A stretch of DNA of 64,000 nucleotides from Flavobacterium sp. KACC 22761 (GTDB lineage: Bacteria > Bacteroidota > Bacteroidia > Flavobacteriales > Flavobacteriaceae), in contig NZ_CP139148.1 of the NCBI RefSeq assembly GCF_034058155.1, positions 558,001 to 622,000 on the forward strand, read 5' to 3'. Below the pieces are notes generated by a model. The model was not told the DNA's origin, did not search any database, and saw only the letters and a list, made by a program, of their open reading frames with translations. Shown here piece after piece: positions 1 to 64,000 of the stretch. Position numbers and translations under genes: made by a program. Within the stretch, counting starts at the first letter, position 1. Each line of letters starts with the position of its first letter.

Positions 1-698
1 ACAAGTCCCGGAACAATTCCCGCAATAGCCCAAGAAATCCAGCTTATTTTTATTCCTAAGTTAGCCGCAAACTTTTGACACATTGGGTTACTTGCTGTAC
101 CCGTCAAAAACATTGATGAAGCGATCAAATTTGCATTATAACTACTCAATGTAAGATAGGCTCCTAATTTTCGATGTGTTTCTGGCTGATCTGGCATTGA
201 GCCAAAGCTCATCGACATTGATTTCATGATAGGATAAACGATCCCACCTCCCCTAGCTGTATTACTTGGCACCGCTGGAGCTAAAACCAAATCAGCAAAT
301 CCTAAACCATACGCAAGCCCGAGGGAGCTTTTTCCAAAAATTCGGATAAACAAAAAGGCAATTCGGTTTCCTAAACCCGTTTTAATAAATCCTCGCGCAA
401 TAAAAAATGAAATTCCGATAAGCCAAATTACCTTATCTCCAAAACCTTTCAAAGCCAATGTTATAGATTTTCCGGCATCACCAGGCGCTAAAACCTGCGA
501 AAAAGCAGTTAATGCAATAGCAATCATACACATGGTTCCCATTGGCGCCGCTTTCAGAATAATTCCTAAAATGGTCGCGACAAAAATGGCAAACAAGTGC
601 CATGCTTCAGCAACAACACCTTCTGGAGCTGGAATTAACCAAATTGCAATTCCCACAGCAAGTGTGATTATGGTTTGTGGTATTTGTACTTCTTTCAT
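1..698 (-). CDS. DASS-family anion (dicarboxylate) transporter, 3' end cut by window edge
   Basis: Reading the minus strand from an ATG at 698 gives an open frame of 232 codons running off the left edge. The protein is strongly hydrophobic. It carries EAWHLFAIF near residue 31 and SNTARGGG at residues 145-152, typical of the divalent anion:Na+ symporter family (CitT/TtdT/plastid 2-oxoglutarate translocator branch). Such proteins are about 470 residues, so roughly half is present. It starts 20 bases after the stop of the porin gene, so the two probably form an operon for uptake of a di- or tricarboxylate. The exact substrate cannot be read from the sequence. Confidence 0.85.
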   Translation of the reverse strand, partial: MKEVQIPQTIITLAVGIAIWLIPAPEGVVAEAWHLFAIFVATILGIILKAAPMGTMCMIAIALTAFSQVLAPGDAGKSITLALKGFGDKVIWLIGISFFIARGFIKTGLGNRIAFLFIRIFGKSSLGLAYGLGFADLVLAPAVPSNTARGGGIVYPIMKSMSMSFGSMPDQPETHRKLGAYLTLSSYNANLIASSMFLTGTASNPMCQKFAANLGIKISWISWAIAGIVPGL

Positions 699-718
699 AA
701 AAACAAGATTTAAATTAA

Positions 719-1876
719 TTAAAGTCTAAGCTGGAGCTGTATTAAAAACAAATCATTATCATATGTCGTTGAATCAGGAATATTATGATCAAATCTATCA
801 ATTTGAAATCCTGCTTCAATTCGGCCTCTATATGCTTTTCCAAATTCGAGACTTACCATCGGAGTATAAGTCTGTCTAAGATTAGAGTCAATTTTATAAC
901 TTGGATCAAATCTTTCATAACGGCAAGAAATCTCTAAAGCTGTCAATTTATTATAATCTACCACATATCTTAAATTAGGCAAAAAATAAATTCCTCGCAT
1001 TTGATAATCAGAAACATCTGGAGTTCTTGATGTTGCTGGCAAAGAAAAATATAAATTATGATTTGTTCCTTGTTTGTATTCGATCTGTAAATCAAAACTA
1101 AATTTATCGGTAATTTTAAAATCACTTGTAATATCGGCACCGATTGCAAAAACATCTTCTTTGAAAACTTTTCCAAAACCACCGTTTAAACCCAGATTTA
1201 TACCATGCTTTTTCGATAACTCCAAAACCCATCTTGTCGAAAATTGCTTTCCGTTATCTTTATCCATTTCGGCATTTTTTCCGTTTCCATTCAAAACAGA
1301 AAAAGCATAATTTACAGGTATTTTTCCAACATCAAAAGCACCAGTTGCTGAAGCTCCAATTTGAAAACTTGTCCAGCCATTTTTTCCGAATTCATAATAC
1401 TGATTTGAAAAATCAAAAGACTTTATAATATCTACAGGAACCAATTCTTCGATACCGAATGCGGGGCGAAACTGCCCTCCAATTAAAGCGATATATTTAT
1501 TAAAAGTATATTTTCCGTAAGCGTTTTCAAGCACTTTCCCTTTTGTATCCGACTTAAAATCGGCCAAGTTTACTAAAATTACAACTTCAGTTTCTTTACT
1601 AAGCTTTGTATTAAGCCCTACACGCATTCTTTTAATATCAAATGAACTTTGAGTAACATTTCCTGCTGAATGATGAGCTCCTAAAACATCAACGTTATCT
1701 TCAAAACTTTCTAAATATCTAGCTTGCAAAAGCCCTTTAAACTGATAGGTTGGATATTTTATCGCGTCATCAGAATCAGTCGTTGGCTGAGTTTGGGTAG
1801 TTTGCGCATTCGAAAACAATGGCATCAAAAATAAAATAAGAATAATTTGAAGAAGTAAAGTCTTTTTCATAGGCAT
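719..1876 (-). CDS. Phosphate-selective porin O/P (OprP-like) outer-membrane channel
   Basis: A 385-residue protein with a signal peptide (hydrophobic run to about residue 24, cleavage after SNA) followed by alternating beta-strand sequence and a C-terminal strand ending LQLRL, as in outer-membrane barrels. Features such as FKGLLQARY near the N-terminus and FRPAFGIEELVP fit the porin O/P family. Despite the family name, such porins pass various anions. The downstream DASS transporter 20 bases away suggests it admits a carboxylate to the periplasm. ATGs at 1876 and 1870 are both possible; the second would give a classic MKK signal peptide. Confidence 0.8.
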   Translation of the reverse strand: MPMKKTLLLQIILILFLMPLFSNAQTTQTQPTTDSDDAIKYPTYQFKGLLQARYLESFEDNVDVLGAHHSAGNVTQSSFDIKRMRVGLNTKLSKETEVVILVNLADFKSDTKGKVLENAYGKYTFNKYIALIGGQFRPAFGIEELVPVDIIKSFDFSNQYYEFGKNGWTSFQIGASATGAFDVGKIPVNYAFSVLNGNGKNAEMDKDNGKQFSTRWVLELSKKHGINLGLNGGFGKVFKEDVFAIGADITSDFKITDKFSFDLQIEYKQGTNHNLYFSLPATSRTPDVSDYQMRGIYFLPNLRYVVDYNKLTALEISCRYERFDPSYKIDSNLRQTYTPMVSLEFGKAYRGRIEAGFQIDRFDHNIPDSTTYDNDLFLIQLQLRL

Positions 1877-2043
1877 ATAAATTAAACTTTTATAAAAGGT
1901 TCAGAATTCTTTTTTCATATTTGGGGCATATAAAAAAACACAAACACTTATGAATCAACACTAAAGGAATTATAAATATAATAAAAAAACAGCAACTTGT
2001 AAAAATAGTTGCATTAAAATATAGTTACCAATTTTAACAGAAC

Positions 2044-2076
2044 AAAAAAGGCGCAAGAATCAACTTGCGCCTTTTT
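2044..2076. terminator. Rho-independent terminator after the ABC-F gene
   Basis: A GC-rich stem (aaaaggcgcaag / cttgcgcctttt) with a 6-base loop and A/T tracts on both sides, lying 18 bases past the stop of the minus-strand ABC-F gene. Confidence 0.8.
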
Positions 2077-2093
2077 ACTGTTTTAGAATATTT

Positions 2094-3728
2094 TTATTTT
2101 TCGATTTCTCTCATTGAGTCCATTTTTTTGTGTGCCAAGAAACCAGCAACATCTTCAAAATGCTCTTTTACTCTTTTGTTTCCAAATTCAAAAACCTTTG
2201 TTGCCAAACCATCAAGGAAATCACGATCGTGAGAAACCAAGATCAAAGTTCCGTCGAAATCTCTCAACGCATCTTTAATAATATCCTTTGTTTTCATATC
2301 CAAGTGATTTGAAGGCTCATCCAGAATCAGCAAGTTAACAGGCTCCAACAATAATTTAATCATTGCCAAACGCGTTTTTTCTCCTCCAGAAAGCACTTTT
2401 ACTTTTTTAGTAATATCATCACCTTGGAACATGAAAGCTCCTAAGATATTTTTGATTTGTGTTCTGATATCTCCAACTGCAATACTGTCGATTGTTTCAA
2501 AAATCGTTGCATTTTCATCCAACAAAGCGGCTTGATTTTGAGCAAAATATCCAATTTGAGCATTATGACCAATTTCAACACTTCCAGAATCAACACCAAT
2601 TTCTTTCATAATCGCCTTGATCATGGTTGATTTTCCTTCACCATTTTTTCCAACAAAAGCCACTTTCTGTCCGCGCTCGATTACAATATTTGCATCTTTA
2701 AAAACAACATGATCTCCGTAAGCTTTAGACATTTCTTTTACAATAACAGGATATTGCCCAGAACGCGCTGCAGGTGGGAATTTCAATCGCAATGCAGAAG
2801 TATCGACTTCATCGACCTGAACAATTTCTAATTTTTCAAGCATTTTTACACGTGACTGCACAGCATCAGTTTTAGAGAATGTTCCTTTGAAACGCTCAAT
2901 AAAAGCACGATTTTCAGCAATCATCTTTTGTTGCTCGTCGTATGCTTTTTGTTGGTGAATTCTACGATCTTTTCTTAATTCTAAGTAATGTGTATATTTT
3001 GCTTTGTAATCGTAGATTCTTCCCATTGTAACTTCGATAGTTCTGTTTGTAATATTATCTACAAACGCTCTATCGTGGGAAATTACCACAACCGCTTTAG
3101 CTTGATTCAACAAGAACTCTTCTAACCACTGAATACTTTCAATATCCATGTGATTCGTTGGCTCATCTAGCAAAATCAAATCTGGTTTTCTCAATAAAAT
3201 TTTAGCCAATTCGATACGCATTCTCCATCCTCCCGAAAATTCAGAAGTCTGGCGAGCGAAATCTTCACGTTCAAAACCTAAACCAACTAGAATTTTCTCA
3301 ACTTCAGCTTCGTAATTTACCTCTTCGATTGCATAAAATTTCTCGCTTAAGTCAGAAACCCTTTCGATCAATTTCATGTATTCGTCACTTTCATAATCGG
3401 TACGAACAGTTAATTGTTCATTGATATCGTCGATTTCAGCTTTCATTGTAAAAATCTCGCTGAAAGCTTTTGATGCTTCTTCCATTACCGTAGCACCATC
3501 TTCTGTCAATAAATGCTGAGGAAGATACGCAATCACAGCTTCTTTTGGAGCTGAAATATTTCCTGTAGAAGGTTTATTCACCCCTGCAATTATTTTTAAA
3601 AGTGTCGATTTTCCTGCACCATTTTTACCCATAAGGGCAATTTTATCATTTTCATTAATAGCAAAAGAAACATCGCTAAAAAGTGTAGTTCCGCCAAACT
3701 GAACCGAAATATCGTTAACTGTAATCAT
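2094..3728 (-). CDS. ABC-F family ATPase (ribosome-associated type)
   Basis: A 544-residue soluble protein with two complete ABC ATPase domains and no membrane segments. Domain 1 has Walker A GKNGAGKST (about 36-44), signature FSGGWRMR and Walker B LILLDEPTNHMD. Domain 2 has GKNGEGKST, LSGGEKTR and LLILDEPSNHLD. The linker between them is charged and helical, as in ABC-F translation factors, which bind the ribosomal E site. The layout resembles YbiT/EttA-type housekeeping members rather than antibiotic-resistance ones, but that split cannot be settled by eye. It is transcribed alone and followed by a strong terminator. Confidence 0.9.
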   Translation of the reverse strand: MITVNDISVQFGGTTLFSDVSFAINENDKIALMGKNGAGKSTLLKIIAGVNKPSTGNISAPKEAVIAYLPQHLLTEDGATVMEEASKAFSEIFTMKAEIDDINEQLTVRTDYESDEYMKLIERVSDLSEKFYAIEEVNYEAEVEKILVGLGFEREDFARQTSEFSGGWRMRIELAKILLRKPDLILLDEPTNHMDIESIQWLEEFLLNQAKAVVVISHDRAFVDNITNRTIEVTMGRIYDYKAKYTHYLELRKDRRIHQQKAYDEQQKMIAENRAFIERFKGTFSKTDAVQSRVKMLEKLEIVQVDEVDTSALRLKFPPAARSGQYPVIVKEMSKAYGDHVVFKDANIVIERGQKVAFVGKNGEGKSTMIKAIMKEIGVDSGSVEIGHNAQIGYFAQNQAALLDENATIFETIDSIAVGDIRTQIKNILGAFMFQGDDITKKVKVLSGGEKTRLAMIKLLLEPVNLLILDEPSNHLDMKTKDIIKDALRDFDGTLILVSHDRDFLDGLATKVFEFGNKRVKEHFEDVAGFLAHKKMDSMREIEK

Positions 3729-3823
3729 TTGTTCTTGTTAATTTGTTTAATCGGTGAATCGTTTATTTGACTACCCATTTTTTTCGTGCTGCAAAGATAG
3801 ATTTAATTAGATAATGTGCCAAT

Positions 3824-3935
3824 TTGAAAATTAGATAATTTTGAAAATGTGTCAATTAGGCAATCTCTAAATCTCAACACATTTTTTTTTACATTCTATT
3901 CCTAAACTGGACTGAAGTCCAGCCCTACAATATAA
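3824..3935. repeat. Direct repeat, left copy, flanking the PepSY-like gene
   Basis: About 110 bases here match 4546-4653 in the same orientation, with a few mismatches. The repeats share attagataatt, cattctattcctaaactgg and the palindrome that follows. The spacing is 720 bases and the small secreted-protein gene lies between them. Confidence 0.75.
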
Positions 3936-4006
3936 TAGGTTCCTGCGGAACAATAAGAAAGCCTTTGGCTTGGTAGCTATATTCTAGAGCTAGATTTCAG
4001 TATACG
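3907..4006. repeat. Palindromic intergenic element, copy 1 (degenerate)
   Basis: Begins with ctggactgaagtccag and ccctacaatat and contains the small hairpins gttcctgcggaac and gcctttggc. It ends with a decayed complement (tagagctagatttcagta). It belongs to the same family as 4627-4725 and 34828-34931, but its right arm has drifted. Confidence 0.8.
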
Positions 4007-4079
4007 AAACCTTAATTGTCTTTTTTCTATTTCAAATTTTTAATCTTACCTTGTATAAGAATTTAAAAATCAGCGAAAT

Positions 4080-4523
4080 ATAAAAACGAAATTAAAACTG
4101 ACTGTTTATCTAATTGCAGGATTACTATTTGGTTTTTCTGCAATTGCACAAAAAACTGTAATTAAAAAAGAAGCTTTGCCAGCAAACGCACAAACATTTT
4201 TAAAGACCCATTTTGGTTCTAAAAAACCGAGTTATATTTTACAAGACAAAGAAATCCTTTCTACAGAATACAAAGTTCAATATGACAACCTGATTGAAAT
4301 TGAATTTGACAAGAAAGGAAATTGGAAAGAAGTTGACGGAAAAAATGATAAAATTCCAAAATCTATTATTCCTAAAAAGATTGCTTCTTACTTAAAAGCA
4401 AATTTTCCAAAAGAAAAAGTAACCAAAATAGAAATTGGCAGTTCAGGTTATGAAACAAAATTAAGCAACGGATTAGAATTAAAATTCAATTTAAAAGAAG
4501 ACTTCGTCAAGATTGAGAAATAA
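4080..4523 (+). CDS. PepSY-like secreted protein with an ATA start codon
   Basis: Reading in frame from 4080 gives a signal peptide (KTKLKLTVYLIAGLLFGFSA, then IAQ) and about 120 mature residues with two repeated modules. Each has a helix such as IASYLKANFPK followed by beta strands ending in IEFDKKGNWKEV or ELKFNLKEDF. This fits the PepSY-like (PF11396) family of small periplasmic Bacteroidota proteins. The codon where ATG is expected is ATA (4080-4082) and an in-frame stop lies just upstream at 4056-4058, so no canonical start covers the signal peptide. The first TTG (4176) would delete it. It may be weakly translated or decaying; function unknown. Confidence 0.7.
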   Translation: MKTKLKLTVYLIAGLLFGFSAIAQKTVIKKEALPANAQTFLKTHFGSKKPSYILQDKEILSTEYKVQYDNLIEIEFDKKGNWKEVDGKNDKIPKSIIPKKIASYLKANFPKEKVTKIEIGSSGYETKLSNGLELKFNLKEDFVKIEK

Positions 4524-4545
4524 ATTAAAATTGAAAATATACCAT

Positions 4546-4653
4546 TTGATAATTAGATAATTTCGAAAATGCGCCAATTAAATAATACCTAAATCTCAAA
4601 ACATTTTTTTTCATTCTATTCCTAAACTGGACTGAAGTCCAGCCCTACAATAT
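4546..4653. repeat. Direct repeat, right copy, flanking the PepSY-like gene
   Basis: Same orientation and similar sequence to 3824-3935, running into the second palindromic element. Confidence 0.75.
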
Positions 4654-4725
4654 GGTTCGAGCCTTTGGCTCTCATTCAAAGTTCCGCAGGAACGATTTAT
4701 ATTGTAGAGCTGGACTTCAGTCCAG
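4627..4725. repeat. Palindromic intergenic element, copy 2 (intact)
   Basis: The left arm ctggactgaagtccag plus ccctacaatat is mirrored by atattgtagagctggac and its tail ttcagtccag at the right end. Inside sit two small hairpins, gagcctttggctc and gttccgcaggaac. The whole unit can fold as a long cruciform of about 99 bases. Confidence 0.85.
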
Positions 4726-4745
4726 TTTAAAGACATATAAAAAAC

Positions 4746-4779
4746 AAAACCCGACAGGTGTTAAAAACCTGTCGGGTTT
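4746..4779. terminator. Bidirectional terminator between convergent genes
   Basis: A 13-bp perfect stem (aaacccgacaggt / acctgtcgggttt) with a 7-base loop, placed between the PepSY-like gene (+) and the GlmU-like gene (-). Confidence 0.8.
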
Positions 4780-4810
4780 GAAAAATTATCTAATTGACTA
4801 ATTATCTAAT

Positions 4811-5986
4811 TTAGTCTTTTCTCCATTTTTTAGTTTCTTCAAAAATGTGCTCCATAATTGCCGCTTCGGTTGCATCAAATTCAATATTTCTTCTGCTCAT
4901 TACCAACCTTGCTGTTTCAAAAGCTTTTTTGGTTACATAGGTTGTAAATCCTGCAGCACCGCCCCAAGAAAAACTCGGAACAAAATTTCTCGGAAAACCA
5001 GATCCGAAAATATTAGCGCTTACGCCAACTACAGTTCCGGTGTTAAACATTGTATTGATACCGCATTTACTATGATCTCCCATCATTAACCCACAAAACT
5101 GAAGCCCGGTTTTTGCAAAACCCTCCGTTTCATAGCTCCATAATTTCACTTCTTCATAATTATTTTTTAGGTTTGAATTATTTGAATCGGCACCAATGTT
5201 GCACCATTCGCCCAAAACAGAATCACCTAAAAACCCTTCGTGACCTTTATTTGAATTGGCAAAAAGAACTGAATTTTTAACCTCACCACCTATTCTGGAT
5301 CCAGGTCCAACAGTAGTTGCGCCATAAACTTTAGCCGACATTTTCACCATTGCATTTTCACATAAAGCAAATGGCCCACGAATCACGGTTCCTTCCATAA
5401 TTTCGGTGTTCTTTCCTATATATATTGGACCGTTTGAAGCATTCAAAGTTACAAACTCCAATTTTGCGCCTTCTTCAATAAAAATATTCTCAGGCGCAAT
5501 AACATTTACGCTTTTCGGAATTGGCTGTGATTTTCTGTCTTCAGTCAAAAAAGCAAAATCGGCACGGATTGCAGCATCGTTTTTAGAAAAAATATCCCAA
5601 GTATGCTCAACAGTCAAACAATCGTCGTTATACTGAATAATTTCGTAAGAGTCAAAATCAACTTCTTCTTGATTTTCAGATGCAAAAAAAGCAATCACAT
5701 CATCACCTTTAAAAATCGCCTGATTTGCAGTTAATTCAGAAACCATATCGGCAAGCTTGTCATTTGGCAAATAAGCTGCGTTGATCATTACGTTTTCCTC
5801 CATTTCCACCATCGGAAATTTTTCAGACAAATATTCCTCAGTAATTGTTGTTATTGTTGAACCCAGGCGCATTTCCCATTTTTGGCGAATGGTCATAATT
5901 CCGATTAAGATATCGGCCACGGGCCTCGTAAAAGTAAAAGGTAATAAAGCATTCCGAACGGGACCGTCAAAAAGAATATAATTCAT
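4811..5986 (-). CDS. GlmU-like protein (nucleotidyltransferase-like plus left-handed beta-helix)
   Basis: A 391-residue protein. The N-terminus (MNYILFDGPVRNALLPFTFT) followed by RPVADILIG resembles sugar-nucleotide pyrophosphorylases, but the usual glycine-rich nucleotide loop is not evident. From about residue 170 there are hexapeptide repeats (for example IYIGKNTEIMEGTVIRGPFA, VGPGSRIGGEVKN) forming a left-handed beta-helix as in acyltransferases. Bacteroidota carry this as a GlmU-family protein besides or instead of canonical GlmU (UDP-GlcNAc synthesis). The activity here is inferred from family only. Confidence 0.75.
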   Translation of the reverse strand: MNYILFDGPVRNALLPFTFTRPVADILIGIMTIRQKWEMRLGSTITTITEEYLSEKFPMVEMEENVMINAAYLPNDKLADMVSELTANQAIFKGDDVIAFFASENQEEVDFDSYEIIQYNDDCLTVEHTWDIFSKNDAAIRADFAFLTEDRKSQPIPKSVNVIAPENIFIEEGAKLEFVTLNASNGPIYIGKNTEIMEGTVIRGPFALCENAMVKMSAKVYGATTVGPGSRIGGEVKNSVLFANSNKGHEGFLGDSVLGEWCNIGADSNNSNLKNNYEEVKLWSYETEGFAKTGLQFCGLMMGDHSKCGINTMFNTGTVVGVSANIFGSGFPRNFVPSFSWGGAAGFTTYVTKKAFETARLVMSRRNIEFDATEAAIMEHIFEETKKWRKD

Positions 5987-6222
5987 AATTAGTTTTTGTA
6001 CTTGTTAAAATCTTGATTTGGTTATCGAGGTCAAAGTTACAAATATTTATGTTTTCACTAAACTTGTTTTAGTAGTTCAAAATGATTTCACTAATAATTC
6101 TATTTCTCTTAGTTATAATAGAAAAAAAACATAGCTCGGCAATATTTTAAAATCCAGCTTTTGTTCTTTTATTAATCTTAGAGTAAAATAATTCTTGAAT
6201 TTGTGGCTAATAAATTATCGCA

Positions 6223-6254
6223 TAAAAAAAAAGCCTTCCAAATTGGAAGGCTTT
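6223..6254. terminator. Terminator after rpmE2
   Basis: Stem aagccttcc / ggaaggctt with flanking A and T runs, 21 bases past the L31 stop on the minus strand. Confidence 0.8.
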
Positions 6255-6274
6255 TGTATAATTTAAAACAGCTA

Positions 6275-6529
6275 TTATTTTTTAGCGTGTTTAGCATATT
6301 TAGTTTTGAATTTATCAATACGTCCTGCAGTATCGATAAGTTTAGATTTACCAGTATAAAAAGGGTGAGATGTTCTAGAAATCTCCATTTTTACAACTGG
6401 ATACTCAACTCCGTCAACTTCAATTGTTTCTTTTGTATCTGCAGTAGATTTAGTGATAAAAACTTCGTCATTTGACATGTCTTTAAATGCAACTAATCTG
6501 TAATTTTCTGGGTGAATTCCTTTTTTCAT
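6275..6529 (-). CDS. rpmE2: 50S ribosomal protein L31 type B
   Basis: 84 residues starting [15 protein letters not shown] with the conserved core [20 protein letters not shown]. It lacks the CxxC zinc ligands of the C+ form, so this is the zinc-independent type B protein. It is a single-gene unit with its own consensus promoter (6646-6675) and terminator. The leader of about 110 bases contains a small hairpin (ctttttct / agaaaaag, about 6568-6590) that could serve translational feedback, which is speculative. Confidence 0.95.
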
Positions 6530-6645
6530 CTTTTCTTTTATTTATTGTTTAGAGCATTTTTATTTTGAAGCTTTTTCTCGATTAGAAAAAGGTATAAACA
6601 AACAATACTCTTTTTTGTTTAAAAATTTAATTATTTTTGAGTGTG

Positions 6646-6675
6646 CAAATTTACAATTCTTTTTTAATAAACAAA
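6646..6675 (-). promoter_or_regulatory. Bacteroidota-type promoter for rpmE2
   Basis: On the minus strand TTTG (6675-6672) is followed after 18 bases by TAAATTTG (6653-6646). This matches the flavobacterial -33/-7 consensus TTG-N~19-TAnnTTTG. The start point would lie about 110 bases before the L31 ATG. Confidence 0.75.
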
Positions 6676-6778
6676 TACTTAGCGCACTTTTTTTTCCTTA
6701 AATTCAAAAAGCTTTTTTTATCTGCGATTATAGTGGGAATTGCTATATTTGTGGATTAATTTTAAAACATATAGAAAT

Positions 6779-7309
6779 ATGATTAATGAAGTTATTAAAA
6801 AGAACGGTATTACTTACGGAATCGTCTTAGGAGTTGTTCTAGCATTAATTACAGCTACTATCTATTCAATAGATCTTAAATTATTTGTTTCTGGATGGAT
6901 TGGCGCATTAAGTTTTGTTATTTATTTGGTAATTGGAATCCTTTTACTAACAAAGACCAAAAAAGAAATCAATGGTTTATTCACTTTCAAAGATGCATTT
7001 ACAACCTATTTTATTACCACGCTTATTGCTCTATTAATTTCAACATTTTTCAGTATTTTATTATTTAACGTTATTGATCCGGCTGCAAAAGAAACCATAG
7101 GAGAATATCTTATAAAATATATGGCAGAAACGTTGCAAAAATTCGGAACACCTGCTTCTGCTATAAATGAAGCATTAGATAAAATGAGAAAAAGTAGCCC
7201 ATTTTCAACTCTAGAACAACTTAAAGGATTAGCTTTCAGCCTTGCTCTTTACTCTATTTTAGGATTAATTTTGGCTGCATTTTTCAAAAGCAAAACTACT
7301 CAAGAATAA
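6779..7309 (+). CDS. DUF4199 family membrane protein
   Basis: 176 residues with four predicted membrane helices (about 12-30, 40-58, 77-98 and 152-172) and a loop between helices 3 and 4 rich in charged residues. The pattern and the N-terminus (MINEVIKKNGITYG) fit DUF4199, a Bacteroidota family of unknown function often encoded just before a DPM1-like glycosyltransferase, as here. The ATG at 6779 was chosen over an upstream TTG at 6740 because the extra residues are not family-like. It is separated from the next gene by 8 bases and is probably co-transcribed. Confidence 0.8.
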   Translation: MINEVIKKNGITYGIVLGVVLALITATIYSIDLKLFVSGWIGALSFVIYLVIGILLLTKTKKEINGLFTFKDAFTTYFITTLIALLISTFFSILLFNVIDPAAKETIGEYLIKYMAETLQKFGTPASAINEALDKMRKSSPFSTLEQLKGLAFSLALYSILGLILAAFFKSKTTQE

Positions 7310-7317
7310 AAATATAA

Positions 7318-8274
7318 ATGAATTTATCTATACTTATACCGCTTCTAAACGAAGAGGAATCACTTAAAGAACTCTATGCATGGATCATTAAAGTGATGCA
7401 ATCTAACAATTACTCTTATGAAATCATTTTTGTAGATGATGGTAGTACAGATGATTCTTGGAATATTATAGAAAGTTTTTCTAACGAAAATCCTAATGTA
7501 AAAGGAATTCGTTTTATGAAAAACTTTGGAAAATCTCAGGCTTTGCATGCTGGTTTTGCAAAAGCAAAAGGTGACGTTATTATAACAATGGATGCCGATT
7601 TGCAAGACAGCCCTGACGAAATTCCAGGTTTATACGAAATGATCACCGCTCAGAAATACGATTTGGTTTCTGGCTGGAAAAAGAAACGCTACGACTCGGT
7701 TGTAGCAAAAAATCTGCCTTCAAAATTATTCAATTGGGCCGCTAGAAAAACTTCTGGTGTTGAACTGAATGATTTTAACTGCGGATTAAAAGCATACAAA
7801 AATACCGTTGTAAAAAACATTGAAGTATCTGGCGAAATGCACCGATATATTCCTGTTTTGGCAAAAAATGCAGGTTTCAACAAAATTGGCGAAAAAGTGG
7901 TAATCCACCAAGCTCGAAAATATGGGGAAACAAAATTTGGAATGGAACGTTTCATAAACGGATTTCTTGATTTGATCACGATTTGGTTTCTATCCAGATT
8001 CGGAAAAAGGCCAATGCACTTATTTGGCGCAATTGGTTCTTTGATGTTTATCATCGGATTTTTATCTGCAGGTTATATTGGTATTTCTAAGTTGTATCAT
8101 ATGTACATGGGGATGAAATATACGCTTGTTACAAACAATCCGTGGTTTTATATTGCTTTAACAACTATGGTTTTAGGAACTCAATTGTTTCTGGCAGGAT
8201 TTCTTGGTGAAATCATTTTAAGAACCAAAAGCAATGAGGCAAGATACAAAGTAGCCCGAGAGGTTAATTTTTAA
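7318..8274 (+). CDS. Family 2 glycosyltransferase (DPM1/GtrB-like, polyprenyl-phosphate type)
   Basis: 318 residues. The GT-A domain has LIPLLNEEESL at the N-terminus, FVDDGSTDDSW near 40 and DADLQDSP near 92-99 (metal/nucleotide-binding DXD). The C-terminus has two membrane helices (about 233-257 and 276-300) like GtrB. Such enzymes move a sugar from a nucleotide donor to undecaprenyl or dolichyl phosphate on the inner leaflet. The sugar is not readable. Pairing with the DUF4199 protein suggests a shared membrane function. Confidence 0.88.
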   Translation: MNLSILIPLLNEEESLKELYAWIIKVMQSNNYSYEIIFVDDGSTDDSWNIIESFSNENPNVKGIRFMKNFGKSQALHAGFAKAKGDVIITMDADLQDSPDEIPGLYEMITAQKYDLVSGWKKKRYDSVVAKNLPSKLFNWAARKTSGVELNDFNCGLKAYKNTVVKNIEVSGEMHRYIPVLAKNAGFNKIGEKVVIHQARKYGETKFGMERFINGFLDLITIWFLSRFGKRPMHLFGAIGSLMFIIGFLSAGYIGISKLYHMYMGMKYTLVTNNPWFYIALTTMVLGTQLFLAGFLGEIILRTKSNEARYKVAREVNF

Positions 8275-8280
8275 CGTAAA

Positions 8281-8341
8281 GCCCTAGCCCTGATGGGAAT
8301 ATAGTGAACAGCAGTCCCGAAGCCTCGGGATAGCTCCTGAA
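8281..8341. repeat. Short intergenic repeat with GC hairpin
   Basis: A GC-richer island than its surroundings containing the hairpin cccgaagcctcggga and the phrase tgatgggaatatagtg. This recurrent intergenic element type is known from Flavobacterium genomes. Only one copy is seen here, so the repeat status is from memory of the genus, not from this window. Confidence 0.5.
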
Positions 8342-8377
8342 AATTAGTATTACTTTAATTAAACACAAAATATACGA

Positions 8378-10108
8378 ATGATGAATATAGCACCTAATAT
8401 TTTGAATGCTGTAAACGAATGGTTAACACCAACATTTGACAAAGAAACACAAGCTGCCGTTAAAGAATTAATGACAACTTCGCCAAAAGAACTTGAGGAA
8501 AGCTTTTATAAAAACCTTGAATTTGGAACAGGTGGAATGCGTGGCGTTATGGGTATTGGAAACAACAGAATCAATAAATATACGCTTGGAAAAAACACTC
8601 AAGGCTTATCAGATTATTTACATGAAGTTTTTCCAAATGAACCTTTGAAAGTAGTTATTGCTTATGACTGTCGTCATAACAGCAACACTTTGGCAAAAGT
8701 GGTTGCCGATGTTTTCTCTGCAAACGGAATTCAGGTTTATTTGTTTTCAGATTTGAGGCCAACTCCAGAATTGTCTTTTGCACTTAAATATTTAGGATGC
8801 CAATGCGGAATCGTTTTAACGGCTTCTCACAATCCGCCAGAATACAATGGCTACAAAGTTTATTGGCAAGATGGTGGTCAAATCGTTCCTCCACAAGACA
8901 AAGCGATTATCAATGTAATTGAAAATTTAGGTTACGACAAAATCAAATTTGATGCAAATGAAAGCTTAATCAAATATATCGACACTGATATCGACAAGGC
9001 TTTTGTGAAATCATCTATTGAAAATGCTAGTTTCAATACTCCGGCCGAAGCCAAAGACAACTTACATGTTGTTTTCACTTCATTGCACGGGACTTCTATA
9101 AAATCTATTCCAGATACTTTATCACAGGCAGGTTACAAAAATGTGCATATTGTTCCTGAACAAGCTATTCCTGACGGAGATTTCCCAACTGTAAAATCTC
9201 CAAATCCAGAAGAGCCAGAAGCTCTGACTATGGCATTGGCGTTGGCAGACAAAACAAACTCTGATATTGTTGTAGGTACAGATCCTGATTGCGACCGTTT
9301 AGGCGTTGCCGTTCGTAATAATGATGGCAAAATGATTTTACTAAACGGAAATCAAACCATGATCTTGATGACTTCTTTCTTGCTGAAGCAATGGCAGAAA
9401 GCTGGAAAACTAAACGGAAAACAATTTGTAGGATCAACAATTGTTTCGACTCCAATGATGATGGAATTAGCATCGAGCTACGGAGTTGAATGCAAAGTTG
9501 GATTGACTGGATTCAAATGGATTGCAAAAATGATCAAAGATTTTCCTGAACTTCAATTTATTGGAGGTGGAGAAGAAAGCTTTGGTTTTATGGTTGGCGA
9601 TGCTGTGAGAGACAAGGATGCCGTTGCTGCTACTTTATTAATCTGCGAAGTCGCTGCACAAGCAAAAGCGGCTGGAAGTTCTGTTTACAAAGAGCTTCTA
9701 CAACTTTATGTTGAAAACGGTTTCTACAAAGAATACTTAGTTTCTTTAACTAAAAAAGGAATGGAAGGTTTAGAAGAAATCAACCAAATGATGATCAACT
9801 TGCGTCAAAATCCTTTGAAAGAAATCAACGGACAAAGAGTGGTTATGGTAGAGGATTACGATTCTTCAATCGCTTTAAATTTATTGACTGGAGAAGAATC
9901 TACAATGGATATTCCAAAATCTAACGTATTGATTTATTATACAGAAGACGGTTCTAAAATTTGCGCAAGACCAAGTGGAACTGAACCAAAAATCAAATTC
10001 TATATCAGTGTAAATGCTGCAATCGAATCGGTTTCAGAATTTGATGAAGCAGAAAAATTCTTAGACCAAAAAATACAGAATATTATTGCTGATATGCAAT
10101 TGAAATAA
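8378..10108 (+). CDS. Phosphoglucomutase/phosphomannomutase (alpha-D-phosphohexomutase)
   Basis: 576 residues with all four superfamily landmarks: the catalytic phosphoserine loop TASHNPPEYNGYKVYW (about 150), metal-binding DPDCDRLG (about 305), sugar-binding GGGEESFG (about 405) and phosphate-binding RPSGTEPKIKFY (about 530). It interconverts hexose 1- and 6-phosphates for glycogen, envelope and nucleotide-sugar synthesis. Length and N-terminus fit the long PgcA-like PMM/PGM branch. The start has tandem ATGs (8378 and 8381). A terminator follows at 10132. Confidence 0.92.
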   Translation: MMNIAPNILNAVNEWLTPTFDKETQAAVKELMTTSPKELEESFYKNLEFGTGGMRGVMGIGNNRINKYTLGKNTQGLSDYLHEVFPNEPLKVVIAYDCRHNSNTLAKVVADVFSANGIQVYLFSDLRPTPELSFALKYLGCQCGIVLTASHNPPEYNGYKVYWQDGGQIVPPQDKAIINVIENLGYDKIKFDANESLIKYIDTDIDKAFVKSSIENASFNTPAEAKDNLHVVFTSLHGTSIKSIPDTLSQAGYKNVHIVPEQAIPDGDFPTVKSPNPEEPEALTMALALADKTNSDIVVGTDPDCDRLGVAVRNNDGKMILLNGNQTMILMTSFLLKQWQKAGKLNGKQFVGSTIVSTPMMMELASSYGVECKVGLTGFKWIAKMIKDFPELQFIGGGEESFGFMVGDAVRDKDAVAATLLICEVAAQAKAAGSSVYKELLQLYVENGFYKEYLVSLTKKGMEGLEEINQMMINLRQNPLKEINGQRVVMVEDYDSSIALNLLTGEESTMDIPKSNVLIYYTEDGSKICARPSGTEPKIKFYISVNAAIESVSEFDEAEKFLDQKIQNIIADMQLK

Positions 10109-10131
10109 TTAAAATACAAATACATTTTTTT

Positions 10132-10165
10132 AAAAACCCGATAACTTTTAAGCTATCGGGTTTTA
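10132..10165 (+). terminator. Terminator after phosphoglucomutase
   Basis: Stem aaaacccgata / tatcgggtttt with a loop of about 9 bases, 24 bases after the stop codon. Confidence 0.8.
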
Positions 10166-10183
10166 ATGGTAAAAAACACCTAA

Positions 10184-12013
10184 ATGAGTACTTTCAAAAA
10201 AATAGTTCCTTTTATATATCCGTATAAAAAATACGCATTCTTAAATATCTTTTTCAATATTTTGTATGCGCTTTTTAGTACACTTTCATTCATGGGTTTA
10301 ATTCCTATGTTACAGGTTTTATTCGGTGAAACCAAACAACTTACTGTCAAGCCTACTTTTGAAGGAATTGAACACATTAGAGTTTATGGAGAAAATTATG
10401 TGAATTATTATATCACAAAAAATAACGACCCAAATAATCCGGGTTTTATTCTTTCTGTAATGGTTGGCGTAATAATCTCTATTTTCCTCTTGAAAAATTT
10501 AGCTGATTATCTAGCAATGTTTTTTATTAACTTTTTGCGAAATGGTGTTTTAAGAGATATGCGAAATGCATTGTACAAAAAAACATTAGAATTGCCTTTG
10601 GCTTTTTATTCTGAAAAAAGGAAAGGTGATGTAATTTCTCGAATTTCAGCTGATGTAAATGAGGTTCAGACTTCATTTTTAGCCATTTTAGAGCTTATTG
10701 TAAAAGAACCTTTAACAATTCTTTTCACAATAATTGCAATGTTAATAATTAGCACCAAATTGACACTCTTTGTCTTCATTTTCATTCCCGTTTCAGGATA
10801 TCTGATTTCATTAATTGGAAAACAATTAAAAAAACAATCATCAAAAGCACAACAAGAACAAGGGACTTTTTTATCTACGATTGAAGAAACCATTGGCGGA
10901 CTAAAAGTTGTCAAAGGATACAATTCTGAAAACTATTTTAATACTGTTTTTCAAAATTCTACTGAACGTTTCTTTACATTATCAAACAGCATTGGAAACC
11001 GTCAAAACTTAGCTTCTCCTGCAAGTGAGTTTATGGGAATTACTGTAATTGCCATTTTATTATGGTATGGAGGTCAAATGGTTTTGATCGAGAAAACCTT
11101 AAGTGGCGCTTCATTTATTGCTTACATGGGATTAGCATACAACATCTTAACTCCTGCAAAAGCAATTTCTAAAGCTTCGTATGGTGTAAAAAGAGGAAAT
11201 GCAGCAGCAGAACGCGTCCTTGAAATTTTAGAACAAGAAAACCCAATTACATCTAAAGAAAATGCAATCGAAAAAACTACTTTCGACAACAACATCAACA
11301 TACAACATGTTAATTTTAAATACGAAGAAGAAACAGTTTTAAAAGACTTTTCTCTTCAAATTAAAAAAGGTCAAACTGTCGCTCTTGTTGGTCAGTCTGG
11401 AAGCGGAAAAAGTACCATTGCAAATCTATTAACCCGTTTTTATGATGTTAACGACGGAACAATTTCAATTGACAATATTAACATCAAAGACATGAACTTG
11501 CAATCGCTTCGCAGTTTAATGGGATTAGTTACTCAAGACAGTATTTTATTCAACGATACAATTAAAGCTAATATTTCGTTAGGAAAACTTGACGCGACAG
11601 ATGATGAAATTCTCGAAGCTTTAAAAATCGCTAATGCTTATGAATTTGTAAAAGATCTTCCTCAAGGAATCTACACTAACATTGGCGACAGCGGAAACAA
11701 ACTTTCAGGCGGACAAAAACAACGTTTGTCAATTGCACGTGCCGTATTGAAAAATCCTCCGATTATGATTCTAGATGAAGCTACATCGGCTTTGGATACT
11801 GAAAGTGAAAAATTTGTTCAAGTTGCACTTGAAAACATGATGCAAAACAGAACTTCAATCGTAATTGCGCATCGTCTTTCGACGATTCAAAAAGCAGATG
11901 TTATTGTTGTAATGCAAAAAGGACAAATTGTAGAGCAAGGAACTCATGAAGAATTAATTGCCTTAAACGGAACTTACAATAAACTGGTTACCATGCAGTC
12001 TTTCGAATCTTAA
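10184..12013 (+). CDS. ABC exporter, fused permease-ATPase (MsbA-like)
   Basis: 609 residues: six membrane helices in the first 330 residues, then an ATPase domain with Walker A GQSGSGKST (about 402-410), Q-loop VTQDSILF, signature LSGGQKQRLS, Walker B IMILDEATSALD and switch His in VIAHRLST. This is a half-transporter that dimerises. Family members export lipids, lipid A or peptides; MsbA-like lipid export is the best guess. The strong terminator before and hairpin after make it a single-gene unit. Confidence 0.9.
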   Translation: MSTFKKIVPFIYPYKKYAFLNIFFNILYALFSTLSFMGLIPMLQVLFGETKQLTVKPTFEGIEHIRVYGENYVNYYITKNNDPNNPGFILSVMVGVIISIFLLKNLADYLAMFFINFLRNGVLRDMRNALYKKTLELPLAFYSEKRKGDVISRISADVNEVQTSFLAILELIVKEPLTILFTIIAMLIISTKLTLFVFIFIPVSGYLISLIGKQLKKQSSKAQQEQGTFLSTIEETIGGLKVVKGYNSENYFNTVFQNSTERFFTLSNSIGNRQNLASPASEFMGITVIAILLWYGGQMVLIEKTLSGASFIAYMGLAYNILTPAKAISKASYGVKRGNAAAERVLEILEQENPITSKENAIEKTTFDNNINIQHVNFKYEEETVLKDFSLQIKKGQTVALVGQSGSGKSTIANLLTRFYDVNDGTISIDNINIKDMNLQSLRSLMGLVTQDSILFNDTIKANISLGKLDATDDEILEALKIANAYEFVKDLPQGIYTNIGDSGNKLSGGQKQRLSIARAVLKNPPIMILDEATSALDTESEKFVQVALENMMQNRTSIVIAHRLSTIQKADVIVVMQKGQIVEQGTHEELIALNGTYNKLVTMQSFES

Positions 12014-12038
12014 AAATTCGCAAAAAAGAAATAAATCA

Positions 12039-12090
12039 CAGATTAAGGAAATATTAAAACATCATTTAATATTCTTTAATCTGTTTTTAT
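12039..12090 (+). terminator. Terminator after the ABC exporter
   Basis: Long AT-rich hairpin: cagattaaggaaatattaaa pairs with tttaatattctttaatctg across a 6-base loop and is followed by tttttattttt. Confidence 0.75.
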
Positions 12091-12129
12091 TTTTATAACT
12101 TTAGGTATCTATTGATAATTATTCAAAAA

Positions 12130-12831
12130 ATGTACATCAATAACCCGAATATAAAATTGCCCGAAGATCCAGATACCATCGTTTGGAAGTATCTTGACTT
12201 ATCTAAATTTCTTGATTTATTGCTTTCGAAAAAATTATTTATGTCACGTTCCGACAAATTTGAAGATCAATACGAAGGCACTTTCAGCGAACCGACTTAT
12301 GAAGAAATCAAAAAACTGGCCGTCGATAATCCTGACTTTTTAAATTATTACAAAACGCATCGGGAAAAAGTTGCAATAAGCAGTTGGCATATCAACGAAT
12401 ATGAATCCTTTGCCATGTGGCAGATTTTTACACAAAATAGTGAAGGACTCGCCATTCAATCCACAATTGGAAGATTGCAAAAGGCGCTAAAACCAGAAAA
12501 TAATTTTGACCAATACATCGGCGAAGTAAATTACATCGACTACAAAAAAGAATATATTCCGTTTGATGATTTGTTTTTCCCTTTTTTGTTTAAACGAAAA
12601 AGTTTCCAATACGAGCGCGAAGTTCGTATTATTACCGACACTTCTAAAAGCACTTTAAAGCTAAATGATGGATTAAAAATCAATGTTGACATCAATCAAC
12701 TGATTGAAAAGATTTACATTCATCCAAAATCTGAAAACTGGTATAAAAAACTAGTAATCGAATTGGTAGAACGATTGGATTTTGGCTTTGAAATAGAAAA
12801 ATCTGATTTGGAAAGTGATATATTGATTTAA
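12130..12831 (+). CDS. DUF2971 domain protein
   Basis: 233 residues beginning MYINNPNIKLPEDP. The features WKYLDLSKFLDLLLSKKLFM, RSDKFEDQYEGTFS, SSWHINEYESFAMWQIF and FQYEREVRII are the conserved blocks of DUF2971, a soluble family found widely in bacteria and often near defence or stress genes, with no established reaction. ATG 12130 is preferred over the TTG at 12112. The gene stands alone between an exporter and a convergent lipoprotein gene. Function unknown. Confidence 0.8.
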   Translation: MYINNPNIKLPEDPDTIVWKYLDLSKFLDLLLSKKLFMSRSDKFEDQYEGTFSEPTYEEIKKLAVDNPDFLNYYKTHREKVAISSWHINEYESFAMWQIFTQNSEGLAIQSTIGRLQKALKPENNFDQYIGEVNYIDYKKEYIPFDDLFFPFLFKRKSFQYEREVRIITDTSKSTLKLNDGLKINVDINQLIEKIYIHPKSENWYKKLVIELVERLDFGFEIEKSDLESDILI

Positions 12832-12861
12832 AAGTTGCTAAGATGCTAAGATACTGAGATG
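12832..12861. repeat. Heptamer array (ctaagat type), left arm
   Basis: Tandem degenerate seven-base units gctaagat, gctaagat, actgagat directly after the DUF2971 stop. An inverted array follows at 12959-12996, so the pair can form a long hairpin around the terminator between the convergent genes. Confidence 0.7.
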
Positions 12862-12921
12862 TTATATTTTCTTTTAGCCACAGATTGCACAGATTAAAAG
12901 GATTCTTATTCTAAAAACAAT

Positions 12922-12953
12922 AAAGCCGTTTAAAAATATTTTTAAACGGCTTT
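12922..12953. terminator. Bidirectional terminator, perfect 32-bp palindrome
   Basis: aaagccgtttaaaaat followed at once by its exact reverse complement. It sits between the convergent DUF2971 and lipoprotein genes with A/T runs on both sides. Confidence 0.85.
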
Positions 12954-12958
12954 TAAAA

Positions 12959-12996
12959 TCTTAGCACCTTAGAGTCTTAGTATCTTAGAACCTTAA
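12959..12996. repeat. Heptamer array (cttagta type), right arm
   Basis: Tandem units such as cttagcac, cttagagt, cttagtat, cttagaac, inverted relative to 12832-12861. The array overlaps the stop codon of the minus-strand lipoprotein gene. Confidence 0.7.
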
Positions 12997-13715
12997 ATCG
13001 GCTTATAGGACTTAACTTCCCATTTTTTAGAAGCCAAATCTATGTAGTTGTAATGCAAAACATCATTTTTGTCAAACTGGCCGTTTTGGTTGGTATCTTC
13101 AATTGTTCTAAAATACAAACGGTTTTTAGATTCGATTAAACTCCAATCTACTAATTCCTGAAGATCTGGCGAAATCTTAGTAAAATTTTCACCACTGATA
13201 TTACTCAAATATAAAGTTTTGATATCTCCCGTATCAATTTTGCCGTCTTTGTTAGTGTCAGAATCTGTCAGTGTATAAACCATTACTTTATTTTGTGTTT
13301 TATCTGCAACTGTTTTCAAATATGTTGCGGTTAAAATCAAAACAGGTTTATCTGATAATGGATGAATAGAATCTGAATCGACTTTTTGAAATTTCAAATT
13401 CTGCAAATAGCCCGTAATTTCATATTCTCCTAAATTCGAAATCGTAAAACTCACATCATTTACACTAGACGAACCATAACGTGCTTTTGAACCTTTTTCA
13501 TACACTCTCAAATCGCCCACTGGATGAATCAAATAATTTGTTCCTTCCATTTGAATAGGCAAATCTGCAATCTCAATTTGGGTCGAATCGGTTTTAGCCA
13601 CAACACTAGCTTTGTTTGAAGCATCATAAATCACTTTCGGCTTCTGCACTTCGTCCTTACAACTTATTGCAGTTCCGATAATTACTAAGGCGATATATTT
13701 TATATAGTTTTTCAT
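12993..13715 (-). CDS. Lipoprotein with EF-hand-like calcium loops
   Basis: 240 residues starting MKNYIKYIALVIIGTAISC; the lipobox cysteine is residue 19, so it is predicted to be a lipoprotein. The C-terminal half holds two loops, DTNKDGKIDTGD and DTNQNGQFDKND, matching the DxNxDGxxD calcium-binding pattern of dockerin/EF-hand proteins, which may simply staple the fold. No enzyme motif was seen. ATG 13715 was used rather than an upstream TTG. It lies 83 bases after the TonB receptor stop and may be part of that transcript. Confidence 0.75.
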   Translation of the reverse strand: MKNYIKYIALVIIGTAISCKDEVQKPKVIYDASNKASVVAKTDSTQIEIADLPIQMEGTNYLIHPVGDLRVYEKGSKARYGSSSVNDVSFTISNLGEYEITGYLQNLKFQKVDSDSIHPLSDKPVLILTATYLKTVADKTQNKVMVYTLTDSDTNKDGKIDTGDIKTLYLSNISGENFTKISPDLQELVDWSLIESKNRLYFRTIEDTNQNGQFDKNDVLHYNYIDLASKKWEVKSYKPI

Positions 13716-13798
13716 TTGTGGCAATTATATTAGAATATCAAATATACTATTTTTGATTGTATTTTTTGATATTATTGCGTTTTACCAAAATCCCAATT

Positions 13799-16261
13799 TT
13801 ACAACCTCGCATTCAATTTCACATTAAAAACTCTGGAAGTCATGTAATTTGGAATCGCATATTCATTTTTAGAATACACATCACGAACCCAAGTATTGGT
13901 AATTGCATTTTGATTATTGAAAAGATTAAAAATTTCCAATCCAACTGATAATTCTTTAAAATCCTTCAGCCATTTTGCTTTAGCCACTTTTGTACTGCCA
14001 TCCACAAAAACTTTTGCAAAACCAACATCAGCCCTTCTATAGTCATTCAATCTGTTTTGGTACAAATACGGATCAGAATAAGCCGGCGCTCCGCCTGGCA
14101 AACCTGTATTGTAAACTAAATTCAGATACAATTTTACACTCGGAATATTTGGCATATAATCCTGAAACAGCATCGCAAATTTCAAACGTTGATCTGTTGG
14201 TCTGGCAATATATCCTTTGTTTTCATAATTTTCTTCGGTCTTCAAATATCCAAAACTCACCCAAGATTCTGTTCCTGGAACAAATTCTCCATTCAATCTA
14301 AAATCAAGACCTTGCGCGTAAGCTTTTGCATTATTATTGGCAATATATCGAATTCGCACATTATCTATTGAATATACATTTACGTCTGAAAGCGATTTAT
14401 AATATACTTCGGTCACCCATTTAAAAGGGCGATCCCACATTTTAAAATTGTAATCATTCCCTAAAACAATGTGAACTGATTCCTGCGCTTTTACATTTGG
14501 ATGAACAGCGCCATCTAAATCACGAAGTTCCCTATAAAACGGCGGCTGATGATACAATCCTCCCGAAACTCTAAAAACCATATCCATATCCCAATCAGGT
14601 TTTATGGCAAATTGCGCACGCGGACTTAAAACAAACTGGTTTTTACCTTCTTCTAAAGCGCCCGAGACATTCCAACTCTGAAAACGCGCACCAACATGAT
14701 ACCAAACCTGACTAGAGCCAATTGCCGTTTTTTTATTGAACTGCATATAACCGGAAAGTCTATTTATGGTATTAAAATTTGTCGCTCTAACATCTTGGTA
14801 AGGCAACAACGGCCCTGTATAAGGCTGATACGGCTGATTGTTTTTAGGCAAAATTACCAATGGTGGATTAATTGAAAATCCAGCCGAATCGATTACCTCC
14901 CACTCGACCACCCGATCACGAATAGATTCGCGCGTATATTTTAAGCCAAATTCCAATTCGCTGTCATTCATCCATTCTTTAAAACCTTTTATTTCGGCAT
15001 TAGCAATCAAAGCATCTAGATCATTTCGGGCATGATTTAATTGAGAACCTATTCCGCGCGTAAAATCAATATTTTCAATATTTCCATTCTCATCAACATT
15101 TCCTAAACGATATTGTGCCAAAATATCAAAATGTTCCTGCTCTGTAGTGTGAAAAAGAGAACCAATCAATTTTAAAGTAAAACTTGGAGAAGCTTTGTAC
15201 GTCGTTTTTAAAGCTCCAAAATAGGTTTCATATTTATCTTTTTCCTGACCGTCATAATAAACCGTCAAAGCCATTGGCTGATCAATTGTTCCAAAATTCG
15301 TCTGACGAGATAATGGCTGATAAGAATATTTATTCTGAGAAATATTTCCTAAAAAGCTCATTTGCCATTTTTGCGAAATATCATAATTAACATTCGTTTG
15401 AATATCCACAAAAACCGGAGTGTAATTTGTCTCGGTGTCTTGGCTGTTTACCAAAAGGCTATTATTTCGATAACGGATGCCTGTTACCGCCGACCATTTT
15501 TTATTTTTAGAAACCAAATCGACCGCGGCGCTCGCACCCAAGAAACTAGCTTCAAAAGCAGCGCCAAACTGAGTTGGTTTTCGATACGTAATATCTAAAA
15601 CAGAAGATAATTTGTCTCCAAATTTAGCCTGAAATCCTCCAGCTGAAAAATCGATATTTTGAACCAAATCAGTATTGGTAAAACTCAACCCTTCTTGCTG
15701 ACCCGAGCGAATCAAAAAAGGGCGATAAACCTCGACCTCATTTACATACACTAAATTTTCATCGTAATTTCCACCGCGGACGGCATATTGCGTACTCAAT
15801 TCATTATTTGAGTTTACTCCTGGCAAAGTTTTTAAAATATTTTCTATTCCTGCATTTGCGCCTGGAATTTTCTTGATTGTTTCGGGCTCTACGGTTACAA
15901 TGCCTTGAACACGTTTCTTATTTTTAGAAGAAACAAAAACTTCGCCCATTTGCTCAGCAGAATTGCTCATTACGGGATTGAAAAGAAAAACCTCATTCGG
16001 TTTCAAACTTACCGCAAGGCTCATCATTTTTAAAGAAACATGGGTAAAAATCAAAGACACTTTTTTATTTGCCGGCACTTCAATGTCAAAAACTCCGTTT
16101 TGATCTGATTGAACAACATTTCCTAAATACGAAATATTAACATCGGCAACTGGATGATTTTCTGTATCTAAAATAACACCTTTAACATGAGCATTTTGAG
16201 CAAATGCAATAGGTCCGATGCATAAAAAAAAGAAAACAAGTATTAGCTTAAAATTATTCAA
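13799..16261 (-). CDS. TonB-dependent outer-membrane receptor
   Basis: 820 residues. Signal peptide to about residue 21, a carboxypeptidase-regulatory-like domain (GVILDTENHPVADVNISYLG, about 29-110), a plug domain (KTLPGVNSNNELSTQYAVRG then GNYDENLVYVN), and a 22-strand-type barrel ending VFNVKLNARL. It is not of the larger SusC type. The ligand is unknown. The gene is 11 bases downstream of the M23 peptidase gene on the same strand, so receptor and peptidase are probably made together. Confidence 0.88.
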   Translation of the reverse strand: MNNFKLILVFFFLCIGPIAFAQNAHVKGVILDTENHPVADVNISYLGNVVQSDQNGVFDIEVPANKKVSLIFTHVSLKMMSLAVSLKPNEVFLFNPVMSNSAEQMGEVFVSSKNKKRVQGIVTVEPETIKKIPGANAGIENILKTLPGVNSNNELSTQYAVRGGNYDENLVYVNEVEVYRPFLIRSGQQEGLSFTNTDLVQNIDFSAGGFQAKFGDKLSSVLDITYRKPTQFGAAFEASFLGASAAVDLVSKNKKWSAVTGIRYRNNSLLVNSQDTETNYTPVFVDIQTNVNYDISQKWQMSFLGNISQNKYSYQPLSRQTNFGTIDQPMALTVYYDGQEKDKYETYFGALKTTYKASPSFTLKLIGSLFHTTEQEHFDILAQYRLGNVDENGNIENIDFTRGIGSQLNHARNDLDALIANAEIKGFKEWMNDSELEFGLKYTRESIRDRVVEWEVIDSAGFSINPPLVILPKNNQPYQPYTGPLLPYQDVRATNFNTINRLSGYMQFNKKTAIGSSQVWYHVGARFQSWNVSGALEEGKNQFVLSPRAQFAIKPDWDMDMVFRVSGGLYHQPPFYRELRDLDGAVHPNVKAQESVHIVLGNDYNFKMWDRPFKWVTEVYYKSLSDVNVYSIDNVRIRYIANNNAKAYAQGLDFRLNGEFVPGTESWVSFGYLKTEENYENKGYIARPTDQRLKFAMLFQDYMPNIPSVKLYLNLVYNTGLPGGAPAYSDPYLYQNRLNDYRRADVGFAKVFVDGSTKVAKAKWLKDFKELSVGLEIFNLFNNQNAITNTWVRDVYSKNEYAIPNYMTSRVFNVKLNARL

Positions 16262-16272
16262 ACGTTTAGGTT

Positions 16273-17955
16273 TTATTTTTGTTGACTCCTAAAAAAATTA
16301 GTTTCAAAGAAACCGACATTTCCAACATTATCGGTCACTTCAATTTTTAAATTATTTTCACCTTCAAGCAATAATGCATCCTCAAAAGTATGTGTAATTT
16401 TTCTAGTTTTATTATCATATTCAAATAAAATCCAATTTCCGTTTAAGTAACCATTATACGATTTAATACCTGACCCCGCATCACTTATTGTAAATTGTAT
16501 TTTCTTCACCTCGCTAATCCATTTGCCTTGAATTGGTTTTGCAATTGAAATTTTAGGTGCAATAGTGTCCAAAACCAATCCAAATTGGCCTAAAGTTTTT
16601 GATTTTGCTGTAAAAACATCTCCTTTTCGGGAAGTTGCATTATAACTGCCACTTCTTCCTATAAAGAGTTTATCTCTTAAAGCTTCATCATAAGTATCAT
16701 CTTTAATTGTAATTGTAAAATTTGAATGCACTGGAATAACATCGTCATGAATGTATATTTTGTTGTTTTTCACATCAAAATTCAAATTAAAATCTTCGTA
16801 AAAAGTACCTGCAGGAAAAAATACAGACATATTATCTTTTTCAAAATTGGCGTCTTTATTATATCGCACAAAATATTTTGACGTAATTGGCTCTGCTGGA
16901 ATAAGCGGTGTTTCGGCATCGTATTCAACTGGAACAGTGATTGAATTCATATTGCCGCTATAATCTGAAACTTCAATTCTGTATGTCGAAGCTAAATTTG
17001 GTTGCGCCGAAATTATCCCTCTAACCGAATCCGTTTTAATAATACTCAACGCATAAGGCGTTTTCATGAAAAGTTTCTGAACGCGTTGGCTAGTCTTTTT
17101 ATATCTCGGATAATCAATAAAGGCATTGATGAATCTCATTTCATCAAATGAATACGTATTAAACTGATAATTGTAATTCTGATTTCCGTTTAAAAAAGTC
17201 GAAACATTAAAAACGCCATTTTTATTAAAAGAAACATCATCAGTATCGACAGCATTAATTCCGAAACCAATTTTTCCATTTGTTTTAACCTTTCCTGCCA
17301 GATAAGTTCCATCTTTTTGCAAAGCCAAATTTAGCATTACAGGCTGTTTTGACTGATTGACAACAGAATTATATAACGGATAAACATACAAACTAGACAA
17401 AGTAGGCTTTTTAGTGTCTTTTATATTTTGGTCAAAGCCAAAAAACATTGGGTTAATCACGAATTCTGACTTTGTATCACGAATCTCAAAATGCAAATGC
17501 GGCCCTTCAGACGATCCCGTATTTCCAGAAAGTGCAATCAATTGGCCTTTGGTCACAGGCAATTCATTAGGTTTTGGAAACATTTCGATTTCAAAAGCCT
17601 TTTCTTTATAGTGTGTTTTTTGAATATAATCCTGAACAGCCCCAACTGCAATTTGCAAATGTCCATAAACAGAAGTATAACCATTTGGGTGCGTAATATA
17701 AATGCATTTTCCATTGCCAAAAGTCGAAATCTTGATTCTTGAAATATATCCATCGGCCACAGCATAGACATTCAAACCTTCTCTTTGATTTGTTTTTAAA
17801 TCAAAACCAGCGTGAAAATGATTTGGTCTCAATTCTCCAAAATTCCCAGAAAGTTGCATTGGAATATCAAGTGGAGCGCGAAAATAATCTTTAGGATACT
17901 GGCTTTGAGCAAAAATAAAATGACTAAATAGTAAGGTGAATAGCGTAAATTTCAT
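16273..17955 (-). CDS. M23 (LytM) family zinc metallopeptidase, secreted
   Basis: 560 residues starting MKFTLFTLLFSHFIFAQSQY (signal peptide). The M23 domain lies near the N-terminus, with zinc ligands in NHFHAGFDLKT and GPHLHFEIRD and the beta-sheet signature VYAVADGYISRIK. The long C-terminal part is beta-rich and Ig-like. LytM peptidases cut glycyl or peptidoglycan peptide bonds or act as wall-hydrolase regulators. ATG 17955 was chosen because it begins a clean signal peptide; the upstream GTG at 18027 would place an odd extension before it. First gene of a unit with the TonB receptor. Confidence 0.87.
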   Translation of the reverse strand: MKFTLFTLLFSHFIFAQSQYPKDYFRAPLDIPMQLSGNFGELRPNHFHAGFDLKTNQREGLNVYAVADGYISRIKISTFGNGKCIYITHPNGYTSVYGHLQIAVGAVQDYIQKTHYKEKAFEIEMFPKPNELPVTKGQLIALSGNTGSSEGPHLHFEIRDTKSEFVINPMFFGFDQNIKDTKKPTLSSLYVYPLYNSVVNQSKQPVMLNLALQKDGTYLAGKVKTNGKIGFGINAVDTDDVSFNKNGVFNVSTFLNGNQNYNYQFNTYSFDEMRFINAFIDYPRYKKTSQRVQKLFMKTPYALSIIKTDSVRGIISAQPNLASTYRIEVSDYSGNMNSITVPVEYDAETPLIPAEPITSKYFVRYNKDANFEKDNMSVFFPAGTFYEDFNLNFDVKNNKIYIHDDVIPVHSNFTITIKDDTYDEALRDKLFIGRSGSYNATSRKGDVFTAKSKTLGQFGLVLDTIAPKISIAKPIQGKWISEVKKIQFTISDAGSGIKSYNGYLNGNWILFEYDNKTRKITHTFEDALLLEGENNLKIEVTDNVGNVGFFETNFFRSQQK

Positions 17956-18076
17956 AAACAACATTTTTGCTAAGATAAAAAATAATGAGGCTAAAACCGA
18001 GTATTTAGCTACAAAAATACAATTCACTGAATTTCATTCATTTGACTATTTTAACTACAAAAAAATCGATAAAAAA

Positions 18077-18106
18077 TTGCATTAATAAAAAGGAATACTA
18101 ACTTTG
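18077..18106 (+). promoter_or_regulatory. Bacteroidota-type promoter for the zapA operon
   Basis: TTG at 18077-18079 and TAACTTTG at 18099-18106 with exactly 19 bases between, an ideal match to the flavobacterial -33/-7 consensus. It lies 28 bases before the ATG of the coiled-coil gene. Confidence 0.85.
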
Positions 18107-18134
18107 TATGATTAAGTAATGAATAGGATTTATA

Positions 18135-18425
18135 ATGAGTGTAATTGCCGAAATAATTGATACTCTTGAATATAAAGTCGAGAAGCTTTTTGAAAAGTCA
18201 AAAGGTTTGGAGAAAAACAATCAGGATTTACAATTAGAATTAGCCAAAGCTGTGCAAATTATCCAGAAACAATCTGAAGAAATTGAAGCTTTGAAAAAGC
18301 AATATGAAACACTTAAAATAGCCAATTCGTTGCTCGGCAGCGACAATAACAAGAGAGAGACAAAGCTTAAAATAAATTCATTAATTCGCGAAATTGATTA
18401 CTGTATAGCGCAACTATCAGATTAG
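18135..18425 (+). CDS. Small coiled-coil protein before zapA (ZapB-like)
   Basis: 96 residues, almost wholly helical with heptad hydrophobics from about residue 4 to 70 (IAEIIDTLEYKVEKLFEKS, LQLELAKAVQIIQKQSEEI). No signal peptide, cysteines limited to one near the C-terminus. It lies 7 bases before zapA and shares its promoter. By size, coiled-coil form and partner gene it is a candidate functional analogue of ZapB, the coiled coil that binds ZapA at the Z-ring in gammaproteobacteria. That role is inferred from context only. Confidence 0.6.
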   Translation: MSVIAEIIDTLEYKVEKLFEKSKGLEKNNQDLQLELAKAVQIIQKQSEEIEALKKQYETLKIANSLLGSDNNKRETKLKINSLIREIDYCIAQLSD

Positions 18426-18432
18426 TAAAAAC

Positions 18433-18726
18433 ATGGACGGAAAGCTTAGAATCAAAATATCAATTGCAGACCGCGTTTACCCATTAACGGTTGAACCAGC
18501 TCAAGAAGAAGGACTTAGAAGTGCTTCTAAAAAAATTGATACGATGATCAAGCAATTCGAAGAAAATTACGCAGTTCGTGACAAACAAGATGTATTAGCT
18601 ATGTGTGCATTACAATTTGCATCACAAGTTGAACAAAAACAAATTGATAACGCAATCGATGGAGAAGAAACCATTGAACGAATTAAAAAATTAAATTCGC
18701 TATTAGATCAATATCTCGAAAAATAA
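18433..18726 (+). CDS. zapA: Cell division protein ZapA
   Basis: 97 residues: an N-terminal beta-rich head (GKLRIKISIADRVYPLTVEP, then EEGLRSASKKIDTMI) and a C-terminal coiled coil (VEQKQIDNAIDGEETIERIK). This matches ZapA, which bundles FtsZ filaments at midcell. It is second in an operon with the coiled-coil gene; a 6S-like RNA follows directly. Confidence 0.88.
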   Translation: MDGKLRIKISIADRVYPLTVEPAQEEGLRSASKKIDTMIKQFEENYAVRDKQDVLAMCALQFASQVEQKQIDNAIDGEETIERIKKLNSLLDQYLEK

Positions 18727-18750
18727 ACGTTCTTTACAGAAACTAAGATA

Positions 18751-18915
18751 CTGCCTACATTAGTTCACAATTGGTAAACTCAACACTAACAATTTAGAAT
18801 GAGCAAATCGTCGCTACTATAGTATGCCCTCCTTTTGGCTGGGAAACTTGAACAGTGAGTTAGCTCAAAACTTGTCTTTACGAGTTTATACAAGCAATTA
18901 ATGTAGGCTTTTTTT
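18751..18915 (+). ncRNA. ssrS: 6S RNA, flavobacterial type (6S-Flavo)
   Basis: The 209-base gap between zapA and rny holds a closed RNA-like unit. gcctacatta (18753-18762) pairs perfectly with taatgtaggc (18899-18908), followed at once by a run of seven T. The interior has further partial helices around gtaaactc, gggaaactt and gagttagctc and a large open centre, as expected for 6S RNA mimicking an open promoter. Position after zapA is the same as ssrS in many bacteria. It binds RNA polymerase holoenzyme and tunes transcription in stationary phase. Ends are approximate. No consensus promoter was seen just upstream, so it may be cut from the zapA transcript. Confidence 0.72.
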
Positions 18916-18935
18916 ATATATAAACCCTAACAAAC

Positions 18936-20495
18936 ATGAACATCATAACGATCATTATTGGTATTGTAGGAATTGCAGCTGGTTTTGCAATTGCTAAAAT
19001 CATCGAGAAAAGCAATATTTCTAATCTAATCAAAAACGCTAAAAAAGAAGCTGCTTCCATTTTGAAAGACGCTAATTTAGAAGCTGAAAATATTAAAAAA
19101 GATAAAATTCTTCAAGCAAAAGAACGTTTTATCGAATTAAAATCAGAACACGAACAAGTTATTTTAGCACGCGATAAAAAAGTTGCTGAAGTAGAGAAAC
19201 GTGTACGCGATAAAGAATCTCAAGTTTCGAATGAACTTTCGAAAGCTAAAAAAGTAAATGATGATTTTGAGGCTAAAACTGCTGAATATCAAAACAAAAT
19301 TGAGCTTTTGGACAAAAAACAAGCTGAAGTTGACAAACTTCACAAAAGCCAATTACAACAACTTGAGGTAATTTCTGGACTTTCTGCAGAAGAAGCAAAA
19401 GAGCAATTAGTTGAAGGCTTAAAAGCCGAAGCTAAAAGCAAAGCAATGTCACACATTCAAGAAACTATTGAGGAAGCTAAACTTACTGCACAGCAGGAGG
19501 CAAAAAAAATCATCATCAACACCATTCAAAGAGTTGGAACTGAAGAAGCAGTTGAAAATTGCGTTTCTGTATTCAATATCGAATCTGATGATGTAAAAGG
19601 TAGAATTATTGGACGTGAAGGACGAAACATTAGAGCTTTAGAATCGGCTACAGGTGTAGAAATTATTGTTGACGATACTCCAGAGGCTATCATCTTATCT
19701 TGTTTTGATCCAGTTAGAAGAGAAATTGCTCGCTTGTCATTGCATAAATTAGTAACTGACGGACGTATTCACCCGGCAAGAATTGAGGAAGTTGTTGCTA
19801 AAACAGCAAAACAAATCGATGACGAAATTATTGAAGTTGGAAAACGTACTGTAATCGACTTAGGAATTCACGGATTACATCCTGAATTGATTAAAGTGGT
19901 GGGTAGAATGAAATACCGCTCATCTTACGGACAAAACTTATTACAGCACTCAAGAGAAGTTTCTAAGCTTTGTGGTATCATGGCAGCTGAATTAGGATTG
20001 AATGTAAAACTGGCAAAAAGAGCTGGTTTATTACACGATATCGGAAAAGTGCCAGATACAGAAAGTGATTTGCCACACGCACTTTTAGGGATGCAATGGG
20101 CTGAAAAATATGGTGAGAAAGAAGAAGTATGTAATGCAATTGGAGCGCACCACGACGAGATTGAGATGAAATCATTATTATCACCAATTATCCAGGTTTG
20201 TGATGCGATTTCTGGAGCTCGTCCGGGAGCAAGACGCCAAGTTCTTGATTCATACATTCAGCGTTTGAAAGATCTTGAAGATGTTGCTTACGGATTCAGT
20301 GGCGTGAAAAATGCTTATGCAATTCAAGCTGGTAGAGAACTTCGTGTAATTGTAGAAAGCGAAAAAGTTTCTGATGACAATGCTGCAAACTTGTCATTTG
20401 AAATTTCTCAAAAAATTCAAACTGAAATGACTTATCCAGGTCAAGTAAAAGTAACTGTAATTAGAGAAACAAGAGCAGTAAACATTGCAAAGTAA
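18936..20495 (+). CDS. rny: Ribonuclease Y
   Basis: 519 residues: an N-terminal membrane helix ([20 protein letters not shown]), a long charged coiled coil to about 200, a KH RNA-binding domain with [15 protein letters not shown] (about 226-240) and an HD hydrolase domain with HSREVSKL and [10 protein letters not shown]. This endonuclease begins mRNA decay at the membrane. It has full family length with all catalytic His/Asp residues. It follows the 6S RNA terminator by 20 bases, so it may depend on read-through or a weak local promoter. Confidence 0.95.
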
Positions 20496-20509
20496 TTTTC
20501 TTTTTAAAT

Positions 20510-20549
20510 AAACAACAAAGGCTATCTTTACAGATAGCCTTTGTTGTTT
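20510..20549. terminator. Bidirectional terminator between rny and histidine kinase
   Basis: An 18-bp perfect stem (aaacaacaaaggctatct / its complement) with a ttac loop between convergent genes. Confidence 0.88.
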
Positions 20550-20572
20550 TATAATTATTTCAAAAAACGAAA

Positions 20573-22093
20573 TTATTGATCGCCAAATATAATCTTAAAA
20601 CTCGTTCCCACTCCTACCTCGCTTTCAACATTAATACTTCCTTTCATTGCTTCGATTTGATTTCGCGTGATATACAAGCCTATTCCGCGCGCATCTTCGT
20701 GTTTATGAAACGTTTTATACATTCCGAACAAAAGATCGCCATGAACCGCCAAATCAATTCCTAGGCCGTTATCTGTAATTTTTAATGATTTATAACCTTC
20801 GGGCTCAATTGCAAAATCAAAAACAATCAAAGGATCACGATCAGGATGTGCATATTTTATTGCATTTGTGGTGAAATTCAGCAAAACACTTTCCAAATAA
20901 GCCGGATTAAAATTGATCGTCAAATAATTCGGAACATTATTGATGATCGTAACATTTTTTCGTTTATCATAACCTTTAATTGCCGCAATTGTTTTTTCAA
21001 TATATTCACAAAGCTTCAAAGGAACAACCGCAATATTGATGTTGCTCTGCGTTTTTACAATTTGGGTTAAATTCGAAATCGTATCGTTCAAATCATTCGA
21101 AACGGTGCGCAAATGTATCAGCATTTCGCTGACAGTTTGTTTATCGACATCGGCATCAATAAAATCCAAAATCGACTTTATATTGCCCGCCTGCGTATTC
21201 AAATTATGCGAAACGATATGTGAAAAATTCAACAATCGGCTGTTTTGGTCGCTGTACAATTTCATTGTTTTTAGCAACTCAAGCTCTTTTTCTTTTTGCT
21301 GAGATATATCAGTATGAGTTCCTATAACACGCAAAGGCTTGCCATTTTCGTCCCGCTTTATAACTTTTCCACGATCAAGAATCCATTTATAATTACCGCT
21401 TGATGTCATTACACGATGGTAATTTTCATAATACGGAATCTTGTTGTCAAAATGCTCGTGAATATCTGAATAATATTTAGGAAGATCATCTGGATGCACA
21501 ATTTTGTCCCAACGTTCTGGATCATCAAAAATATCTGTTGATTCTAATTCGAGAATTTTAAGTGAAAGCGAGGAATAAAAAACCTGATTGGTCACCATGT
21601 CCCAATCCCAAATTCCAACGGTAGAAGCGTCTAAAGCAAATTGAAATCTTTCTTCAGAAATACGAAGCCTTTCTTCTTTATCTTTTAAATCGGTAATATC
21701 AGAAACGTGGCCAAAAAAACTCACACTACCATTTGATGACAATTCGGTTTTAGAAGACACTTTAAACCAACGAAGTCCTTTTTTTGGCAAAACAGCCCGA
21801 AACTCAACTTTCCATGGCTTGATTTCTTTTCGGGCTTTAACTAATGATTGAAAGAACAAATCTCTGTCCTGCGGAAAAATCCTATCGTAAACAATCAACT
21901 TGATGTCATTCGTAAATTCTTTTGCCGAAATTTCAAAAATATCATCAGCCGATTTACTGACCAGAGGGAAGGAATAATTGTTATTGTTATCGATTACAAA
22001 TTGAAAAAGCAAATCGGGCATTTCAGCCAATAATTTTTTGTAAAAATTATTTACTTCCAAGCAATCTTCATTTCCATATAAATCAAAAATCAT
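20573..22093 (-). CDS. PAS-domain sensor histidine kinase (soluble)
   Basis: 506 residues. Three PAS/PAC segments (about 15-130, 143-265 and linker) include RFQFALDASTVGIWDWDM, a PAS3-type start. The phospho-acceptor region is FSHIVSHNLNTQAGNIKSIL, with His in SHNLN. The ATPase domain has NFTTNAIKYAHPDRD (N box), ITDNGLGIDL (G1) and GIGLYITRNQIEAMKG (G2). No membrane helix or receiver domain is present, so it senses a cytoplasmic cue and hands phosphate to an unlinked regulator. ATG 22093 was used; the frame opens earlier at a TTG. No response-regulator gene is adjacent. Confidence 0.87.
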   Translation of the reverse strand: MIFDLYGNEDCLEVNNFYKKLLAEMPDLLFQFVIDNNNNYSFPLVSKSADDIFEISAKEFTNDIKLIVYDRIFPQDRDLFFQSLVKARKEIKPWKVEFRAVLPKKGLRWFKVSSKTELSSNGSVSFFGHVSDITDLKDKEERLRISEERFQFALDASTVGIWDWDMVTNQVFYSSLSLKILELESTDIFDDPERWDKIVHPDDLPKYYSDIHEHFDNKIPYYENYHRVMTSSGNYKWILDRGKVIKRDENGKPLRVIGTHTDISQQKEKELELLKTMKLYSDQNSRLLNFSHIVSHNLNTQAGNIKSILDFIDADVDKQTVSEMLIHLRTVSNDLNDTISNLTQIVKTQSNINIAVVPLKLCEYIEKTIAAIKGYDKRKNVTIINNVPNYLTINFNPAYLESVLLNFTTNAIKYAHPDRDPLIVFDFAIEPEGYKSLKITDNGLGIDLAVHGDLLFGMYKTFHKHEDARGIGLYITRNQIEAMKGSINVESEVGVGTSFKIIFGDQ

Positions 22094-22235
22094 ATAACAA
22101 CTTTTACACAAATTAGGTTTTTATTTCCTTTAAAATCTAAAAACGTGCAGTTCGTCGATTTTATTTGCTTTTAACAGAAACTATCGTACAATATATTAAT
22201 TTTTGAAATAAAAATTAACTTTTAGAATGAAAAAA

Positions 22236-23132
22236 TTACTTTCGCGGATGGAACGTATGCATAACTTCTTTCAAAAAACTGCGATCTAAATGAACATAAA
22301 TTTCGGTTGTAGTAATCGATTCATGCCCCAACATTAATTGAATAGATCTTAGGTCGGCGCCATTTTCTAAAAGATGCGTTGCAAAAGAATGACGCAAAGT
22401 ATGCGGACTGATATTTTTATGCAAACCAACTTTTATTGCCAAGTCTTTTATGATTGTAAAAATCATCGCACGCGTAAGCTGATTTCCTCTTCGGTTTAAA
22501 AATAATGTATCTTCGTGACCTTTTTTAATATTCAAATCAGGACGCACTTCATCTTTATAAATCTCGATATATTTTTTGGTGAGTTTCCCAATCGGGACAA
22601 AACGTTCTTTATTTCCTTTTCCTGTAATTTTTATAAACCCTTCATCAAAATACAGATCCGATATTTTAAGCGTTACCAATTCTGAAACCCGAAGCCCACA
22701 TCCGTATAAAGTCTCCAAAATTGCTCTGTTGCGTTCTCCTTCATTAGAACTCAAATCAATTGCCGCAATTAAAGCGTCAATTTCTTCAACAGCTAAAGTA
22801 TCTGGCAATTTTCTTCCCGTTTTGGGACTTTCGATTAATTCTAAAGGATTATCATTTCTATAATCTTCGAAAATCAAATAATTAAAAAAACTTTTTAGTC
22901 CAGAAATGATTCTAGCCTGTGAACGCGGATTTACTTCTTTTGCGACCGAATAAATAAACTGTTGCAATGTTTCATCTGAAATTTTCACCGGCGAAACCTC
23001 AATTTTATTTTGTTCCAAAAAAAGGCACAATCGTTCTATGTCAAAGCCATAATTTTCGATTGTATTTTTAGACAAGCCTCTCTCAATTCGCAAATACGAT
23101 TGATAATCTTTGATATATCGGTTCCAATTCAT
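22236..23132 (-). CDS. xerD: Site-specific tyrosine recombinase XerD-like
   Basis: 298 residues: an N-terminal SAM-like DNA-binding domain (YLRIERGLSKNTIENYGFD) and a catalytic domain with the first Arg in GCGLRVSELVTL, HTLRHSFATHLLENG (HxxR), the second His in LMLGHESITTTEIY and its nucleophile Tyr. Length and context-free location match the chromosome-dimer resolvase XerC/XerD rather than a phage integrase. No att-like repeats flank it. It is single-copy in this window. Confidence 0.88.
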   Translation of the reverse strand: MNWNRYIKDYQSYLRIERGLSKNTIENYGFDIERLCLFLEQNKIEVSPVKISDETLQQFIYSVAKEVNPRSQARIISGLKSFFNYLIFEDYRNDNPLELIESPKTGRKLPDTLAVEEIDALIAAIDLSSNEGERNRAILETLYGCGLRVSELVTLKISDLYFDEGFIKITGKGNKERFVPIGKLTKKYIEIYKDEVRPDLNIKKGHEDTLFLNRRGNQLTRAMIFTIIKDLAIKVGLHKNISPHTLRHSFATHLLENGADLRSIQLMLGHESITTTEIYVHLDRSFLKEVMHTFHPRK

Positions 23133-23160
23133 AATTACAAAGTAAATACTTTTTGGATAT

Positions 23161-23190
23161 AAAAAAACCTTCCAGTTTGGAAGGTTTTAA
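23161..23190 (-). terminator. Terminator after barrel protein gene
   Basis: Stem aaaccttcc / ggaaggttt with A/T runs, 24 bases past the stop of the minus-strand gene ending at 23214. Confidence 0.75.
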
Positions 23191-23213
23191 GCATTATAGC
23201 TTTTTTGATAAAT

Positions 23214-23723
23214 TTAAAATTTATAGTTGAATCCTAAGTTTAGTGAAGAAAAAGTTCCGTCATTAGAAATCCCTTTATATGCTGCATATAATTCTATTTT
23301 TTCGTTTTGGTAGCCAAATTTTGGCTGATACAAAAACCCTCCATCTACTCCGTCACCACTACCAACATAAATAGCATATCCTAAATCTCCACCAACAAAT
23401 AAATTATCTGTAATTGAATATTGTGCTGTACCGGCAACTGGTATAAAGCCAGCATCGTCTGCTTTTAATTTAACTTCTCCCATGCCAAAATTATAAGTCT
23501 GACTTTTAGCCAAATACCTTGTATAACCAGTTGTTACACCAGCAGTAAACTTATCGGCTATGTTCCAAAGGTAAGCCACATCAACACCCAAATTCACAGA
23601 AGCGGCATCCTTAATATCGCCCAATGGCAAACCAACATGCGCTCCAACTTTAAAGTGACCATCTTGAGCATTAGCAAATCCAAATGCCATAACGGCAAAT
23701 ACAGATAAAATAATTTTTTTTGT
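23214..23723 (-). CDS. Small outer-membrane beta-barrel protein with start codon lost
   Basis: The frame reads KKIILSVFAVMAFGFANAQ (signal peptide) and a barrel of about 150 residues ending SLNLGFNYKF. It is a close paralogue of the gene at 24696-25202 (shared NLGVDVAYL, GGFLYQPKFGYQNEKIELYA). The codon aligned with the paralogue's ATG is ACA (23723-23721), as if the TG of ATG had been deleted before a run of eight A. The first true ATG (23690) lies inside the signal peptide and would leave only MAFGFANAQ. No other defect is seen, so it is either very recently inactivated or read from a non-canonical start. Confidence 0.65.
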   Translation of the reverse strand, partial: TKKIILSVFAVMAFGFANAQDGHFKVGAHVGLPLGDIKDAASVNLGVDVAYLWNIADKFTAGVTTGYTRYLAKSQTYNFGMGEVKLKADDAGFIPVAGTAQYSITDNLFVGGDLGYAIYVGSGDGVDGGFLYQPKFGYQNEKIELYAAYKGISNDGTFSSLNLGFNYKF

Positions 23724-23930
23724 TTGATTAAATTAATTAGTCAAATATAGGAGCGCTACATTGAAAAAACTTACGGAAAAACGTAATTACGAGATTACTT
23801 TATGAAATTTTTAAAAACTCGATTAAAATTCAAACCTCCTTTTACTATAAATTTAACTTCTTAAAGATTCAAAAATTCAAATGTTACAACTGCAAAATCA
23901 GAAAAAAATAATACTAATACAAAAAAAGCC

Positions 23931-23953
23931 TCCCTATATTAGGAGGCTTAAAA
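23931..23953 (-). terminator. Terminator after second barrel gene
   Basis: Stem aagcctcc / ggaggctt with a run of T on the minus strand, 17 bases past the stop at 23970. Confidence 0.7.
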
Positions 23954-23969
23954 CACATTCTTTTATATA

Positions 23970-24545
23970 TTATTTATTGAATTTATATGCTAAAGTCAAT
24001 GCAAAAACACTGTTTTTTGGGCTATCGTAATAGTCATCAATATTATCAACATTATAATCAGCAATATTTGATAAACCAACAGTATAACGAATTCCGACTG
24101 AGAAATTATCCGTAAAATTATATCCAGCTCCAAAGTTAAAACCAGTATCAACAGATTTGAAATCATTTTTCGCGTCATGTCCATCATTCTTGGCTGACAC
24201 TAAAAAACCTAATTGAGGACCTCCTTCAACGGTAAATTGCTTTGTAATATAGAATTTAGCTAAAACAGGAACATTAATATAATCCAATTTACTGTCAAAA
24301 TGCAAATTATCAAGTCTTGCTCCTTGAGTAGAAAACAGAACCTCTGGTTGAATAGATAATCTATCAATAATCTTAATTTCAGCAAAGCCTCCTAATTGAA
24401 AACCTACTAAAGAACTGGTATCCCAATAACCTCCACCAGTGAAACTTGTAATGTTTAAACCTCCTTTTATTCCAAATCTTGTATCCTGAGCATTACTAAA
24501 TGCAAAAGCCATTATTGCAATAGCTGATAAAATTATTTTTTTCAT
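23970..24545 (-). CDS. Outer-membrane beta-barrel protein (porin-family, OMP_b-brl type)
   Basis: 191 residues with signal peptide MKKIILSAIAIMAFAFSNAQ, then RFGIKGGLNITSF, a phrase typical of the outer-membrane beta-barrel (PF13568, PorT-like) family. It also has IIDRLSIQPEVLFSTQGARL and PVLAKFYITKQFTVEGGPQLGFLVSAKND, and ends in the strand FALTLAYKFNK. Probably an eight-stranded barrel. Role unknown. It belongs to a four-gene group of small barrels and is most like the plus-strand gene at 25458. Confidence 0.8.
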   Translation of the reverse strand: MKKIILSAIAIMAFAFSNAQDTRFGIKGGLNITSFTGGGYWDTSSLVGFQLGGFAEIKIIDRLSIQPEVLFSTQGARLDNLHFDSKLDYINVPVLAKFYITKQFTVEGGPQLGFLVSAKNDGHDAKNDFKSVDTGFNFGAGYNFTDNFSVGIRYTVGLSNIADYNVDNIDDYYDSPKNSVFALTLAYKFNK

Positions 24546-24642
24546 TCTAATTTGTTTTGGGTTAAAATTTTAATTAATCAAATATAAAATTATCCTTACT
24601 AAAAACAAATTAGGATTTTAACAAATATATTAGTACTGAAAC

Positions 24643-24677
24643 AAAAAAAGCCTTCCATAAAATTTAGGAAGGCTTTA
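24643..24677 (-). terminator. Terminator after third barrel gene
   Basis: Stem aaagccttcc / ggaaggcttt with an A/T-rich loop and T run on the minus strand. Confidence 0.75.
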
Positions 24678-24695
24678 AAAATTTAAATACAAAAA

Positions 24696-25202
24696 TTAGA
24701 ATTTATAATTGAACCCCAAATTCAATGAAGAAAAAGTTCCAACGCTTTCAATTCCTTTATACCCGGCATACAATTCAATTTTTTCATTTTGATAACCAAA
24801 TTTTGGCTGATACAAGAACCCTCCATCAGTATGACCGCTTCCTGCATAAATAGCATAACCTAAGTCAAGGCCCACAAAAAAGTTATCAGTCAGAGAATAT
24901 TGCCCAGTTGCCGCAATCGGAATAAACCCTGCGTTTTCTGTCTTAATAGTACCTGAAACACCCAATATTTCATATTTTTTATCTTTTCCAAGATAAGTAC
25001 TATATCCTGTTGTAGCACCAGCACTAAACTTATCTGTTATTTTTAAAAGATAAGCCACATCTACACCAAGATTTACAGAATAAAAATCTTTAATATCTCC
25101 CATCGGCAAACCCACGTGCACACCAACTTTAAAATGTCCGTCTTGTGCATTTGCAAAACCAAATGTGAAAACCGCAATAGCAACCAAAATAACTTTTTTC
25201 AT
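24696..25202 (-). CDS. Small outer-membrane beta-barrel protein
   Basis: 168 residues: signal peptide MKKVILVAIAVFTFGFANAQ, then short amphipathic strands such as GHFKVGVHVGLPMGDIKD and NFFVGLDLGYAIYAGSG, ending SLNLGFNYKF. It is the intact paralogue of the gene at 23214-23723 (over half of positions identical by eye). Its own ATG and terminator suggest independent expression. No specific function can be assigned. Confidence 0.78.
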   Translation of the reverse strand: MKKVILVAIAVFTFGFANAQDGHFKVGVHVGLPMGDIKDFYSVNLGVDVAYLLKITDKFSAGATTGYSTYLGKDKKYEILGVSGTIKTENAGFIPIAATGQYSLTDNFFVGLDLGYAIYAGSGHTDGGFLYQPKFGYQNEKIELYAGYKGIESVGTFSSLNLGFNYKF

Positions 25203-25457
25203 AATATTTTTTTTTATTGACTAAACAAAAGTAAAAATTTACCTACTAAAAAGAATCCCCAATAAGTTCAAAAAACAACAATGAAAGACAGAATTTGATC
25301 ATAAAAGTCAAGTAGATAGCCAAACTTAAAAAAGAACATTATTGAAAAGTGATAATTTTAATAATTTTTTAAAATAAGATGTAAAAGCAATAAAACATAA
25401 ATAATGTAGTTTTGAATGGTAGATAATATATAAATACCAATTTTTAAAGACATTTTT

Positions 25458-26024
25458 ATGAAGAAATTATTTTTAGCAGCCGTAATGTTCATGATGGCAT
25501 CGACTGCAGTACACGCACAATTATTAAAAATCGGGGTAAAAGCTGGGGTAAACTTTGCAAGTCAGCCTGGCGATGCGACATTAAATGGTGTAGCATTTGA
25601 TAAAGATGGAATTACTAGTTTCCATGCCGGTTTAGTTGCCGAAGTGAAATTATTAGAAAAATTCGCTATTCAGCCAGAGCTTTTATATTCTACACAAGGC
25701 GCAACTTATAAATTTGCCGATGCACAAGAAGACTTCAAAAATGAATTAGCTTATTTATCAATACCGGTAATGGCAAAAATCTATATGACAAAATCCTTAA
25801 GCTTAGAAGTGGGACCACAAGCGTCATTTTTATTAAGTCAAAAAAATGATGTAAGATTTGACGATGCTAACACATTTGATTTTGCTATTAATGCAGGTTT
25901 AGGATTAAAACTTACCGAAAGTATTTTTCTTCAAGGTCGTTATAGTCTAGGACTAACAGATGCTTCACCAAATGCAGATATCAGAAACTCTGTTGTACAG
26001 CTTTCTGCAGGATTCATGTTTTAA
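25458..26024 (+). CDS. Outer-membrane beta-barrel protein (PorT-like family)
   Basis: 188 residues: signal peptide MKKLFLAAVMFMMASTAVHA, then LLKIGVKAGVNFASQPGD, LLEKFAIQPELLYSTQGATY and MTKSLSLEVGPQASFLLSQK, matching PF13568. It shares the central block (IQPELLYSTQGA) with the minus-strand gene at 23970-24545. It is divergently transcribed from that group. TAGTTTTG at 25407-25414 resembles a -7 element but lacks a good -33 partner. A terminator follows at 26047. Confidence 0.8.
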   Translation: MKKLFLAAVMFMMASTAVHAQLLKIGVKAGVNFASQPGDATLNGVAFDKDGITSFHAGLVAEVKLLEKFAIQPELLYSTQGATYKFADAQEDFKNELAYLSIPVMAKIYMTKSLSLEVGPQASFLLSQKNDVRFDDANTFDFAINAGLGLKLTESIFLQGRYSLGLTDASPNADIRNSVVQLSAGFMF

Positions 26025-26046
26025 AAATAATATCACATACTTTTAT

Positions 26047-26072
26047 AAAAACCGCTCTATTAATTAGTGCGG
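26047..26072 (+). terminator. Terminator after PorT-like gene
   Basis: Stem aaaaccgc / gcggtttt with an AT-rich loop followed by a T run. Confidence 0.75.
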
Positions 26073-26156
26073 TTTTTTTATTTTTACAAAGTACAATGAC
26101 AATTGCAAAAATCAATTGCAATTTTAAAATCTCAATTCAAACAACATTCTATAAAT

Positions 26157-26570
26157 ATGAAAATCTGCATTATCAACGGACCCAATTTAAATCTTTTAGG
26201 AAAGAGAGAACCCGAAGTTTATGGAAGCCAAACTTTTGAAGATTATTTTGAAACGTTGAAATCAAAATTCCCAAATATTGAACTTTCTTATTATCAAAGC
26301 AATATTGAAGGAGAATTGATTGGCAAAATTCAGGAAGTTGGGTTTTCATTTGATGGAATTATCTTAAACGCCGGTGCGTACACGCATACTTCTATAGGTT
26401 TGGGTGATGCAATGAAAGCAGTTACAACTCCTGTAATCGAAGTTCATATTTCGAATACTTATGCTAGAGAAAGTTTCAGACATCAGTCCTATTTATCTGG
26501 AAATGCAAAAGGCGTTATTTTAGGTTTTGGATTAAAAAGCTACGAATTGGCTATTCAGTCTTTTCTTTAA
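26157..26570 (+). CDS. aroQ: Type II 3-dehydroquinate dehydratase
   Basis: 137 residues with the complete active site: INGPNLNLLGKREPEVYG (lid Arg, catalytic Tyr), YYQSNIEGELIGKIQ, NAGAYTHTSIGLGDA (substrate Asn and His) and EVHISNTYARESFRHQS. It removes water from 3-dehydroquinate in the shikimate route. The frame is open from 26103, but the family starts at the ATG at 26157 (MKICIINGPN). Single gene. Confidence 0.95.
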   Translation: MKICIINGPNLNLLGKREPEVYGSQTFEDYFETLKSKFPNIELSYYQSNIEGELIGKIQEVGFSFDGIILNAGAYTHTSIGLGDAMKAVTTPVIEVHISNTYARESFRHQSYLSGNAKGVILGFGLKSYELAIQSFL

Positions 26571-26576
26571 TATACG

Positions 26577-26632
26577 GTCAGCCTGAGCGTAGTCATCTGC
26601 ACAAAATAGGCTTCGACTTCGCTCAGCCTGAC
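26577..26632. repeat. Inverted repeat with gcttcgacttcgctc motif
   Basis: gtcagcctgagcg and cgctcagcctgac face each other across about 30 bases. The inner phrase ggcttcgacttcgctc also occurs at 29382-29402, marking a dispersed element. Confidence 0.6.
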
Positions 26633-26727
26633 AAACGAATTAATTTGTTTTTTACAGTTTAGAATTTAACATATTATTAATATCCTCAGATTCAAGTTAT
26701 TCTATTTTTGTAAGATAAACCACTTAC

Positions 26728-29217
26728 ATGAAAAACTTTATTTTATCTGCCCTTTTATTTTTTTCACTTTCGGCTTTTGCCCAAATCAAAGGAACCATAA
26801 CCGATGAAAAAGGAAATCCATTGCCATTTGTATCCGTTTTTGAAGAAAACACGTATTCCGGAACCACTTCGAACGAACAGGGAAAATATCAGTTAAATGT
26901 AAAAGAGCCCGGTAAAAACAAAATCATTTTTCAATATTTGGGTTTTAAAACGCAAAAACTTGCAGTTGCCTCAGACTCAAAAACAATCATTCTTGATGTC
27001 AAAATGTTTGAGGAAAGTTTTGCATTAAATGAAGTTGTCATTGATCCTAAAAGCAATCCCGCAGACGCCATCATAAAAAATGCGATTGCAAACAAAAAGG
27101 ATAATTCAGATAAAACAGGACGCTATACAGCCGATTTTTATTCGAAAGGAATGTTCAAAATCAAAGATTTGCCAAAAAAAATCTTAGGACAAAAAGTGGA
27201 TCTTGGCGATGATATGGCTTCTAATTTAGATTCAACAGGAACAGGAATTTTATATTTATCTGAAACCGTTTCGAAAATCTCTTTTGAGAAGCCTAATAAA
27301 TTAAAAGAAAATATTATCGCTTCAAAAATCTCAGGAAACAATAGAGGTTACAGCTACAACACAGCTGAATTATCAACTTATGATTTTTATGAAAATACTT
27401 TGGATTTTGACATCAAGCTCATCTCTCCCATTGCTGATAACGCTTTCAGTTATTACAAATACAAACTTGAAGGAAGCTTTTTTGACGACAATAAACATCA
27501 AATCTTTAAAATCAAAGTCATCCCAAAACGAGACAAAGAACCTGTTTTTGAAGGTTATATCTATATTATTGATGACAGTTTTGCCATTTATGCGATTGAT
27601 CTGAATATTAAAGGTTATCGCATGAAGAATGAATTTACCGAAATAATGAACTTAAAACAAAGCTTCAGTTATAATTCGGCTAATAAAATATGGACAAAAA
27701 ATGCGCAATCGCTTTCTTTTAACGCAGGCGTTTTCAAAATCAAATTTTCAGGAACATTCAATTATGTCTATTCAAATTATGAATTCCCAGCTTCTTTCGC
27801 AAAGAAAACGTTCGGAAATGAAATTGTTGCATTTGAACCAAACGCAAATAAAAAAGATGACGCTTTCTGGAATTCGATTCGCCCAATTCCTTTAACCCTT
27901 GAAGAAAGCAACGATTATACTAAAAAAGATAGTCTATTAACTATAAGAAAATCTCAAAAATATACCGATTCCATCGACGCAAAAAACAACAAATTCAAGG
28001 TTTTGGATATTTTAATGGGCTATGATTATAAGAATACATTTAAAAGTTATTCTTTTAATTACAAAGGATTATTAAACATCAGTTCTTTAAGTTTCAATAC
28101 GGTTCAAGGCTTCAATTTAGATTCTGGTTTTTCATTTAAAAAATGGAATGAAGAAAAAGGAAAAAGCACTTCTATAAGCAGCACTTTAAATTACGGTTTT
28201 TCAGACGATCGTTTGCGCGTAATAGGCGAATTTAGTCACCAATTCAACACTATAAATTATGCTTCGATTTATGTTTCGGGAGGAACAAAAACGGCACAAT
28301 TTAATAGCGCAGAACCTATTACAAAATTTGTCAATTCGATAAGTTCTTTATTTTTCAAAGACAATTATATGAAGCTGTATAATTTGGAATTTGCTCAAAT
28401 AAACTATGCTCAAGATGTGGTAAACGGAATAAACCTCAACGCCAAAATTGCCTACGAACAACGAAAACCGCTGTTTAATACAACTGATTATTCTTTCTTT
28501 AAGCAGGATGATATTTATTCGTCTAATAATCCGCTGGCACCAAATGATTACACAACACCAGCTTTTGATCAACATCATCTATTCAAAACTGCTTTGAGTG
28601 CGAGAATTAATTTTGGAAACAAATACATTTCGAGACCCAACGAAAGATTTAATGTCAAAAACGAAAAATATCCAACCATATATTTAATTTTTGAAAAAGC
28701 CTTTGCTGCCAGCGAGAAAAAATATGAATTTGAGCGAATTGGCGCTTCTGTTCAATATGATTTGTCGTTAGGAAACAAAGGAATATTGGGAACAAATTTC
28801 AGAGCTGGAAAATTCTATAATGCCGAAAATATTGCTTTTATGGATTACAGACATTTTAACGGAAACCAGACACATATTGGCACAACAGACCGTTATTTGA
28901 ATGTTTTCAATTTGATGCCGTATTATACAAATTCAACAAATGACAGCTATTTCGAAATGCATTTGGAGCACAACGATATGGGATTTGTAACCAATAAAAT
29001 TCCTCTGATCAATCTTTTAAAATCAACAATGAATATTGGATTTCACGCCTTGGCAATTCCAGACCGAAAACCATATTCTGAATTCACCGTTGGTTTAGAT
29101 AATCTGGGATTTGGTAAATTCAAATTATTCCGGATTGATTATGTACATTCTTATCAAGGCGGCGTACAACAGAATGGTGTTGTATTTGGATTGAAGATTT
29201 TGAATGTGTTGGATTAA
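26728..29217 (+). CDS. DUF5686 family outer-membrane protein with carboxypeptidase-regulatory-like domain
   Basis: 829 residues: a signal peptide to about 18, a CarboxypepD_reg-like beta-sandwich (IKGTITDEKGNPLPFVSVF through KTIILDVKM, about 19-95), the motif NPADAIIKNAIANKKDN typical of DUF5686, then a long beta-barrel-like region ending GVVFGLKILNVLD. It resembles TonB-dependent receptors in having the regulatory domain but lacks a plug, so it is not one. Function unknown; probably an outer-membrane anchor or channel. Confidence 0.82.
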   Translation: MKNFILSALLFFSLSAFAQIKGTITDEKGNPLPFVSVFEENTYSGTTSNEQGKYQLNVKEPGKNKIIFQYLGFKTQKLAVASDSKTIILDVKMFEESFALNEVVIDPKSNPADAIIKNAIANKKDNSDKTGRYTADFYSKGMFKIKDLPKKILGQKVDLGDDMASNLDSTGTGILYLSETVSKISFEKPNKLKENIIASKISGNNRGYSYNTAELSTYDFYENTLDFDIKLISPIADNAFSYYKYKLEGSFFDDNKHQIFKIKVIPKRDKEPVFEGYIYIIDDSFAIYAIDLNIKGYRMKNEFTEIMNLKQSFSYNSANKIWTKNAQSLSFNAGVFKIKFSGTFNYVYSNYEFPASFAKKTFGNEIVAFEPNANKKDDAFWNSIRPIPLTLEESNDYTKKDSLLTIRKSQKYTDSIDAKNNKFKVLDILMGYDYKNTFKSYSFNYKGLLNISSLSFNTVQGFNLDSGFSFKKWNEEKGKSTSISSTLNYGFSDDRLRVIGEFSHQFNTINYASIYVSGGTKTAQFNSAEPITKFVNSISSLFFKDNYMKLYNLEFAQINYAQDVVNGINLNAKIAYEQRKPLFNTTDYSFFKQDDIYSSNNPLAPNDYTTPAFDQHHLFKTALSARINFGNKYISRPNERFNVKNEKYPTIYLIFEKAFAASEKKYEFERIGASVQYDLSLGNKGILGTNFRAGKFYNAENIAFMDYRHFNGNQTHIGTTDRYLNVFNLMPYYTNSTNDSYFEMHLEHNDMGFVTNKIPLINLLKSTMNIGFHALAIPDRKPYSEFTVGLDNLGFGKFKLFRIDYVHSYQGGVQQNGVVFGLKILNVLD

Positions 29218-29220
29218 AAA

Positions 29221-29249
29221 AAGATTCTAAGATACTAAGATTCTAAGTT
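29221..29249. repeat. Heptamer array (ctaagat type)
   Basis: Units agattctaagat, actaagat, tctaag directly after the DUF5686 stop codon. Same family as the arrays at 12832, 12959, 31797 and 31901. Confidence 0.65.
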
Positions 29250-29299
29250 TTTATCCATTATTGCTTTGGTAAAAAGCTAAAGAAATAGGTTTACAAATA

Positions 29300-29368
29300 A
29301 AAATCCGCTTAAATCTTTATGTCTGGTTTCGCACAGATTTTAGAGATTTAAGCGGATTTTTTTTTTAT
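29300..29368 (+). terminator. Long-loop terminator after DUF5686 gene
   Basis: aaatccgcttaaatct pairs with agatttaagcggattt across a loop of about 27 bases and is followed by a run of T. Confidence 0.7.
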
Positions 29369-29433
29369 TCTCTTTGCGTAGGCTTCGACTTCGCTCGGCC
29401 CGACAGATGAATAAACTTAGAAGCTCAGCATCT

Positions 29434-30309
29434 TTAACTATAATCATCTGGTTCAACATGTATTAAGACATGTCCCAATTCCGGAATTTCTTTTCTCAAA
29501 GTGTCTTTTAATAAGTGTGCCAAATCGTGCCCTTCTTTTACTGAAATTTTTGCCGAAACAATAGCATGAAGATCTACATGATATTTCATTCCTGCTTTAC
29601 GAATAAAACATTTTTCTGTTCCAAGAATTCCTGGAACCAATAAAGCTTTTACGCGAATTTCTTCAACTAAATCTTCGTGAAGGTTTTCATCCATGATTTC
29701 ACCGAGCGCAGGTCTGAAAATTTTATAGCTATTGTACAAAATAAAAAAGGCGGCAAAAAGTGCAGCCCAATCATCGGCAGATTCGTAGCCTTTACCCATA
29801 ATTAAGGCAATTGTAATTCCGATAAAAGCAGCAACCGAAGTTATTGCATCGCTACGATGGTGCCAAGCATCTGCGGCAAGAGAGGTACTATTGGTTTGTT
29901 TGCTTCGTTTCATTACCAAACGAAAAGAATATTCTTTCCAAATAATAATTGCCCCGAGCACAGATAATGTCCAAGACTTAGGCAAATCGTGCGAAGTTCC
30001 AATATTGGAAATGCTTTCATAGCCAATAATAGTTGCTGAAGTAATTAAAAATCCAACAACCAAAAAAGTGATCAAAGGCTCTGCGCGCCCATGCCCATAA
30101 GGATGGTTTTCATCGGCTGGCTTATTCGAATATTTGATTCCGAATAAAACCAAAAATGACGCAAATATATCCGTCGTTGATTCAATTGCATCTGCAATTA
30201 AGGCATAAGAATTGCCAAAAAAACCTGCAAAACCTTTTATAAGGGCCAAGCAGGTATTTCCTATTATACTAAAAATAGTAGCCTTTACAGCTTTTTGTTC
30301 GTTTGTCAT
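29434..30309 (-). CDS. Cation diffusion facilitator (metal/proton antiporter)
   Basis: 291 residues with six membrane helices and the CDF landmarks DAIESTTD (helix 2 metal site), HPYGHGRAEPL in the cytoplasmic loop and DAWHHRSDA (helix 5 His/Asp metal site). The C-terminal cytoplasmic domain has HDLAHLLKD and HVLIHVEPDD. The helix 5 HxxxD pattern fits zinc, cobalt or iron export. No neighbouring metal regulator is seen. Confidence 0.88.
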   Translation of the reverse strand: MTNEQKAVKATIFSIIGNTCLALIKGFAGFFGNSYALIADAIESTTDIFASFLVLFGIKYSNKPADENHPYGHGRAEPLITFLVVGFLITSATIIGYESISNIGTSHDLPKSWTLSVLGAIIIWKEYSFRLVMKRSKQTNSTSLAADAWHHRSDAITSVAAFIGITIALIMGKGYESADDWAALFAAFFILYNSYKIFRPALGEIMDENLHEDLVEEIRVKALLVPGILGTEKCFIRKAGMKYHVDLHAIVSAKISVKEGHDLAHLLKDTLRKEIPELGHVLIHVEPDDYS

Positions 30310-30325
30310 TTAGACTTATTTTTTC

Positions 30326-30449
30326 GCCACGAATTACACAAATTACACGAAGATTAGCTTTGTGTTTTATTTCACTAATTTTTTAAAATTAAATTCGTGT
30401 AATTGAATTTCAAAAAACAAAAATTAGTGCAATTTGTGTAATTCGTGGC
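30326..30449. repeat. Long inverted repeat with gccacgaattacac arms
   Basis: Left arm 30326-30348 and right arm 30427-30449 match in reverse complement at 22 of 23 positions, with further complementarity inside (aaattcgtgtaatt). It fills the gap between murA and the CDF gene, 11 bases after the murA stop, so it may end that transcript. A remnant of the same theme (gccacagattgcacagatt) is at about 12886. Confidence 0.75.
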
Positions 30450-30460
30450 TAACTTTTTTT

Positions 30461-31774
30461 TTAAGCTCTTACGATTTTTGCGCCGATTGCTCTCAAACGC
30501 TCATCGATACGCTCATATCCACGGTCGATTTGTTCGATATTCTGAATTGTACTTGTTCCTTTTGCAGAAAGTGCCGCAATCAATAATGAGATTCCTGCAC
30601 GAATATCAGGAGAAGACATTGTTGTTGCTTTCAATTGAGATTCGAAATTATGTCCCATAACCACAGCTCTGTGCGGATCGCATAACATAATTTTTGCTCC
30701 CATATCGATTAATTTATCCACGAAAAACAAACGGCTTTCAAACATTTTTTGGTGAATCAAAACATCTCCTTTTGCTTGTGTTGCTACAACTAAAACAATA
30801 CTTAACAAGTCAGGTGTAAATCCAGGCCAAGGTGCATCGGCAATAGTTAGAATAGAACCATCGATGTCTGTTTTTACTTCATATCCATCTTTGTGAGCAG
30901 GAATGTAAATATCATCATTACGTTTCTCAACTGTAATTCCAAGTTTTCTAAACGTATTCGGAATCAAACCTAAGTTTTCCCAGCTTACATTTTTGATCGT
31001 GATTTCGCTTTTTGTCATAGCCGCAAGACCAATCCAAGAACCAATTTCAATCATATCAGGAAGAATTCTGTGCTCGCAACCACCAAGGCTTTCAACACCT
31101 TCGATAGTCAATAAGTTAGATCCAACTCCAGTGATTTTAGCTCCCATAGAGTTAAGCATTTTGCACAATTGTTGTAAGTAAGGCTCACAAGCAGCGTTGT
31201 AAACTGTAGTGGTTCCTTTTGCTAAAACAGCAGCCATTACAATGTTTGCAGTTCCAGTTACAGAAGCTTCGTCAAGAAGCATATCTGTTCCTTTAAGACC
31301 TTCTTCAGGTGTTTCTACTCCATAAAAGTGATCTTCTCTGTTGTATCTAAATTTTGCTCCAAGGTTAATAAAACCTTCAAAGTGTGTGTCTAATCTACGG
31401 CGACCGATTTTATCTCCACCTGGTTTTGGAATATATCCTTTTCCGAAACGAGCCAAAAGCGGTCCAACAATCATAATAGAACCACGAAGCGCTCCACCTT
31501 CTTTCTTGAAAGCTTCAGTTTCTAAATATCCAACATTAACTTCATCAGCTTGAAAAGTAATCGAACCTGGCTCGTTACGTTGAATTTTCACCCCTAAATT
31601 CCCCAACAAAGCGATTAATTTATTGATGTCTATAATATCAGGAATATTATTAATTTTTACTTTCTCTCCTGTTAGAAGCACGGCACATAAAATTTGTAAT
31701 GCCTCATTTTTTGCTCCTTGCGGAGTGATTTCTCCTTTTAAAGGAGTTCCTCCTTCGATTTTAAAAATTCCCAT
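30461..31774 (-). CDS. murA: UDP-N-acetylglucosamine 1-carboxyvinyltransferase, Asp variant
   Basis: 437 residues with two EPSP-synthase-like halves. KNEALQILCAVLLTGE carries the conserved KN pair and GALRGSIMIVGPLLARFGK precedes the active-site loop. That loop reads PKPGGDKIGRRRLD: residue 121 is Asp (codon 31414-31412) where the classic enzyme has the Cys that fosfomycin alkylates. It makes the first committed peptidoglycan precursor. The downstream position after DUF493 and DUF4290 genes is a conserved flavobacterial arrangement. Confidence 0.93.
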   Translation of the reverse strand: MGIFKIEGGTPLKGEITPQGAKNEALQILCAVLLTGEKVKINNIPDIIDINKLIALLGNLGVKIQRNEPGSITFQADEVNVGYLETEAFKKEGGALRGSIMIVGPLLARFGKGYIPKPGGDKIGRRRLDTHFEGFINLGAKFRYNREDHFYGVETPEEGLKGTDMLLDEASVTGTANIVMAAVLAKGTTTVYNAACEPYLQQLCKMLNSMGAKITGVGSNLLTIEGVESLGGCEHRILPDMIEIGSWIGLAAMTKSEITIKNVSWENLGLIPNTFRKLGITVEKRNDDIYIPAHKDGYEVKTDIDGSILTIADAPWPGFTPDLLSIVLVVATQAKGDVLIHQKMFESRLFFVDKLIDMGAKIMLCDPHRAVVMGHNFESQLKATTMSSPDIRAGISLLIAALSAKGTSTIQNIEQIDRGYERIDERLRAIGAKIVRA

Positions 31775-31796
31775 AGATTCTTTTTAGGTTCTTCAA

Positions 31797-31872
31797 AGTT
31801 TCTAAGTTTCTGAGATTCTAAGATTCTAAGTAAAAAAACTTAGTGTCTTAGTAGCTTAGCATCTTAGTAGCT
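31797..31872. repeat. Heptamer arrays forming a hairpin, unit A
   Basis: tctaag-type units (31800-31831) followed by inverted cttagta-type units (31839-31871), able to fold as one long imperfect stem in the gap upstream of murA. Confidence 0.7.
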
Positions 31873-31900
31873 TTTCTATTTTTGTTTTTGTTTATTTTAA

Positions 31901-31976
31901 AGTTTCTGAGTCGCTGAAACACTAAGATTCTAAGTAAAACTTAGCAACTTAGTCTCTTAGAAGCTTAGTATCTTAT
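31901..31976. repeat. Heptamer arrays forming a hairpin, unit B
   Basis: A second fold-back pair of ctaagat and cttagta units, running into the DUF4290 stop codon at 31973. It may act as its transcription end. Confidence 0.7.
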
Positions 31977-32692
31977 TTCTGATTATTGTTTTTTTGAAAG
32001 TTTTTCTGTTTGCTTCCTTTATTGTTTTTATTGTTTTGTGTTTTTGCCTGTCCACCAGAAGCTGTTTTGTTTGACACACGTTTGTTGGTACGCATCAAAT
32101 CTGTTGTATTCAAAAGTTCTTCCGTGCTGTGCAACAAATTTATTTTTCCACCTGATAGCTCGTACAAATGTTCAAAAATTACATCGTCTTTTACAGTGTC
32201 CTTATTCCAACTCAAGAAAGATTTTTTCATATGGTTTGCAATAACCATCACAAGCGCGTTTTTCATTTCGCCTTCCTCCCATTTATTGGCAACATCAATC
32301 ATGTATTTGATATTGTTTCCATAGAATCTGTATTTTGGAAAATTCTGTGGATACTGCAAAGCATCTGGTTTTAATTCCAAAACTTCTCTTGACGGAATAG
32401 GATATGGCGACTCAACATTCAGTTTAAAATCAGACATGATAAAAAGCTGATCCCACAATTTATGTTGAAAATCTGGCACATCTCGCAAGTGCGGGTTTAA
32501 GCTTCCCATAACTTGAATGATATATTTCGCCGCTTTATTGCGCGTTTCATCATCTTCAATAGCAGTAGCCTGATCAATCAGTTTTTGCAAATGACGACCA
32601 TATTCGGGAATTATTAATCGCTGTCTTTCAGAATTGTATTCTAAATTATAGACAACATCGCTTGCGGCTTCTCTTTTATATTTTTCGATCAT
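31973..32692 (-). CDS. DUF4290 family protein
   Basis: 239 residues, soluble and mainly helical in the first 190 residues (NSERQRLIIPEYGRHLQKLI, HLRDVPDFQHKLWDQLF), then a low-complexity tail rich in Asn, Lys and Gln (about 205-239). The core matches DUF4290, a Bacteroidota-only family of unknown function always found near murA. The basic, disordered tail would suit nucleic-acid or ribosome contact, which is only a guess. It starts 4 bases after the DUF493 stop, so translation is probably coupled. Confidence 0.85.
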   Translation of the reverse strand: MIEKYKREAASDVVYNLEYNSERQRLIIPEYGRHLQKLIDQATAIEDDETRNKAAKYIIQVMGSLNPHLRDVPDFQHKLWDQLFIMSDFKLNVESPYPIPSREVLELKPDALQYPQNFPKYRFYGNNIKYMIDVANKWEEGEMKNALVMVIANHMKKSFLSWNKDTVKDDVIFEHLYELSGGKINLLHSTEELLNTTDLMRTNKRVSNKTASGGQAKTQNNKNNKGSKQKNFQKNNNQK

Positions 32693-32696
32693 AAGT

Positions 32697-32993
32697 TTAT
32701 AATGAAACTATACCTTCTATTGTAGAAACTTCCTTGTATTTGCTGATGACATCATCTGAGCTGTGCATAGTAACATCTACAGAAACGCTGGTAAACTTAC
32801 CTGTTTTTGATTTTGTTGTTTTAATAACCGCTCCCATTCTGTCAAAAGCTTTTTCGACACGCTCCACATTATCTGCAACAGAAGGCACAATGAATTTGTA
32901 CAAATATTCTGCTGGCCAAGTATTTGCGTTGTCAAGCTCCAATTTTAATCTTTCATAAAATTCGGCTGTATTTTTTTCGTTATCGTTCTCCAT
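32697..32993 (-). CDS. DUF493 (YbeD-like) family protein
   Basis: 98 residues with the ferredoxin-like fold pattern WPAEYLYKFIVPS, KTTKSKTGKFTSVSVDVTMH and ISKYKEVSTIEGIVSL of DUF493/YbeD. It is a small regulatory-type domain without known ligand in this phylum. First gene of the DUF493-DUF4290-murA run. Confidence 0.85.
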   Translation of the reverse strand: MENDNEKNTAEFYERLKLELDNANTWPAEYLYKFIVPSVADNVERVEKAFDRMGAVIKTTKSKTGKFTSVSVDVTMHSSDDVISKYKEVSTIEGIVSL

Positions 32994-33416
32994 TCCTAAT
33001 TAAAAATAAACGCAAATATACGTTTTTGATTTTAGACTTTTGAGTTTAGATTTTAGATTTTTTTTGGGCTTAAAACTTTGTTTTAAAGGGACAAAGTTAC
33101 AAAGACCCAAAGGTGCAGAGAAAAAAGCAATCGAAGATTATTTCTTTGTAAAATTTACTGTTATATTTGAGAAAAACAATACTTAAAATATTTCTCGAAA
33201 GTTTCCCAGAAGGAAGCATACAACGTACTGTTTGTCATTTCGACGAAGGAGACTCGAGCGATAGCGAATAGGCGAAGCAAATCTCCACGAGAAGCTCGAC
33301 AAAGATTGGCGAAATTCTGTGAGGAGTTACTTGCGAAGATTTCTCCTTCGTCGAAATGACAATATTGCGAAAAAACTTTGCGACTTCGCGTCTTTGCGAG
33401 ATTAAAACACAATGCA
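32994..33416. other. Gene-free stretch with repeats
   Basis: Apart from the long inverted repeat at 33234-33360, AT-rich sequence only. A phrase resembling degenerate heptamers (ttttagacttttgagtttag) is at about 33029-33058. Short frames here have no start or family features. Confidence 0.55.
33234..33360. repeat. Inverted-repeat element with gtcatttcgacgaagga ends
   Basis: Ends match in reverse complement at 19 of 20 positions (gtcatttcgacgaaggaga). The inside is GC-richer than the surroundings and includes cgagcgatagcgaa and a smaller hairpin around ctccacgagaagctcg. It lies 57 bases before the hydrolase start. Confidence 0.75.
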
Positions 33417-34331
33417 ATGAAAAAAATACTTTTACTTTTTATCGCTCTTACGCTAAATTCAATTCAAGCACAAGAAATCAAAACCTTAACTTATTTTCAA
33501 AACGACACTTTAAAATTGGATTTGGACTTATACCTGCCAAAGAAAAAATCGAACGAAAAAATTCCGTTGATTATGTTTGCTTTTGGCGGCGGATTTTCTG
33601 GAGGAGAACGTACCAGCGAAAAAGAATTCGCTATGTTCATGGCACAAAACGGTTATGCGGTTGCAAGCATTTCGTATAGTTTGTATATGAAAGGAAAAGA
33701 TTTTGGTTGCAAAGGAACTTTGACCGAAAAAATAAAGGCAATTCAGATTGGCGTAAACGATATGTGGCAAGCGACTGGTTTTTTAATTGAAAATGCCGAC
33801 AAATACAATCTTGATACTTCAAAAATCTTTATTTCAGGAATTAGCGCTGGTGCCGAAATTAGTTACCATGCTACTTTTTGGGATTATAAATTGATGAATT
33901 TATACAAAAGCAATCTTCCGGAAAACTTCAAATATAAAGGTCTAATTGGAGGTTCGGGAGCGATTCAGGATATTAATTTGATTACGAAAGAAAAAGCGAT
34001 TCCGATGTTATTGGCACATGGAAATAGTGACGAAACAGTTCCATACAGTGCAGGTTCACATCGTTCTTGCCCGACAAATGCTTCGGGTTGGTTGATTCTT
34101 TTTGGATCTTATGCCGTTTACAATCAAATGAATGATTTGCATAAAGATGTTGAACTGATTACTTTTTGTGGAGGCGGGCATGAATTTTCCGGCTATCTTT
34201 TCCATCAAGGACAACAATATGTTTTGGATTTTGTGAATGATGTTTTGAAAGGAAAAAGATTTCAATCGCATTTGATTATTCCTTCTAATAAAAAAGGGAA
34301 GGATTCTGGGAAGTATTTGTTTTGTGAGTAA
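33417..34331 (+). CDS. Secreted alpha/beta hydrolase (esterase/lipase-like)
   Basis: 304 residues: signal peptide MKKILLLFIALTLNSIQAQ, an oxyanion-type loop IMFAFGGGFSGGERT, nucleophile elbow FISGISAGAEIS (GxSxG), acid Asp in AHGNSDETVPY and His in GGGHEFSGY. This is a complete Ser-Asp-His set in the usual order. The substrate is unknown; carbohydrate esterases and lipases share this layout. The frame is open from 33378, but ATG 33417 starts the signal peptide. Confidence 0.82.
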   Translation: MKKILLLFIALTLNSIQAQEIKTLTYFQNDTLKLDLDLYLPKKKSNEKIPLIMFAFGGGFSGGERTSEKEFAMFMAQNGYAVASISYSLYMKGKDFGCKGTLTEKIKAIQIGVNDMWQATGFLIENADKYNLDTSKIFISGISAGAEISYHATFWDYKLMNLYKSNLPENFKYKGLIGGSGAIQDINLITKEKAIPMLLAHGNSDETVPYSAGSHRSCPTNASGWLILFGSYAVYNQMNDLHKDVELITFCGGGHEFSGYLFHQGQQYVLDFVNDVLKGKRFQSHLIIPSNKKGKDSGKYLFCE

Positions 34332-34349
34332 TTAATTTTCAGAAAAAAA

Positions 34350-34787
34350 ATGCTTACTTCAAATGAAATTAAAGAATTCAACAAAAGAAAAAGATTAGAA
34401 CAAGTAATATCTTTATCGAAAGAACACCATGAAATCGAAAATGGAGATTGTATTTTCTATTTAAAAACATTGAAAGAAACGAGAAAAAAACATGTTTTAT
34501 CATATCTAAAATCAATTATCGATTCGCAAAAAAATATAGCTTTAGCCTTAAAAAGAAATCAAGAACCATATGATTTTTCCAGACTTGATTCAGAAAAAAT
34601 CATCAAAACCTGCTACATCTTTTATGATCTCTATTTGATAATTGACAAGAAAAACAGATTCTATTATTTAATTATTCAGGAAAACACCTTTTTTGAAAAT
34701 GGAAAAAACTGTGAGATCGCATATTTTAAAGAAGTAAAACCATTTATGCATAAAATCCTATTTTTCAATAATTTGAAACTACTTTAA
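34350..34787 (+). CDS. Uncharacterised protein
   Basis: 145 residues, not recognised. The first two thirds are charged helix (IKEFNKRKRLEQVISLSKE, TRKKHVLSYLKSIIDSQKNI), followed by beta-like YLIIDKKNRFYYLIIQENTF and a lysine-rich end. No signal peptide, membrane helix or catalytic motif. It begins 18 bases after the hydrolase stop on the same strand and could share its transcript, but codon use is plainer and AT-richer than its neighbours. A palindromic element follows it. Confidence 0.55.
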   Translation: MLTSNEIKEFNKRKRLEQVISLSKEHHEIENGDCIFYLKTLKETRKKHVLSYLKSIIDSQKNIALALKRNQEPYDFSRLDSEKIIKTCYIFYDLYLIIDKKNRFYYLIIQENTFFENGKNCEIAYFKEVKPFMHKILFFNNLKLL

Positions 34788-34827
34788 AAAACTAAACAAT
34801 TCAAAACTTCAAACACGCATCTCTGAA

Positions 34828-34931
34828 CTGGACTGAAGTCCAGCCCTACAATATTCGCCGAGCCTTTGGCTCTTTTTTGCAATTTAATTTCGCAGGAATG
34901 AACCATATTGTAGAGCTGGACTTCAGTCCAG
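34828..34931. repeat. Palindromic intergenic element, copy 3 (intact ends)
   Basis: Left arm ctggactgaagtccag plus ccctacaatat and right arm atattgtagagctggac with its tail ttcagtccag, as in 4627-4725. The inner gagcctttggctc hairpin is kept and the second inner hairpin is changed to a cgcagg form. Confidence 0.85.
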
Positions 34932-35059
34932 TTGAACTTAATATTTTTCAACCCCGCAAAAAAAGTTTTTTTCTAAAAATACCAAATTTCTCGCTTCTGA
35001 TAAATATTCTTTTTAATTATGAATAAGTTTAGGTAAATTTGCCCTTTATTTTTAGAATA

Positions 35060-35593
35060 GTGCAAAAAGAAATCATAGTTCTCCTTGGCGGTCCTGGTAC
35101 AGGAAAATCTACGCTGATAAACGAATTAGTAGCTCGTGGCTACTGTTGTTACCCTGAAATTTCTAGAGAAGTTACTCTCGAAGCCCAAAAAAGAGGCATC
35201 GAGCAATTGTTTTTGGAACAACCTTTATTGTTTAGCGAAATGTTATTGGAAGGTCGTATTCAGCAGTTTAAAAATGCCAAAGAAGAACCAGACAATGTAG
35301 TTTTTATTGATCGCGGAATTCCTGATGTGGTTGCTTATATGGATTATATTGGCGACGAATATCCTGAGAGTTTTGTAAAAGCATGCGAAGATTTCAAATA
35401 TTCTAAAACTTTTATTTTACCGCCTTGGGAAGAAATTTATCAGAGCGATACAGAACGTTATGAAAATTTTGAGCAGGCAGTGGAAATTCAAAATCACCTT
35501 ATTGAAACCTATAAAAAATACGGTTACAATTTGATTGAAGTTCCAAAAGATACGGTTGAAAACAGAATTCTTTATATCTTAGATAAAATTTAG
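35060..35593 (+). CDS. AAA-type P-loop ATPase/kinase-like protein with GTG start
   Basis: 177 residues from GTG 35060: VQKEIIVLLGGPGTGKST (Walker A at about 9-16), YCCYPEISREVTLEAQKRG, a likely Walker B NVVFIDRGIPDVVAYMDYIG and the lid-like QSDTERYENFEQAVEIQNHL. This matches the AAA_28 group of small P-loop NTPases, some of which phosphorylate small molecules. A -7 element TAAATTTG at 35034-35041 would start transcription about 12 bases before the GTG, a very short leader. No clear -33 is present. Confidence 0.75.
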   Translation: MQKEIIVLLGGPGTGKSTLINELVARGYCCYPEISREVTLEAQKRGIEQLFLEQPLLFSEMLLEGRIQQFKNAKEEPDNVVFIDRGIPDVVAYMDYIGDEYPESFVKACEDFKYSKTFILPPWEEIYQSDTERYENFEQAVEIQNHLIETYKKYGYNLIEVPKDTVENRILYILDKI

Positions 35594-35658
35594 TGGCGGG
35601 TTTTAAAGTTGCAAAACTAGAAACTGATTTCTAAATTTTTAACTTTAACACATTGGCC

Positions 35659-37554
35659 ATGCAGGAAGCACAAGAAATTCTTTTAAAATACTGGAAACAT
35701 CAAAGTTTCCGACCTTTGCAGAAAGAAATTATCGATTCGGTTTTAGAGGGTCAAGATACTTTTGCGCTTTTGCCAACAGGCGGTGGAAAATCAATTTGTT
35801 TTCAGGTTCCGGCCATGATGCGCGAAGGAATCTGCCTAGTAATTTCGCCTTTGATCGCTTTGATGAAAGATCAAGTGGCGAATTTGCAAAAAAGAGACAT
35901 CAAAGCCATTGCGCTTACTGGAGGAATTCATACCGAAGAAATTATTGACCTTTTAGATAATTGCCAATTCGGGAATTATAAATTCTTATACCTTTCGCCA
36001 GAGCGTTTACAATCAGATTGGATTTTAGAACGCATCAAAAATCTTCCTATCAATTTAATTGCTATTGACGAAGCGCATTGTGTTTCGCAGTGGGGACACG
36101 ATTTTAGGCCAGCTTATTTAAAAATCTCCGAACTAAAAAAATTCTTTCCTAAAATTCCGTTTCTGGCTTTAACGGCAACTGCAACTCCAAGAGTGGTAGA
36201 AGATATCAAAACCGAATTGGGATTAAAAGATACACGGCTTTTTCAAAAATCTTTTGAAAGAAAAAACATCGCCTACATGGTTTTTGAAGTCGAAGACAAA
36301 TTGTATCGCGTCGAGCAGATTTTGAAGAAAAATCCGCAACCTTCTATTATATATGTACGCAATAGAAAATCGTGCTTGAATATTTCGACACAATTGCAAT
36401 CTTTAGGTTTTCGTGCAACGTATTATCACGGCGGACTTTCGGCTCAGGAAAAAGACAAAAACATGCAATTGTGGATGTCTGAACAGGCGCAGGTTATTGT
36501 GGCTACAAATGCATTTGGAATGGGAATCGACAAAGACAATGTAAAAACGGTTATTCATACGCAATTGCCGGAAAATCTAGAAAACTATTATCAAGAATCT
36601 GGAAGAGCGGGACGAAATGGTGAAAAAGCATTTTCGGTTTTACTTTATAATAATTCGGACGCGACACAAACTGAGCAACAATTTATCAGCATTTTACCCG
36701 ATAAGAAATTCTTGAAAACCATGTACATCAAATTGTGCAATTATTTTCAGATTGCTTATGGTGAAGGTTTAGATGATTCGTATTCTTTTAAAATGAACCA
36801 TTTTTGCAACAAATACGACTTCCCTACTTTAAAAACGTATAATGCTTTGCAGTTTTTGAATCAGCAGGGAATTATTACGATGTCTCAGGAATTTTCAGAA
36901 AAAGTAACCATGCAGTTTTTGATTGAATCAAAAGAAGTCATTCGATATATTAGTCTAAATCCGAATGACGAGGAAATCATTCTGGCAATTTTAAGGACCT
37001 ATCCAGGAATTCATGAAATGAAAACGCCACTGAATCTTTCGCTAATTGCAAAAAAATCAAATCATACCGAAGAGCAGGTTACAGCACTTTTAGAGAAACT
37101 AAAAGAAAAGGAAATCATCGAATATAAATCAAAAAATAACGATGCGACAATTCTATTTAATGAAGTCAGAGAAGATGATTTAACGATAAACCGAGTTTCA
37201 AAATATCTTGAAAAGCAAAACAAACTGAAACGCGATCAGCTTTCATCTGTACTCTATTATATTAAGGAAGACAAAACATGCAAAAACAGATTGGTTTTGG
37301 ATTATTTTGGAGAAGAAACAAACGAAAATTGCGGAGTTTGTTCGTATTGCATTACTCAAAAAGGAAAAATCACAGAAGCCGATTCGATTGCTGATAAAAT
37401 TCTTCACTTATTAAAAGCAACTGCCTTAACTTCGCGCGAAATTCAAAATCAGATTAAGCTAGATGCAAATGATGTTATAGAAGTCATTCAAGAACTTTTA
37501 GAAAACAACCACATCGTTATTTTGGCAAACAATAAATACACTTTAAAAACATAA
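35659..37554 (+). CDS. recQ: ATP-dependent DNA helicase RecQ
   Basis: 631 residues: helicase motifs PTGGGKSICFQVPA (I), IDEAHCVSQWGHDFRP (II plus aromatic loop), LTATATPRV (III) and ATNAFGMGIDKDNV with QESGRAGRNG (V, VI). Then the zinc-binding cysteines (CKNRLVLDYFGEE, CGVCSYC) of the RQC region and a winged-helix end. No HRDC domain is evident. It unwinds recombination intermediates. ATG 35659 was used, with a TTG six bases upstream. Its stop codon overlaps the fmt start (TAATG), so the two are translationally coupled. Confidence 0.92.
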   Translation: MQEAQEILLKYWKHQSFRPLQKEIIDSVLEGQDTFALLPTGGGKSICFQVPAMMREGICLVISPLIALMKDQVANLQKRDIKAIALTGGIHTEEIIDLLDNCQFGNYKFLYLSPERLQSDWILERIKNLPINLIAIDEAHCVSQWGHDFRPAYLKISELKKFFPKIPFLALTATATPRVVEDIKTELGLKDTRLFQKSFERKNIAYMVFEVEDKLYRVEQILKKNPQPSIIYVRNRKSCLNISTQLQSLGFRATYYHGGLSAQEKDKNMQLWMSEQAQVIVATNAFGMGIDKDNVKTVIHTQLPENLENYYQESGRAGRNGEKAFSVLLYNNSDATQTEQQFISILPDKKFLKTMYIKLCNYFQIAYGEGLDDSYSFKMNHFCNKYDFPTLKTYNALQFLNQQGIITMSQEFSEKVTMQFLIESKEVIRYISLNPNDEEIILAILRTYPGIHEMKTPLNLSLIAKKSNHTEEQVTALLEKLKEKEIIEYKSKNNDATILFNEVREDDLTINRVSKYLEKQNKLKRDQLSSVLYYIKEDKTCKNRLVLDYFGEETNENCGVCSYCITQKGKITEADSIADKILHLLKATALTSREIQNQIKLDANDVIEVIQELLENNHIVILANNKYTLKT

Positions 37555-38501
37555 TGGAAAAATTACGAATTATATTTATGGGAACTCCAGAGTTTGCCGT
37601 TGGCATTTTGGACACCATTATCAAAAACAATTATGAAGTGGTTGGTGTCATTACCGCGGCAGATAAACCAGCGGGACGCGGACAAAAAATAAAATATTCT
37701 GCTGTAAAAGAATATGCATTAGAGAACAATCTAACCTTATTACAGCCAACTAATTTAAAAGATGAAAATTTCTTATCCGAATTAAAAGCTTTAAATGCAA
37801 ATCTTCAAATTGTAGTTGCTTTTAGAATGTTGCCAAAAGTAGTTTGGGAAATGCCAAGTTTAGGAACTTTTAATCTTCATGCTTCTTTATTGCCAAATTA
37901 TCGCGGTGCAGCGCCAATTAACTGGGCGATTATTAATGGAGAAACCAAAACCGGCGTTACAACATTTTTTATCGATGATAAAATCGATACGGGCGCGATG
38001 ATTTTAAATTCGGAAATCGCAATTGAACCGACAGAAAATGCGGGACAGCTTCACGACCGATTAATGCATCTTGGAAGTACAACTGTAATTGACACTTTAA
38101 AAGTCATTGAAAACGGAAATGTAACTACTACAATTCAGGAAGATAACGACGACATCAAAACAGCTTACAAACTAAATAAAGAAAATTGCAAAATCGATTG
38201 GACAAAATCAGGCCAAGAAATCAATGATTTGATTCGCGGTCTAAGTCCTTATCCTTCAGCTTGGTGTTTTCTGAAAGACAAAAATGAAGAATTAAACATT
38301 AAAATATACGAAGCGAAACTTATAGCAGAAGCGCATTCGTACGAGTCTGGAAAACTGGTTAGCAGCAAAAAAGAAATAAAAATTGCAGTCAAAGATGGCT
38401 TTATTCAACTTTTAAGTTTGCAATTTCCAGGAAAAAAGAGAATGCAAGCAGTAGAAATCTTAAACGGCATCACTTTTTCTGATGATGCAAAGATGTATTA
38501 A
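37554..38501 (+). CDS. fmt: Methionyl-tRNA formyltransferase
   Basis: 315 residues: RIIFMGTPEFAVGILD at the start, AADKPAGRGQ, then the catalytic block FNLHASLLPNYRGAAPINWA (Asn, His) and DTGAMILN with its Asp. The C-terminal OB-like domain ends AVEILNGITF. It formylates initiator Met-tRNA for translation start. It overlaps recQ by one base (TAATG). Confidence 0.95.
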   Translation: MEKLRIIFMGTPEFAVGILDTIIKNNYEVVGVITAADKPAGRGQKIKYSAVKEYALENNLTLLQPTNLKDENFLSELKALNANLQIVVAFRMLPKVVWEMPSLGTFNLHASLLPNYRGAAPINWAIINGETKTGVTTFFIDDKIDTGAMILNSEIAIEPTENAGQLHDRLMHLGSTTVIDTLKVIENGNVTTTIQEDNDDIKTAYKLNKENCKIDWTKSGQEINDLIRGLSPYPSAWCFLKDKNEELNIKIYEAKLIAEAHSYESGKLVSSKKEIKIAVKDGFIQLLSLQFPGKKRMQAVEILNGITFSDDAKMY

Positions 38502-38607
38502 ACTCAGTAAAACAGGGGTTTCTACCTGATTTTGGTCGATGAACAACCTGCTTTATGAACAAAAAAAGCAAGTTATTAACAATTATTGCTAAAATTAAAG
38601 AAAACAC

Positions 38608-38637
38608 TTGCACGCAACGGATTTCCTACTAAATTTG
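38608..38637 (+). promoter_or_regulatory. Bacteroidota-type promoter for the HU gene
   Basis: TTG at 38608-38610, 19 bases, TAAATTTG at 38630-38637: an exact consensus. The ATG is 45 bases further on, in an AT-rich leader that would favour strong translation. Confidence 0.88.
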
Positions 38638-38681
38638 TGTATTAACAATTTTTTTTAACCAACAATTAATAACTAATTATT

Positions 38682-38954
38682 ATGAACAAATCAGAATTAA
38701 TCGATGCTATCGCTGCTGATGCAGGAATTACAAAAGCTGCGGCAAAATTAGCTTTAGAGTCATTTTTAGGAAATGTAGGTGCTACTTTGAAAAAAGGTGG
38801 AAGAATTTCTTTAGTAGGTTTCGGATCTTGGTCAGTATCATCTAGAGCTGCTAGAGATGGTAGAAATCCTCAAACAGGAAAAACTATCAAAATTGCTGCT
38901 AAAAATGTAGTAAAATTCAAAGCTGGTGCTGAATTAGAAGGTGCAGTGAACTAA
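38682..38954 (+). CDS. HU-family DNA-binding protein
   Basis: 90 residues: MNKSELIDAIAADAGITKAA, the HU core GRISLVGFGSWSVSSRAARD and the arm/tail GRNPQTGKTIKIAAKNVVKF. It packages and bends chromosomal DNA. Own consensus promoter and terminator; expected to be highly expressed. Confidence 0.94.
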   Translation: MNKSELIDAIAADAGITKAAAKLALESFLGNVGATLKKGGRISLVGFGSWSVSSRAARDGRNPQTGKTIKIAAKNVVKFKAGAELEGAVN

Positions 38955-38986
38955 GTAAGAAAGTTCTCTAAACTTATAATATAATC

Positions 38987-39013
38987 AAAACCCTCCCCAT
39001 GGAGGGTTTTTTT
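38987..39013 (+). terminator. Terminator after HU gene
   Basis: Stem aaaaccctcc / ggagggtttt with loop ccat and a T run. Confidence 0.85.
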
Positions 39014-39082
39014 GTGCGGTTTAACGATTTTATTTGGGATTTTAATTTTTTTATGATTAAATTTAATAAAAATTGTAGCCGT

Positions 39083-39643
39083 ATGATTTCAGAAAAATTA
39101 AAAAAAGGACACCTGCTTATTGCCGAGCCTTCAATAATTGGAGATTTATCTTTTAACAGATCGGTAATTTTATTAGCAGACCATAACAAAGAAGGATCAA
39201 TAGGATTCATCATTAATAAGCCTTTGAAATATACTATTAATGATCTGATACCTGAAATTGATGCCAACTTTAAAATATACAATGGAGGCCCTGTAGAACA
39301 GGACAATCTATATTTCATTCACAATATTCCTGAACTGATCCCGAATAGTGTCGAGATTTCTAATGGAATTTATTGGGGAGGTGATTTTGAATCCACAAAA
39401 GACTTGATAAACGACGGATCTATTAGCAAAAATAACATCCGCTTTTTCTTAGGTTATACCGGCTGGGATGAAAATCAGCTTGAAAATGAAATGCAGGGAA
39501 ACTCCTGGATCATCGCCGATAATAATTACAAAAACAAAATTATCGGGAAATCCACCACTCATTTTTGGAAAGAACAAATAATTGAGCTGGGAGGTGATTA
39601 TCTTATTTGGTCAAATGCACCTGAAAATCCGTATCTGAATTAA
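39083..39643 (+). CDS. YqgE/AlgH family protein
   Basis: 186 residues: KKGHLLIAEPSIIGDLSFNR, SVILLADHNKEGSIGFIINK, YNGGPVEQDNLYFIHN and FFLGYTGWDENQLENEM, the conserved blocks of YqgE/AlgH. Biochemical role unsettled. ATG 39083 (MISEKLKKG) was chosen; ATG 39053 is possible. Its end overlaps the convergent aminotransferase gene by 4 bases. Confidence 0.88.
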   Translation: MISEKLKKGHLLIAEPSIIGDLSFNRSVILLADHNKEGSIGFIINKPLKYTINDLIPEIDANFKIYNGGPVEQDNLYFIHNIPELIPNSVEISNGIYWGGDFESTKDLINDGSISKNNIRFFLGYTGWDENQLENEMQGNSWIIADNNYKNKIIGKSTTHFWKEQIIELGGDYLIWSNAPENPYLN

Positions 39644-40476
39644 TTTTCAGATATGGATTCATTTAGCTTCTGCACTAATAAATGAGCTAGACTGCTTGTA
39701 AACTCTTTTTTTCGATACTTAGTAATCGGCTGTATTCCTGTGATTACATTTGTCAAGAATAATTCATCTGCTTTTTGAAGATCAAACGGTGAAATTATTT
39801 CTTCAGACACTTCTATGCCTTCAACTTTTTTGGCTAAAGCCAAAACCTGTTTACGCATTATACCATTCAAACAACCTTCAGAAACAGGAGGCGTTACTAA
39901 TTTCTTGCCCGTAAGCATAAATAAATTGCCTTGTAAGCCTTCAATCACATTTTTAGTGTCATTTATCAGCAAACAGTTAGCAAGGCCATTTTCGTGCGCA
40001 AAAATGCTTCCAGTAACATTTATCATCTTATTGGTCGTTTTAATCGACGATAATAATTGTTTGGCCACATAGAAGTCTTTATACAAATCAACCTCGTATT
40101 CATTCGTGTTTAAAACGTAAGAGCTGCTTTCAAGTGGTGTCGCATTAATTAAGTACGAAACATTGTTCGTTTGAGGCAAATATAATCCGCCATCGTTTCT
40201 AAAAACTGTAATTCTCGCTCTCGCTGATGCTGAAATATTTTTTTGTTGCGCTAATTTCAAAACTTGCTCTTCAAAATATTCCATTGTAAAATTCATAGGA
40301 ATTTCCATTCTGACCACACGCATTGAAGCCATTAATCTAAAATAATGATCTTCCAGAAATAAAATTTTATTGTTTAAGATTTTTACTGTTTCAAAAACAC
40401 CATCTCCATATAAAAAGGCACGGTTTTGAGTTAGTATATTTTCTTCCTGCGCTATGTTTCCGTTAAAATTGATCAT
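39640..40476 (-). CDS. Class IV PLP-dependent aminotransferase (PabC/IlvE-like)
   Basis: 278 residues: RAFLYGDGVFETVKILNN (substrate loop), FLEDHYFRLMASMRVV, a likely PLP lysine in SIKTTNKMINV (about 147) and GLQGNLFMLTGKKLVTPP with GCLNGIMRKQVL (phosphate-binding end). Both aminodeoxychorismate lyase (folate) and branched-chain aminotransferase use this fold; the short length favours the PabC type, but it is not decisive. Confidence 0.82.
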   Translation of the reverse strand: MINFNGNIAQEENILTQNRAFLYGDGVFETVKILNNKILFLEDHYFRLMASMRVVRMEIPMNFTMEYFEEQVLKLAQQKNISASARARITVFRNDGGLYLPQTNNVSYLINATPLESSSYVLNTNEYEVDLYKDFYVAKQLLSSIKTTNKMINVTGSIFAHENGLANCLLINDTKNVIEGLQGNLFMLTGKKLVTPPVSEGCLNGIMRKQVLALAKKVEGIEVSEEIISPFDLQKADELFLTNVITGIQPITKYRKKEFTSSLAHLLVQKLNESISEN

Positions 40477-40503
40477 AAAAAAACCCTGAATTTTGTTCAG
40501 GGC
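40477..40503 (-). terminator. Terminator after START-like gene
   Basis: Stem ccctgaa / ttcaggg with a 5-base loop and a run of seven A on the + strand (T on the minus strand), between two minus-strand genes. Confidence 0.75.
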
Positions 40504-40530
40504 AAATATAAGGGATAAAATAATTTTATA

Positions 40531-40923
40531 CTAAACAGATCCTATAAGATGTTTTAGATCTGAGATTTGATTCTCCCACAGTTGTTTAGCTTCGCCTACT
40601 TCTTCTTTATCAGCAAAATCAACAACCATTAACGACACATCTTTAGTCAATTCATCAACTAAAATATGCAGCTCAAAAAAGTATTCAGTGTCTTTACTGC
40701 TTTCGTCAACCCACTTAAATTTCACTTTTTCTCCTGTTTTTTTAGATGCCAAACGCGCTTTTTCCTGTGAGTCGTTCCATATGAAAGTAAAAAATTCGCC
40801 TCTTGAATTTACATTGTCTGCAAACCACTCTGACAAACCTGACGGCGTTGATATATATTGATACAATAATTGCGGCGAAGAATTGATCGGGAACTCGATT
40901 TCGTAACGTATTTTTGAATCCAT
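40531..40923 (-). CDS. START-like (AHSA1/SRPBCC superfamily) domain protein
   Basis: 130 residues: IRYEIEFPINSSPQLLYQYI, STPSGLSEWFADNVNSRGEF and a C-terminal helix EAKQLWENQISDLKHLIGSV. This is the helix-grip fold of START-like proteins, with a hydrophobic ligand cavity. Ligand and role unknown. Common next to the class IV aminotransferase in flavobacteria. Confidence 0.82.
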   Translation of the reverse strand: MDSKIRYEIEFPINSSPQLLYQYISTPSGLSEWFADNVNSRGEFFTFIWNDSQEKARLASKKTGEKVKFKWVDESSKDTEYFFELHILVDELTKDVSLMVVDFADKEEVGEAKQLWENQISDLKHLIGSV

Positions 40924-41010
40924 GTGCTGCGTTTAATTTTTTCGAAATATAAGAATATATGTCCAAAAACAATGCGTTTTTAAAAATATTTTTTTTTCTT
41001 CATTTTATGC

Positions 41011-41040
41011 TTGTATGCTTTAATATTATTTCTATCTTTG
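41011..41040 (+). promoter_or_regulatory. Bacteroidota-type promoter for tRNA-Met
   Basis: TTG at 41011-41013, 19 bases, TATCTTTG at 41033-41040: an exact consensus, 36 bases upstream of the mature tRNA. Confidence 0.88.
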
Positions 41041-41076
41041 CACCCGCAATCAGGAATTACTCCTAATAGCAGTCCA

Positions 41077-41150
41077 GGCGAGGTAGCTCAGTTGGTTAGA
41101 GCGCAGGATTCATAACCCTGAGGTCACGGGTTCAACTCCCGTCCTCGCTA
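41077..41150 (+). tRNA. tRNA-Met (CAT anticodon), elongator-like
   Basis: A 74-base cloverleaf. The acceptor stem GGCGAGG pairs with CCTCGCT, the D-arm is GCTC-AGTTGGTTA-GAGC, the anticodon loop is TTCATAA and the T-arm is ACGGG-TTCAACT-CCCGT. The discriminator is A and the CCA is not encoded. The anticodon stem lacks the three G-C pairs of initiator tRNA, so elongator Met is likeliest. A lysidine-type Ile2 tRNA also has CAT and cannot be fully excluded. Confidence 0.95.
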
Positions 41151-41155
41151 CAGGT

Positions 41156-41187
41156 AAAAACACCACTTTTAGTGGTGTTTTTTTTTG
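41156..41187 (+). terminator. Terminator after tRNA-Met
   Basis: Stem aaacaccact / agtggtgttt with a ttt loop and a run of T. Confidence 0.88.
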
Positions 41188-41478
41188 CACTTAATCATCA
41201 TTCTCATTTTCTGTTGTTTACATACTCTATTCTAAAAAATCAATGAGAATTATATCGAATTCATAAGAAAAACAACAGACACATTACAATTCCTTCTTTG
41301 TTATAAAAGGCAAAGCCCTTATACCAAAATACATGATCAATACCACACACATCCCCCTTAAAAAAGAGAGATAAATACTATTTTTTATGTATTTTTAAAA
41401 AAACATTCACTTCACACGCAACCAAAAAACATAATAACCATCTTATTAACAATAACCATTTTGTTAAAGAAAAGAACT

Positions 41479-42540
41479 ATGAACAAATATTCTATTATTT
41501 TTTTGATAATTTCATTTTTCACATTTACAAGTTGTGATAATAGCTCGGAAAATAATGAAATTAAGAATACTACAATTCTAAAGAATTGGGAGATCACTAA
41601 AACACCGCTTGGTTTTGATATAAATCCTCGTGATTTGTTTTTTATAAATCCTCAAATTGGATTTGTAGTTGGTTTCAATGGCACTATTTACAAAACCAAC
41701 AATTCAGGCGTAACTTGGGAAAAACAAGACTCAGGAACAGACTTGCATTTATATTCGGTACATTTTATAAATTCAAACGAAGGATTTATTTCTGGGCAAG
41801 CAATGACTAATTGTCTTGGCAAAGATTGCGATAAAGGAAGTGTATTCTTAAAAACTACCGATGGTGGCAAGACTTGGACAAAAAAACTTTTTGCAGATTA
41901 TATTGGGATAAAATCGTTACTTTTTTTCAATGAAAACAAAGGTTTAGCCTTGATATATACTCCTGATCTTCCTAATTCTAGAAATTATCATATTGCTAAA
42001 ACTGAAAACGGTGGTGATAGTTGGGAATTTATAGATCTAGCGATCAAGCCAGTATATGATAAATTTTACTGCATTGACAATGTCGTATTTATAGGTGGTG
42101 AAAATCAGAAAATTTACAAAAGCATAGATTATGGCAAGACTTGGCAAACAATAAATACACCTGTATCAGCTTCTAATTTTATACGAAATTTATACTTCTA
42201 CAATAAAACAGTTGGATTTATGGATGGTGTAACAGAAATATATAAAACGACTGATGGTGGGTTAAATTGGCAAATTGTAAAGTTTCCTTTTTCATCATTT
42301 GGCACCTTGCATTTCAATAGTGAGTCGGAGGGTTTTAATATCGAAACCGTTTCAGCTTATAAAGGTGGAGATTTCCCAACCTTCCAAGGAAGTCAAAGCT
42401 TCCAAACTTTTAATAGCGGAGATTCTTGGACAAAATCAGAATTAAATAATTCAATCTATTTGGGATTAACTTCTTTCCCTGAGAGTGATTTGGGGTATGG
42501 AATAAACAATTCTGAATTTTATACAATAAAGAAGAAATAA
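41479..42540 (+). CDS. Ycf48-like/BNR-repeat lipoprotein
   Basis: 353 residues: MNKYSIIFLIISFFTFTSC is a lipoprotein signal with Cys at 19. The rest is a beta-propeller of sialidase-type Asp-box repeats: NSGVTWEKQ, DGGKTWTKK, NGGDSWEF, DYGKTWQTI, DGGLNWQI and SGDSWTKSE. The arrangement is like the photosystem assembly factor Ycf48 and many Bacteroidota surface propellers. No sialidase catalytic residues are visible, so it is not called an enzyme. Isolated gene between the tRNA and an IS element; its end converges on the original GH20 terminator. Confidence 0.78.
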   Translation: MNKYSIIFLIISFFTFTSCDNSSENNEIKNTTILKNWEITKTPLGFDINPRDLFFINPQIGFVVGFNGTIYKTNNSGVTWEKQDSGTDLHLYSVHFINSNEGFISGQAMTNCLGKDCDKGSVFLKTTDGGKTWTKKLFADYIGIKSLLFFNENKGLALIYTPDLPNSRNYHIAKTENGGDSWEFIDLAIKPVYDKFYCIDNVVFIGGENQKIYKSIDYGKTWQTINTPVSASNFIRNLYFYNKTVGFMDGVTEIYKTTDGGLNWQIVKFPFSSFGTLHFNSESEGFNIETVSAYKGGDFPTFQGSQSFQTFNSGDSWTKSELNNSIYLGLTSFPESDLGYGINNSEFYTIKKK

Positions 42541-42626
42541 CTAAACCCTAAATTGTCTTTTTTTTTAAGCTTTTCCGCTAAGATTAAAGTTTAATTTTTA
42601 ATGCGATTTCGCTTTTTCAAATAAAA

Positions 42627-42664
42627 TAAAAAAAAGACAGCTCACTTTGAACTGTCTTTTTTAT
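42627..42664. terminator. Hairpin terminator, formerly of the GH20 gene
   Basis: Stem aaaagacag / ctgtctttt with A/T runs on both sides. If the IS and one target copy are removed, this hairpin lies about 10 bases past the GH20 stop on the minus strand. It now serves the Ycf48-like gene (+) only. Confidence 0.78.
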
Positions 42665-42712
42665 TTTTATTACTGTCTTGTCCTGAAATAGCGATACACA
42701 AAAAGTATCATT

Positions 42713-43147
42713 ATGGAAAAAGATCAAGAATTACGCTATGTAAAGCGCACCCAAAAAGATTACAGCATGTCTTTTAAGCTTCAAATTGTTCAGGAAATAG
42801 AACAAGGAAGAATTTCAATTTCCCAGGTTAAAAAAGATTATGCCATTCAGTCCCGTTCTACAATCGTTCAATGGCTTCGAAAATTTGGTAACTTTGATTG
42901 GGACAATCAAACACCTTCTGCTATGCCAAAATCTCCTGAACAAAAAATAATGGAACTTGAAGCCAAAGTGAAATTATTAGAAAAACAAAAATCATTTTTA
43001 GAACAGCAGGCTTACGTTGCCGATAAAAAAGCTATTATTTTCGATATGATGATTGATATAGCAGAAAAAGAATATCAAATTGACATTCGAAAAAACTCAC
43101 CACCCGAACAATCGAACATTTTAAAGAAGAACATCAACAAACAATAA
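42713..43147 (+). CDS. IS3-family transposase OrfA (HTH)
   Basis: 144 residues with a helix-turn-helix (FKLQIVQEIEQGRISISQVK to IVQWLRKFG, about 20-62) and a leucine-zipper-like coiled coil (KIMELEAKVKLLEKQKSFLE). It binds the element's ends and dimerises. Its stop overlaps the orfB start (TAATG). A slippery heptamer TTTAAAG at 43120-43126, read as T-TTA-AAG, lies eight codons before its stop and would shift ribosomes into the orfB frame. Confidence 0.88.
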   Translation: MEKDQELRYVKRTQKDYSMSFKLQIVQEIEQGRISISQVKKDYAIQSRSTIVQWLRKFGNFDWDNQTPSAMPKSPEQKIMELEAKVKLLEKQKSFLEQQAYVADKKAIIFDMMIDIAEKEYQIDIRKNSPPEQSNILKKNINKQ

Positions 43148-44013
43148 TGTTTGCCTGTACTTTGTTCGGGATAGACAGACAGGTTTATTATCGAAGAATA
43201 AAAAGAACCAGTTCCAGAAAGCTTATTGCCTCAGAAGTTATTAGTCTGGTTTTGAAAATTAGAAATACAATGCCCCGAATAGGGGCAAAAAAACTGTATT
43301 ATCTTTTAAAAATCCAATTGAATCAACTCAAAATCGGCAGGGATAAATTTATAGATATACTTAGAGCTAATCATTTATTAATAACACCTAGGCGTTCTTA
43401 TCATATAACAACAAACTCTCATCATAGATTTAGAAAGCATGAGAATCTAATATTGGATTTAAAAATCTGCAGACCAGAACAAGTCTGGGTATCAGACATA
43501 ACTTATGTCGGAAAAAGAGAGAATCCATGTTATTTAAGTCTTATAACAGATGCTTACTCTAAAAAAATAATGGGTTTTTATGTGGCAGATAATATGAATA
43601 CTAAAAGCAGTTTAACAGCTTTAAAAAATGCAATAAAACAGCGCCGAGACAAAGGAAAAACATTAATCCACCATTCAGATAGAGGACTTCAGTATTGTTC
43701 TGATCAATATCAAAAACTATTATATAAAAACAATATAAGATGCAGTATGACACAAAACTCTGATCCTTATGAAAATGCAGTGGCGGAGAGAATAAATGGA
43801 ATTTTAAAACAAGAATTTAATATTGATAAATTTAATCAGCAACTTGCTGTGATGAAGATTTTAATAAAAGATGCAATTGAGGTTTATAATAATGAAAGAC
43901 CCCATTATTCTAATTATATGCTAACACCCAATCAAATGCACAAACAAAACATAGTAGAAATGAGAACTTATAAAACAAAAACACCTGCAAAAAAAGTTCT
44001 TACAGGTGTTTAA
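43147..44013 (+). CDS. IS3-family transposase OrfB (DDE integrase)
   Basis: 288 residues with the rve integrase core: Asp117 in VWVSDITYV, Asp178 in IHHSDRGLQYCS and Glu214 in AVAERINGILKQE. The last two are separated by 35 residues (DD35E). It lies in the -1 frame relative to orfA, as expected for a fused OrfAB made by frameshifting. It may also be started alone at the coupled ATG. A hairpin (acacctg / caggtgt) covers its last codons. Confidence 0.92.
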   Translation: MFACTLFGIDRQVYYRRIKRTSSRKLIASEVISLVLKIRNTMPRIGAKKLYYLLKIQLNQLKIGRDKFIDILRANHLLITPRRSYHITTNSHHRFRKHENLILDLKICRPEQVWVSDITYVGKRENPCYLSLITDAYSKKIMGFYVADNMNTKSSLTALKNAIKQRRDKGKTLIHHSDRGLQYCSDQYQKLLYKNNIRCSMTQNSDPYENAVAERINGILKQEFNIDKFNQQLAVMKILIKDAIEVYNNERPHYSNYMLTPNQMHKQNIVEMRTYKTKTPAKKVLTGV

Positions 44014-44054
44014 TTAAATATATTTGTCTAATAATCTGTATCGATTATTTAGGA

Positions 44055-45692
44055 CTAGTCATACTCTTTAAAATAATTTGCTCCCCAAATAGTATAACGT
44101 TTTTTCATGGTTTCAATTTTCGTTTGAAATTGAGTCCAATCTTTATTTTCTTTTGGAGACCATAATACTTCGCTTAAAGCGCTCAAACGCGGAAATATCA
44201 TATATTCGACTTTAGCTGGATTTGCCATATATTCTGTCCAAACATTCCCTTGAGCACCTAAAACGTATTTTGCTTGTTGCTCATTCAATTCTTTTGGAAT
44301 TGGCTCATAGCTGTAAACTTTTTCTAATGGCAAAAATCCCCCAATAGTTACTTCTTTATCGTTTTTAGTTTGAGAATGATCCAGATAAACGTGGCTTCCC
44401 GGCGTCATAATGACTTGGTGACTTTCTTTTGCTGCCGCAATTCCGCCTTCTTCGCCTCTCCAGCTCATAACAACTGCGTTTGGCGCAAGACCTCCTTCTA
44501 AAATTTCATCCCAACCAATAAGCGTTTTTCCTTTCTTATTGATGTACTTTTCCATGCGCTGAATGAAATAACTTTGCAAACCATGCTCGTCTTTTAGATT
44601 TTTTTCTTTGATCAATTGCTGGCAAAACTCGCTTTTTTTCCACGCATCTTTAGGCGCTTCGTCACCTCCAATGTGAATATATTTTGACGGAAATAAAGCC
44701 ACAACCTCATCGATAACATCTTCTAAAAATTTAAACGTGTTTTCACTCGGAACAAAAATATCGGCATGAACTCCCCATGTTTCCTGAACAATTTTATTTC
44801 TGCCGTTTGCCATTTCTTTTTTGCTTTGGTCAGAAATCATATTATCAGGAAGATTTGTTTTCTCGTTTGGAAAACAGCTTAATTCTGGATAAGCGGCAAT
44901 TGCTGCACTTCCATGTCCTGGCATTTCAATTTCTGGAATAACTGTTATAAATCGGTCTGAAGCATATTTCACAATTTCCTTAACTTCTTCCTGCGTATAA
45001 AATCCTTGTTCTACAGTATTGTCACTTCCTTTGCCAGGATATCTCCCAATGATGCTTCCGTTTCTTTTTGAACCGATTTCTGTAAGTTTTGGATATTTTT
45101 TGATTTCGATTCTCCAACCTTGATCTTCAGTCAAGTGCCAATGAAAATAATTCAGTTTATGCAAAGCCAAATAATCAATGTACTTTTTCACAAATGAAAC
45201 CGGAAAAAAATGACGCCCAACATCCAACATTGCTCCTCTGTAAACAAAACGAGGTTCATCATTAACCTCAACAGCTGCAATGGCAAGACTGTTGCTTTTT
45301 TCCGTCGGCAACAACTGTATAAGTGTTTGCATTCCGTAAAAAGTACCTTTAGCCGAATTTCCTGTTATTACTACACCATTTTTATCTGATTTCAAAGCAT
45401 AACCTTCGGCTTTAAGTCCGTCGATATTTTTTTTACTAACCAGCTTAATTGAATTTTTGCTGGCTTTTTTTGTTATCGGCAAAGCAAAACCATAATAATC
45501 GGTCAAATATTTATTAAAGAAAGTTGCAGTCGCTTTATCTTCTGAATTAGCAACAACCAAATTGGTTTGTGAATTAATGACAAAACTTCCTGTATTTTTA
45601 ACCACTTTTACCGGTTGTGGAATGATATTTACTTCTTGAGCAAACGACATCGCACTGCATAAAAGAAGCGAAAAGAAAAATGACTTTACCAT
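44055..45692 (-). CDS. GH20 beta-N-acetylhexosaminidase with IS-supplied stop codon
   Basis: 545 residues: signal peptide to about 19, a GH20b domain (20-145), then the catalytic barrel with NYFHWHLTEDQGW and the Asp344-Glu345 pair in HIGGDEAPKDAW. It removes terminal GlcNAc or GalNAc, fitting N-glycan trimming in this locus. The gene now ends EYD-stop inside the right end of the IS. Joining the IS flanks restores GAG-TAA, so the original protein was two residues shorter (ending NYFKE). Activity should be unaffected. It lies past the fucose operon terminator and probably has its own promoter. Confidence 0.92.
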   Translation of the reverse strand: MVKSFFFSLLLCSAMSFAQEVNIIPQPVKVVKNTGSFVINSQTNLVVANSEDKATATFFNKYLTDYYGFALPITKKASKNSIKLVSKKNIDGLKAEGYALKSDKNGVVITGNSAKGTFYGMQTLIQLLPTEKSNSLAIAAVEVNDEPRFVYRGAMLDVGRHFFPVSFVKKYIDYLALHKLNYFHWHLTEDQGWRIEIKKYPKLTEIGSKRNGSIIGRYPGKGSDNTVEQGFYTQEEVKEIVKYASDRFITVIPEIEMPGHGSAAIAAYPELSCFPNEKTNLPDNMISDQSKKEMANGRNKIVQETWGVHADIFVPSENTFKFLEDVIDEVVALFPSKYIHIGGDEAPKDAWKKSEFCQQLIKEKNLKDEHGLQSYFIQRMEKYINKKGKTLIGWDEILEGGLAPNAVVMSWRGEEGGIAAAKESHQVIMTPGSHVYLDHSQTKNDKEVTIGGFLPLEKVYSYEPIPKELNEQQAKYVLGAQGNVWTEYMANPAKVEYMIFPRLSALSEVLWSPKENKDWTQFQTKIETMKKRYTIWGANYFKEYD

Positions 45693-45780
45693 GTTTATGT
45701 TTTATTAATTAGTTTTAAAAAATCAAAAAAAAGCTGTGTGTACGATAACATTTTACACTTGAAACAATAGAAAATTTACA

Positions 45781-45819
45781 AACATATAGAAGCTTAAAAC
45801 TTAGCTTCTATATGTTTTT
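45781..45819. terminator. Terminator at the end of the fucose operon
   Basis: Stem aacatatagaagc / gcttctatatgtt with a 10-base loop, 29 bases past the FAH gene stop. Confidence 0.78.
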
Positions 45820-45847
45820 ATTAGTCAAACCTGAAAGGTAAATTAAT

Positions 45848-46702
45848 TTATTTTGCATAAGCTACAGCAACTTGTTTACTGCTGCCTAAACCGTCCATTC
45901 CAAGTTCAACAACATCTCCTGCTTTCAGATAAATAGGATCTGGTTTGATCCCTAAACCAACCCCTGGAGGTGTTCCTGTACTAATAATGTCACCTGGAAG
46001 CAATGTCATAAACTGGCTCAGATAATGCACTAAAAATGGAATTTTAAACACCAAATTAGAAGTATTGCTGTTTTGGAATGTTTTTCCGTTTACTGTTAAC
46101 CACATTGGAATATTGTTAACATCTTCTATCTCATCTTGAGTTGCCAAGAATGGTCCAAGAGGTGCAAAAGTATCACATCCTTTTCCTTTAGCCCATTGTC
46201 CGCCACGCTCTATTTGAAAAGCTCTTTCGCTGTAATCATTTAGCAAAGCATAACCCGCAACATAATCTAAAGCATCGGCTTCTTCTACATAACTTGCTTT
46301 TTTGCCTACTACAAAAGCCAATTCAATTTCCCAGTCTGTTTTTTCACTGTTTTTCGGAATAATCAAGTTGTCATTTGGCCCGCATAAAGAGGTACTCGAT
46401 TTAAAGAAAATAACGGGCTCAGTCGGAATTGGAGCATTCGTTTCAAGGCAATGATCTACATAATTTAATCCAATACAAATTATTTTTGAAGGTCGTGCAA
46501 CCGGAGAGCCCAATCGAACCGAAGCATCAACTTCTGGCAAAACAGGATTGCTCTCCAAAGCCTTTTTCAATTTTTTTAATCCATTTTCTTCAAAAAAAGC
46601 TTCGTTATAATCTGTTACTAAAGAGGATACATCAAATCTTTTTTCATCTATTAAAATACCTGGTTTTTCTTTGCCAGCTTCACCAAATCGTATTAGTTTC
46701 AT
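45848..46702 (-). CDS. FAH-family hydrolase, probable 2,4-diketo-3-deoxy-L-fuconate hydrolase
   Basis: 284 residues of the fumarylacetoacetate hydrolase superfamily: IICIGLNYVDHCLE, metal ligands in DWEIELAFVVGKKA and LLNDYSERAFQ, and LLPGDIISTGTPPGVGLG. FAH members act on 5- or 6-carbon beta-diketo acids. In deoxy-sugar pathways this family splits the diketo acid to pyruvate and L-lactate. Being last in an operon with lactate-oxidation genes and FucP strongly supports that reaction; other FAH substrates remain possible on motifs alone. Confidence 0.82.
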   Translation of the reverse strand: MKLIRFGEAGKEKPGILIDEKRFDVSSLVTDYNEAFFEENGLKKLKKALESNPVLPEVDASVRLGSPVARPSKIICIGLNYVDHCLETNAPIPTEPVIFFKSSTSLCGPNDNLIIPKNSEKTDWEIELAFVVGKKASYVEEADALDYVAGYALLNDYSERAFQIERGGQWAKGKGCDTFAPLGPFLATQDEIEDVNNIPMWLTVNGKTFQNSNTSNLVFKIPFLVHYLSQFMTLLPGDIISTGTPPGVGLGIKPDPIYLKAGDVVELGMDGLGSSKQVAVAYAK

Positions 46703-46730
46703 TTTATTACTTTATTATATTATACTTCTT

Positions 46731-47318
46731 TTATTCAATTACATAAATTTTGGCACTTCTTGCGCCATGAGCTCCTATAACCAGAGATTGTTCAATATCG
46801 GCTGTTTTTGAAGGGCCAGCAATGAAAACCCCAAATCCTTCTTTTGACACGTCGATTTTTTCATATGCCTGATGCATCGTATCTACAATATCTTTTTTAT
46901 TAATTACCAAAACCAAATGCTGACAAATAAAAGGAACAAGTCTATTTATCATTTGACTTTCAAAAACCCAAACAGCGCCATTTTCTGCTACTCCAAGCGT
47001 CCCCTTTACATAAGCTTTTTCGATTTTTTCCAATTCAAAAGCAGGAAATTCAGCAATATGATTGTCGATGTCGCCAAGCTCGGCAATTGCATTCACAACA
47101 AAATTCCCACTTTGTTTGTCTGCAATTAATTGCTCTTTAAGCATTACCAAATTAGAAATCAATTCTGTTTGACCGCCAATACTTTCTAATACTGTTTTAA
47201 ACTGTACATATCGATCTTCATAACGAATAACCGCATTATGATCGACAACAGGAACTTCAATCAATTCTGGTTGATTTCTGGCTATCGCATTCAATATATT
47301 TTCTCTCGCATTCATCAA
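46731..47318 (-). CDS. lutC: Lactate utilisation protein C (LUD domain)
   Basis: 195 residues with the LutC/YkgG block: MMNARENILNAIARNQPE, LGVAENGAVWVFES, VPFICQHLVLVINKKDIV and VFIAGPSKTADIEQSLVIGA. One of three proteins that together oxidise L-lactate to pyruvate. Its ATG overlaps the lutB stop (ATGA), so the two are translationally coupled. Confidence 0.88.
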   Translation of the reverse strand: MMNARENILNAIARNQPELIEVPVVDHNAVIRYEDRYVQFKTVLESIGGQTELISNLVMLKEQLIADKQSGNFVVNAIAELGDIDNHIAEFPAFELEKIEKAYVKGTLGVAENGAVWVFESQMINRLVPFICQHLVLVINKKDIVDTMHQAYEKIDVSKEGFGVFIAGPSKTADIEQSLVIGAHGARSAKIYVIE

Positions 47319-48688
47319 CTTTTATTTTTCTTGTTTTTCAAATACCAATCACGGAATGATTCTTTTGGAGCTTCGGGCATTTCTCTTTGTTTGAACCAAG
47401 GATTCACTTTATTATTTACTAATAGTGGAAAAGCACGCATACTCCATCTTCCAACTTTTCCAATCAAACGATATATTTTAGGATTCGAGAATAAAAAATT
47501 CATTCCCTGCATACTAACCTTTTTGCTTGTTGCAACGTAGCCTTCAGAAACGATTACTTGCCTCCATTTCCATAATTGCTCGTGAATATTGATTTTTACG
47601 GGACATACATTACTGCAACTACCGCATAAAGTTGAAGCAAAAGGCAAATCGGCATTGGCTTTCATATCCAAATTCGGATTTAAGACGGAGCCAATTGGGC
47701 CTGCAACTGCGGTATGATAACTATGACCTCCACTTCTGCGATACACCGGACAAGTATTAAAACAAGCCGCACAGCGAATGCATTTGAGTGAATTTCTAAA
47801 ATCTTCTCTTCCTAATTGCTTGCTGCGTCCGTTATCGACAATCACAATATGCATTTCTTGATTGGGCCTTGGTTTATGAAAATGACTGGAATAAGTGGTA
47901 ATCGGCTGTCCTGTGGCGCTTCTTGCCAACAATCGCAAAAACACGGATAAATGTGCCGCTTTCGGAATCAATTTTTCAAATCCCATGCAAGCAATATGAA
48001 CTGCTGCGGTATGTGCGCCCATATCGGCATTTCCTTCATTGGTACAAACTACAAAACCGCCTGTTTCGGCAATCGCGAAATTAACTCCCGTAATTGCTAA
48101 ATCTGACTCTACAAATTTATTACGCAAATGTTGTCGTGCCGCCTCAGTTAAATATTGAGGATCGTTATTTCCTTTTTCTGTTTGCAAATGCTCATGAAAA
48201 GTCGCACTTACATCTTCTTTTTTCAAATGAATAGCAGGCAAAACAATATGACTTGGCGGCTCTTTTCTAAACTGGACAATTCGCTCTCCCAAATCTGTGT
48301 CGACAACTTCTATTCCTTGATTATGCAAATATTCGTTCAAATGACACTCTTCCGTAAGCATGCTTTTGCTCTTGACAATTTTCTGGATTTTGTGCTTTTT
48401 GATAATTTCATGCACAATTTCGTTATGCTCTTTAGCATCTGAAGCCCAATGTACTTTTATACCGTTTGCAAGCGCATTTTTTTCAAATTCTATTAAATAA
48501 TTGGACAAATTAGAAAGTGTCTGATTCTTGATTTGCGAACCCCATTCTCTTAATTGTTCCCATTCCGGCAAACCATGCGCGGCCTTATCCCGCTTTGCAC
48601 GAACAAACCATAAAGTTTCATCGTGCCAATCGGTTCTTGGCTCATCAGCTATAAATTTTTCCGCTAAATCAGCGTGTTTTACCGTCAT
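47315..48688 (-). CDS. lutB: Lactate utilisation iron-sulfur protein B
   Basis: 457 residues: an N-terminal LUD-type domain (GIKVHWASDAKEHNEIVHEI, ESDLAITGVNFAIAETGGFV) and a C-terminal ferredoxin part with CIRCAACFNTCPVYRRSGG and CGSCSNVCPVKI, two 4Fe-4S clusters. It carries electrons in the LutABC complex. Full length. It overlaps lutC by four bases. Confidence 0.92.
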   Translation of the reverse strand: MTVKHADLAEKFIADEPRTDWHDETLWFVRAKRDKAAHGLPEWEQLREWGSQIKNQTLSNLSNYLIEFEKNALANGIKVHWASDAKEHNEIVHEIIKKHKIQKIVKSKSMLTEECHLNEYLHNQGIEVVDTDLGERIVQFRKEPPSHIVLPAIHLKKEDVSATFHEHLQTEKGNNDPQYLTEAARQHLRNKFVESDLAITGVNFAIAETGGFVVCTNEGNADMGAHTAAVHIACMGFEKLIPKAAHLSVFLRLLARSATGQPITTYSSHFHKPRPNQEMHIVIVDNGRSKQLGREDFRNSLKCIRCAACFNTCPVYRRSGGHSYHTAVAGPIGSVLNPNLDMKANADLPFASTLCGSCSNVCPVKINIHEQLWKWRQVIVSEGYVATSKKVSMQGMNFLFSNPKIYRLIGKVGRWSMRAFPLLVNNKVNPWFKQREMPEAPKESFRDWYLKNKKNKS

Positions 48689-48734
48689 TTTCTTTGTATT
48701 GAGTTTACTCTTTTAAAGACTAATCACTTTATTT

Positions 48735-49472
48735 TTAAATCAAACTATTCAGAATTTCAGCAATATGGATTGTTTGCACTTTGCTGCCTTTTCGTTTTAA
48801 TATTCCTTCGAGATGCATCAAACAACTTGTGTCTCCGCCCGTAATAAAATCAACATCATTGGCTTCATGTTCCTGAATTCGGTCTTTTCCCATTTTAACG
48901 CTTACGGCTTCTTCAAAAACACAAAAAGTTCCACCAAAACCACAACATTCATCATTACGTTTTGGTTTTCTGAGTTCAATACCTTCGACCATTTTGAGCA
49001 ATTGTTCTGGTTTTGAAAATTCTGGCAACATTCTTTCTGTCATAGACGAAAGATGCAATCCTCGTTGTCCATGACAACTATTATGCAATCCTACTTTATA
49101 AGGAAATTTGGCCTTCAGGCTTTTGACTTTTAAAACATCCGTTAGAAATTCTGTCAACTCATACACATTGTTACGAATACGTTCAGCTTGAATAGGATTT
49201 TCACCATCTTTCAAATGTTCTTTGACATGCAAAACACAACTTCCTGAAGGCGCTACGATATAATCAAATCTTGAAAAATTTTTAACGAAATTCACATCGC
49301 AGCCTTTGCTCAAACTTGCAAATCCACTATTTGCCATTGGCTGGCCACAACAAGTTTGCTCCAAAGGAAATTCAACATCACACCCTAACTTTTCCAGCAA
49401 TTGCAAAGTGGCAATACCCACTTTAGGATAAAGCTGGTCAATATAACAAGGTATGAATAAAGCAATTTTCAT
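48735..49472 (-). CDS. lutA: Lactate utilisation protein A (CCG-domain protein)
   Basis: 245 residues with two cysteine-rich CCG domains: EQTCCGQPMANSGF and KRNDECCGFGGTFCVFEE, plus SGSCVLHVKEHL and HNSCHGQRGLH. This is the LutA/LldE type, a likely partner in passing electrons to quinone. It lies 6 bases after the SDR gene and 46 bases before lutB in the same operon. Confidence 0.9.
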   Translation of the reverse strand: MKIALFIPCYIDQLYPKVGIATLQLLEKLGCDVEFPLEQTCCGQPMANSGFASLSKGCDVNFVKNFSRFDYIVAPSGSCVLHVKEHLKDGENPIQAERIRNNVYELTEFLTDVLKVKSLKAKFPYKVGLHNSCHGQRGLHLSSMTERMLPEFSKPEQLLKMVEGIELRKPKRNDECCGFGGTFCVFEEAVSVKMGKDRIQEHEANDVDFITGGDTSCLMHLEGILKRKGSKVQTIHIAEILNSLI

Positions 49473-49478
49473 TTTATT

Positions 49479-50243
49479 TTAATTGTTCAATTTAATAAAA
49501 CCACCATCAAGGGGATAATCGCAACCGGTTACAAAACCCGATTCGTCACTGCATAAAAACAAAGCTAAAGCTGCCACTTCATCGGGTTTTGCCATACGGC
49601 CGATTGGTTGTGTTTTTGACAATTTTTCGAACATTTCAGCTTCTTTCCCTGGGTAATTTTTAGCAATGAATCCATCTACAAAAGGCGTGTGAACTCTTGC
49701 TGGCGAAATAGAATTACAACGAATATTTTCTGCCATATAATCTTTTGCTACCGATAATGTCATTGCCATTACAGCTCCTTTTGCTGTTGAATAAGCAAAA
49801 CGATCCGGAATTCCGACCCAAGCCGCAATCGAAGCCATGTTCAAAATAACACCGCCACCAGAAGCTCTCAAATACGGAATCGCGCCATGCAAACAATTAT
49901 AAACCCCTTTTACATTCACGTTCATAATTCTGTCAAAATCTTCTTCAGCAGTATTATCTACTTTTCCAACATGGGCAATACCGGCATTGTTTACCAAAAT
50001 TTGAATATTTCCAATTTTCTCAAATGTTGCTATTATTTCTTTTTGATTTGCCACATTACATGCATGAGAAAATACTTTTCCACCTGCTGCTGTAATTTCT
50101 GCAACAGCGGTTTTTGCGCTTTCTTCTGTTAATTCAATAATATGAACTTCGGCTCCCTGTTTTGCAAATAAGGCCGAAATCGCTTTTCCGATTCCGCTTC
50201 CTCCACCTGTAACTACCGCTTTTTTATTTTGTAATGAAAACAT
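49479..50243 (-). CDS. Short-chain dehydrogenase, probable 2-keto-3-deoxy-L-fuconate dehydrogenase
   Basis: 254 residues: a Rossmann start VVTGGGSGIGKAISALF, NNAGIAHVG, a catalytic Ser in LNMASIAAWV and YSTAKGAV (YxxxK), ending FVTGCDYPLDGGFIKL. A classical NAD(P)-dependent SDR. In the non-phosphorylating fucose route an SDR oxidises the 4-hydroxyl of the 2-keto-3-deoxy acid before the FAH-type cleavage; operon position fits exactly. The substrate is inferred from context. Confidence 0.85.
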   Translation of the reverse strand: MFSLQNKKAVVTGGGSGIGKAISALFAKQGAEVHIIELTEESAKTAVAEITAAGGKVFSHACNVANQKEIIATFEKIGNIQILVNNAGIAHVGKVDNTAEEDFDRIMNVNVKGVYNCLHGAIPYLRASGGGVILNMASIAAWVGIPDRFAYSTAKGAVMAMTLSVAKDYMAENIRCNSISPARVHTPFVDGFIAKNYPGKEAEMFEKLSKTQPIGRMAKPDEVAALALFLCSDESGFVTGCDYPLDGGFIKLNN

Positions 50244-50335
50244 ATTTTTTATTTTTAAATATTTGAAAATCAGAATTTACTCTTTTCAAATCTGCATTTT
50301 TAGACATTCAATTTTTCTTTAAAAGAAATTCATTT

Positions 50336-51991
50336 TTACAAAGATACACCACGTTTCCACGGAATAAAGTCATCCTGATTTAAGGAAACTGCTTTTGGTA
50401 TAATTTCGCCGCTTGCCGCTTTGATGCAATATTCCAAAATATCTTCTCCCATTTCTTCGATTGATTTCTCTCCGCTAATAATTGGACCACAATCAATATC
50501 AATGATATCGCTCATTTTTTTGGCCAAAACCGAATTTGTCGCCACTTTAATAACCGGACAAATCGGGTTTCCTGTTGGAGTTCCCAATCCTGTAGTAAAC
50601 AATATTAATGTCGCTCCAGATGCCGCTTTACCTGTTGTTGCTTCCACATCATTTCCTGGCGTGCAAACCAAACTTAAACCTGCTTTTGTTGCCGGTTCTG
50701 TATAATCCAATACATCTACAACTGGCGCGGTTCCTCCTTTTTTGGCAGCTCCTGCACTTTTTATCGCATCGGTAATTAATCCGTCTTTAATATTTCCTGG
50801 CGACGGATTCATATGGAAACCTGATCCAACTTTATGCGCCAAGGCATCGTAAGATTGCATTAAATCAATAAATTTTGTCGCTACCGCCTCGTTTGTACAA
50901 CGATCAATCAAATTTTGCTCTACACCGCATAATTCAGGGAATTCAGCCAAAAGCACTTTTCCTCCTAAAGCCACCAGCAAATCAGAAGTATAACCAACAG
51001 CTGGATTTGCAGAAACACCACTAAAACCGTCACTTCCGCCACATTTTACTCCCAAACACAATTCGCTTAAAGGAGCTGGAGTTCTTTCGAATTTGTTTAT
51101 TTCAACTAATCCTTCAAATGTTTTTTTGATTGCATCAGCAACCAATTGTTCCTCACTTTTTGCCTGTTGTTGTTCAAAAACCAATAATGGTTTATCGAAA
51201 GTCGGATTCTGATTTTTAACATCATTTACAAAATCCTGAATTTGCAAATGCTGACAACCCAAACTTAATAATGTAATTCCGGCAACGTTTGGATGATTGG
51301 CGTAAGAAGCTAATAAAGCGCTCAAAGTAGCTGCATCCTGACGCGTACCGCCACAACCACCTTGATGATTTAGGAATTTGATTCCGTCAACATTTTTAAA
51401 TATTCTGTTTGTATTTGCTGTTGGAGTCATTTGAACATCAATTGAATCCAAATCTTCTCCGTTTTTATAAGCTTCCAGCAAATAATGCGTGTATTGCGTG
51501 TATTTATCACTAACAGAATATCCTAATTCATTGTGAAGTGCTTCGCGAATGACATCAAGATTTCGGTTTTCACAAAATACTGTTGGAATAAACAACCAGT
51601 AATTTGCTGTTCCAACACGGCCATCACTTCTTTTGTATCCATTAAAAGTTCTGTTTTGATATTTCGAAACATCCGGCGCTTGCCATTCGAAATCTACATC
51701 GCGATATTGATAGGGCTCAGCTGCATGTTTAAGGTTTTCGGTAGTCATAAGACTTCCTTTTGCAACATCACTTTGAACCTTTCCTACCAAAACTCCATAC
51801 ATCGTGATTTCAGAACCTTGCTTTAAATCTGTTGTATAAAATTTATGTTTTGCTTTTATAGTATCCGTCAGAACATAATCCTGTCCTTCAAAAGTTACTG
51901 TTTCTCCTTTTGCTAAATCAGTCAAGGCAACCAAAACATTATCTGCTGGATGCATTTTTATAACCAATCTTTTAACTCCGTTTTCTAACAT
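50336..51991 (-). CDS. UxaA-family altronate dehydratase-like protein, probable L-fuconate dehydratase
   Basis: 551 residues: an N-terminal SAF-like domain (about 1-95, VKMHPADNVLVALTDLAKGE) and the UxaA core with NHQGGCGGTRQDAATL, LGLGVKCGGSDGFSG-like LCLGVKCGGSDGFSG and LCTPGNDVEATTG, with iron-binding cysteines. UxaA enzymes dehydrate sugar acids such as altronate. Here the neighbours (FucP, SDR, FAH) point to L-fuconate. ATG 51991 was chosen over the open frame from 52042, which would overlap fucP. It follows fucP by 16 bases. Confidence 0.85.
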   Translation of the reverse strand: MLENGVKRLVIKMHPADNVLVALTDLAKGETVTFEGQDYVLTDTIKAKHKFYTTDLKQGSEITMYGVLVGKVQSDVAKGSLMTTENLKHAAEPYQYRDVDFEWQAPDVSKYQNRTFNGYKRSDGRVGTANYWLFIPTVFCENRNLDVIREALHNELGYSVSDKYTQYTHYLLEAYKNGEDLDSIDVQMTPTANTNRIFKNVDGIKFLNHQGGCGGTRQDAATLSALLASYANHPNVAGITLLSLGCQHLQIQDFVNDVKNQNPTFDKPLLVFEQQQAKSEEQLVADAIKKTFEGLVEINKFERTPAPLSELCLGVKCGGSDGFSGVSANPAVGYTSDLLVALGGKVLLAEFPELCGVEQNLIDRCTNEAVATKFIDLMQSYDALAHKVGSGFHMNPSPGNIKDGLITDAIKSAGAAKKGGTAPVVDVLDYTEPATKAGLSLVCTPGNDVEATTGKAASGATLILFTTGLGTPTGNPICPVIKVATNSVLAKKMSDIIDIDCGPIISGEKSIEEMGEDILEYCIKAASGEIIPKAVSLNQDDFIPWKRGVSL

Positions 51992-52007
51992 ATTATATAA
52001 ATAGAAT

Positions 52008-53297
52008 TTATGCTTTATTTGTTTTATGTCCGTTAAATGCAAACAATAATATTACTGAAAAACAAGTTAGTGGTACCACATAACCGTATTGAATGCTTCC
52101 AGTAATATCTGAAATCAATCCTAAAACCGGAGGAAGTAAAGCTCCTCCAACAATAGCCATTACAATCAATGAAGATCCGATTTTTGTATTATGCCCAAGT
52201 CCGTCAATTCCCATCGAAAAGATGGTTGGAAACATAATACTCATAAAAAAGGCGATTGCTATTAAAGTGTAAACCACAATCATTCCCGAACCAAAAATGG
52301 CCACTAAGGATAAGAAAATATTAATGATGGCGTAAATGATCAATAGTTTTCTTGGTTTAATATATTGCATGAAAAATGTTCCGGCAAAACGTCCTAACAT
52401 AAAAGCCAGACCAAAGAAACCTAAATATTTAGCCGCTACATCTTCGCCAAGACCTGCAGAAGTGGTCGCCATTTTTATAAAAAAACTACCTACGCAAACT
52501 TGCGCTCCCACATAAAAAAACTGTGCTAAAATTCCCCAACGCAAGCGTATAGATTTCAAAGCTCCTGAAAAACTAGCTCCTTCTGCCCCTTGTTTATCTT
52601 CATCTTTTACATCAGGCATATTGGTGAAATAGAAAACCAATGCTACTGAAAGAATAATTAATCCTAAAATTAAATAGGGCATTTTCACACTCGCCGCTTC
52701 TTCTAAAATATACGCATGCAAATCTGCTGGTGCCATTGCATCCATTTCTGCCTTTGTCAAATTCTTTCCAGATAAAATTAGTGGTCCAACATAAGCGGGT
52801 GCAATAAATGCCGCAAGTCCGTTAAACGACTGCGAAAAATTTAATCTTTTGGTTGCTGTTTCTGATGGCCCCAAAATGGTCACATAAGGATTTGCCGCTG
52901 TTTCTAAAAAAGTAAGTCCACAGGCAATAACAAACAAGGCACCTAAAAAGTAAATATATTGCAACGAATTGGCCGCAGGCACAAACAAAATTGAGCCAAT
53001 ACCAAACAAAATCAACCCTATCATGATTCCAGATTTATAACCGTATTTTCTCATAATATAGCCCGCCGGCAATGCCATAAAAAAATAAGCCACAAATACA
53101 GACGAGTCAATCAATGAAGATTCTAAATCGGTAAGATTGAATGCTTTTCTTAAATGCGGAATAAGTATTGGGTCTAGGTTGTGCACAAAACCCCAGAAAA
53201 AGAAAAGACTGGTAACCAATATAAAAGGAAATAACCATTTCTTATTCTCTTGGGGAGATACCTTTTTTTGCACATCCAATTCAGTTAGTAAAGCCAT
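52008..53297 (-). CDS. fucP: L-fucose:H+ symporter, MFS
   Basis: 429 residues with 12 membrane helices. FPFILVTSLFFFWGFVHNLD, with its acidic residue in helix 1, and FLETAANPYVTILGP are hallmarks of FucP/GluP-type sugar permeases. It brings L-fucose through the inner membrane. Helix count and length are normal. First gene of the seven-gene catabolic operon; the upstream gap to the GH92 gene contains the GH92 terminator and presumably the operon promoter. Confidence 0.88.
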   Translation of the reverse strand: MALLTELDVQKKVSPQENKKWLFPFILVTSLFFFWGFVHNLDPILIPHLRKAFNLTDLESSLIDSSVFVAYFFMALPAGYIMRKYGYKSGIMIGLILFGIGSILFVPAANSLQYIYFLGALFVIACGLTFLETAANPYVTILGPSETATKRLNFSQSFNGLAAFIAPAYVGPLILSGKNLTKAEMDAMAPADLHAYILEEAASVKMPYLILGLIILSVALVFYFTNMPDVKDEDKQGAEGASFSGALKSIRLRWGILAQFFYVGAQVCVGSFFIKMATTSAGLGEDVAAKYLGFFGLAFMLGRFAGTFFMQYIKPRKLLIIYAIINIFLSLVAIFGSGMIVVYTLIAIAFFMSIMFPTIFSMGIDGLGHNTKIGSSLIVMAIVGGALLPPVLGLISDITGSIQYGYVVPLTCFSVILLFAFNGHKTNKA

Positions 53298-53452
53298 ATG
53301 TTTTTTATTAAAATTTGTGGTTATTGGAAATATAAAAATACTATATCTGAGGTATATGAATTAATTCAATATTGTCCTTGTTTAATCAGTAATTGTCAAT
53401 TCTGAAAAAAATATGATAAAAAAATAATGCTTTCTGAAAAGAATACAGGCAA

Positions 53453-53504
53453 TAAAAAAAATCCCAAATCCAAAGCGTTAAATTTGGAATTTGGAATTTT
53501 TTTA
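53453..53504 (-). terminator. Terminator after the GH92 gene
   Basis: On the minus strand attccaaattccaaat pairs imperfectly with tttggatttgggat and is followed by a run of T. Confidence 0.7.
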
Positions 53505-53525
53505 TTGTTTATTTCTGAAAGTAAT

Positions 53526-55781
53526 TTACTGTGTAGAATATGGTCTGTCTTTTGCAGCAACTCCCCAAGATTTTGAAGGTTTGTCTCCCATTGTAAAAAT
53601 TAATTCGCCACCATTCATAACATCAGCATGCAGGATATAACTTTTTGTATATGCTTTTCCGTTTAATGTCGCTTTTTGAATGTAGATATTTTTTGGACTG
53701 TTGTTTAAAGCTTTTACTGTAAAGCTTTTTCCATCAGCCAAATTCAAAACTGTTTCATCCATTGAAGGACTGCCGATGCAATAAACACCATTGTAAGGAT
53801 TTGCAGAATACATTCCCATAGCATTCCAAACATACCAAGCTGACATTTGTCCTACATCTTCATTTCCGCATAATCCATCTGGTTTCTCTGTATATAAATT
53901 ATCAACTATATAACGCACTTTTTCAGCAGTTTTCCAAGGTTGCCCTACAAAATTGTACAAGTACGTAATATGGTGACTTGGCTCATTTCCGTGTGCATAC
54001 TGCCCAATTAATCCTGTGATATCACTTGACGCTTCTTTACCCATATCACCAGAAATCGTAAACAAAGTATCCAGCTTTTTCGCAAATGGTTTTTCACCGC
54101 CCAATAAGGCAATAAGTCCTTCAACATCTTGAGGCACTAACCAAGTATATTGCCATGCGTTTCCTTCTGAAAAATCACCTTTTTCATGTATTGATTTAAA
54201 AGGATCAAAAGGAGTTCGCCATGTTGTTTCGCTTAATCTTGCGCGTACAAAACCAACTGAAGGATCGAAATATTTTTTATAGGTTTTTGAACGGTTAAAG
54301 AAGTAATTATAGTCTTCAGTTTTTCCCATTTTTTTTGCCATCATTGCGATAGCGCCATCAGAAATTGCATACTCCAAACCATAAGAAACCGATTCTCTCA
54401 AACTATCTCCAGGAATATATCCTAGCTTTTTTACAAAATTTACGCCACGATCGTCCTGCATTGCGGTTGCTTTTACTGCTTCAAAAGCCAAATTGCCGTC
54501 AATTCCTTTTATTTCTTTTAAATACGCATCAGCCACAATTTGAATAGCACTGTTTCCAGGCATACAATAGGTTTCGTTGCCCATTAAATGCCAAACCGGA
54601 AGATGCCCAGATTCCTTGTAAATTGCCAACATCGAATTGATCATGTCTGAAACTTTTTCTGGCTGTGTCAGCGTAAATAAAGGATTTGCTCCTCTGTACG
54701 TATCCCATAAAGAGAAAGTAGTCAAATTAGTAAATCCTGCCGCTCTGTGAACTTGTTTGTCTGTGCCATAATAATCACCATTGCTATCATTAAAAATAGA
54801 AGGCGCAATCATAGTGTGGTACAAAGCTGTGTAAAAGATTTTCATTTTAGCAGGATCAGCTGATTTTACGGCAATTTTCCCTAACTCTTTATTCCATTTT
54901 TCATCTGCTTGATTGGCAACTTTTTCGAAGTCCCAACCTGCAATCTCCTTTTTGATATTCATTAAAGCATTTTCGGCACTTACTGGCGAAATTCCCACTT
55001 TTATCTTAATCACCTCATCTTTTGAAGTTGCGAAATGAATAACTGCTTTTGAACTGTCTCCTACCACTACTTTATTAATCATTTCTCTTGTATTGTCATA
55101 CAATTGGATTTTTTTTGCTGGTTTCGACAAAATTGCAGCGAAATAAATTCGTTGATCATTTGCCCATCCTTTTGAAAAACGATATCCTTCAATCAAAGTA
55201 TCATTTTTTACACGGATATACGTATCAACCGCTCTGTCCCAGCCAATTCCTTCTACTAAATCTAAAACAATATGCGATTGATCTGAAGCTGGAAAAGTAT
55301 ATTTTTGAAAACCTACTCGTTCCGTAGCAGTCATTTCAGCTTTGATTTTATTTTTCTTCAAAATAACCGAATAATACCCCGGTTTTGCTATTTCATCTTT
55401 ATGATCAAAATCTGAAATATAGCCGTTTGCCATATCTTTTGCAGTTCCTTTTTTCAGATTCACTTTTCCAATTGCAGGCATAAAAAGGAAATCTCCAAGA
55501 TCGCCAATTCCAGTTCCGCTCAAATGCGTATGCGAAAACCCAATAATGGTTTGGTCAGAATAATGATAACCGGAACACCAATCCCAACCTTGCGAAATAT
55601 TTACGGGTCCTAGTTGAACGCCTCCAAAAGGAACATTGGCTCCCATAAATACGTGACCATGAAATCCTGTCCCAATAAATGGATCTACATATTGCGTTAA
55701 ATTTTGTTTTGTCTGACTGTACATTTGCAGACAGCAAAGTCCTAAAAGTGTAAAGAATGCTGCTTTAATATTTTTATTCAT
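53526..55781 (-). CDS. GH92 family alpha-mannosidase
   Basis: 751 residues: signal peptide to about 22, the GH92 N-domain (QYVDPFIGTGFHGHVFMGAN, then VPFGGVQLGP, FSHTHLSGTGIGDLGD) and the (alpha/alpha)6 catalytic domain with HGNEPSHHITYLYNF near 597 and LCGNEDVGQMSAWYVW. GH92 enzymes are calcium-dependent exo-alpha-mannosidases that trim high-mannose N-glycans. Linkage choice cannot be told from the sequence. It follows the GH3 gene by 72 bases on the same strand. Confidence 0.93.
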   Translation of the reverse strand: MNKNIKAAFFTLLGLCCLQMYSQTKQNLTQYVDPFIGTGFHGHVFMGANVPFGGVQLGPVNISQGWDWCSGYHYSDQTIIGFSHTHLSGTGIGDLGDFLFMPAIGKVNLKKGTAKDMANGYISDFDHKDEIAKPGYYSVILKKNKIKAEMTATERVGFQKYTFPASDQSHIVLDLVEGIGWDRAVDTYIRVKNDTLIEGYRFSKGWANDQRIYFAAILSKPAKKIQLYDNTREMINKVVVGDSSKAVIHFATSKDEVIKIKVGISPVSAENALMNIKKEIAGWDFEKVANQADEKWNKELGKIAVKSADPAKMKIFYTALYHTMIAPSIFNDSNGDYYGTDKQVHRAAGFTNLTTFSLWDTYRGANPLFTLTQPEKVSDMINSMLAIYKESGHLPVWHLMGNETYCMPGNSAIQIVADAYLKEIKGIDGNLAFEAVKATAMQDDRGVNFVKKLGYIPGDSLRESVSYGLEYAISDGAIAMMAKKMGKTEDYNYFFNRSKTYKKYFDPSVGFVRARLSETTWRTPFDPFKSIHEKGDFSEGNAWQYTWLVPQDVEGLIALLGGEKPFAKKLDTLFTISGDMGKEASSDITGLIGQYAHGNEPSHHITYLYNFVGQPWKTAEKVRYIVDNLYTEKPDGLCGNEDVGQMSAWYVWNAMGMYSANPYNGVYCIGSPSMDETVLNLADGKSFTVKALNNSPKNIYIQKATLNGKAYTKSYILHADVMNGGELIFTMGDKPSKSWGVAAKDRPYSTQ

Positions 55782-55853
55782 TTTTGGTTTTTTGTTTTTG
55801 CGAAAAGAAGAATCAAGTCGCTGTTTTTTGCTTTTGTTTTTTGTGTTTTTATC

Positions 55854-58034
55854 TTATTTTGAAATTTCGAAACTACCTTCCAACACTGTATCTCTTGAAT
55901 TCGATCCGATTTTCAAGGTGTAGTTTCCTTCATAGATTTTAAATTGTTTTGTAGCATCGTCCCATTTTTGAAGTTCTTCTAATGGAATTTCCAAAGTGAT
56001 TGTTTTTGATTTTCCTTTAGCTAAAGAAACACGTTTAAAAGCTTTCAGTTCTTTTAATGGCTTTCTATCAAAATTTGGATATTCAATATAAACCTGAGCT
56101 ACTTCATCTGCATCATATTGACCTGTATTAAAGATTTCGATTTGCATTGAAATTTTATCTGAACTCAATTTGACTGCCTTAGGTTGTTGAACCCAATTGT
56201 ATCCAAAAGAAGAATAACTTAATCCGAAACCAAAAGGATATTGAACCTCTTTGTCAAAATAGCGATACGTTCTGCCCTTCATTGCATAACTATTATAATC
56301 TGGCAAATCACTAAAAGATTTGTAAAAAGTAACAGGCAAATGTCCTGAAGGAGAAGCTTTTCCAAAAAGAAGATTCGCCAAAGCTGTTCCGCCTTGCTCG
56401 CCCGGATACCAAGCAAAAACAATAGCATCAACATAAGGTTCAATTGCTGAAATATCGACAGCACTTCCTCCAGTTACTACTGCTATAAGAGGTGTTTTTG
56501 TGCCTTTTCGTAGCGCTTTTATATAAGCGATATGTGAAGCTGGAAGATCCATATTTTTTCTGTCTCCTTTTCCATCAGCTAAAAATGCGTCGCCTTCTTC
56601 ACCTTCATAAACAGGCGTAAAACCAATAACGGCGATCGTAACATTTGCCATAGACGCCGCCCAAACTCCACCAAAATCAGTGGTATTGGTAAAATCGCAG
56701 CCCATATCATATTCCACGCGCGTGTCTGGATCTACTGCGCCGGCAATTCCTTCCACAAAGTTCACGGCTTTATCGCTAATTCCGTGGTAGTTTCCTAACA
56801 AAGCATCTAGTGAAGCTGCATTTGGACCAACAATCATAATTGATTTATAATCTTCTTTTTTAAGAGGCAACACTTTTGTTTTGTTGTCACCAAATTGTCC
56901 GTTTTTCAGCAAAACCATACTTTGTTCTGCCATTTTCAAACTTAGATTTCTATGATACGTATTAGCAATACTGTCAATACCATATTTTCGATACGGATTA
57001 TCTTCGGCTTTGTCATAAAATCCTAATTTGAATTGTGTTCTCAAAGTTGGAGCCAATGCATTATCAATATCTTGCGTTGTAATCAGTTTTTGATTTAATG
57101 CATTTATGGCATCTTTTTGCAATAATCCGCTGCAATCCATATTTACGCCACGTTTGATTGCCTCAGCAGCAACTGCTACACTGTTTGGCAACGTTTTGTG
57201 ACCTTCATAAATATCCTGCAACGCCCAACAATCGGTTACTACATGTCCTCCAAATTTCCATTCTTTTCTTAAAATATCCTGCAAAAGTGTTTTTCCTGTG
57301 CAACAAGGTTCTGAATTCACTCTGTTATAAGCGCACATAACCGTTTCTACTTTAGCATCTACCAGTTTTTTAAAAGCATACAAATAGGTTTCTCTCAAAT
57401 CTTTTTCATCAACAATTACATCAATCGAATGTCTTGTTTTTTCTGGTCCGCTGTGTACGGCGAAATGTTTCGCACAAGCCGCTGTTTTCATGTATTTAGG
57501 ATCAGTTCCTTGCAATCCTTTAACATAAGCTGTTCCCATTTTTCCGGTAAGAAAAGGATCTTCTCCGTACGTTTCTTGGCCTCTTCCCCAACGTGGATCT
57601 CTGAAAATATTAATATTTGGGGACCAAAAATTCAATCCCATATATTGCAAGCGACGGTCTTTGGCTACAGCCATATTATTTTTTGCTCTGGCTTCGGTAG
57701 AAATTGCGTTTGCAACTTCGTTAAGCAAAGGATCATTAAAAGTAGCAGCCATTCCTAAAGCTTGAGGAAAAACAGTTGCTTTTCCGGCTCTTGCCACACC
57801 ATGAAGCGATTCGTTCCACCAATTATATTGTGGAATATCCAGTCTTTTAACCGCTTTGCTTTCAAAACCTAATAAAGAAATTTTCTCTTCTGTAGTTAAT
57901 TGTTTCAGTAAATCATCTACCCTTTTTTCTATTGACAAACTTTGGTTTTTATAAGCTGGTGTTTTTTGTGCATTTGCAAAAACAATGCAAAAACAAAAAA
58001 ACAAGACAAATCGGTAAGTTTTGGAACAATTCAT
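55854..58034 (-). CDS. GH3 family beta-glycosidase
   Basis: 726 residues: signal peptide MNCSKTYRFVLFFCFCIVFA, a TIM-barrel part with WWNESLHGVARAG, GRGQETYGEDPFLTGKMG and the nucleophile Asp in VVTDCWALQDIYEG (about 268), an alpha/beta sandwich with FTPVYEGEEGD and a C-terminal FnIII-like domain from about 615. It most resembles beta-glucosidase/beta-xylosidase members. In this locus it may cleave a beta-linked terminal sugar. ATG 58034 begins the signal peptide; the frame is open to 58121. Confidence 0.88.
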   Translation of the reverse strand: MNCSKTYRFVLFFCFCIVFANAQKTPAYKNQSLSIEKRVDDLLKQLTTEEKISLLGFESKAVKRLDIPQYNWWNESLHGVARAGKATVFPQALGMAATFNDPLLNEVANAISTEARAKNNMAVAKDRRLQYMGLNFWSPNINIFRDPRWGRGQETYGEDPFLTGKMGTAYVKGLQGTDPKYMKTAACAKHFAVHSGPEKTRHSIDVIVDEKDLRETYLYAFKKLVDAKVETVMCAYNRVNSEPCCTGKTLLQDILRKEWKFGGHVVTDCWALQDIYEGHKTLPNSVAVAAEAIKRGVNMDCSGLLQKDAINALNQKLITTQDIDNALAPTLRTQFKLGFYDKAEDNPYRKYGIDSIANTYHRNLSLKMAEQSMVLLKNGQFGDNKTKVLPLKKEDYKSIMIVGPNAASLDALLGNYHGISDKAVNFVEGIAGAVDPDTRVEYDMGCDFTNTTDFGGVWAASMANVTIAVIGFTPVYEGEEGDAFLADGKGDRKNMDLPASHIAYIKALRKGTKTPLIAVVTGGSAVDISAIEPYVDAIVFAWYPGEQGGTALANLLFGKASPSGHLPVTFYKSFSDLPDYNSYAMKGRTYRYFDKEVQYPFGFGLSYSSFGYNWVQQPKAVKLSSDKISMQIEIFNTGQYDADEVAQVYIEYPNFDRKPLKELKAFKRVSLAKGKSKTITLEIPLEELQKWDDATKQFKIYEGNYTLKIGSNSRDTVLEGSFEISK

Positions 58035-58579
58035 TATTGTTGTTTTTAAAATTTCATAATTAATTTCTTTTCTTCTAAAACGTTTTACCAATTCAAACGA
58101 AAAAGAAAAGGCAAAAGCCATCCTAAAGCATTTTTTAAAATCATAACTATCTTTAATGGAGGCAGAAAGTTTTTAAAACAGTTTATTTAGCTGCGTACTT
58201 TCGGAAATTTAAAGATATAATATCTTTTCTTTAAATAATAATTCGATTTTATCTAAATTTAAGTAACAATTGCCTTTTTAAGATGACCAATAAAAGACAA
58301 AAACTATTTTTTTAACATAAAAAGACACTATTAAATTCCGATCGCAACTGAAAATTTTCTACTTTAGCTTTTGCGAAATTCGTACTGAGATTCGAACATA
58401 AATCCCATTTTTAACTTATAAAACACACCATGAAAAACATTTTCTGATTGTTTCATCCCTTTTTGATCTTATTTTATTAAATCGATTTAGTAAAATAATC
58501 AAACTTAGAAATTCTTATTAACTAATTATATATGAATTGTTTCTGTTTTCTCTGAAACAATCATAAAACCAAACCACAT
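58035..58579. promoter_or_regulatory. Divergent control region between GH3 and PNGase genes
   Basis: About 545 bases with no convincing gene, carrying the promoters for both directions. attgtttc occurs at 58447-58454 and again at 58536-58543, where it pairs with gaaacaat at 58554-58561 to form a hairpin 18 bases before the PNGase start. No exact TTG-N19-TAnnTTTG promoter was found, which would suit activator-dependent promoters. An open minus-strand frame from 58121 is only the upstream extension of GH3. Confidence 0.5.
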
Positions 58580-60250
58580 ATGAAAAAGATTTCGTTTACA
58601 TTACTTGCCATTTTTGTCATTGCATTGTCATTTGGGCAAAAAAATCCAAAAGCCATTAAAGTCACTTATCAAAGAAGCTATAACGGAAAAATTGCCGAAA
58701 ACCAAGATCCATTATTTTTGTTTGCTTCAAAAGAATTGAGCTTTACCACTACCAATAAAATTTTGGAACAGAAAGCAGCACTTCCGTACGAGCAGACTTT
58801 TATTAATTTTAGCACCAAAACCATTTCGCAATGGGCGCAACTAAAAAACAAATCGATTCTTAACAATGACACTGAAGCTTTAGGAAAACAAAAATTTGAG
58901 TTCAGCAATGAAACCAAAAAAATCCTGAGTTATACCTGCAAAAAAGCAACAACTTCTGTAAATTCCAATAAAATTGAAATTTGGTACACCACTGAATTAG
59001 GTTTAAAAGGTGGTCCATCTGTTTTAGGACAGGATTTGGGTTTGGTTTTAGAAACAATCCGAAATGGAAATAGTGTTGTAACGGCATCCAAAATTGAACT
59101 CTTAAAAACTGCTCCGTCTTTTTTAAAAATTCCGGCTGTACAAGCTGTCGATCAATTAACTTATAAAGATTTATTGTGGAAAAGCCGTTTTATCAATATT
59201 CCAGTTTTCAATAAGGAACAAATTCATTTTGTACCTGATGCAAAGTCTAATGACAGTATTTTGCGATTTGCCAGCAGCACCGTCATTGTCCGCAAAGTAA
59301 AACTTCCAGAAATCAAAAAAGGAAGTGCCATTTTTGTAGATGTAACGCAGCAATCAAATGGCGATGCTTACGACAGAACTGGATCGGTTTTTATGATTCC
59401 AACAGATAAAAAAACTTCTTTTCTTGACGGATTAAAAAATGGAGTTAAATCACTACCCGAATACGACAATGGAAACGGGAAAAAATATCAAGGAGTTGCC
59501 GCAACAGACGACTTTACTCCTTTATTAGAATTGATGCGATTTTTCACTCCTTTTGGCGTAAAACATTTCAACTATCTGCAATTAAAAGATAAAGTTTGGC
59601 AAGATAGTGTTTCGTATCGTCAGGATATTTCGCTGTTGCAACCAAGATTGAGCAATCAAGAAGTTTATATCGGAATGTTTATTGGAAACTATGATGCTGG
59701 CGGACACAAGGCGAGCTTAAACATTACTATTCACGAAGGCGAAGACAACAATACAAAAGCCGATTATATTTTGCCACTTTTCAACACATTGAACGTAATG
59801 GAAATGGCAGGACAAGAATACGGAACTATGTTTGACAACGAAAAAGGACTTGAACTAGCTTTTGAAGTTCCTCAAGGATACAAAAATTTTAAATTGAGTT
59901 ATACTACAACTGGTCACGGTGGCTGGGAAAACGGCGATGAGTTTCTGCAAAAGAAAAACACCATCTTTATTGACGGAAAAGAAGTTTTTGGATTTACACC
60001 TTGGCGCACCGACTGTGGTTCTTACCGATTGAGCAATCCGGCTTCGGGGAATTTTGGCAATGGTTTATCATCATCTGACTTAAGCCGTTCAAACTGGTGT
60101 CCGGGAACGACCACCAATCCAAATTTAATTGACTTAGGAAATTTAACTCCGGGAAAACATACCATTCGCGTTATGATTCCGCTTGGAAAACCGGAAGGAA
60201 CCAGTAGCAGTGCTTGGAATGTTTCGGGATTTTTAATCGGAGAAAGGTAA
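58580..60250 (+). CDS. PNGase F-type peptide-N-glycosidase with N-terminal GLPGLI-like domain
   Basis: 556 residues. Signal peptide to about 19. Residues 21-175 look like a GLPGLI-family domain (KKILSYTCKKATT, IEIWYTTELGLKGGP, DLGLVLETIRNG). Residues about 200-556 match PNGase F: GDAYDRTGSVF with the likely catalytic Asp265, TTGHGGWENGDEFLQKK with Glu454, then CGSYRLSNPASGNFG and SRSNWCPGTTTNP with a likely Cys479-Cys507 disulfide. It cuts the amide between Asn and N-glycans on glycoproteins. The long form resembles the type II enzyme of Elizabethkingia. It leads a plus-strand unit with GH29 and M28. Confidence 0.88.
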   Translation: MKKISFTLLAIFVIALSFGQKNPKAIKVTYQRSYNGKIAENQDPLFLFASKELSFTTTNKILEQKAALPYEQTFINFSTKTISQWAQLKNKSILNNDTEALGKQKFEFSNETKKILSYTCKKATTSVNSNKIEIWYTTELGLKGGPSVLGQDLGLVLETIRNGNSVVTASKIELLKTAPSFLKIPAVQAVDQLTYKDLLWKSRFINIPVFNKEQIHFVPDAKSNDSILRFASSTVIVRKVKLPEIKKGSAIFVDVTQQSNGDAYDRTGSVFMIPTDKKTSFLDGLKNGVKSLPEYDNGNGKKYQGVAATDDFTPLLELMRFFTPFGVKHFNYLQLKDKVWQDSVSYRQDISLLQPRLSNQEVYIGMFIGNYDAGGHKASLNITIHEGEDNNTKADYILPLFNTLNVMEMAGQEYGTMFDNEKGLELAFEVPQGYKNFKLSYTTTGHGGWENGDEFLQKKNTIFIDGKEVFGFTPWRTDCGSYRLSNPASGNFGNGLSSSDLSRSNWCPGTTTNPNLIDLGNLTPGKHTIRVMIPLGKPEGTSSSAWNVSGFLIGER

Positions 60251-60313
60251 TTGATAATTAAATTTAGATAATATCGACTTATTTATTAAACGTAAGTCTT
60301 TCTATTTTTAAGC

Positions 60314-60396
60314 TTCAGAAAAAGACGTAACCAAATCAAGTACAATGGATTATGTTTTTACCAAATATACTTATTTGATTACATCTTTTTTCTGAA
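60314..60396 (+). promoter_or_regulatory. Large imperfect hairpin between PNGase and GH29 genes
   Basis: Two 29-base arms, 60314-60342 and 60368-60396, are reverse-complementary except for one indel and three changes (ttcagaaaaa, gtaa, caaat shared). They close on a 25-base loop. It lies 64 bases after the PNGase stop and 31 before the GH29 start. It could be a terminator/attenuator, an mRNA stabiliser or a double operator. Confidence 0.6.
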
Positions 60397-60427
60397 ATCT
60401 AACTATCAAACCACTTAACTCAAAAAC

Positions 60428-61759
60428 ATGAAAAAAATCACATTTTGCCTGCTGTTTTTCTCGCTGAGCTTAACGGCAATAATTGCTCAAAATTATACTC
60501 CAACGGAAGGAAATTTAAAAAACCGAAAAGAATTTCAAGATGATAAATTTGGAATGTTTATTCATTTTGGGCCTTACAGTGTTCTTGGTAATGGCGAATG
60601 GATTATGAACAACCAAAACATCAAAGTAACAGAGTATGGCAGATTGATTAATGTATTCAACCCGCAAGATTTTGATGCAAAAAAATGGGTTGGCATTGCC
60701 AAAGCTGCAGGCATGAAATACATTACTTTTACTACCCGACACCACGACGGCTTCAGCAATTTTGACACCAAATTATCAGATTGGAAAATCACAAATACAC
60801 ATTTTAAAAGAGACCTGCTGAAAGAATTAGCAGATGAATGTCATAAAGAAAATATTAAATTATTTTGTTACTATTCGCTTTTAGACTGGACGAGAACGGA
60901 TTATCAGTACGAAACTGGAAAAACTGGAAAAGGAACTGGCAGAACGCAAAAAAGCGACTGGAACAGCTACATCCGTTTTATGAAAGGACAATTGACCGAA
61001 ATACTTTCAAACTATGGAAAAATCGGCGGTATTTGGTTTGATGGCCATTGGGATCAACTGGATAATGATACCGATAAAACATTAACTTCAAAAGTCAATT
61101 GGCATTATGATGAAATTTATTCCTTGATTCACTCGCTTCAACCTGACTGTTTGATTTCAAACAATCACCATTTATTGCCAATTCAAGGAGAAGATTTCCA
61201 AGCATTTGAAAAAGATTTGCCAGGTGGAAATACTACAGGATTTGGAGGCCAATCTGTTTCTCAGTTGCCTTTGGAAACTTGTGAAACCATGAATAATTCT
61301 TGGGGATTCAATATCAATGACAGAAAATACAAATCGACAAAAGACTTATTGCATTATATGATAAATGCTGCAAGTCTGAATGCGAATTTCTTGCTGAATG
61401 TTGGTCCAATGGCCGATGGAACAATTCAGCCCGAATTTGTTGAAACGTTGAAGGAAATAGGAATCTGGATGAACAAAAACGGAAACAGCATTTACGGAAC
61501 AAGAGGCAATATTATCAAATCACAGGATTGGGGCGTATTTACGGCAAAAGACAAAACTCTGTTTGCCCACATCATCAATACTCCAAAACAAGCAGATTAT
61601 ATTTTCATTCCAGAAATGAAGCAAAAAATCAAAAAATGCTACTTGATGGACGGCAAGAAAGAAATCAAATTCAAACAACAGCCAGAAGGGACTTTTGTTT
61701 ATTTGAACGGCATCAAAATGGACACAATGGATACGATAATAGAAATGCAAATACAATAA
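60428..61759 (+). CDS. GH29 family alpha-L-fucosidase
   Basis: 443 residues: signal peptide to about 20, then the GH29 barrel with DDKFGMFIHFGPYSVLG, YITFTTRHHDGFSNFDTK and the nucleophile Asp205 in GGIWFDGHWDQ, followed by LLNVGPMADGTIQPE and a small C-terminal sheet. It releases L-fucose from glycans, including core or antenna fucose on N-glycans. Linkage preference is unknown. Its product is the substrate of the FucP operon on the other strand. It is 12 bases before the M28 peptidase gene. Confidence 0.92.
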   Translation: MKKITFCLLFFSLSLTAIIAQNYTPTEGNLKNRKEFQDDKFGMFIHFGPYSVLGNGEWIMNNQNIKVTEYGRLINVFNPQDFDAKKWVGIAKAAGMKYITFTTRHHDGFSNFDTKLSDWKITNTHFKRDLLKELADECHKENIKLFCYYSLLDWTRTDYQYETGKTGKGTGRTQKSDWNSYIRFMKGQLTEILSNYGKIGGIWFDGHWDQLDNDTDKTLTSKVNWHYDEIYSLIHSLQPDCLISNNHHLLPIQGEDFQAFEKDLPGGNTTGFGGQSVSQLPLETCETMNNSWGFNINDRKYKSTKDLLHYMINAASLNANFLLNVGPMADGTIQPEFVETLKEIGIWMNKNGNSIYGTRGNIIKSQDWGVFTAKDKTLFAHIINTPKQADYIFIPEMKQKIKKCYLMDGKKEIKFKQQPEGTFVYLNGIKMDTMDTIIEMQIQ

Positions 61760-61771
61760 ATTAATTTTCAA

Positions 61772-62740
61772 ATGTTTAAAAAAATTATTCTCTTTTCTGC
61801 TGTTGCTTTTATTACTGCTGAAAGAGGAAACGCACAATCAACATTTTCAGCTGAAAAATTTCTGAAACATGATACTTATCTTGCGTCAGATAAATTAGAA
61901 GGCCGCTTGGCCGGAACGAAAGGCAATAATGAAGCGGCTGTGTATATCAAAAAATATTTCAAAAAATTCGGGCTAAAAGAATTCAACAACAACTATTACC
62001 AGCCTTTCAAAATTTTCATGAAACCGGATATCAATAAGATGAAATCAGATAGTGTTTCGACCCAAAATGTTGTAGGTTATTTGGAAGGTTCTGATGAAAA
62101 TCTGAAAAAAGAATTCATTGTCATTGGTGCGCATTACGACCATTGGGGATGGGGCGGAAAAGGCTCGGGAAGCAAGAAAAAAGACACGCTTGCGATTCAT
62201 AATGGAGCTGATGACAATGCTTCTGGTGTTTCGGCTTTATTATCTATTTTAGAAGAATTACATCATGCTAAAACCGCTCCGAAAAGAAGCATCATTTTCA
62301 TTTCTTTCAGTGCTGAAGAAGAAGGTTTATTAGGTTCTAAATATTTTGTCAACCATTTGCCGGTAGATAAAAATGCTGTAAAAGTGATGATCAATATGGA
62401 TATGGTTGGAAGATTAAACGATAAAAAAGAACTTTATATGGGAGGCGCTGGCACTTTTCCAGATGGTGTAGAATTGATGAAAAAATTAGGCGAAGGCAGT
62501 GGGCTGAATCCGATTGTATTTGCTGGTGATGTTGGTGGCTCAGATCATGTTACTTTTTATAAAAATAATATTTCTGTTATAGGATTACATACAGGCGGGC
62601 ATCCACAATATCATACACCAGAAGATGACACTGCTTTAATTAATAGCGAAGGCGCTATTTTGGTTTCAAAATACATTTATAATGCCCTGACGGCTATTGC
62701 CAATTATGAACAGACGCTGACTTTTATAAAGCAGAATTAA
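61772..62740 (+). CDS. M28 family zinc peptidase (secreted aminopeptidase-like)
   Basis: 322 residues: signal peptide to about 21, then the M28 metal set: His/Asp in IGAHYDHWG and NGADDNASGVSALL, Glu in FSAEEEGLLGSKY, Asp in NMDMVGRL and His in HTGGHPQYHTPEDD. A two-zinc exopeptidase. Placed 12 bases after GH29, it would degrade the peptides of glycoproteins once sugars are removed. Confidence 0.9.
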   Translation: MFKKIILFSAVAFITAERGNAQSTFSAEKFLKHDTYLASDKLEGRLAGTKGNNEAAVYIKKYFKKFGLKEFNNNYYQPFKIFMKPDINKMKSDSVSTQNVVGYLEGSDENLKKEFIVIGAHYDHWGWGGKGSGSKKKDTLAIHNGADDNASGVSALLSILEELHHAKTAPKRSIIFISFSAEEEGLLGSKYFVNHLPVDKNAVKVMINMDMVGRLNDKKELYMGGAGTFPDGVELMKKLGEGSGLNPIVFAGDVGGSDHVTFYKNNISVIGLHTGGHPQYHTPEDDTALINSEGAILVSKYIYNALTAIANYEQTLTFIKQN

Positions 62741-62789
62741 AAAAATGAAAATGTAAATTTGACCACAAATTTTATAAATTATACAGATT

Positions 62790-62826
62790 AAAAAAAGGCG
62801 AATCAAAATAGATTCGTCTTTTTTTA
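62790..62826 (+). terminator. Terminator after the M28 gene
   Basis: Stem ggcgaatc / gattcgtc (one G-T pair) with a six-base loop and a T run. Confidence 0.8.
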
Positions 62827-63020
62827 TGCATAACTGTTCCTTTATTCCTCTTAAAAATCAACCTTTTACAACAAAATTTATTTAAATAAATTTCACAAAC
62901 AGTGTAACAGTTGAAAAAAAACAAAGTCTCTAAAAGTATCGAGTCTTTCTCAACTCGATCAATATTAGTTTGGTTAAGTTTCAACAACCGTCACATTGTT
63001 GAAATTAGGTTTTCACAAAC

Positions 63021-63056
63021 AAAAAACCCCAGAATCAGGTTGTCCTGAATCTGGGG
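63021..63056 (-). terminator. Terminator after the SusD-like gene
   Basis: Stem ccccagaatcagg / cctgaatctgggg with one central mismatch, loop ttgt, and a T run on the minus strand, 35 bases past the SusD stop. Confidence 0.85.
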
Positions 63057-63090
63057 CTTACCAAGTACTAACCAAACATTAAAAATGAAA

Positions 63091-64000
63091 TTATTTTACG
63101 TCCCAGAAAATTTTGGTACTTAAATTATCATTTGCTTTTACAGTATTGTAATTTGCAGTGTTGTAAACACTTTCAGAAGTTGGGTATGTCCAACGTGTTG
63201 GAGGTGTTTTTCTAACAGAACTTGTTTCATCTTCCATGAAAGTTAATGCAGGAAGTTTCAATCTTCTTTGTTCAGCCCAAGCTTCATCAGCTTGCATGAT
63301 GTTGAAGTGAATGTACTTTTGGAAAGCAATTAACTGCAACTGCGCTGCTGCTGTAGTAGCTCCTGCAAAGTTGATTTTAAGAATATAAGCATCAATTTCA
63401 GCTGCAGTTGGCTCTGAAGTTGGCTTCCAAGTTAAATCATCTGCTTTATCTCCTAATCTTACATAGTATTCGATAGATTGTCTGATCGCTTTTTCGAAAT
63501 GTATTTTTGCAGTAGTTGCATTACCATTTCTTGAATAGTACTCCGCAAGAAGCAAGTTCATTTCTGCAGCATTCACTAATGTACCAGGCAACCAGTCATT
63601 TCTACTGATTACAGATCTGTTGTAGATTGCAATTTTACCATCAGTAAGCAATTGATCTTGCGCTCCTGAAGTCAATGATGGATCAAGTCCTACATAAGTT
63701 GTTGCATTTACTCCTTTTTCAAACAACCACTTCTCACGAGGATCTAGATTAGCATTCATGTGGTCAATCATAGGTTTTGGGGCAACGTTATTGTTAGATG
63801 TTTCTAAAGCATCAAAGAAGCCCGAAGTATCTAAATCTGTATCCTGAGTATATACTTTGAAAGCAACGTTTTCTGAATTCTCATCCACGATTTTTCCTTC
63901 TGCAATAATTTCAGCGATTTCAGTATTTGCTCTTGAAGCTAAAGATGAAACTCCAGATACTCTGTTTAAGATTCTTAAACGCAATGAGTTACAATAGTTT
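63091..64000 (-). CDS. SusD/RagB-family outer-membrane lipoprotein, 5' end beyond window
   Basis: About 303 C-terminal residues, open to the right edge. The frame continues upstream of the first Met as NYCNSLRLRILNRVSG, a typical SusD helix; then NAAEMNLLLAEYYSRNGNAT (TPR-like) and QADEAWAEQRRLKLPALTFM and TRWTYPTSESVYN at the C-terminus. SusD proteins sit on the cell surface over a SusC TonB receptor and capture glycans or peptides. Its SusC partner should lie just past the window end. It converges with the PNGase-GH29-M28 unit. Confidence 0.9.
   Translation of the reverse strand, partial: NYCNSLRLRILNRVSGVSSLASRANTEIAEIIAEGKIVDENSENVAFKVYTQDTDLDTSGFFDALETSNNNVAPKPMIDHMNANLDPREKWLFEKGVNATTYVGLDPSLTSGAQDQLLTDGKIAIYNRSVISRNDWLPGTLVNAAEMNLLLAEYYSRNGNATTAKIHFEKAIRQSIEYYVRLGDKADDLTWKPTSEPTAAEIDAYILKINFAGATTAAAQLQLIAFQKYIHFNIMQADEAWAEQRRLKLPALTFMEDETSSVRKTPPTRWTYPTSESVYNTANYNTVKANDNLSTKIFWDVK

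Follow-up and report, generated by a model that had tools for sequence, protein, structure and literature searches.

In Flavobacterium sp. KACC 22761, a set of N-glycan genes interrupts a fucose-use operon; what is the locus used for? The window, that is, the whole stretch of 64,000 nucleotides analysed here (genome 558001–622000; positions below are those of the window unless marked as genome), contains the left half of a locus of about 53 kb (genome 602055–655137). According to the gene families, the gene order and a near copy in a second genome (G082), all read from the sequence with enzyme roles deduced from them, the locus probably serves the use of fucosylated N-glycoproteins, and the fucose would be oxidised inside the locus. 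All the parts are of known kinds; the unusual feature is the position of the N-glycan genes.

Extent of the locus

The original prediction treated a 20-kb block up to position 64000 as a unit. The limit of this block is an artefact of the window edge, and the locus continues to about genome 655137. The enzymes named in that prediction (PNGase, GH92, GH20, GH29, GH3, M28 and SusD) are all present at the positions given there, with Pfam scores far above the cut-offs. The SusD-like lipoprotein gene (63091–64000, minus strand) is cut by the window end; in full it scores 177.8 bits with PF12771. The whole gene (genome 621091–622686) is adjacent to SusC (genome 622688–626020, Plug domain), and the pair lies beside CAZyme genes, as in a PUL. 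SusC and a regulator had been expected past 64000, and both were found, the regulator being of the LacI type. Besides the remainder of SusD, the region beyond 64000 contains GH2, GH3, GH20 and GH92 genes, four further GH29 genes, a glycosylasparaginase and the upper part of the fucose pathway (mutarotase, L-fucose dehydrogenase and fuconolactonase). An unrelated polysaccharide system there would have spoken against the use of N-glycoproteins; these neighbours fit the same system, and the reading is supported.

Five of the six GH29 genes of the genome are inside the locus, all within 31.1 kb, which counts for an N-glycoprotein locus; six of the eight GH92 genes are outside it, which counts against. 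In 200000 uniform draws, a crude control, none was as clustered as the GH29 genes. As the gene order is also kept in G082, chance is not an issue. The G+C content at the right end had suggested a ribosomal operon there, but this was rejected: the Rfam search was empty, and the stretch is nearly C-free. No recurring palindromes were found across 12 intergenic stretches of the locus and nine of G082, and the 12 stretches of the locus share no common 14-mers (at most one mismatch, at least five G or C).

Enzymes predicted to act on N-glycoproteins

The peptide:N-glycosidase (PNGase; 58580–60250, plus strand) has the PNGase_F-II_N domain and the N- and C-terminal N-glycanase domains (PF22252, PF09112, PF09113), which together span its full length. 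It is thus of the PNGF-II type, with 661.3 bits to the PNGF-II structure (PDB 4r4z), and it is the only match of this type found in the genome. Its structure model was poor (mean pLDDT 37.6) and was set aside. Enzymes of the PNGF-II type accept core α-1,3-fucosylated N-glycans. The PNGase gene is followed on the same strand by a GH29 α-L-fucosidase (60428–61759), nearest to entries titled GH29A, and an M28 peptidase (61772–62740; PF04389, 148.1 bits). The structure model of the GH29 protein was middling (mean pLDDT 64.3) and served only for the titles of the matched entries. On the minus strand are a GH92 α-mannosidase (53526–55781; PF07971, 598.3 bits; PDB 6f91, 647.9 bits) and a GH20 β-N-acetylhexosaminidase with a signal-peptide-like start (44055–45692; PF00728, 406.6 bits).

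The glycosylasparaginase shows 540.7 bits to PDB 3ljq and belongs to that family. Its Thr192 is aligned with residue 1 of the β chain 1ayy_B, the Thr that starts the chain after self-cleavage. Against NCBIfam it shows only a weak beta-aspartyl-peptidase match (133.2, cut-off 567).

Within the N-glycan reading, the type of substrate may be asked. The locus encodes a GalB β-galactosidase (1032.1 bits, cut-off 900) and another of the LacZ type (927.7 bits, below the cut-off of 999), which together with GH20 suit complex antennae. Vertebrate-type complex N-glycans are thus a serious candidate for the target, at somewhat less than an even chance, beside plant-type chains with core α-1,3-fucose and β-1,2-xylose. 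Two observations are set against the vertebrate type, and neither is decisive. No sialidase family was found among the locus genes scanned, and the GH3 glycosidase (55854–58121, minus strand; PF00933/PF01915) is β-xylosidase-like: its best PDB match is a xylan 1,4-β-xylosidase (7vc6), and its top NCBIfam model is Xyl3A (774.2 bits, below the cut-off of 1250).

Comparison with relatives

G082 has the same gene order and is collinear over the 80 kb fetched. In three relatives (L024, L025 and L026), the fucose genes lie together in the same order without interruption, and PNGase was not found. In the present locus, 23.3 kb of N-glycan genes are located at the junction between SDR2, the L-fucose dehydrogenase gene, and FucP; otherwise, order and strand are kept. 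A survey of 120 genomes of the genus showed no association between PNGase and the fucose set (4/20 versus 33/100), which counts against our explanation. As there is no genus-wide association, the coupling of PNGase to fucose use belongs to one Flavobacterium lineage and is no general rule in the genus. We agree with the original prediction that this coupling is notable, within that lineage.

These results also bear on a different use of the locus, in which it chiefly scavenges free fucose and fucosylated oligosaccharides (milk-like, mucin-like or algal), with PNGase and GH92 as passengers of one lineage. The unbroken fucose blocks without a detected PNGase, the lack of association in the genus and the presence of five GH29 genes against one PNGase in the locus fit such scavenging. 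However, PNGase, GH92, GH20 and glycosylasparaginase jointly indicate N-glycoproteins, the collinearity is kept in G082, and PNGase is located at most 20 kb from the lactonase-type gene in seven of ten PNGase-bearing relatives. We thus regard scavenging as unlikely and the use of N-glycoproteins as the preferred reading.

In the tree of UxaA (31 of 34 rows; L038, L067 and L068 were dropped by the coverage/stop filter), the 11 rows labelled N-glycan form one set. L027, in which SDR2 adjoins FucP, is among them. When four genes are joined (25 of 34 rows), the tree arranges the rows differently, with L020 and L021 beside L024 and L025, and L034 apart. As the two trees disagree, the operon split may reflect either insertion or loss.

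Predicted fucose oxidation

The original prediction had placed a complete lower pathway for fucose in its 20-kb block. FucP, the UxaA-type dehydratase, an SDR, LutA, LutB, LutC and the FAH-type hydrolase are present there on the minus strand, and they make up only the lower half of the pathway. The mutarotase, fucose dehydrogenase and lactonase are at genome 634576–636590, and a candidate gene is found for each step of the oxidative route. The L-fucose:H+ symporter FucP (52008–53297) is above the cut-off of TIGR00885 (384.3 bits, cut-off 280.4) and below that of NF007524 (358.9 bits, cut-off 427), and matches PDB 3o7q at 1.3e-97. The mutarotase is a member of the rhaM family. SDR2 is identified as L-fucose dehydrogenase by NF052481 (414.7 bits, cut-off 300). 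The L-fucono-1,5-lactonase candidate, the sole PF04909 match in the genome, reaches 291.8 bits with NF052480 (cut-off 400), which counts against our explanation. So do the scores of the FAH-type hydrolase (45848–46702; PF01557, 228.9 bits; NF053535, 369.3 bits, cut-off 500), a predicted 2,4-diketo-3-deoxy-L-fuconate hydrolase, and of the iron-sulfur protein LutB (47315–48688; TIGR00273, 429.9 bits, equivalog cut-off 444.8). LutB is flanked by LutC (46731–47318; PF02589, 50.4 bits) and the cysteine-rich-domain protein LutA (48735–49472; PF02754, 100.5 bits), all three assigned to L-lactate oxidation.

No specific model names either SDR1 (49479–50243; PF13561, 192.4 bits), a predicted 2-keto-3-deoxy-L-fuconate 4-dehydrogenase, or the GD_AH-family dehydratase (50336–52042; PF20629, 321.5 bits), and this too counts against our explanation. 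The dehydratase is predicted to act on L-fuconate from its neighbourhood and from a paralogue, 54% identical, that is located in a galacturonate-type cluster of the genome with a mannitol-dehydrogenase-family gene, uxaC, an aldolase, a kinase and GH28 genes. The location of the paralogue argues that the copy in the locus is the fuconate dehydratase. Of 80 loci, 67 have SDR1 and 57 the FAH gene near the dehydratase, which counts for our explanation; LutABC is absent beside it in most (LutB in 16 of 80), which counts against.

The L-fucose isomerase of the phosphorylative (FucI/FucK/FucA) pathway was not found: PF07881 has no match in the genome, with 3 of 14 control genomes positive. L-Fucose is thus probably oxidised without a kinase, the products being pyruvate and L-lactate, and lactate would pass to LutABC. 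It is very improbable that UxaA, SDR1, FAH and LutABC act on a different deoxy sugar or sugar acid, for example L-rhamnose, and lie here by chance, as the nearest match of the FAH-type gene to an L-2,4-diketo-3-deoxyrhamnonate hydrolase (PDB 8gsr, 4.3e-82) and the rhaM-type mutarotase are outweighed by FucP in the same gene run and L-fucose dehydrogenase, both above cut-off, and by the five GH29 genes of the locus.

Proposed mechanism

In the proposed use of fucosylated N-glycoproteins, PNGase would free the glycan from the protein, and M28 and other peptidases would break the peptide. Fucose would be removed by GH29, galactose by GH2, GlcNAc by GH20 and mannose by GH92, while the xylosidase-like GH3 possibly takes β-1,2-xylose of plant-type chains. 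After core fucose removal, glycosylasparaginase would split the residual GlcNAc-Asn. The glycan pieces would be imported by SusC/SusD and L-fucose by FucP. Oxidation is predicted to start with mutarotase, SDR2 and fuconolactonase and to proceed through fuconate dehydratase and SDR1 to the FAH-type hydrolase, which would yield pyruvate and L-lactate, the latter converted to pyruvate by LutABC. Induction by the AraC and LacI regulators in the locus is probable.

As to the origin of this arrangement, we tentatively suggest that in one lineage a fucose-oxidation operon that already existed took up, between SDR2 and FucP, an N-glycan module of about 23 kb. Fucose from N-glycoproteins, sensed by the AraC regulator of the old operon, may then both act as the cue for deglycosylation and supply most of the carbon gained from it, and PNGase and glycosylasparaginase may finish the GlcNAc-Asn core. 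This origin is possible rather than likely.

Relation to known systems

N-glycan loci with PNGase occur in Bacteroides and Capnocytophaga. The present locus has the SusC/SusD pair, PNGase, GH92, GH20, GH29, GH3 and GH2 in common with them, whereas here the block also includes a glycosylasparaginase and a whole predicted oxidative route for fucose. Among solved structures, the two amide-cutting enzymes are closest to PNGF-II (PDB 4r4z) and glycosylasparaginase (3ljq, 1p4k), from Elizabethkingia and its kin. Here, in comparison, the two genes share a locus and are separated by about 23 kb. In Campylobacter jejuni, a UxaA-type dehydratase acts in a non-phosphorylative L-fucose pathway. With the non-phosphorylative pathway, the locus shares a permease for fucose, an SDR, a mutarotase, an amidohydrolase of the lactonase type and a UxaA-type dehydratase, whereas the predicted end here is the FAH-type hydrolase and LutABC, and that in C. 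jejuni an aldolase and lactaldehyde route.

Fucosidases, PNGase and glycosylasparaginase also serve as tools in glycan analysis. The analysis names a likely UxaA-family fuconate dehydratase and a likely route from L-fucose to pyruvate and lactate in Bacteroidota, and the locus offers a testable case in which position may wire a module for glycan cleavage to the pathway that breaks down its product.

Gene content of the locus

All the enzymes named in the original prediction, which placed a compact N-glycan harvesting locus with fucose catabolism at 44055–64000 of the window, were found in the window by Pfam and NCBIfam searches. The predicted gene block is right, and it is bigger than described, continuing past the window (positions 558001–622000 of a 5.04-Mb genome on a single contig) to about genome position 655137. 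In transcription order, the minus-strand genes on the left are GH3, GH92, FucP, the UxaA-type dehydratase, SDR1, LutA, LutB, LutC, the FAH-type hydrolase and GH20. On the plus strand, PNGase, GH29 and M28 start at a 458-base divergent stretch. The PNGase is of PNGF-II type: all three domains are present, and the top solved relative is PNGF-II (661.3 bits). The nearest relatives of the GH3 are beta-xylosidases, with a score under the cut-off of the model.

SusD runs past the window end to genome position 622686, and is followed by SusC, a LacI regulator, GH3 with a PA14 domain, GH29, GalB-type GH2, SDR2, the amidohydrolase, a rhaM-family mutarotase and an AraC regulator, and then by an alpha/beta-hydrolase, glycosylasparaginase (with a Tat-like signal), two GH29, GH92, GH29, GH20 and LacZ-type GH2. 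SDR2 scores 414.7 bits, above the curated L-fucose dehydrogenase cut-off of 300. The match of the amidohydrolase to L-fucono-1,5-lactonase, at 291.8 bits, is below the cut-off of 400. According to these matches, the upper half of fucose oxidation is located not in the window but 12.6–14.6 kb beyond its end.

An IS3-type pair (an HTH gene and an rve integrase, IS3 being a reading of the domains) is located at window positions 42713–44013, with 42 bases between its end and the stop codon of GH20. In several relatives this site is occupied by a second GH20, and the pair may have cut off the left end of the locus. Beyond the right end, genome positions 656489–665685 (3489–12685 of the fetched stretch L014) form a ~9.2-kb stretch in which C makes up 0.2% of the plus strand and ORFs of at least 120 aa are few. 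On its flanks, 4457 bases of the LacZ-type GH2 region are duplicated exactly and in direct orientation. This most probably reflects an error of sequencing or assembly in the source genome.

Position of the N-glycan module

In three relatives (L024, L025 and L026), an unbroken ~11-kb order of AraC, FucM, AmHyd, SDR2, FucP, UxaA, SDR1, LutA, LutB, LutC and FAH is observed, and their genomes gave no PNGase match at 1e-30. The window's genome keeps the order and strand of these genes, but SDR2 and FucP are separated by an N-glycan module of 23.3 kb containing GH2, GH29, GH3, LacI, SusC, SusD, M28, GH29, PNGase, GH3 and GH92. The second genome, G082, is collinear with this locus across the fetched 80 kb; the SDR2/FucP break is also present and wider, and ~13 kb between GH3 and PNGase hold an extra GH92, a GH38-type gene, an MFS transporter, a GntR regulator and a ROK-family gene. 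In other relatives (e.g. L030, L032 and L035) the fucose genes are ordered otherwise, with AmHyd and SDR2 after FAH. The module may have come in at the SDR2/FucP site or may have been lost there, and the trees leave both.

Distribution in relatives

The scan of genome contigs gave at least 577 UxaA-type relatives in the 596 pattern matches listed, and 80 loci were kept. With flanks of at most 10 kb, many broken off by contig ends, SDR1 was found at ≥50% identity in 67 of the 80 fetched stretches, FAH in 57, FucP in 36 and LutB in 16. The GH3 orthologue (88–92%) was found in eight, and PNGase in four (L022, L023, L034 and L067, the last in two pieces). LutA, LutB and LutC were looked for near the dehydratase in the 28 loci L038–L065 and found in none; therefore, lactate would be handled elsewhere, or the route would end differently, in those loci. 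One Flavobacterium MAG chromosome holds both L067 and L068, ~330 kb apart; one adjoins the divided PNGase, and the other is with the fucose set.

PNGase was present in 10 of the 13 genomes searched, taken from 13 of the 80 loci. The lactonase-type gene was present in 11 of 11 (these 10 and the genome of L027), with identity of only 56% in G126 and 54% in the genome of L027; the matched stretches of G131 and G121 each have one reported stop. The two genes share a contig with 12.6–19.5 kb between them in 7 of the 10 (G120, G122, G123, G124, G125, G127 and G131), are on separate contigs in G121 and G126, and are ~337 kb apart in G132.

Among 120 genomes of the genus, PF09113 had a match in 51, of which 37 reached 1e-40 or better; the fucose-type UxaA, taken at ≥76% identity, was found in 20. 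Strong PNGase and this UxaA occurred together in four (Fisher p 0.30, odds below 1), at most 25 kb apart only in the window's genome (G000) and G082. The GH3 orthologue was found at ≥88% in two genomes, and at 46–48% in five others. The PNGase–fucose coupling is specific to one lineage.

Fucose as the probable substrate

The Fucose_iso_N1 domain had no match in the window's genome, and the same search was positive in 3 of 14 controls (E. coli and two others). FucP scores above one curated cut-off, and five of the six GH29 genes of the genome are inside the locus. The UxaA-type protein shares 96% identity with its Flavobacterium cutihirudinis counterpart (L016) and 54% with the second copy in its own genome. 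The neighbours of the second copy (a mannitol-dehydrogenase-family gene, an aldolase, PfkB kinase, UxaC and GH28) are as expected for a putative altronate dehydratase in galacturonate use. Thus, the window copy would be available for a different acid, with L-fuconate as the simplest candidate, a predicted assignment made, as for SDR1, from the neighbourhood.

Proposed mechanism

Glycosylasparaginase and LutABC are two points beyond the original prediction. Glycosylasparaginase would be a second way to open the GlcNAc–Asn bond after peptide removal. This enzyme is known to act only once the core fucose is off; therefore, GH29 would act first. LutABC would take the L-lactate predicted from the FAH-type step, and the two fit.

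No core beta-mannosidase was recognized among the genes of the locus itself. A second cluster, 22–32 kb beyond the locus end as assembled, could supply it. This cluster (genome 677613–687325; 4613–14325 of the fetched stretch L111) contains GH125, two GH92, GH2 with an Ig-mannosidase domain, and a LacI that is 61% identical to the LacI of the locus.

The kinds of parts are already known, and the unusual point is the position of the module inside the fucose operon. Within the limits of sequence evidence, the interpretation of the locus as one for glycoprotein use stands.
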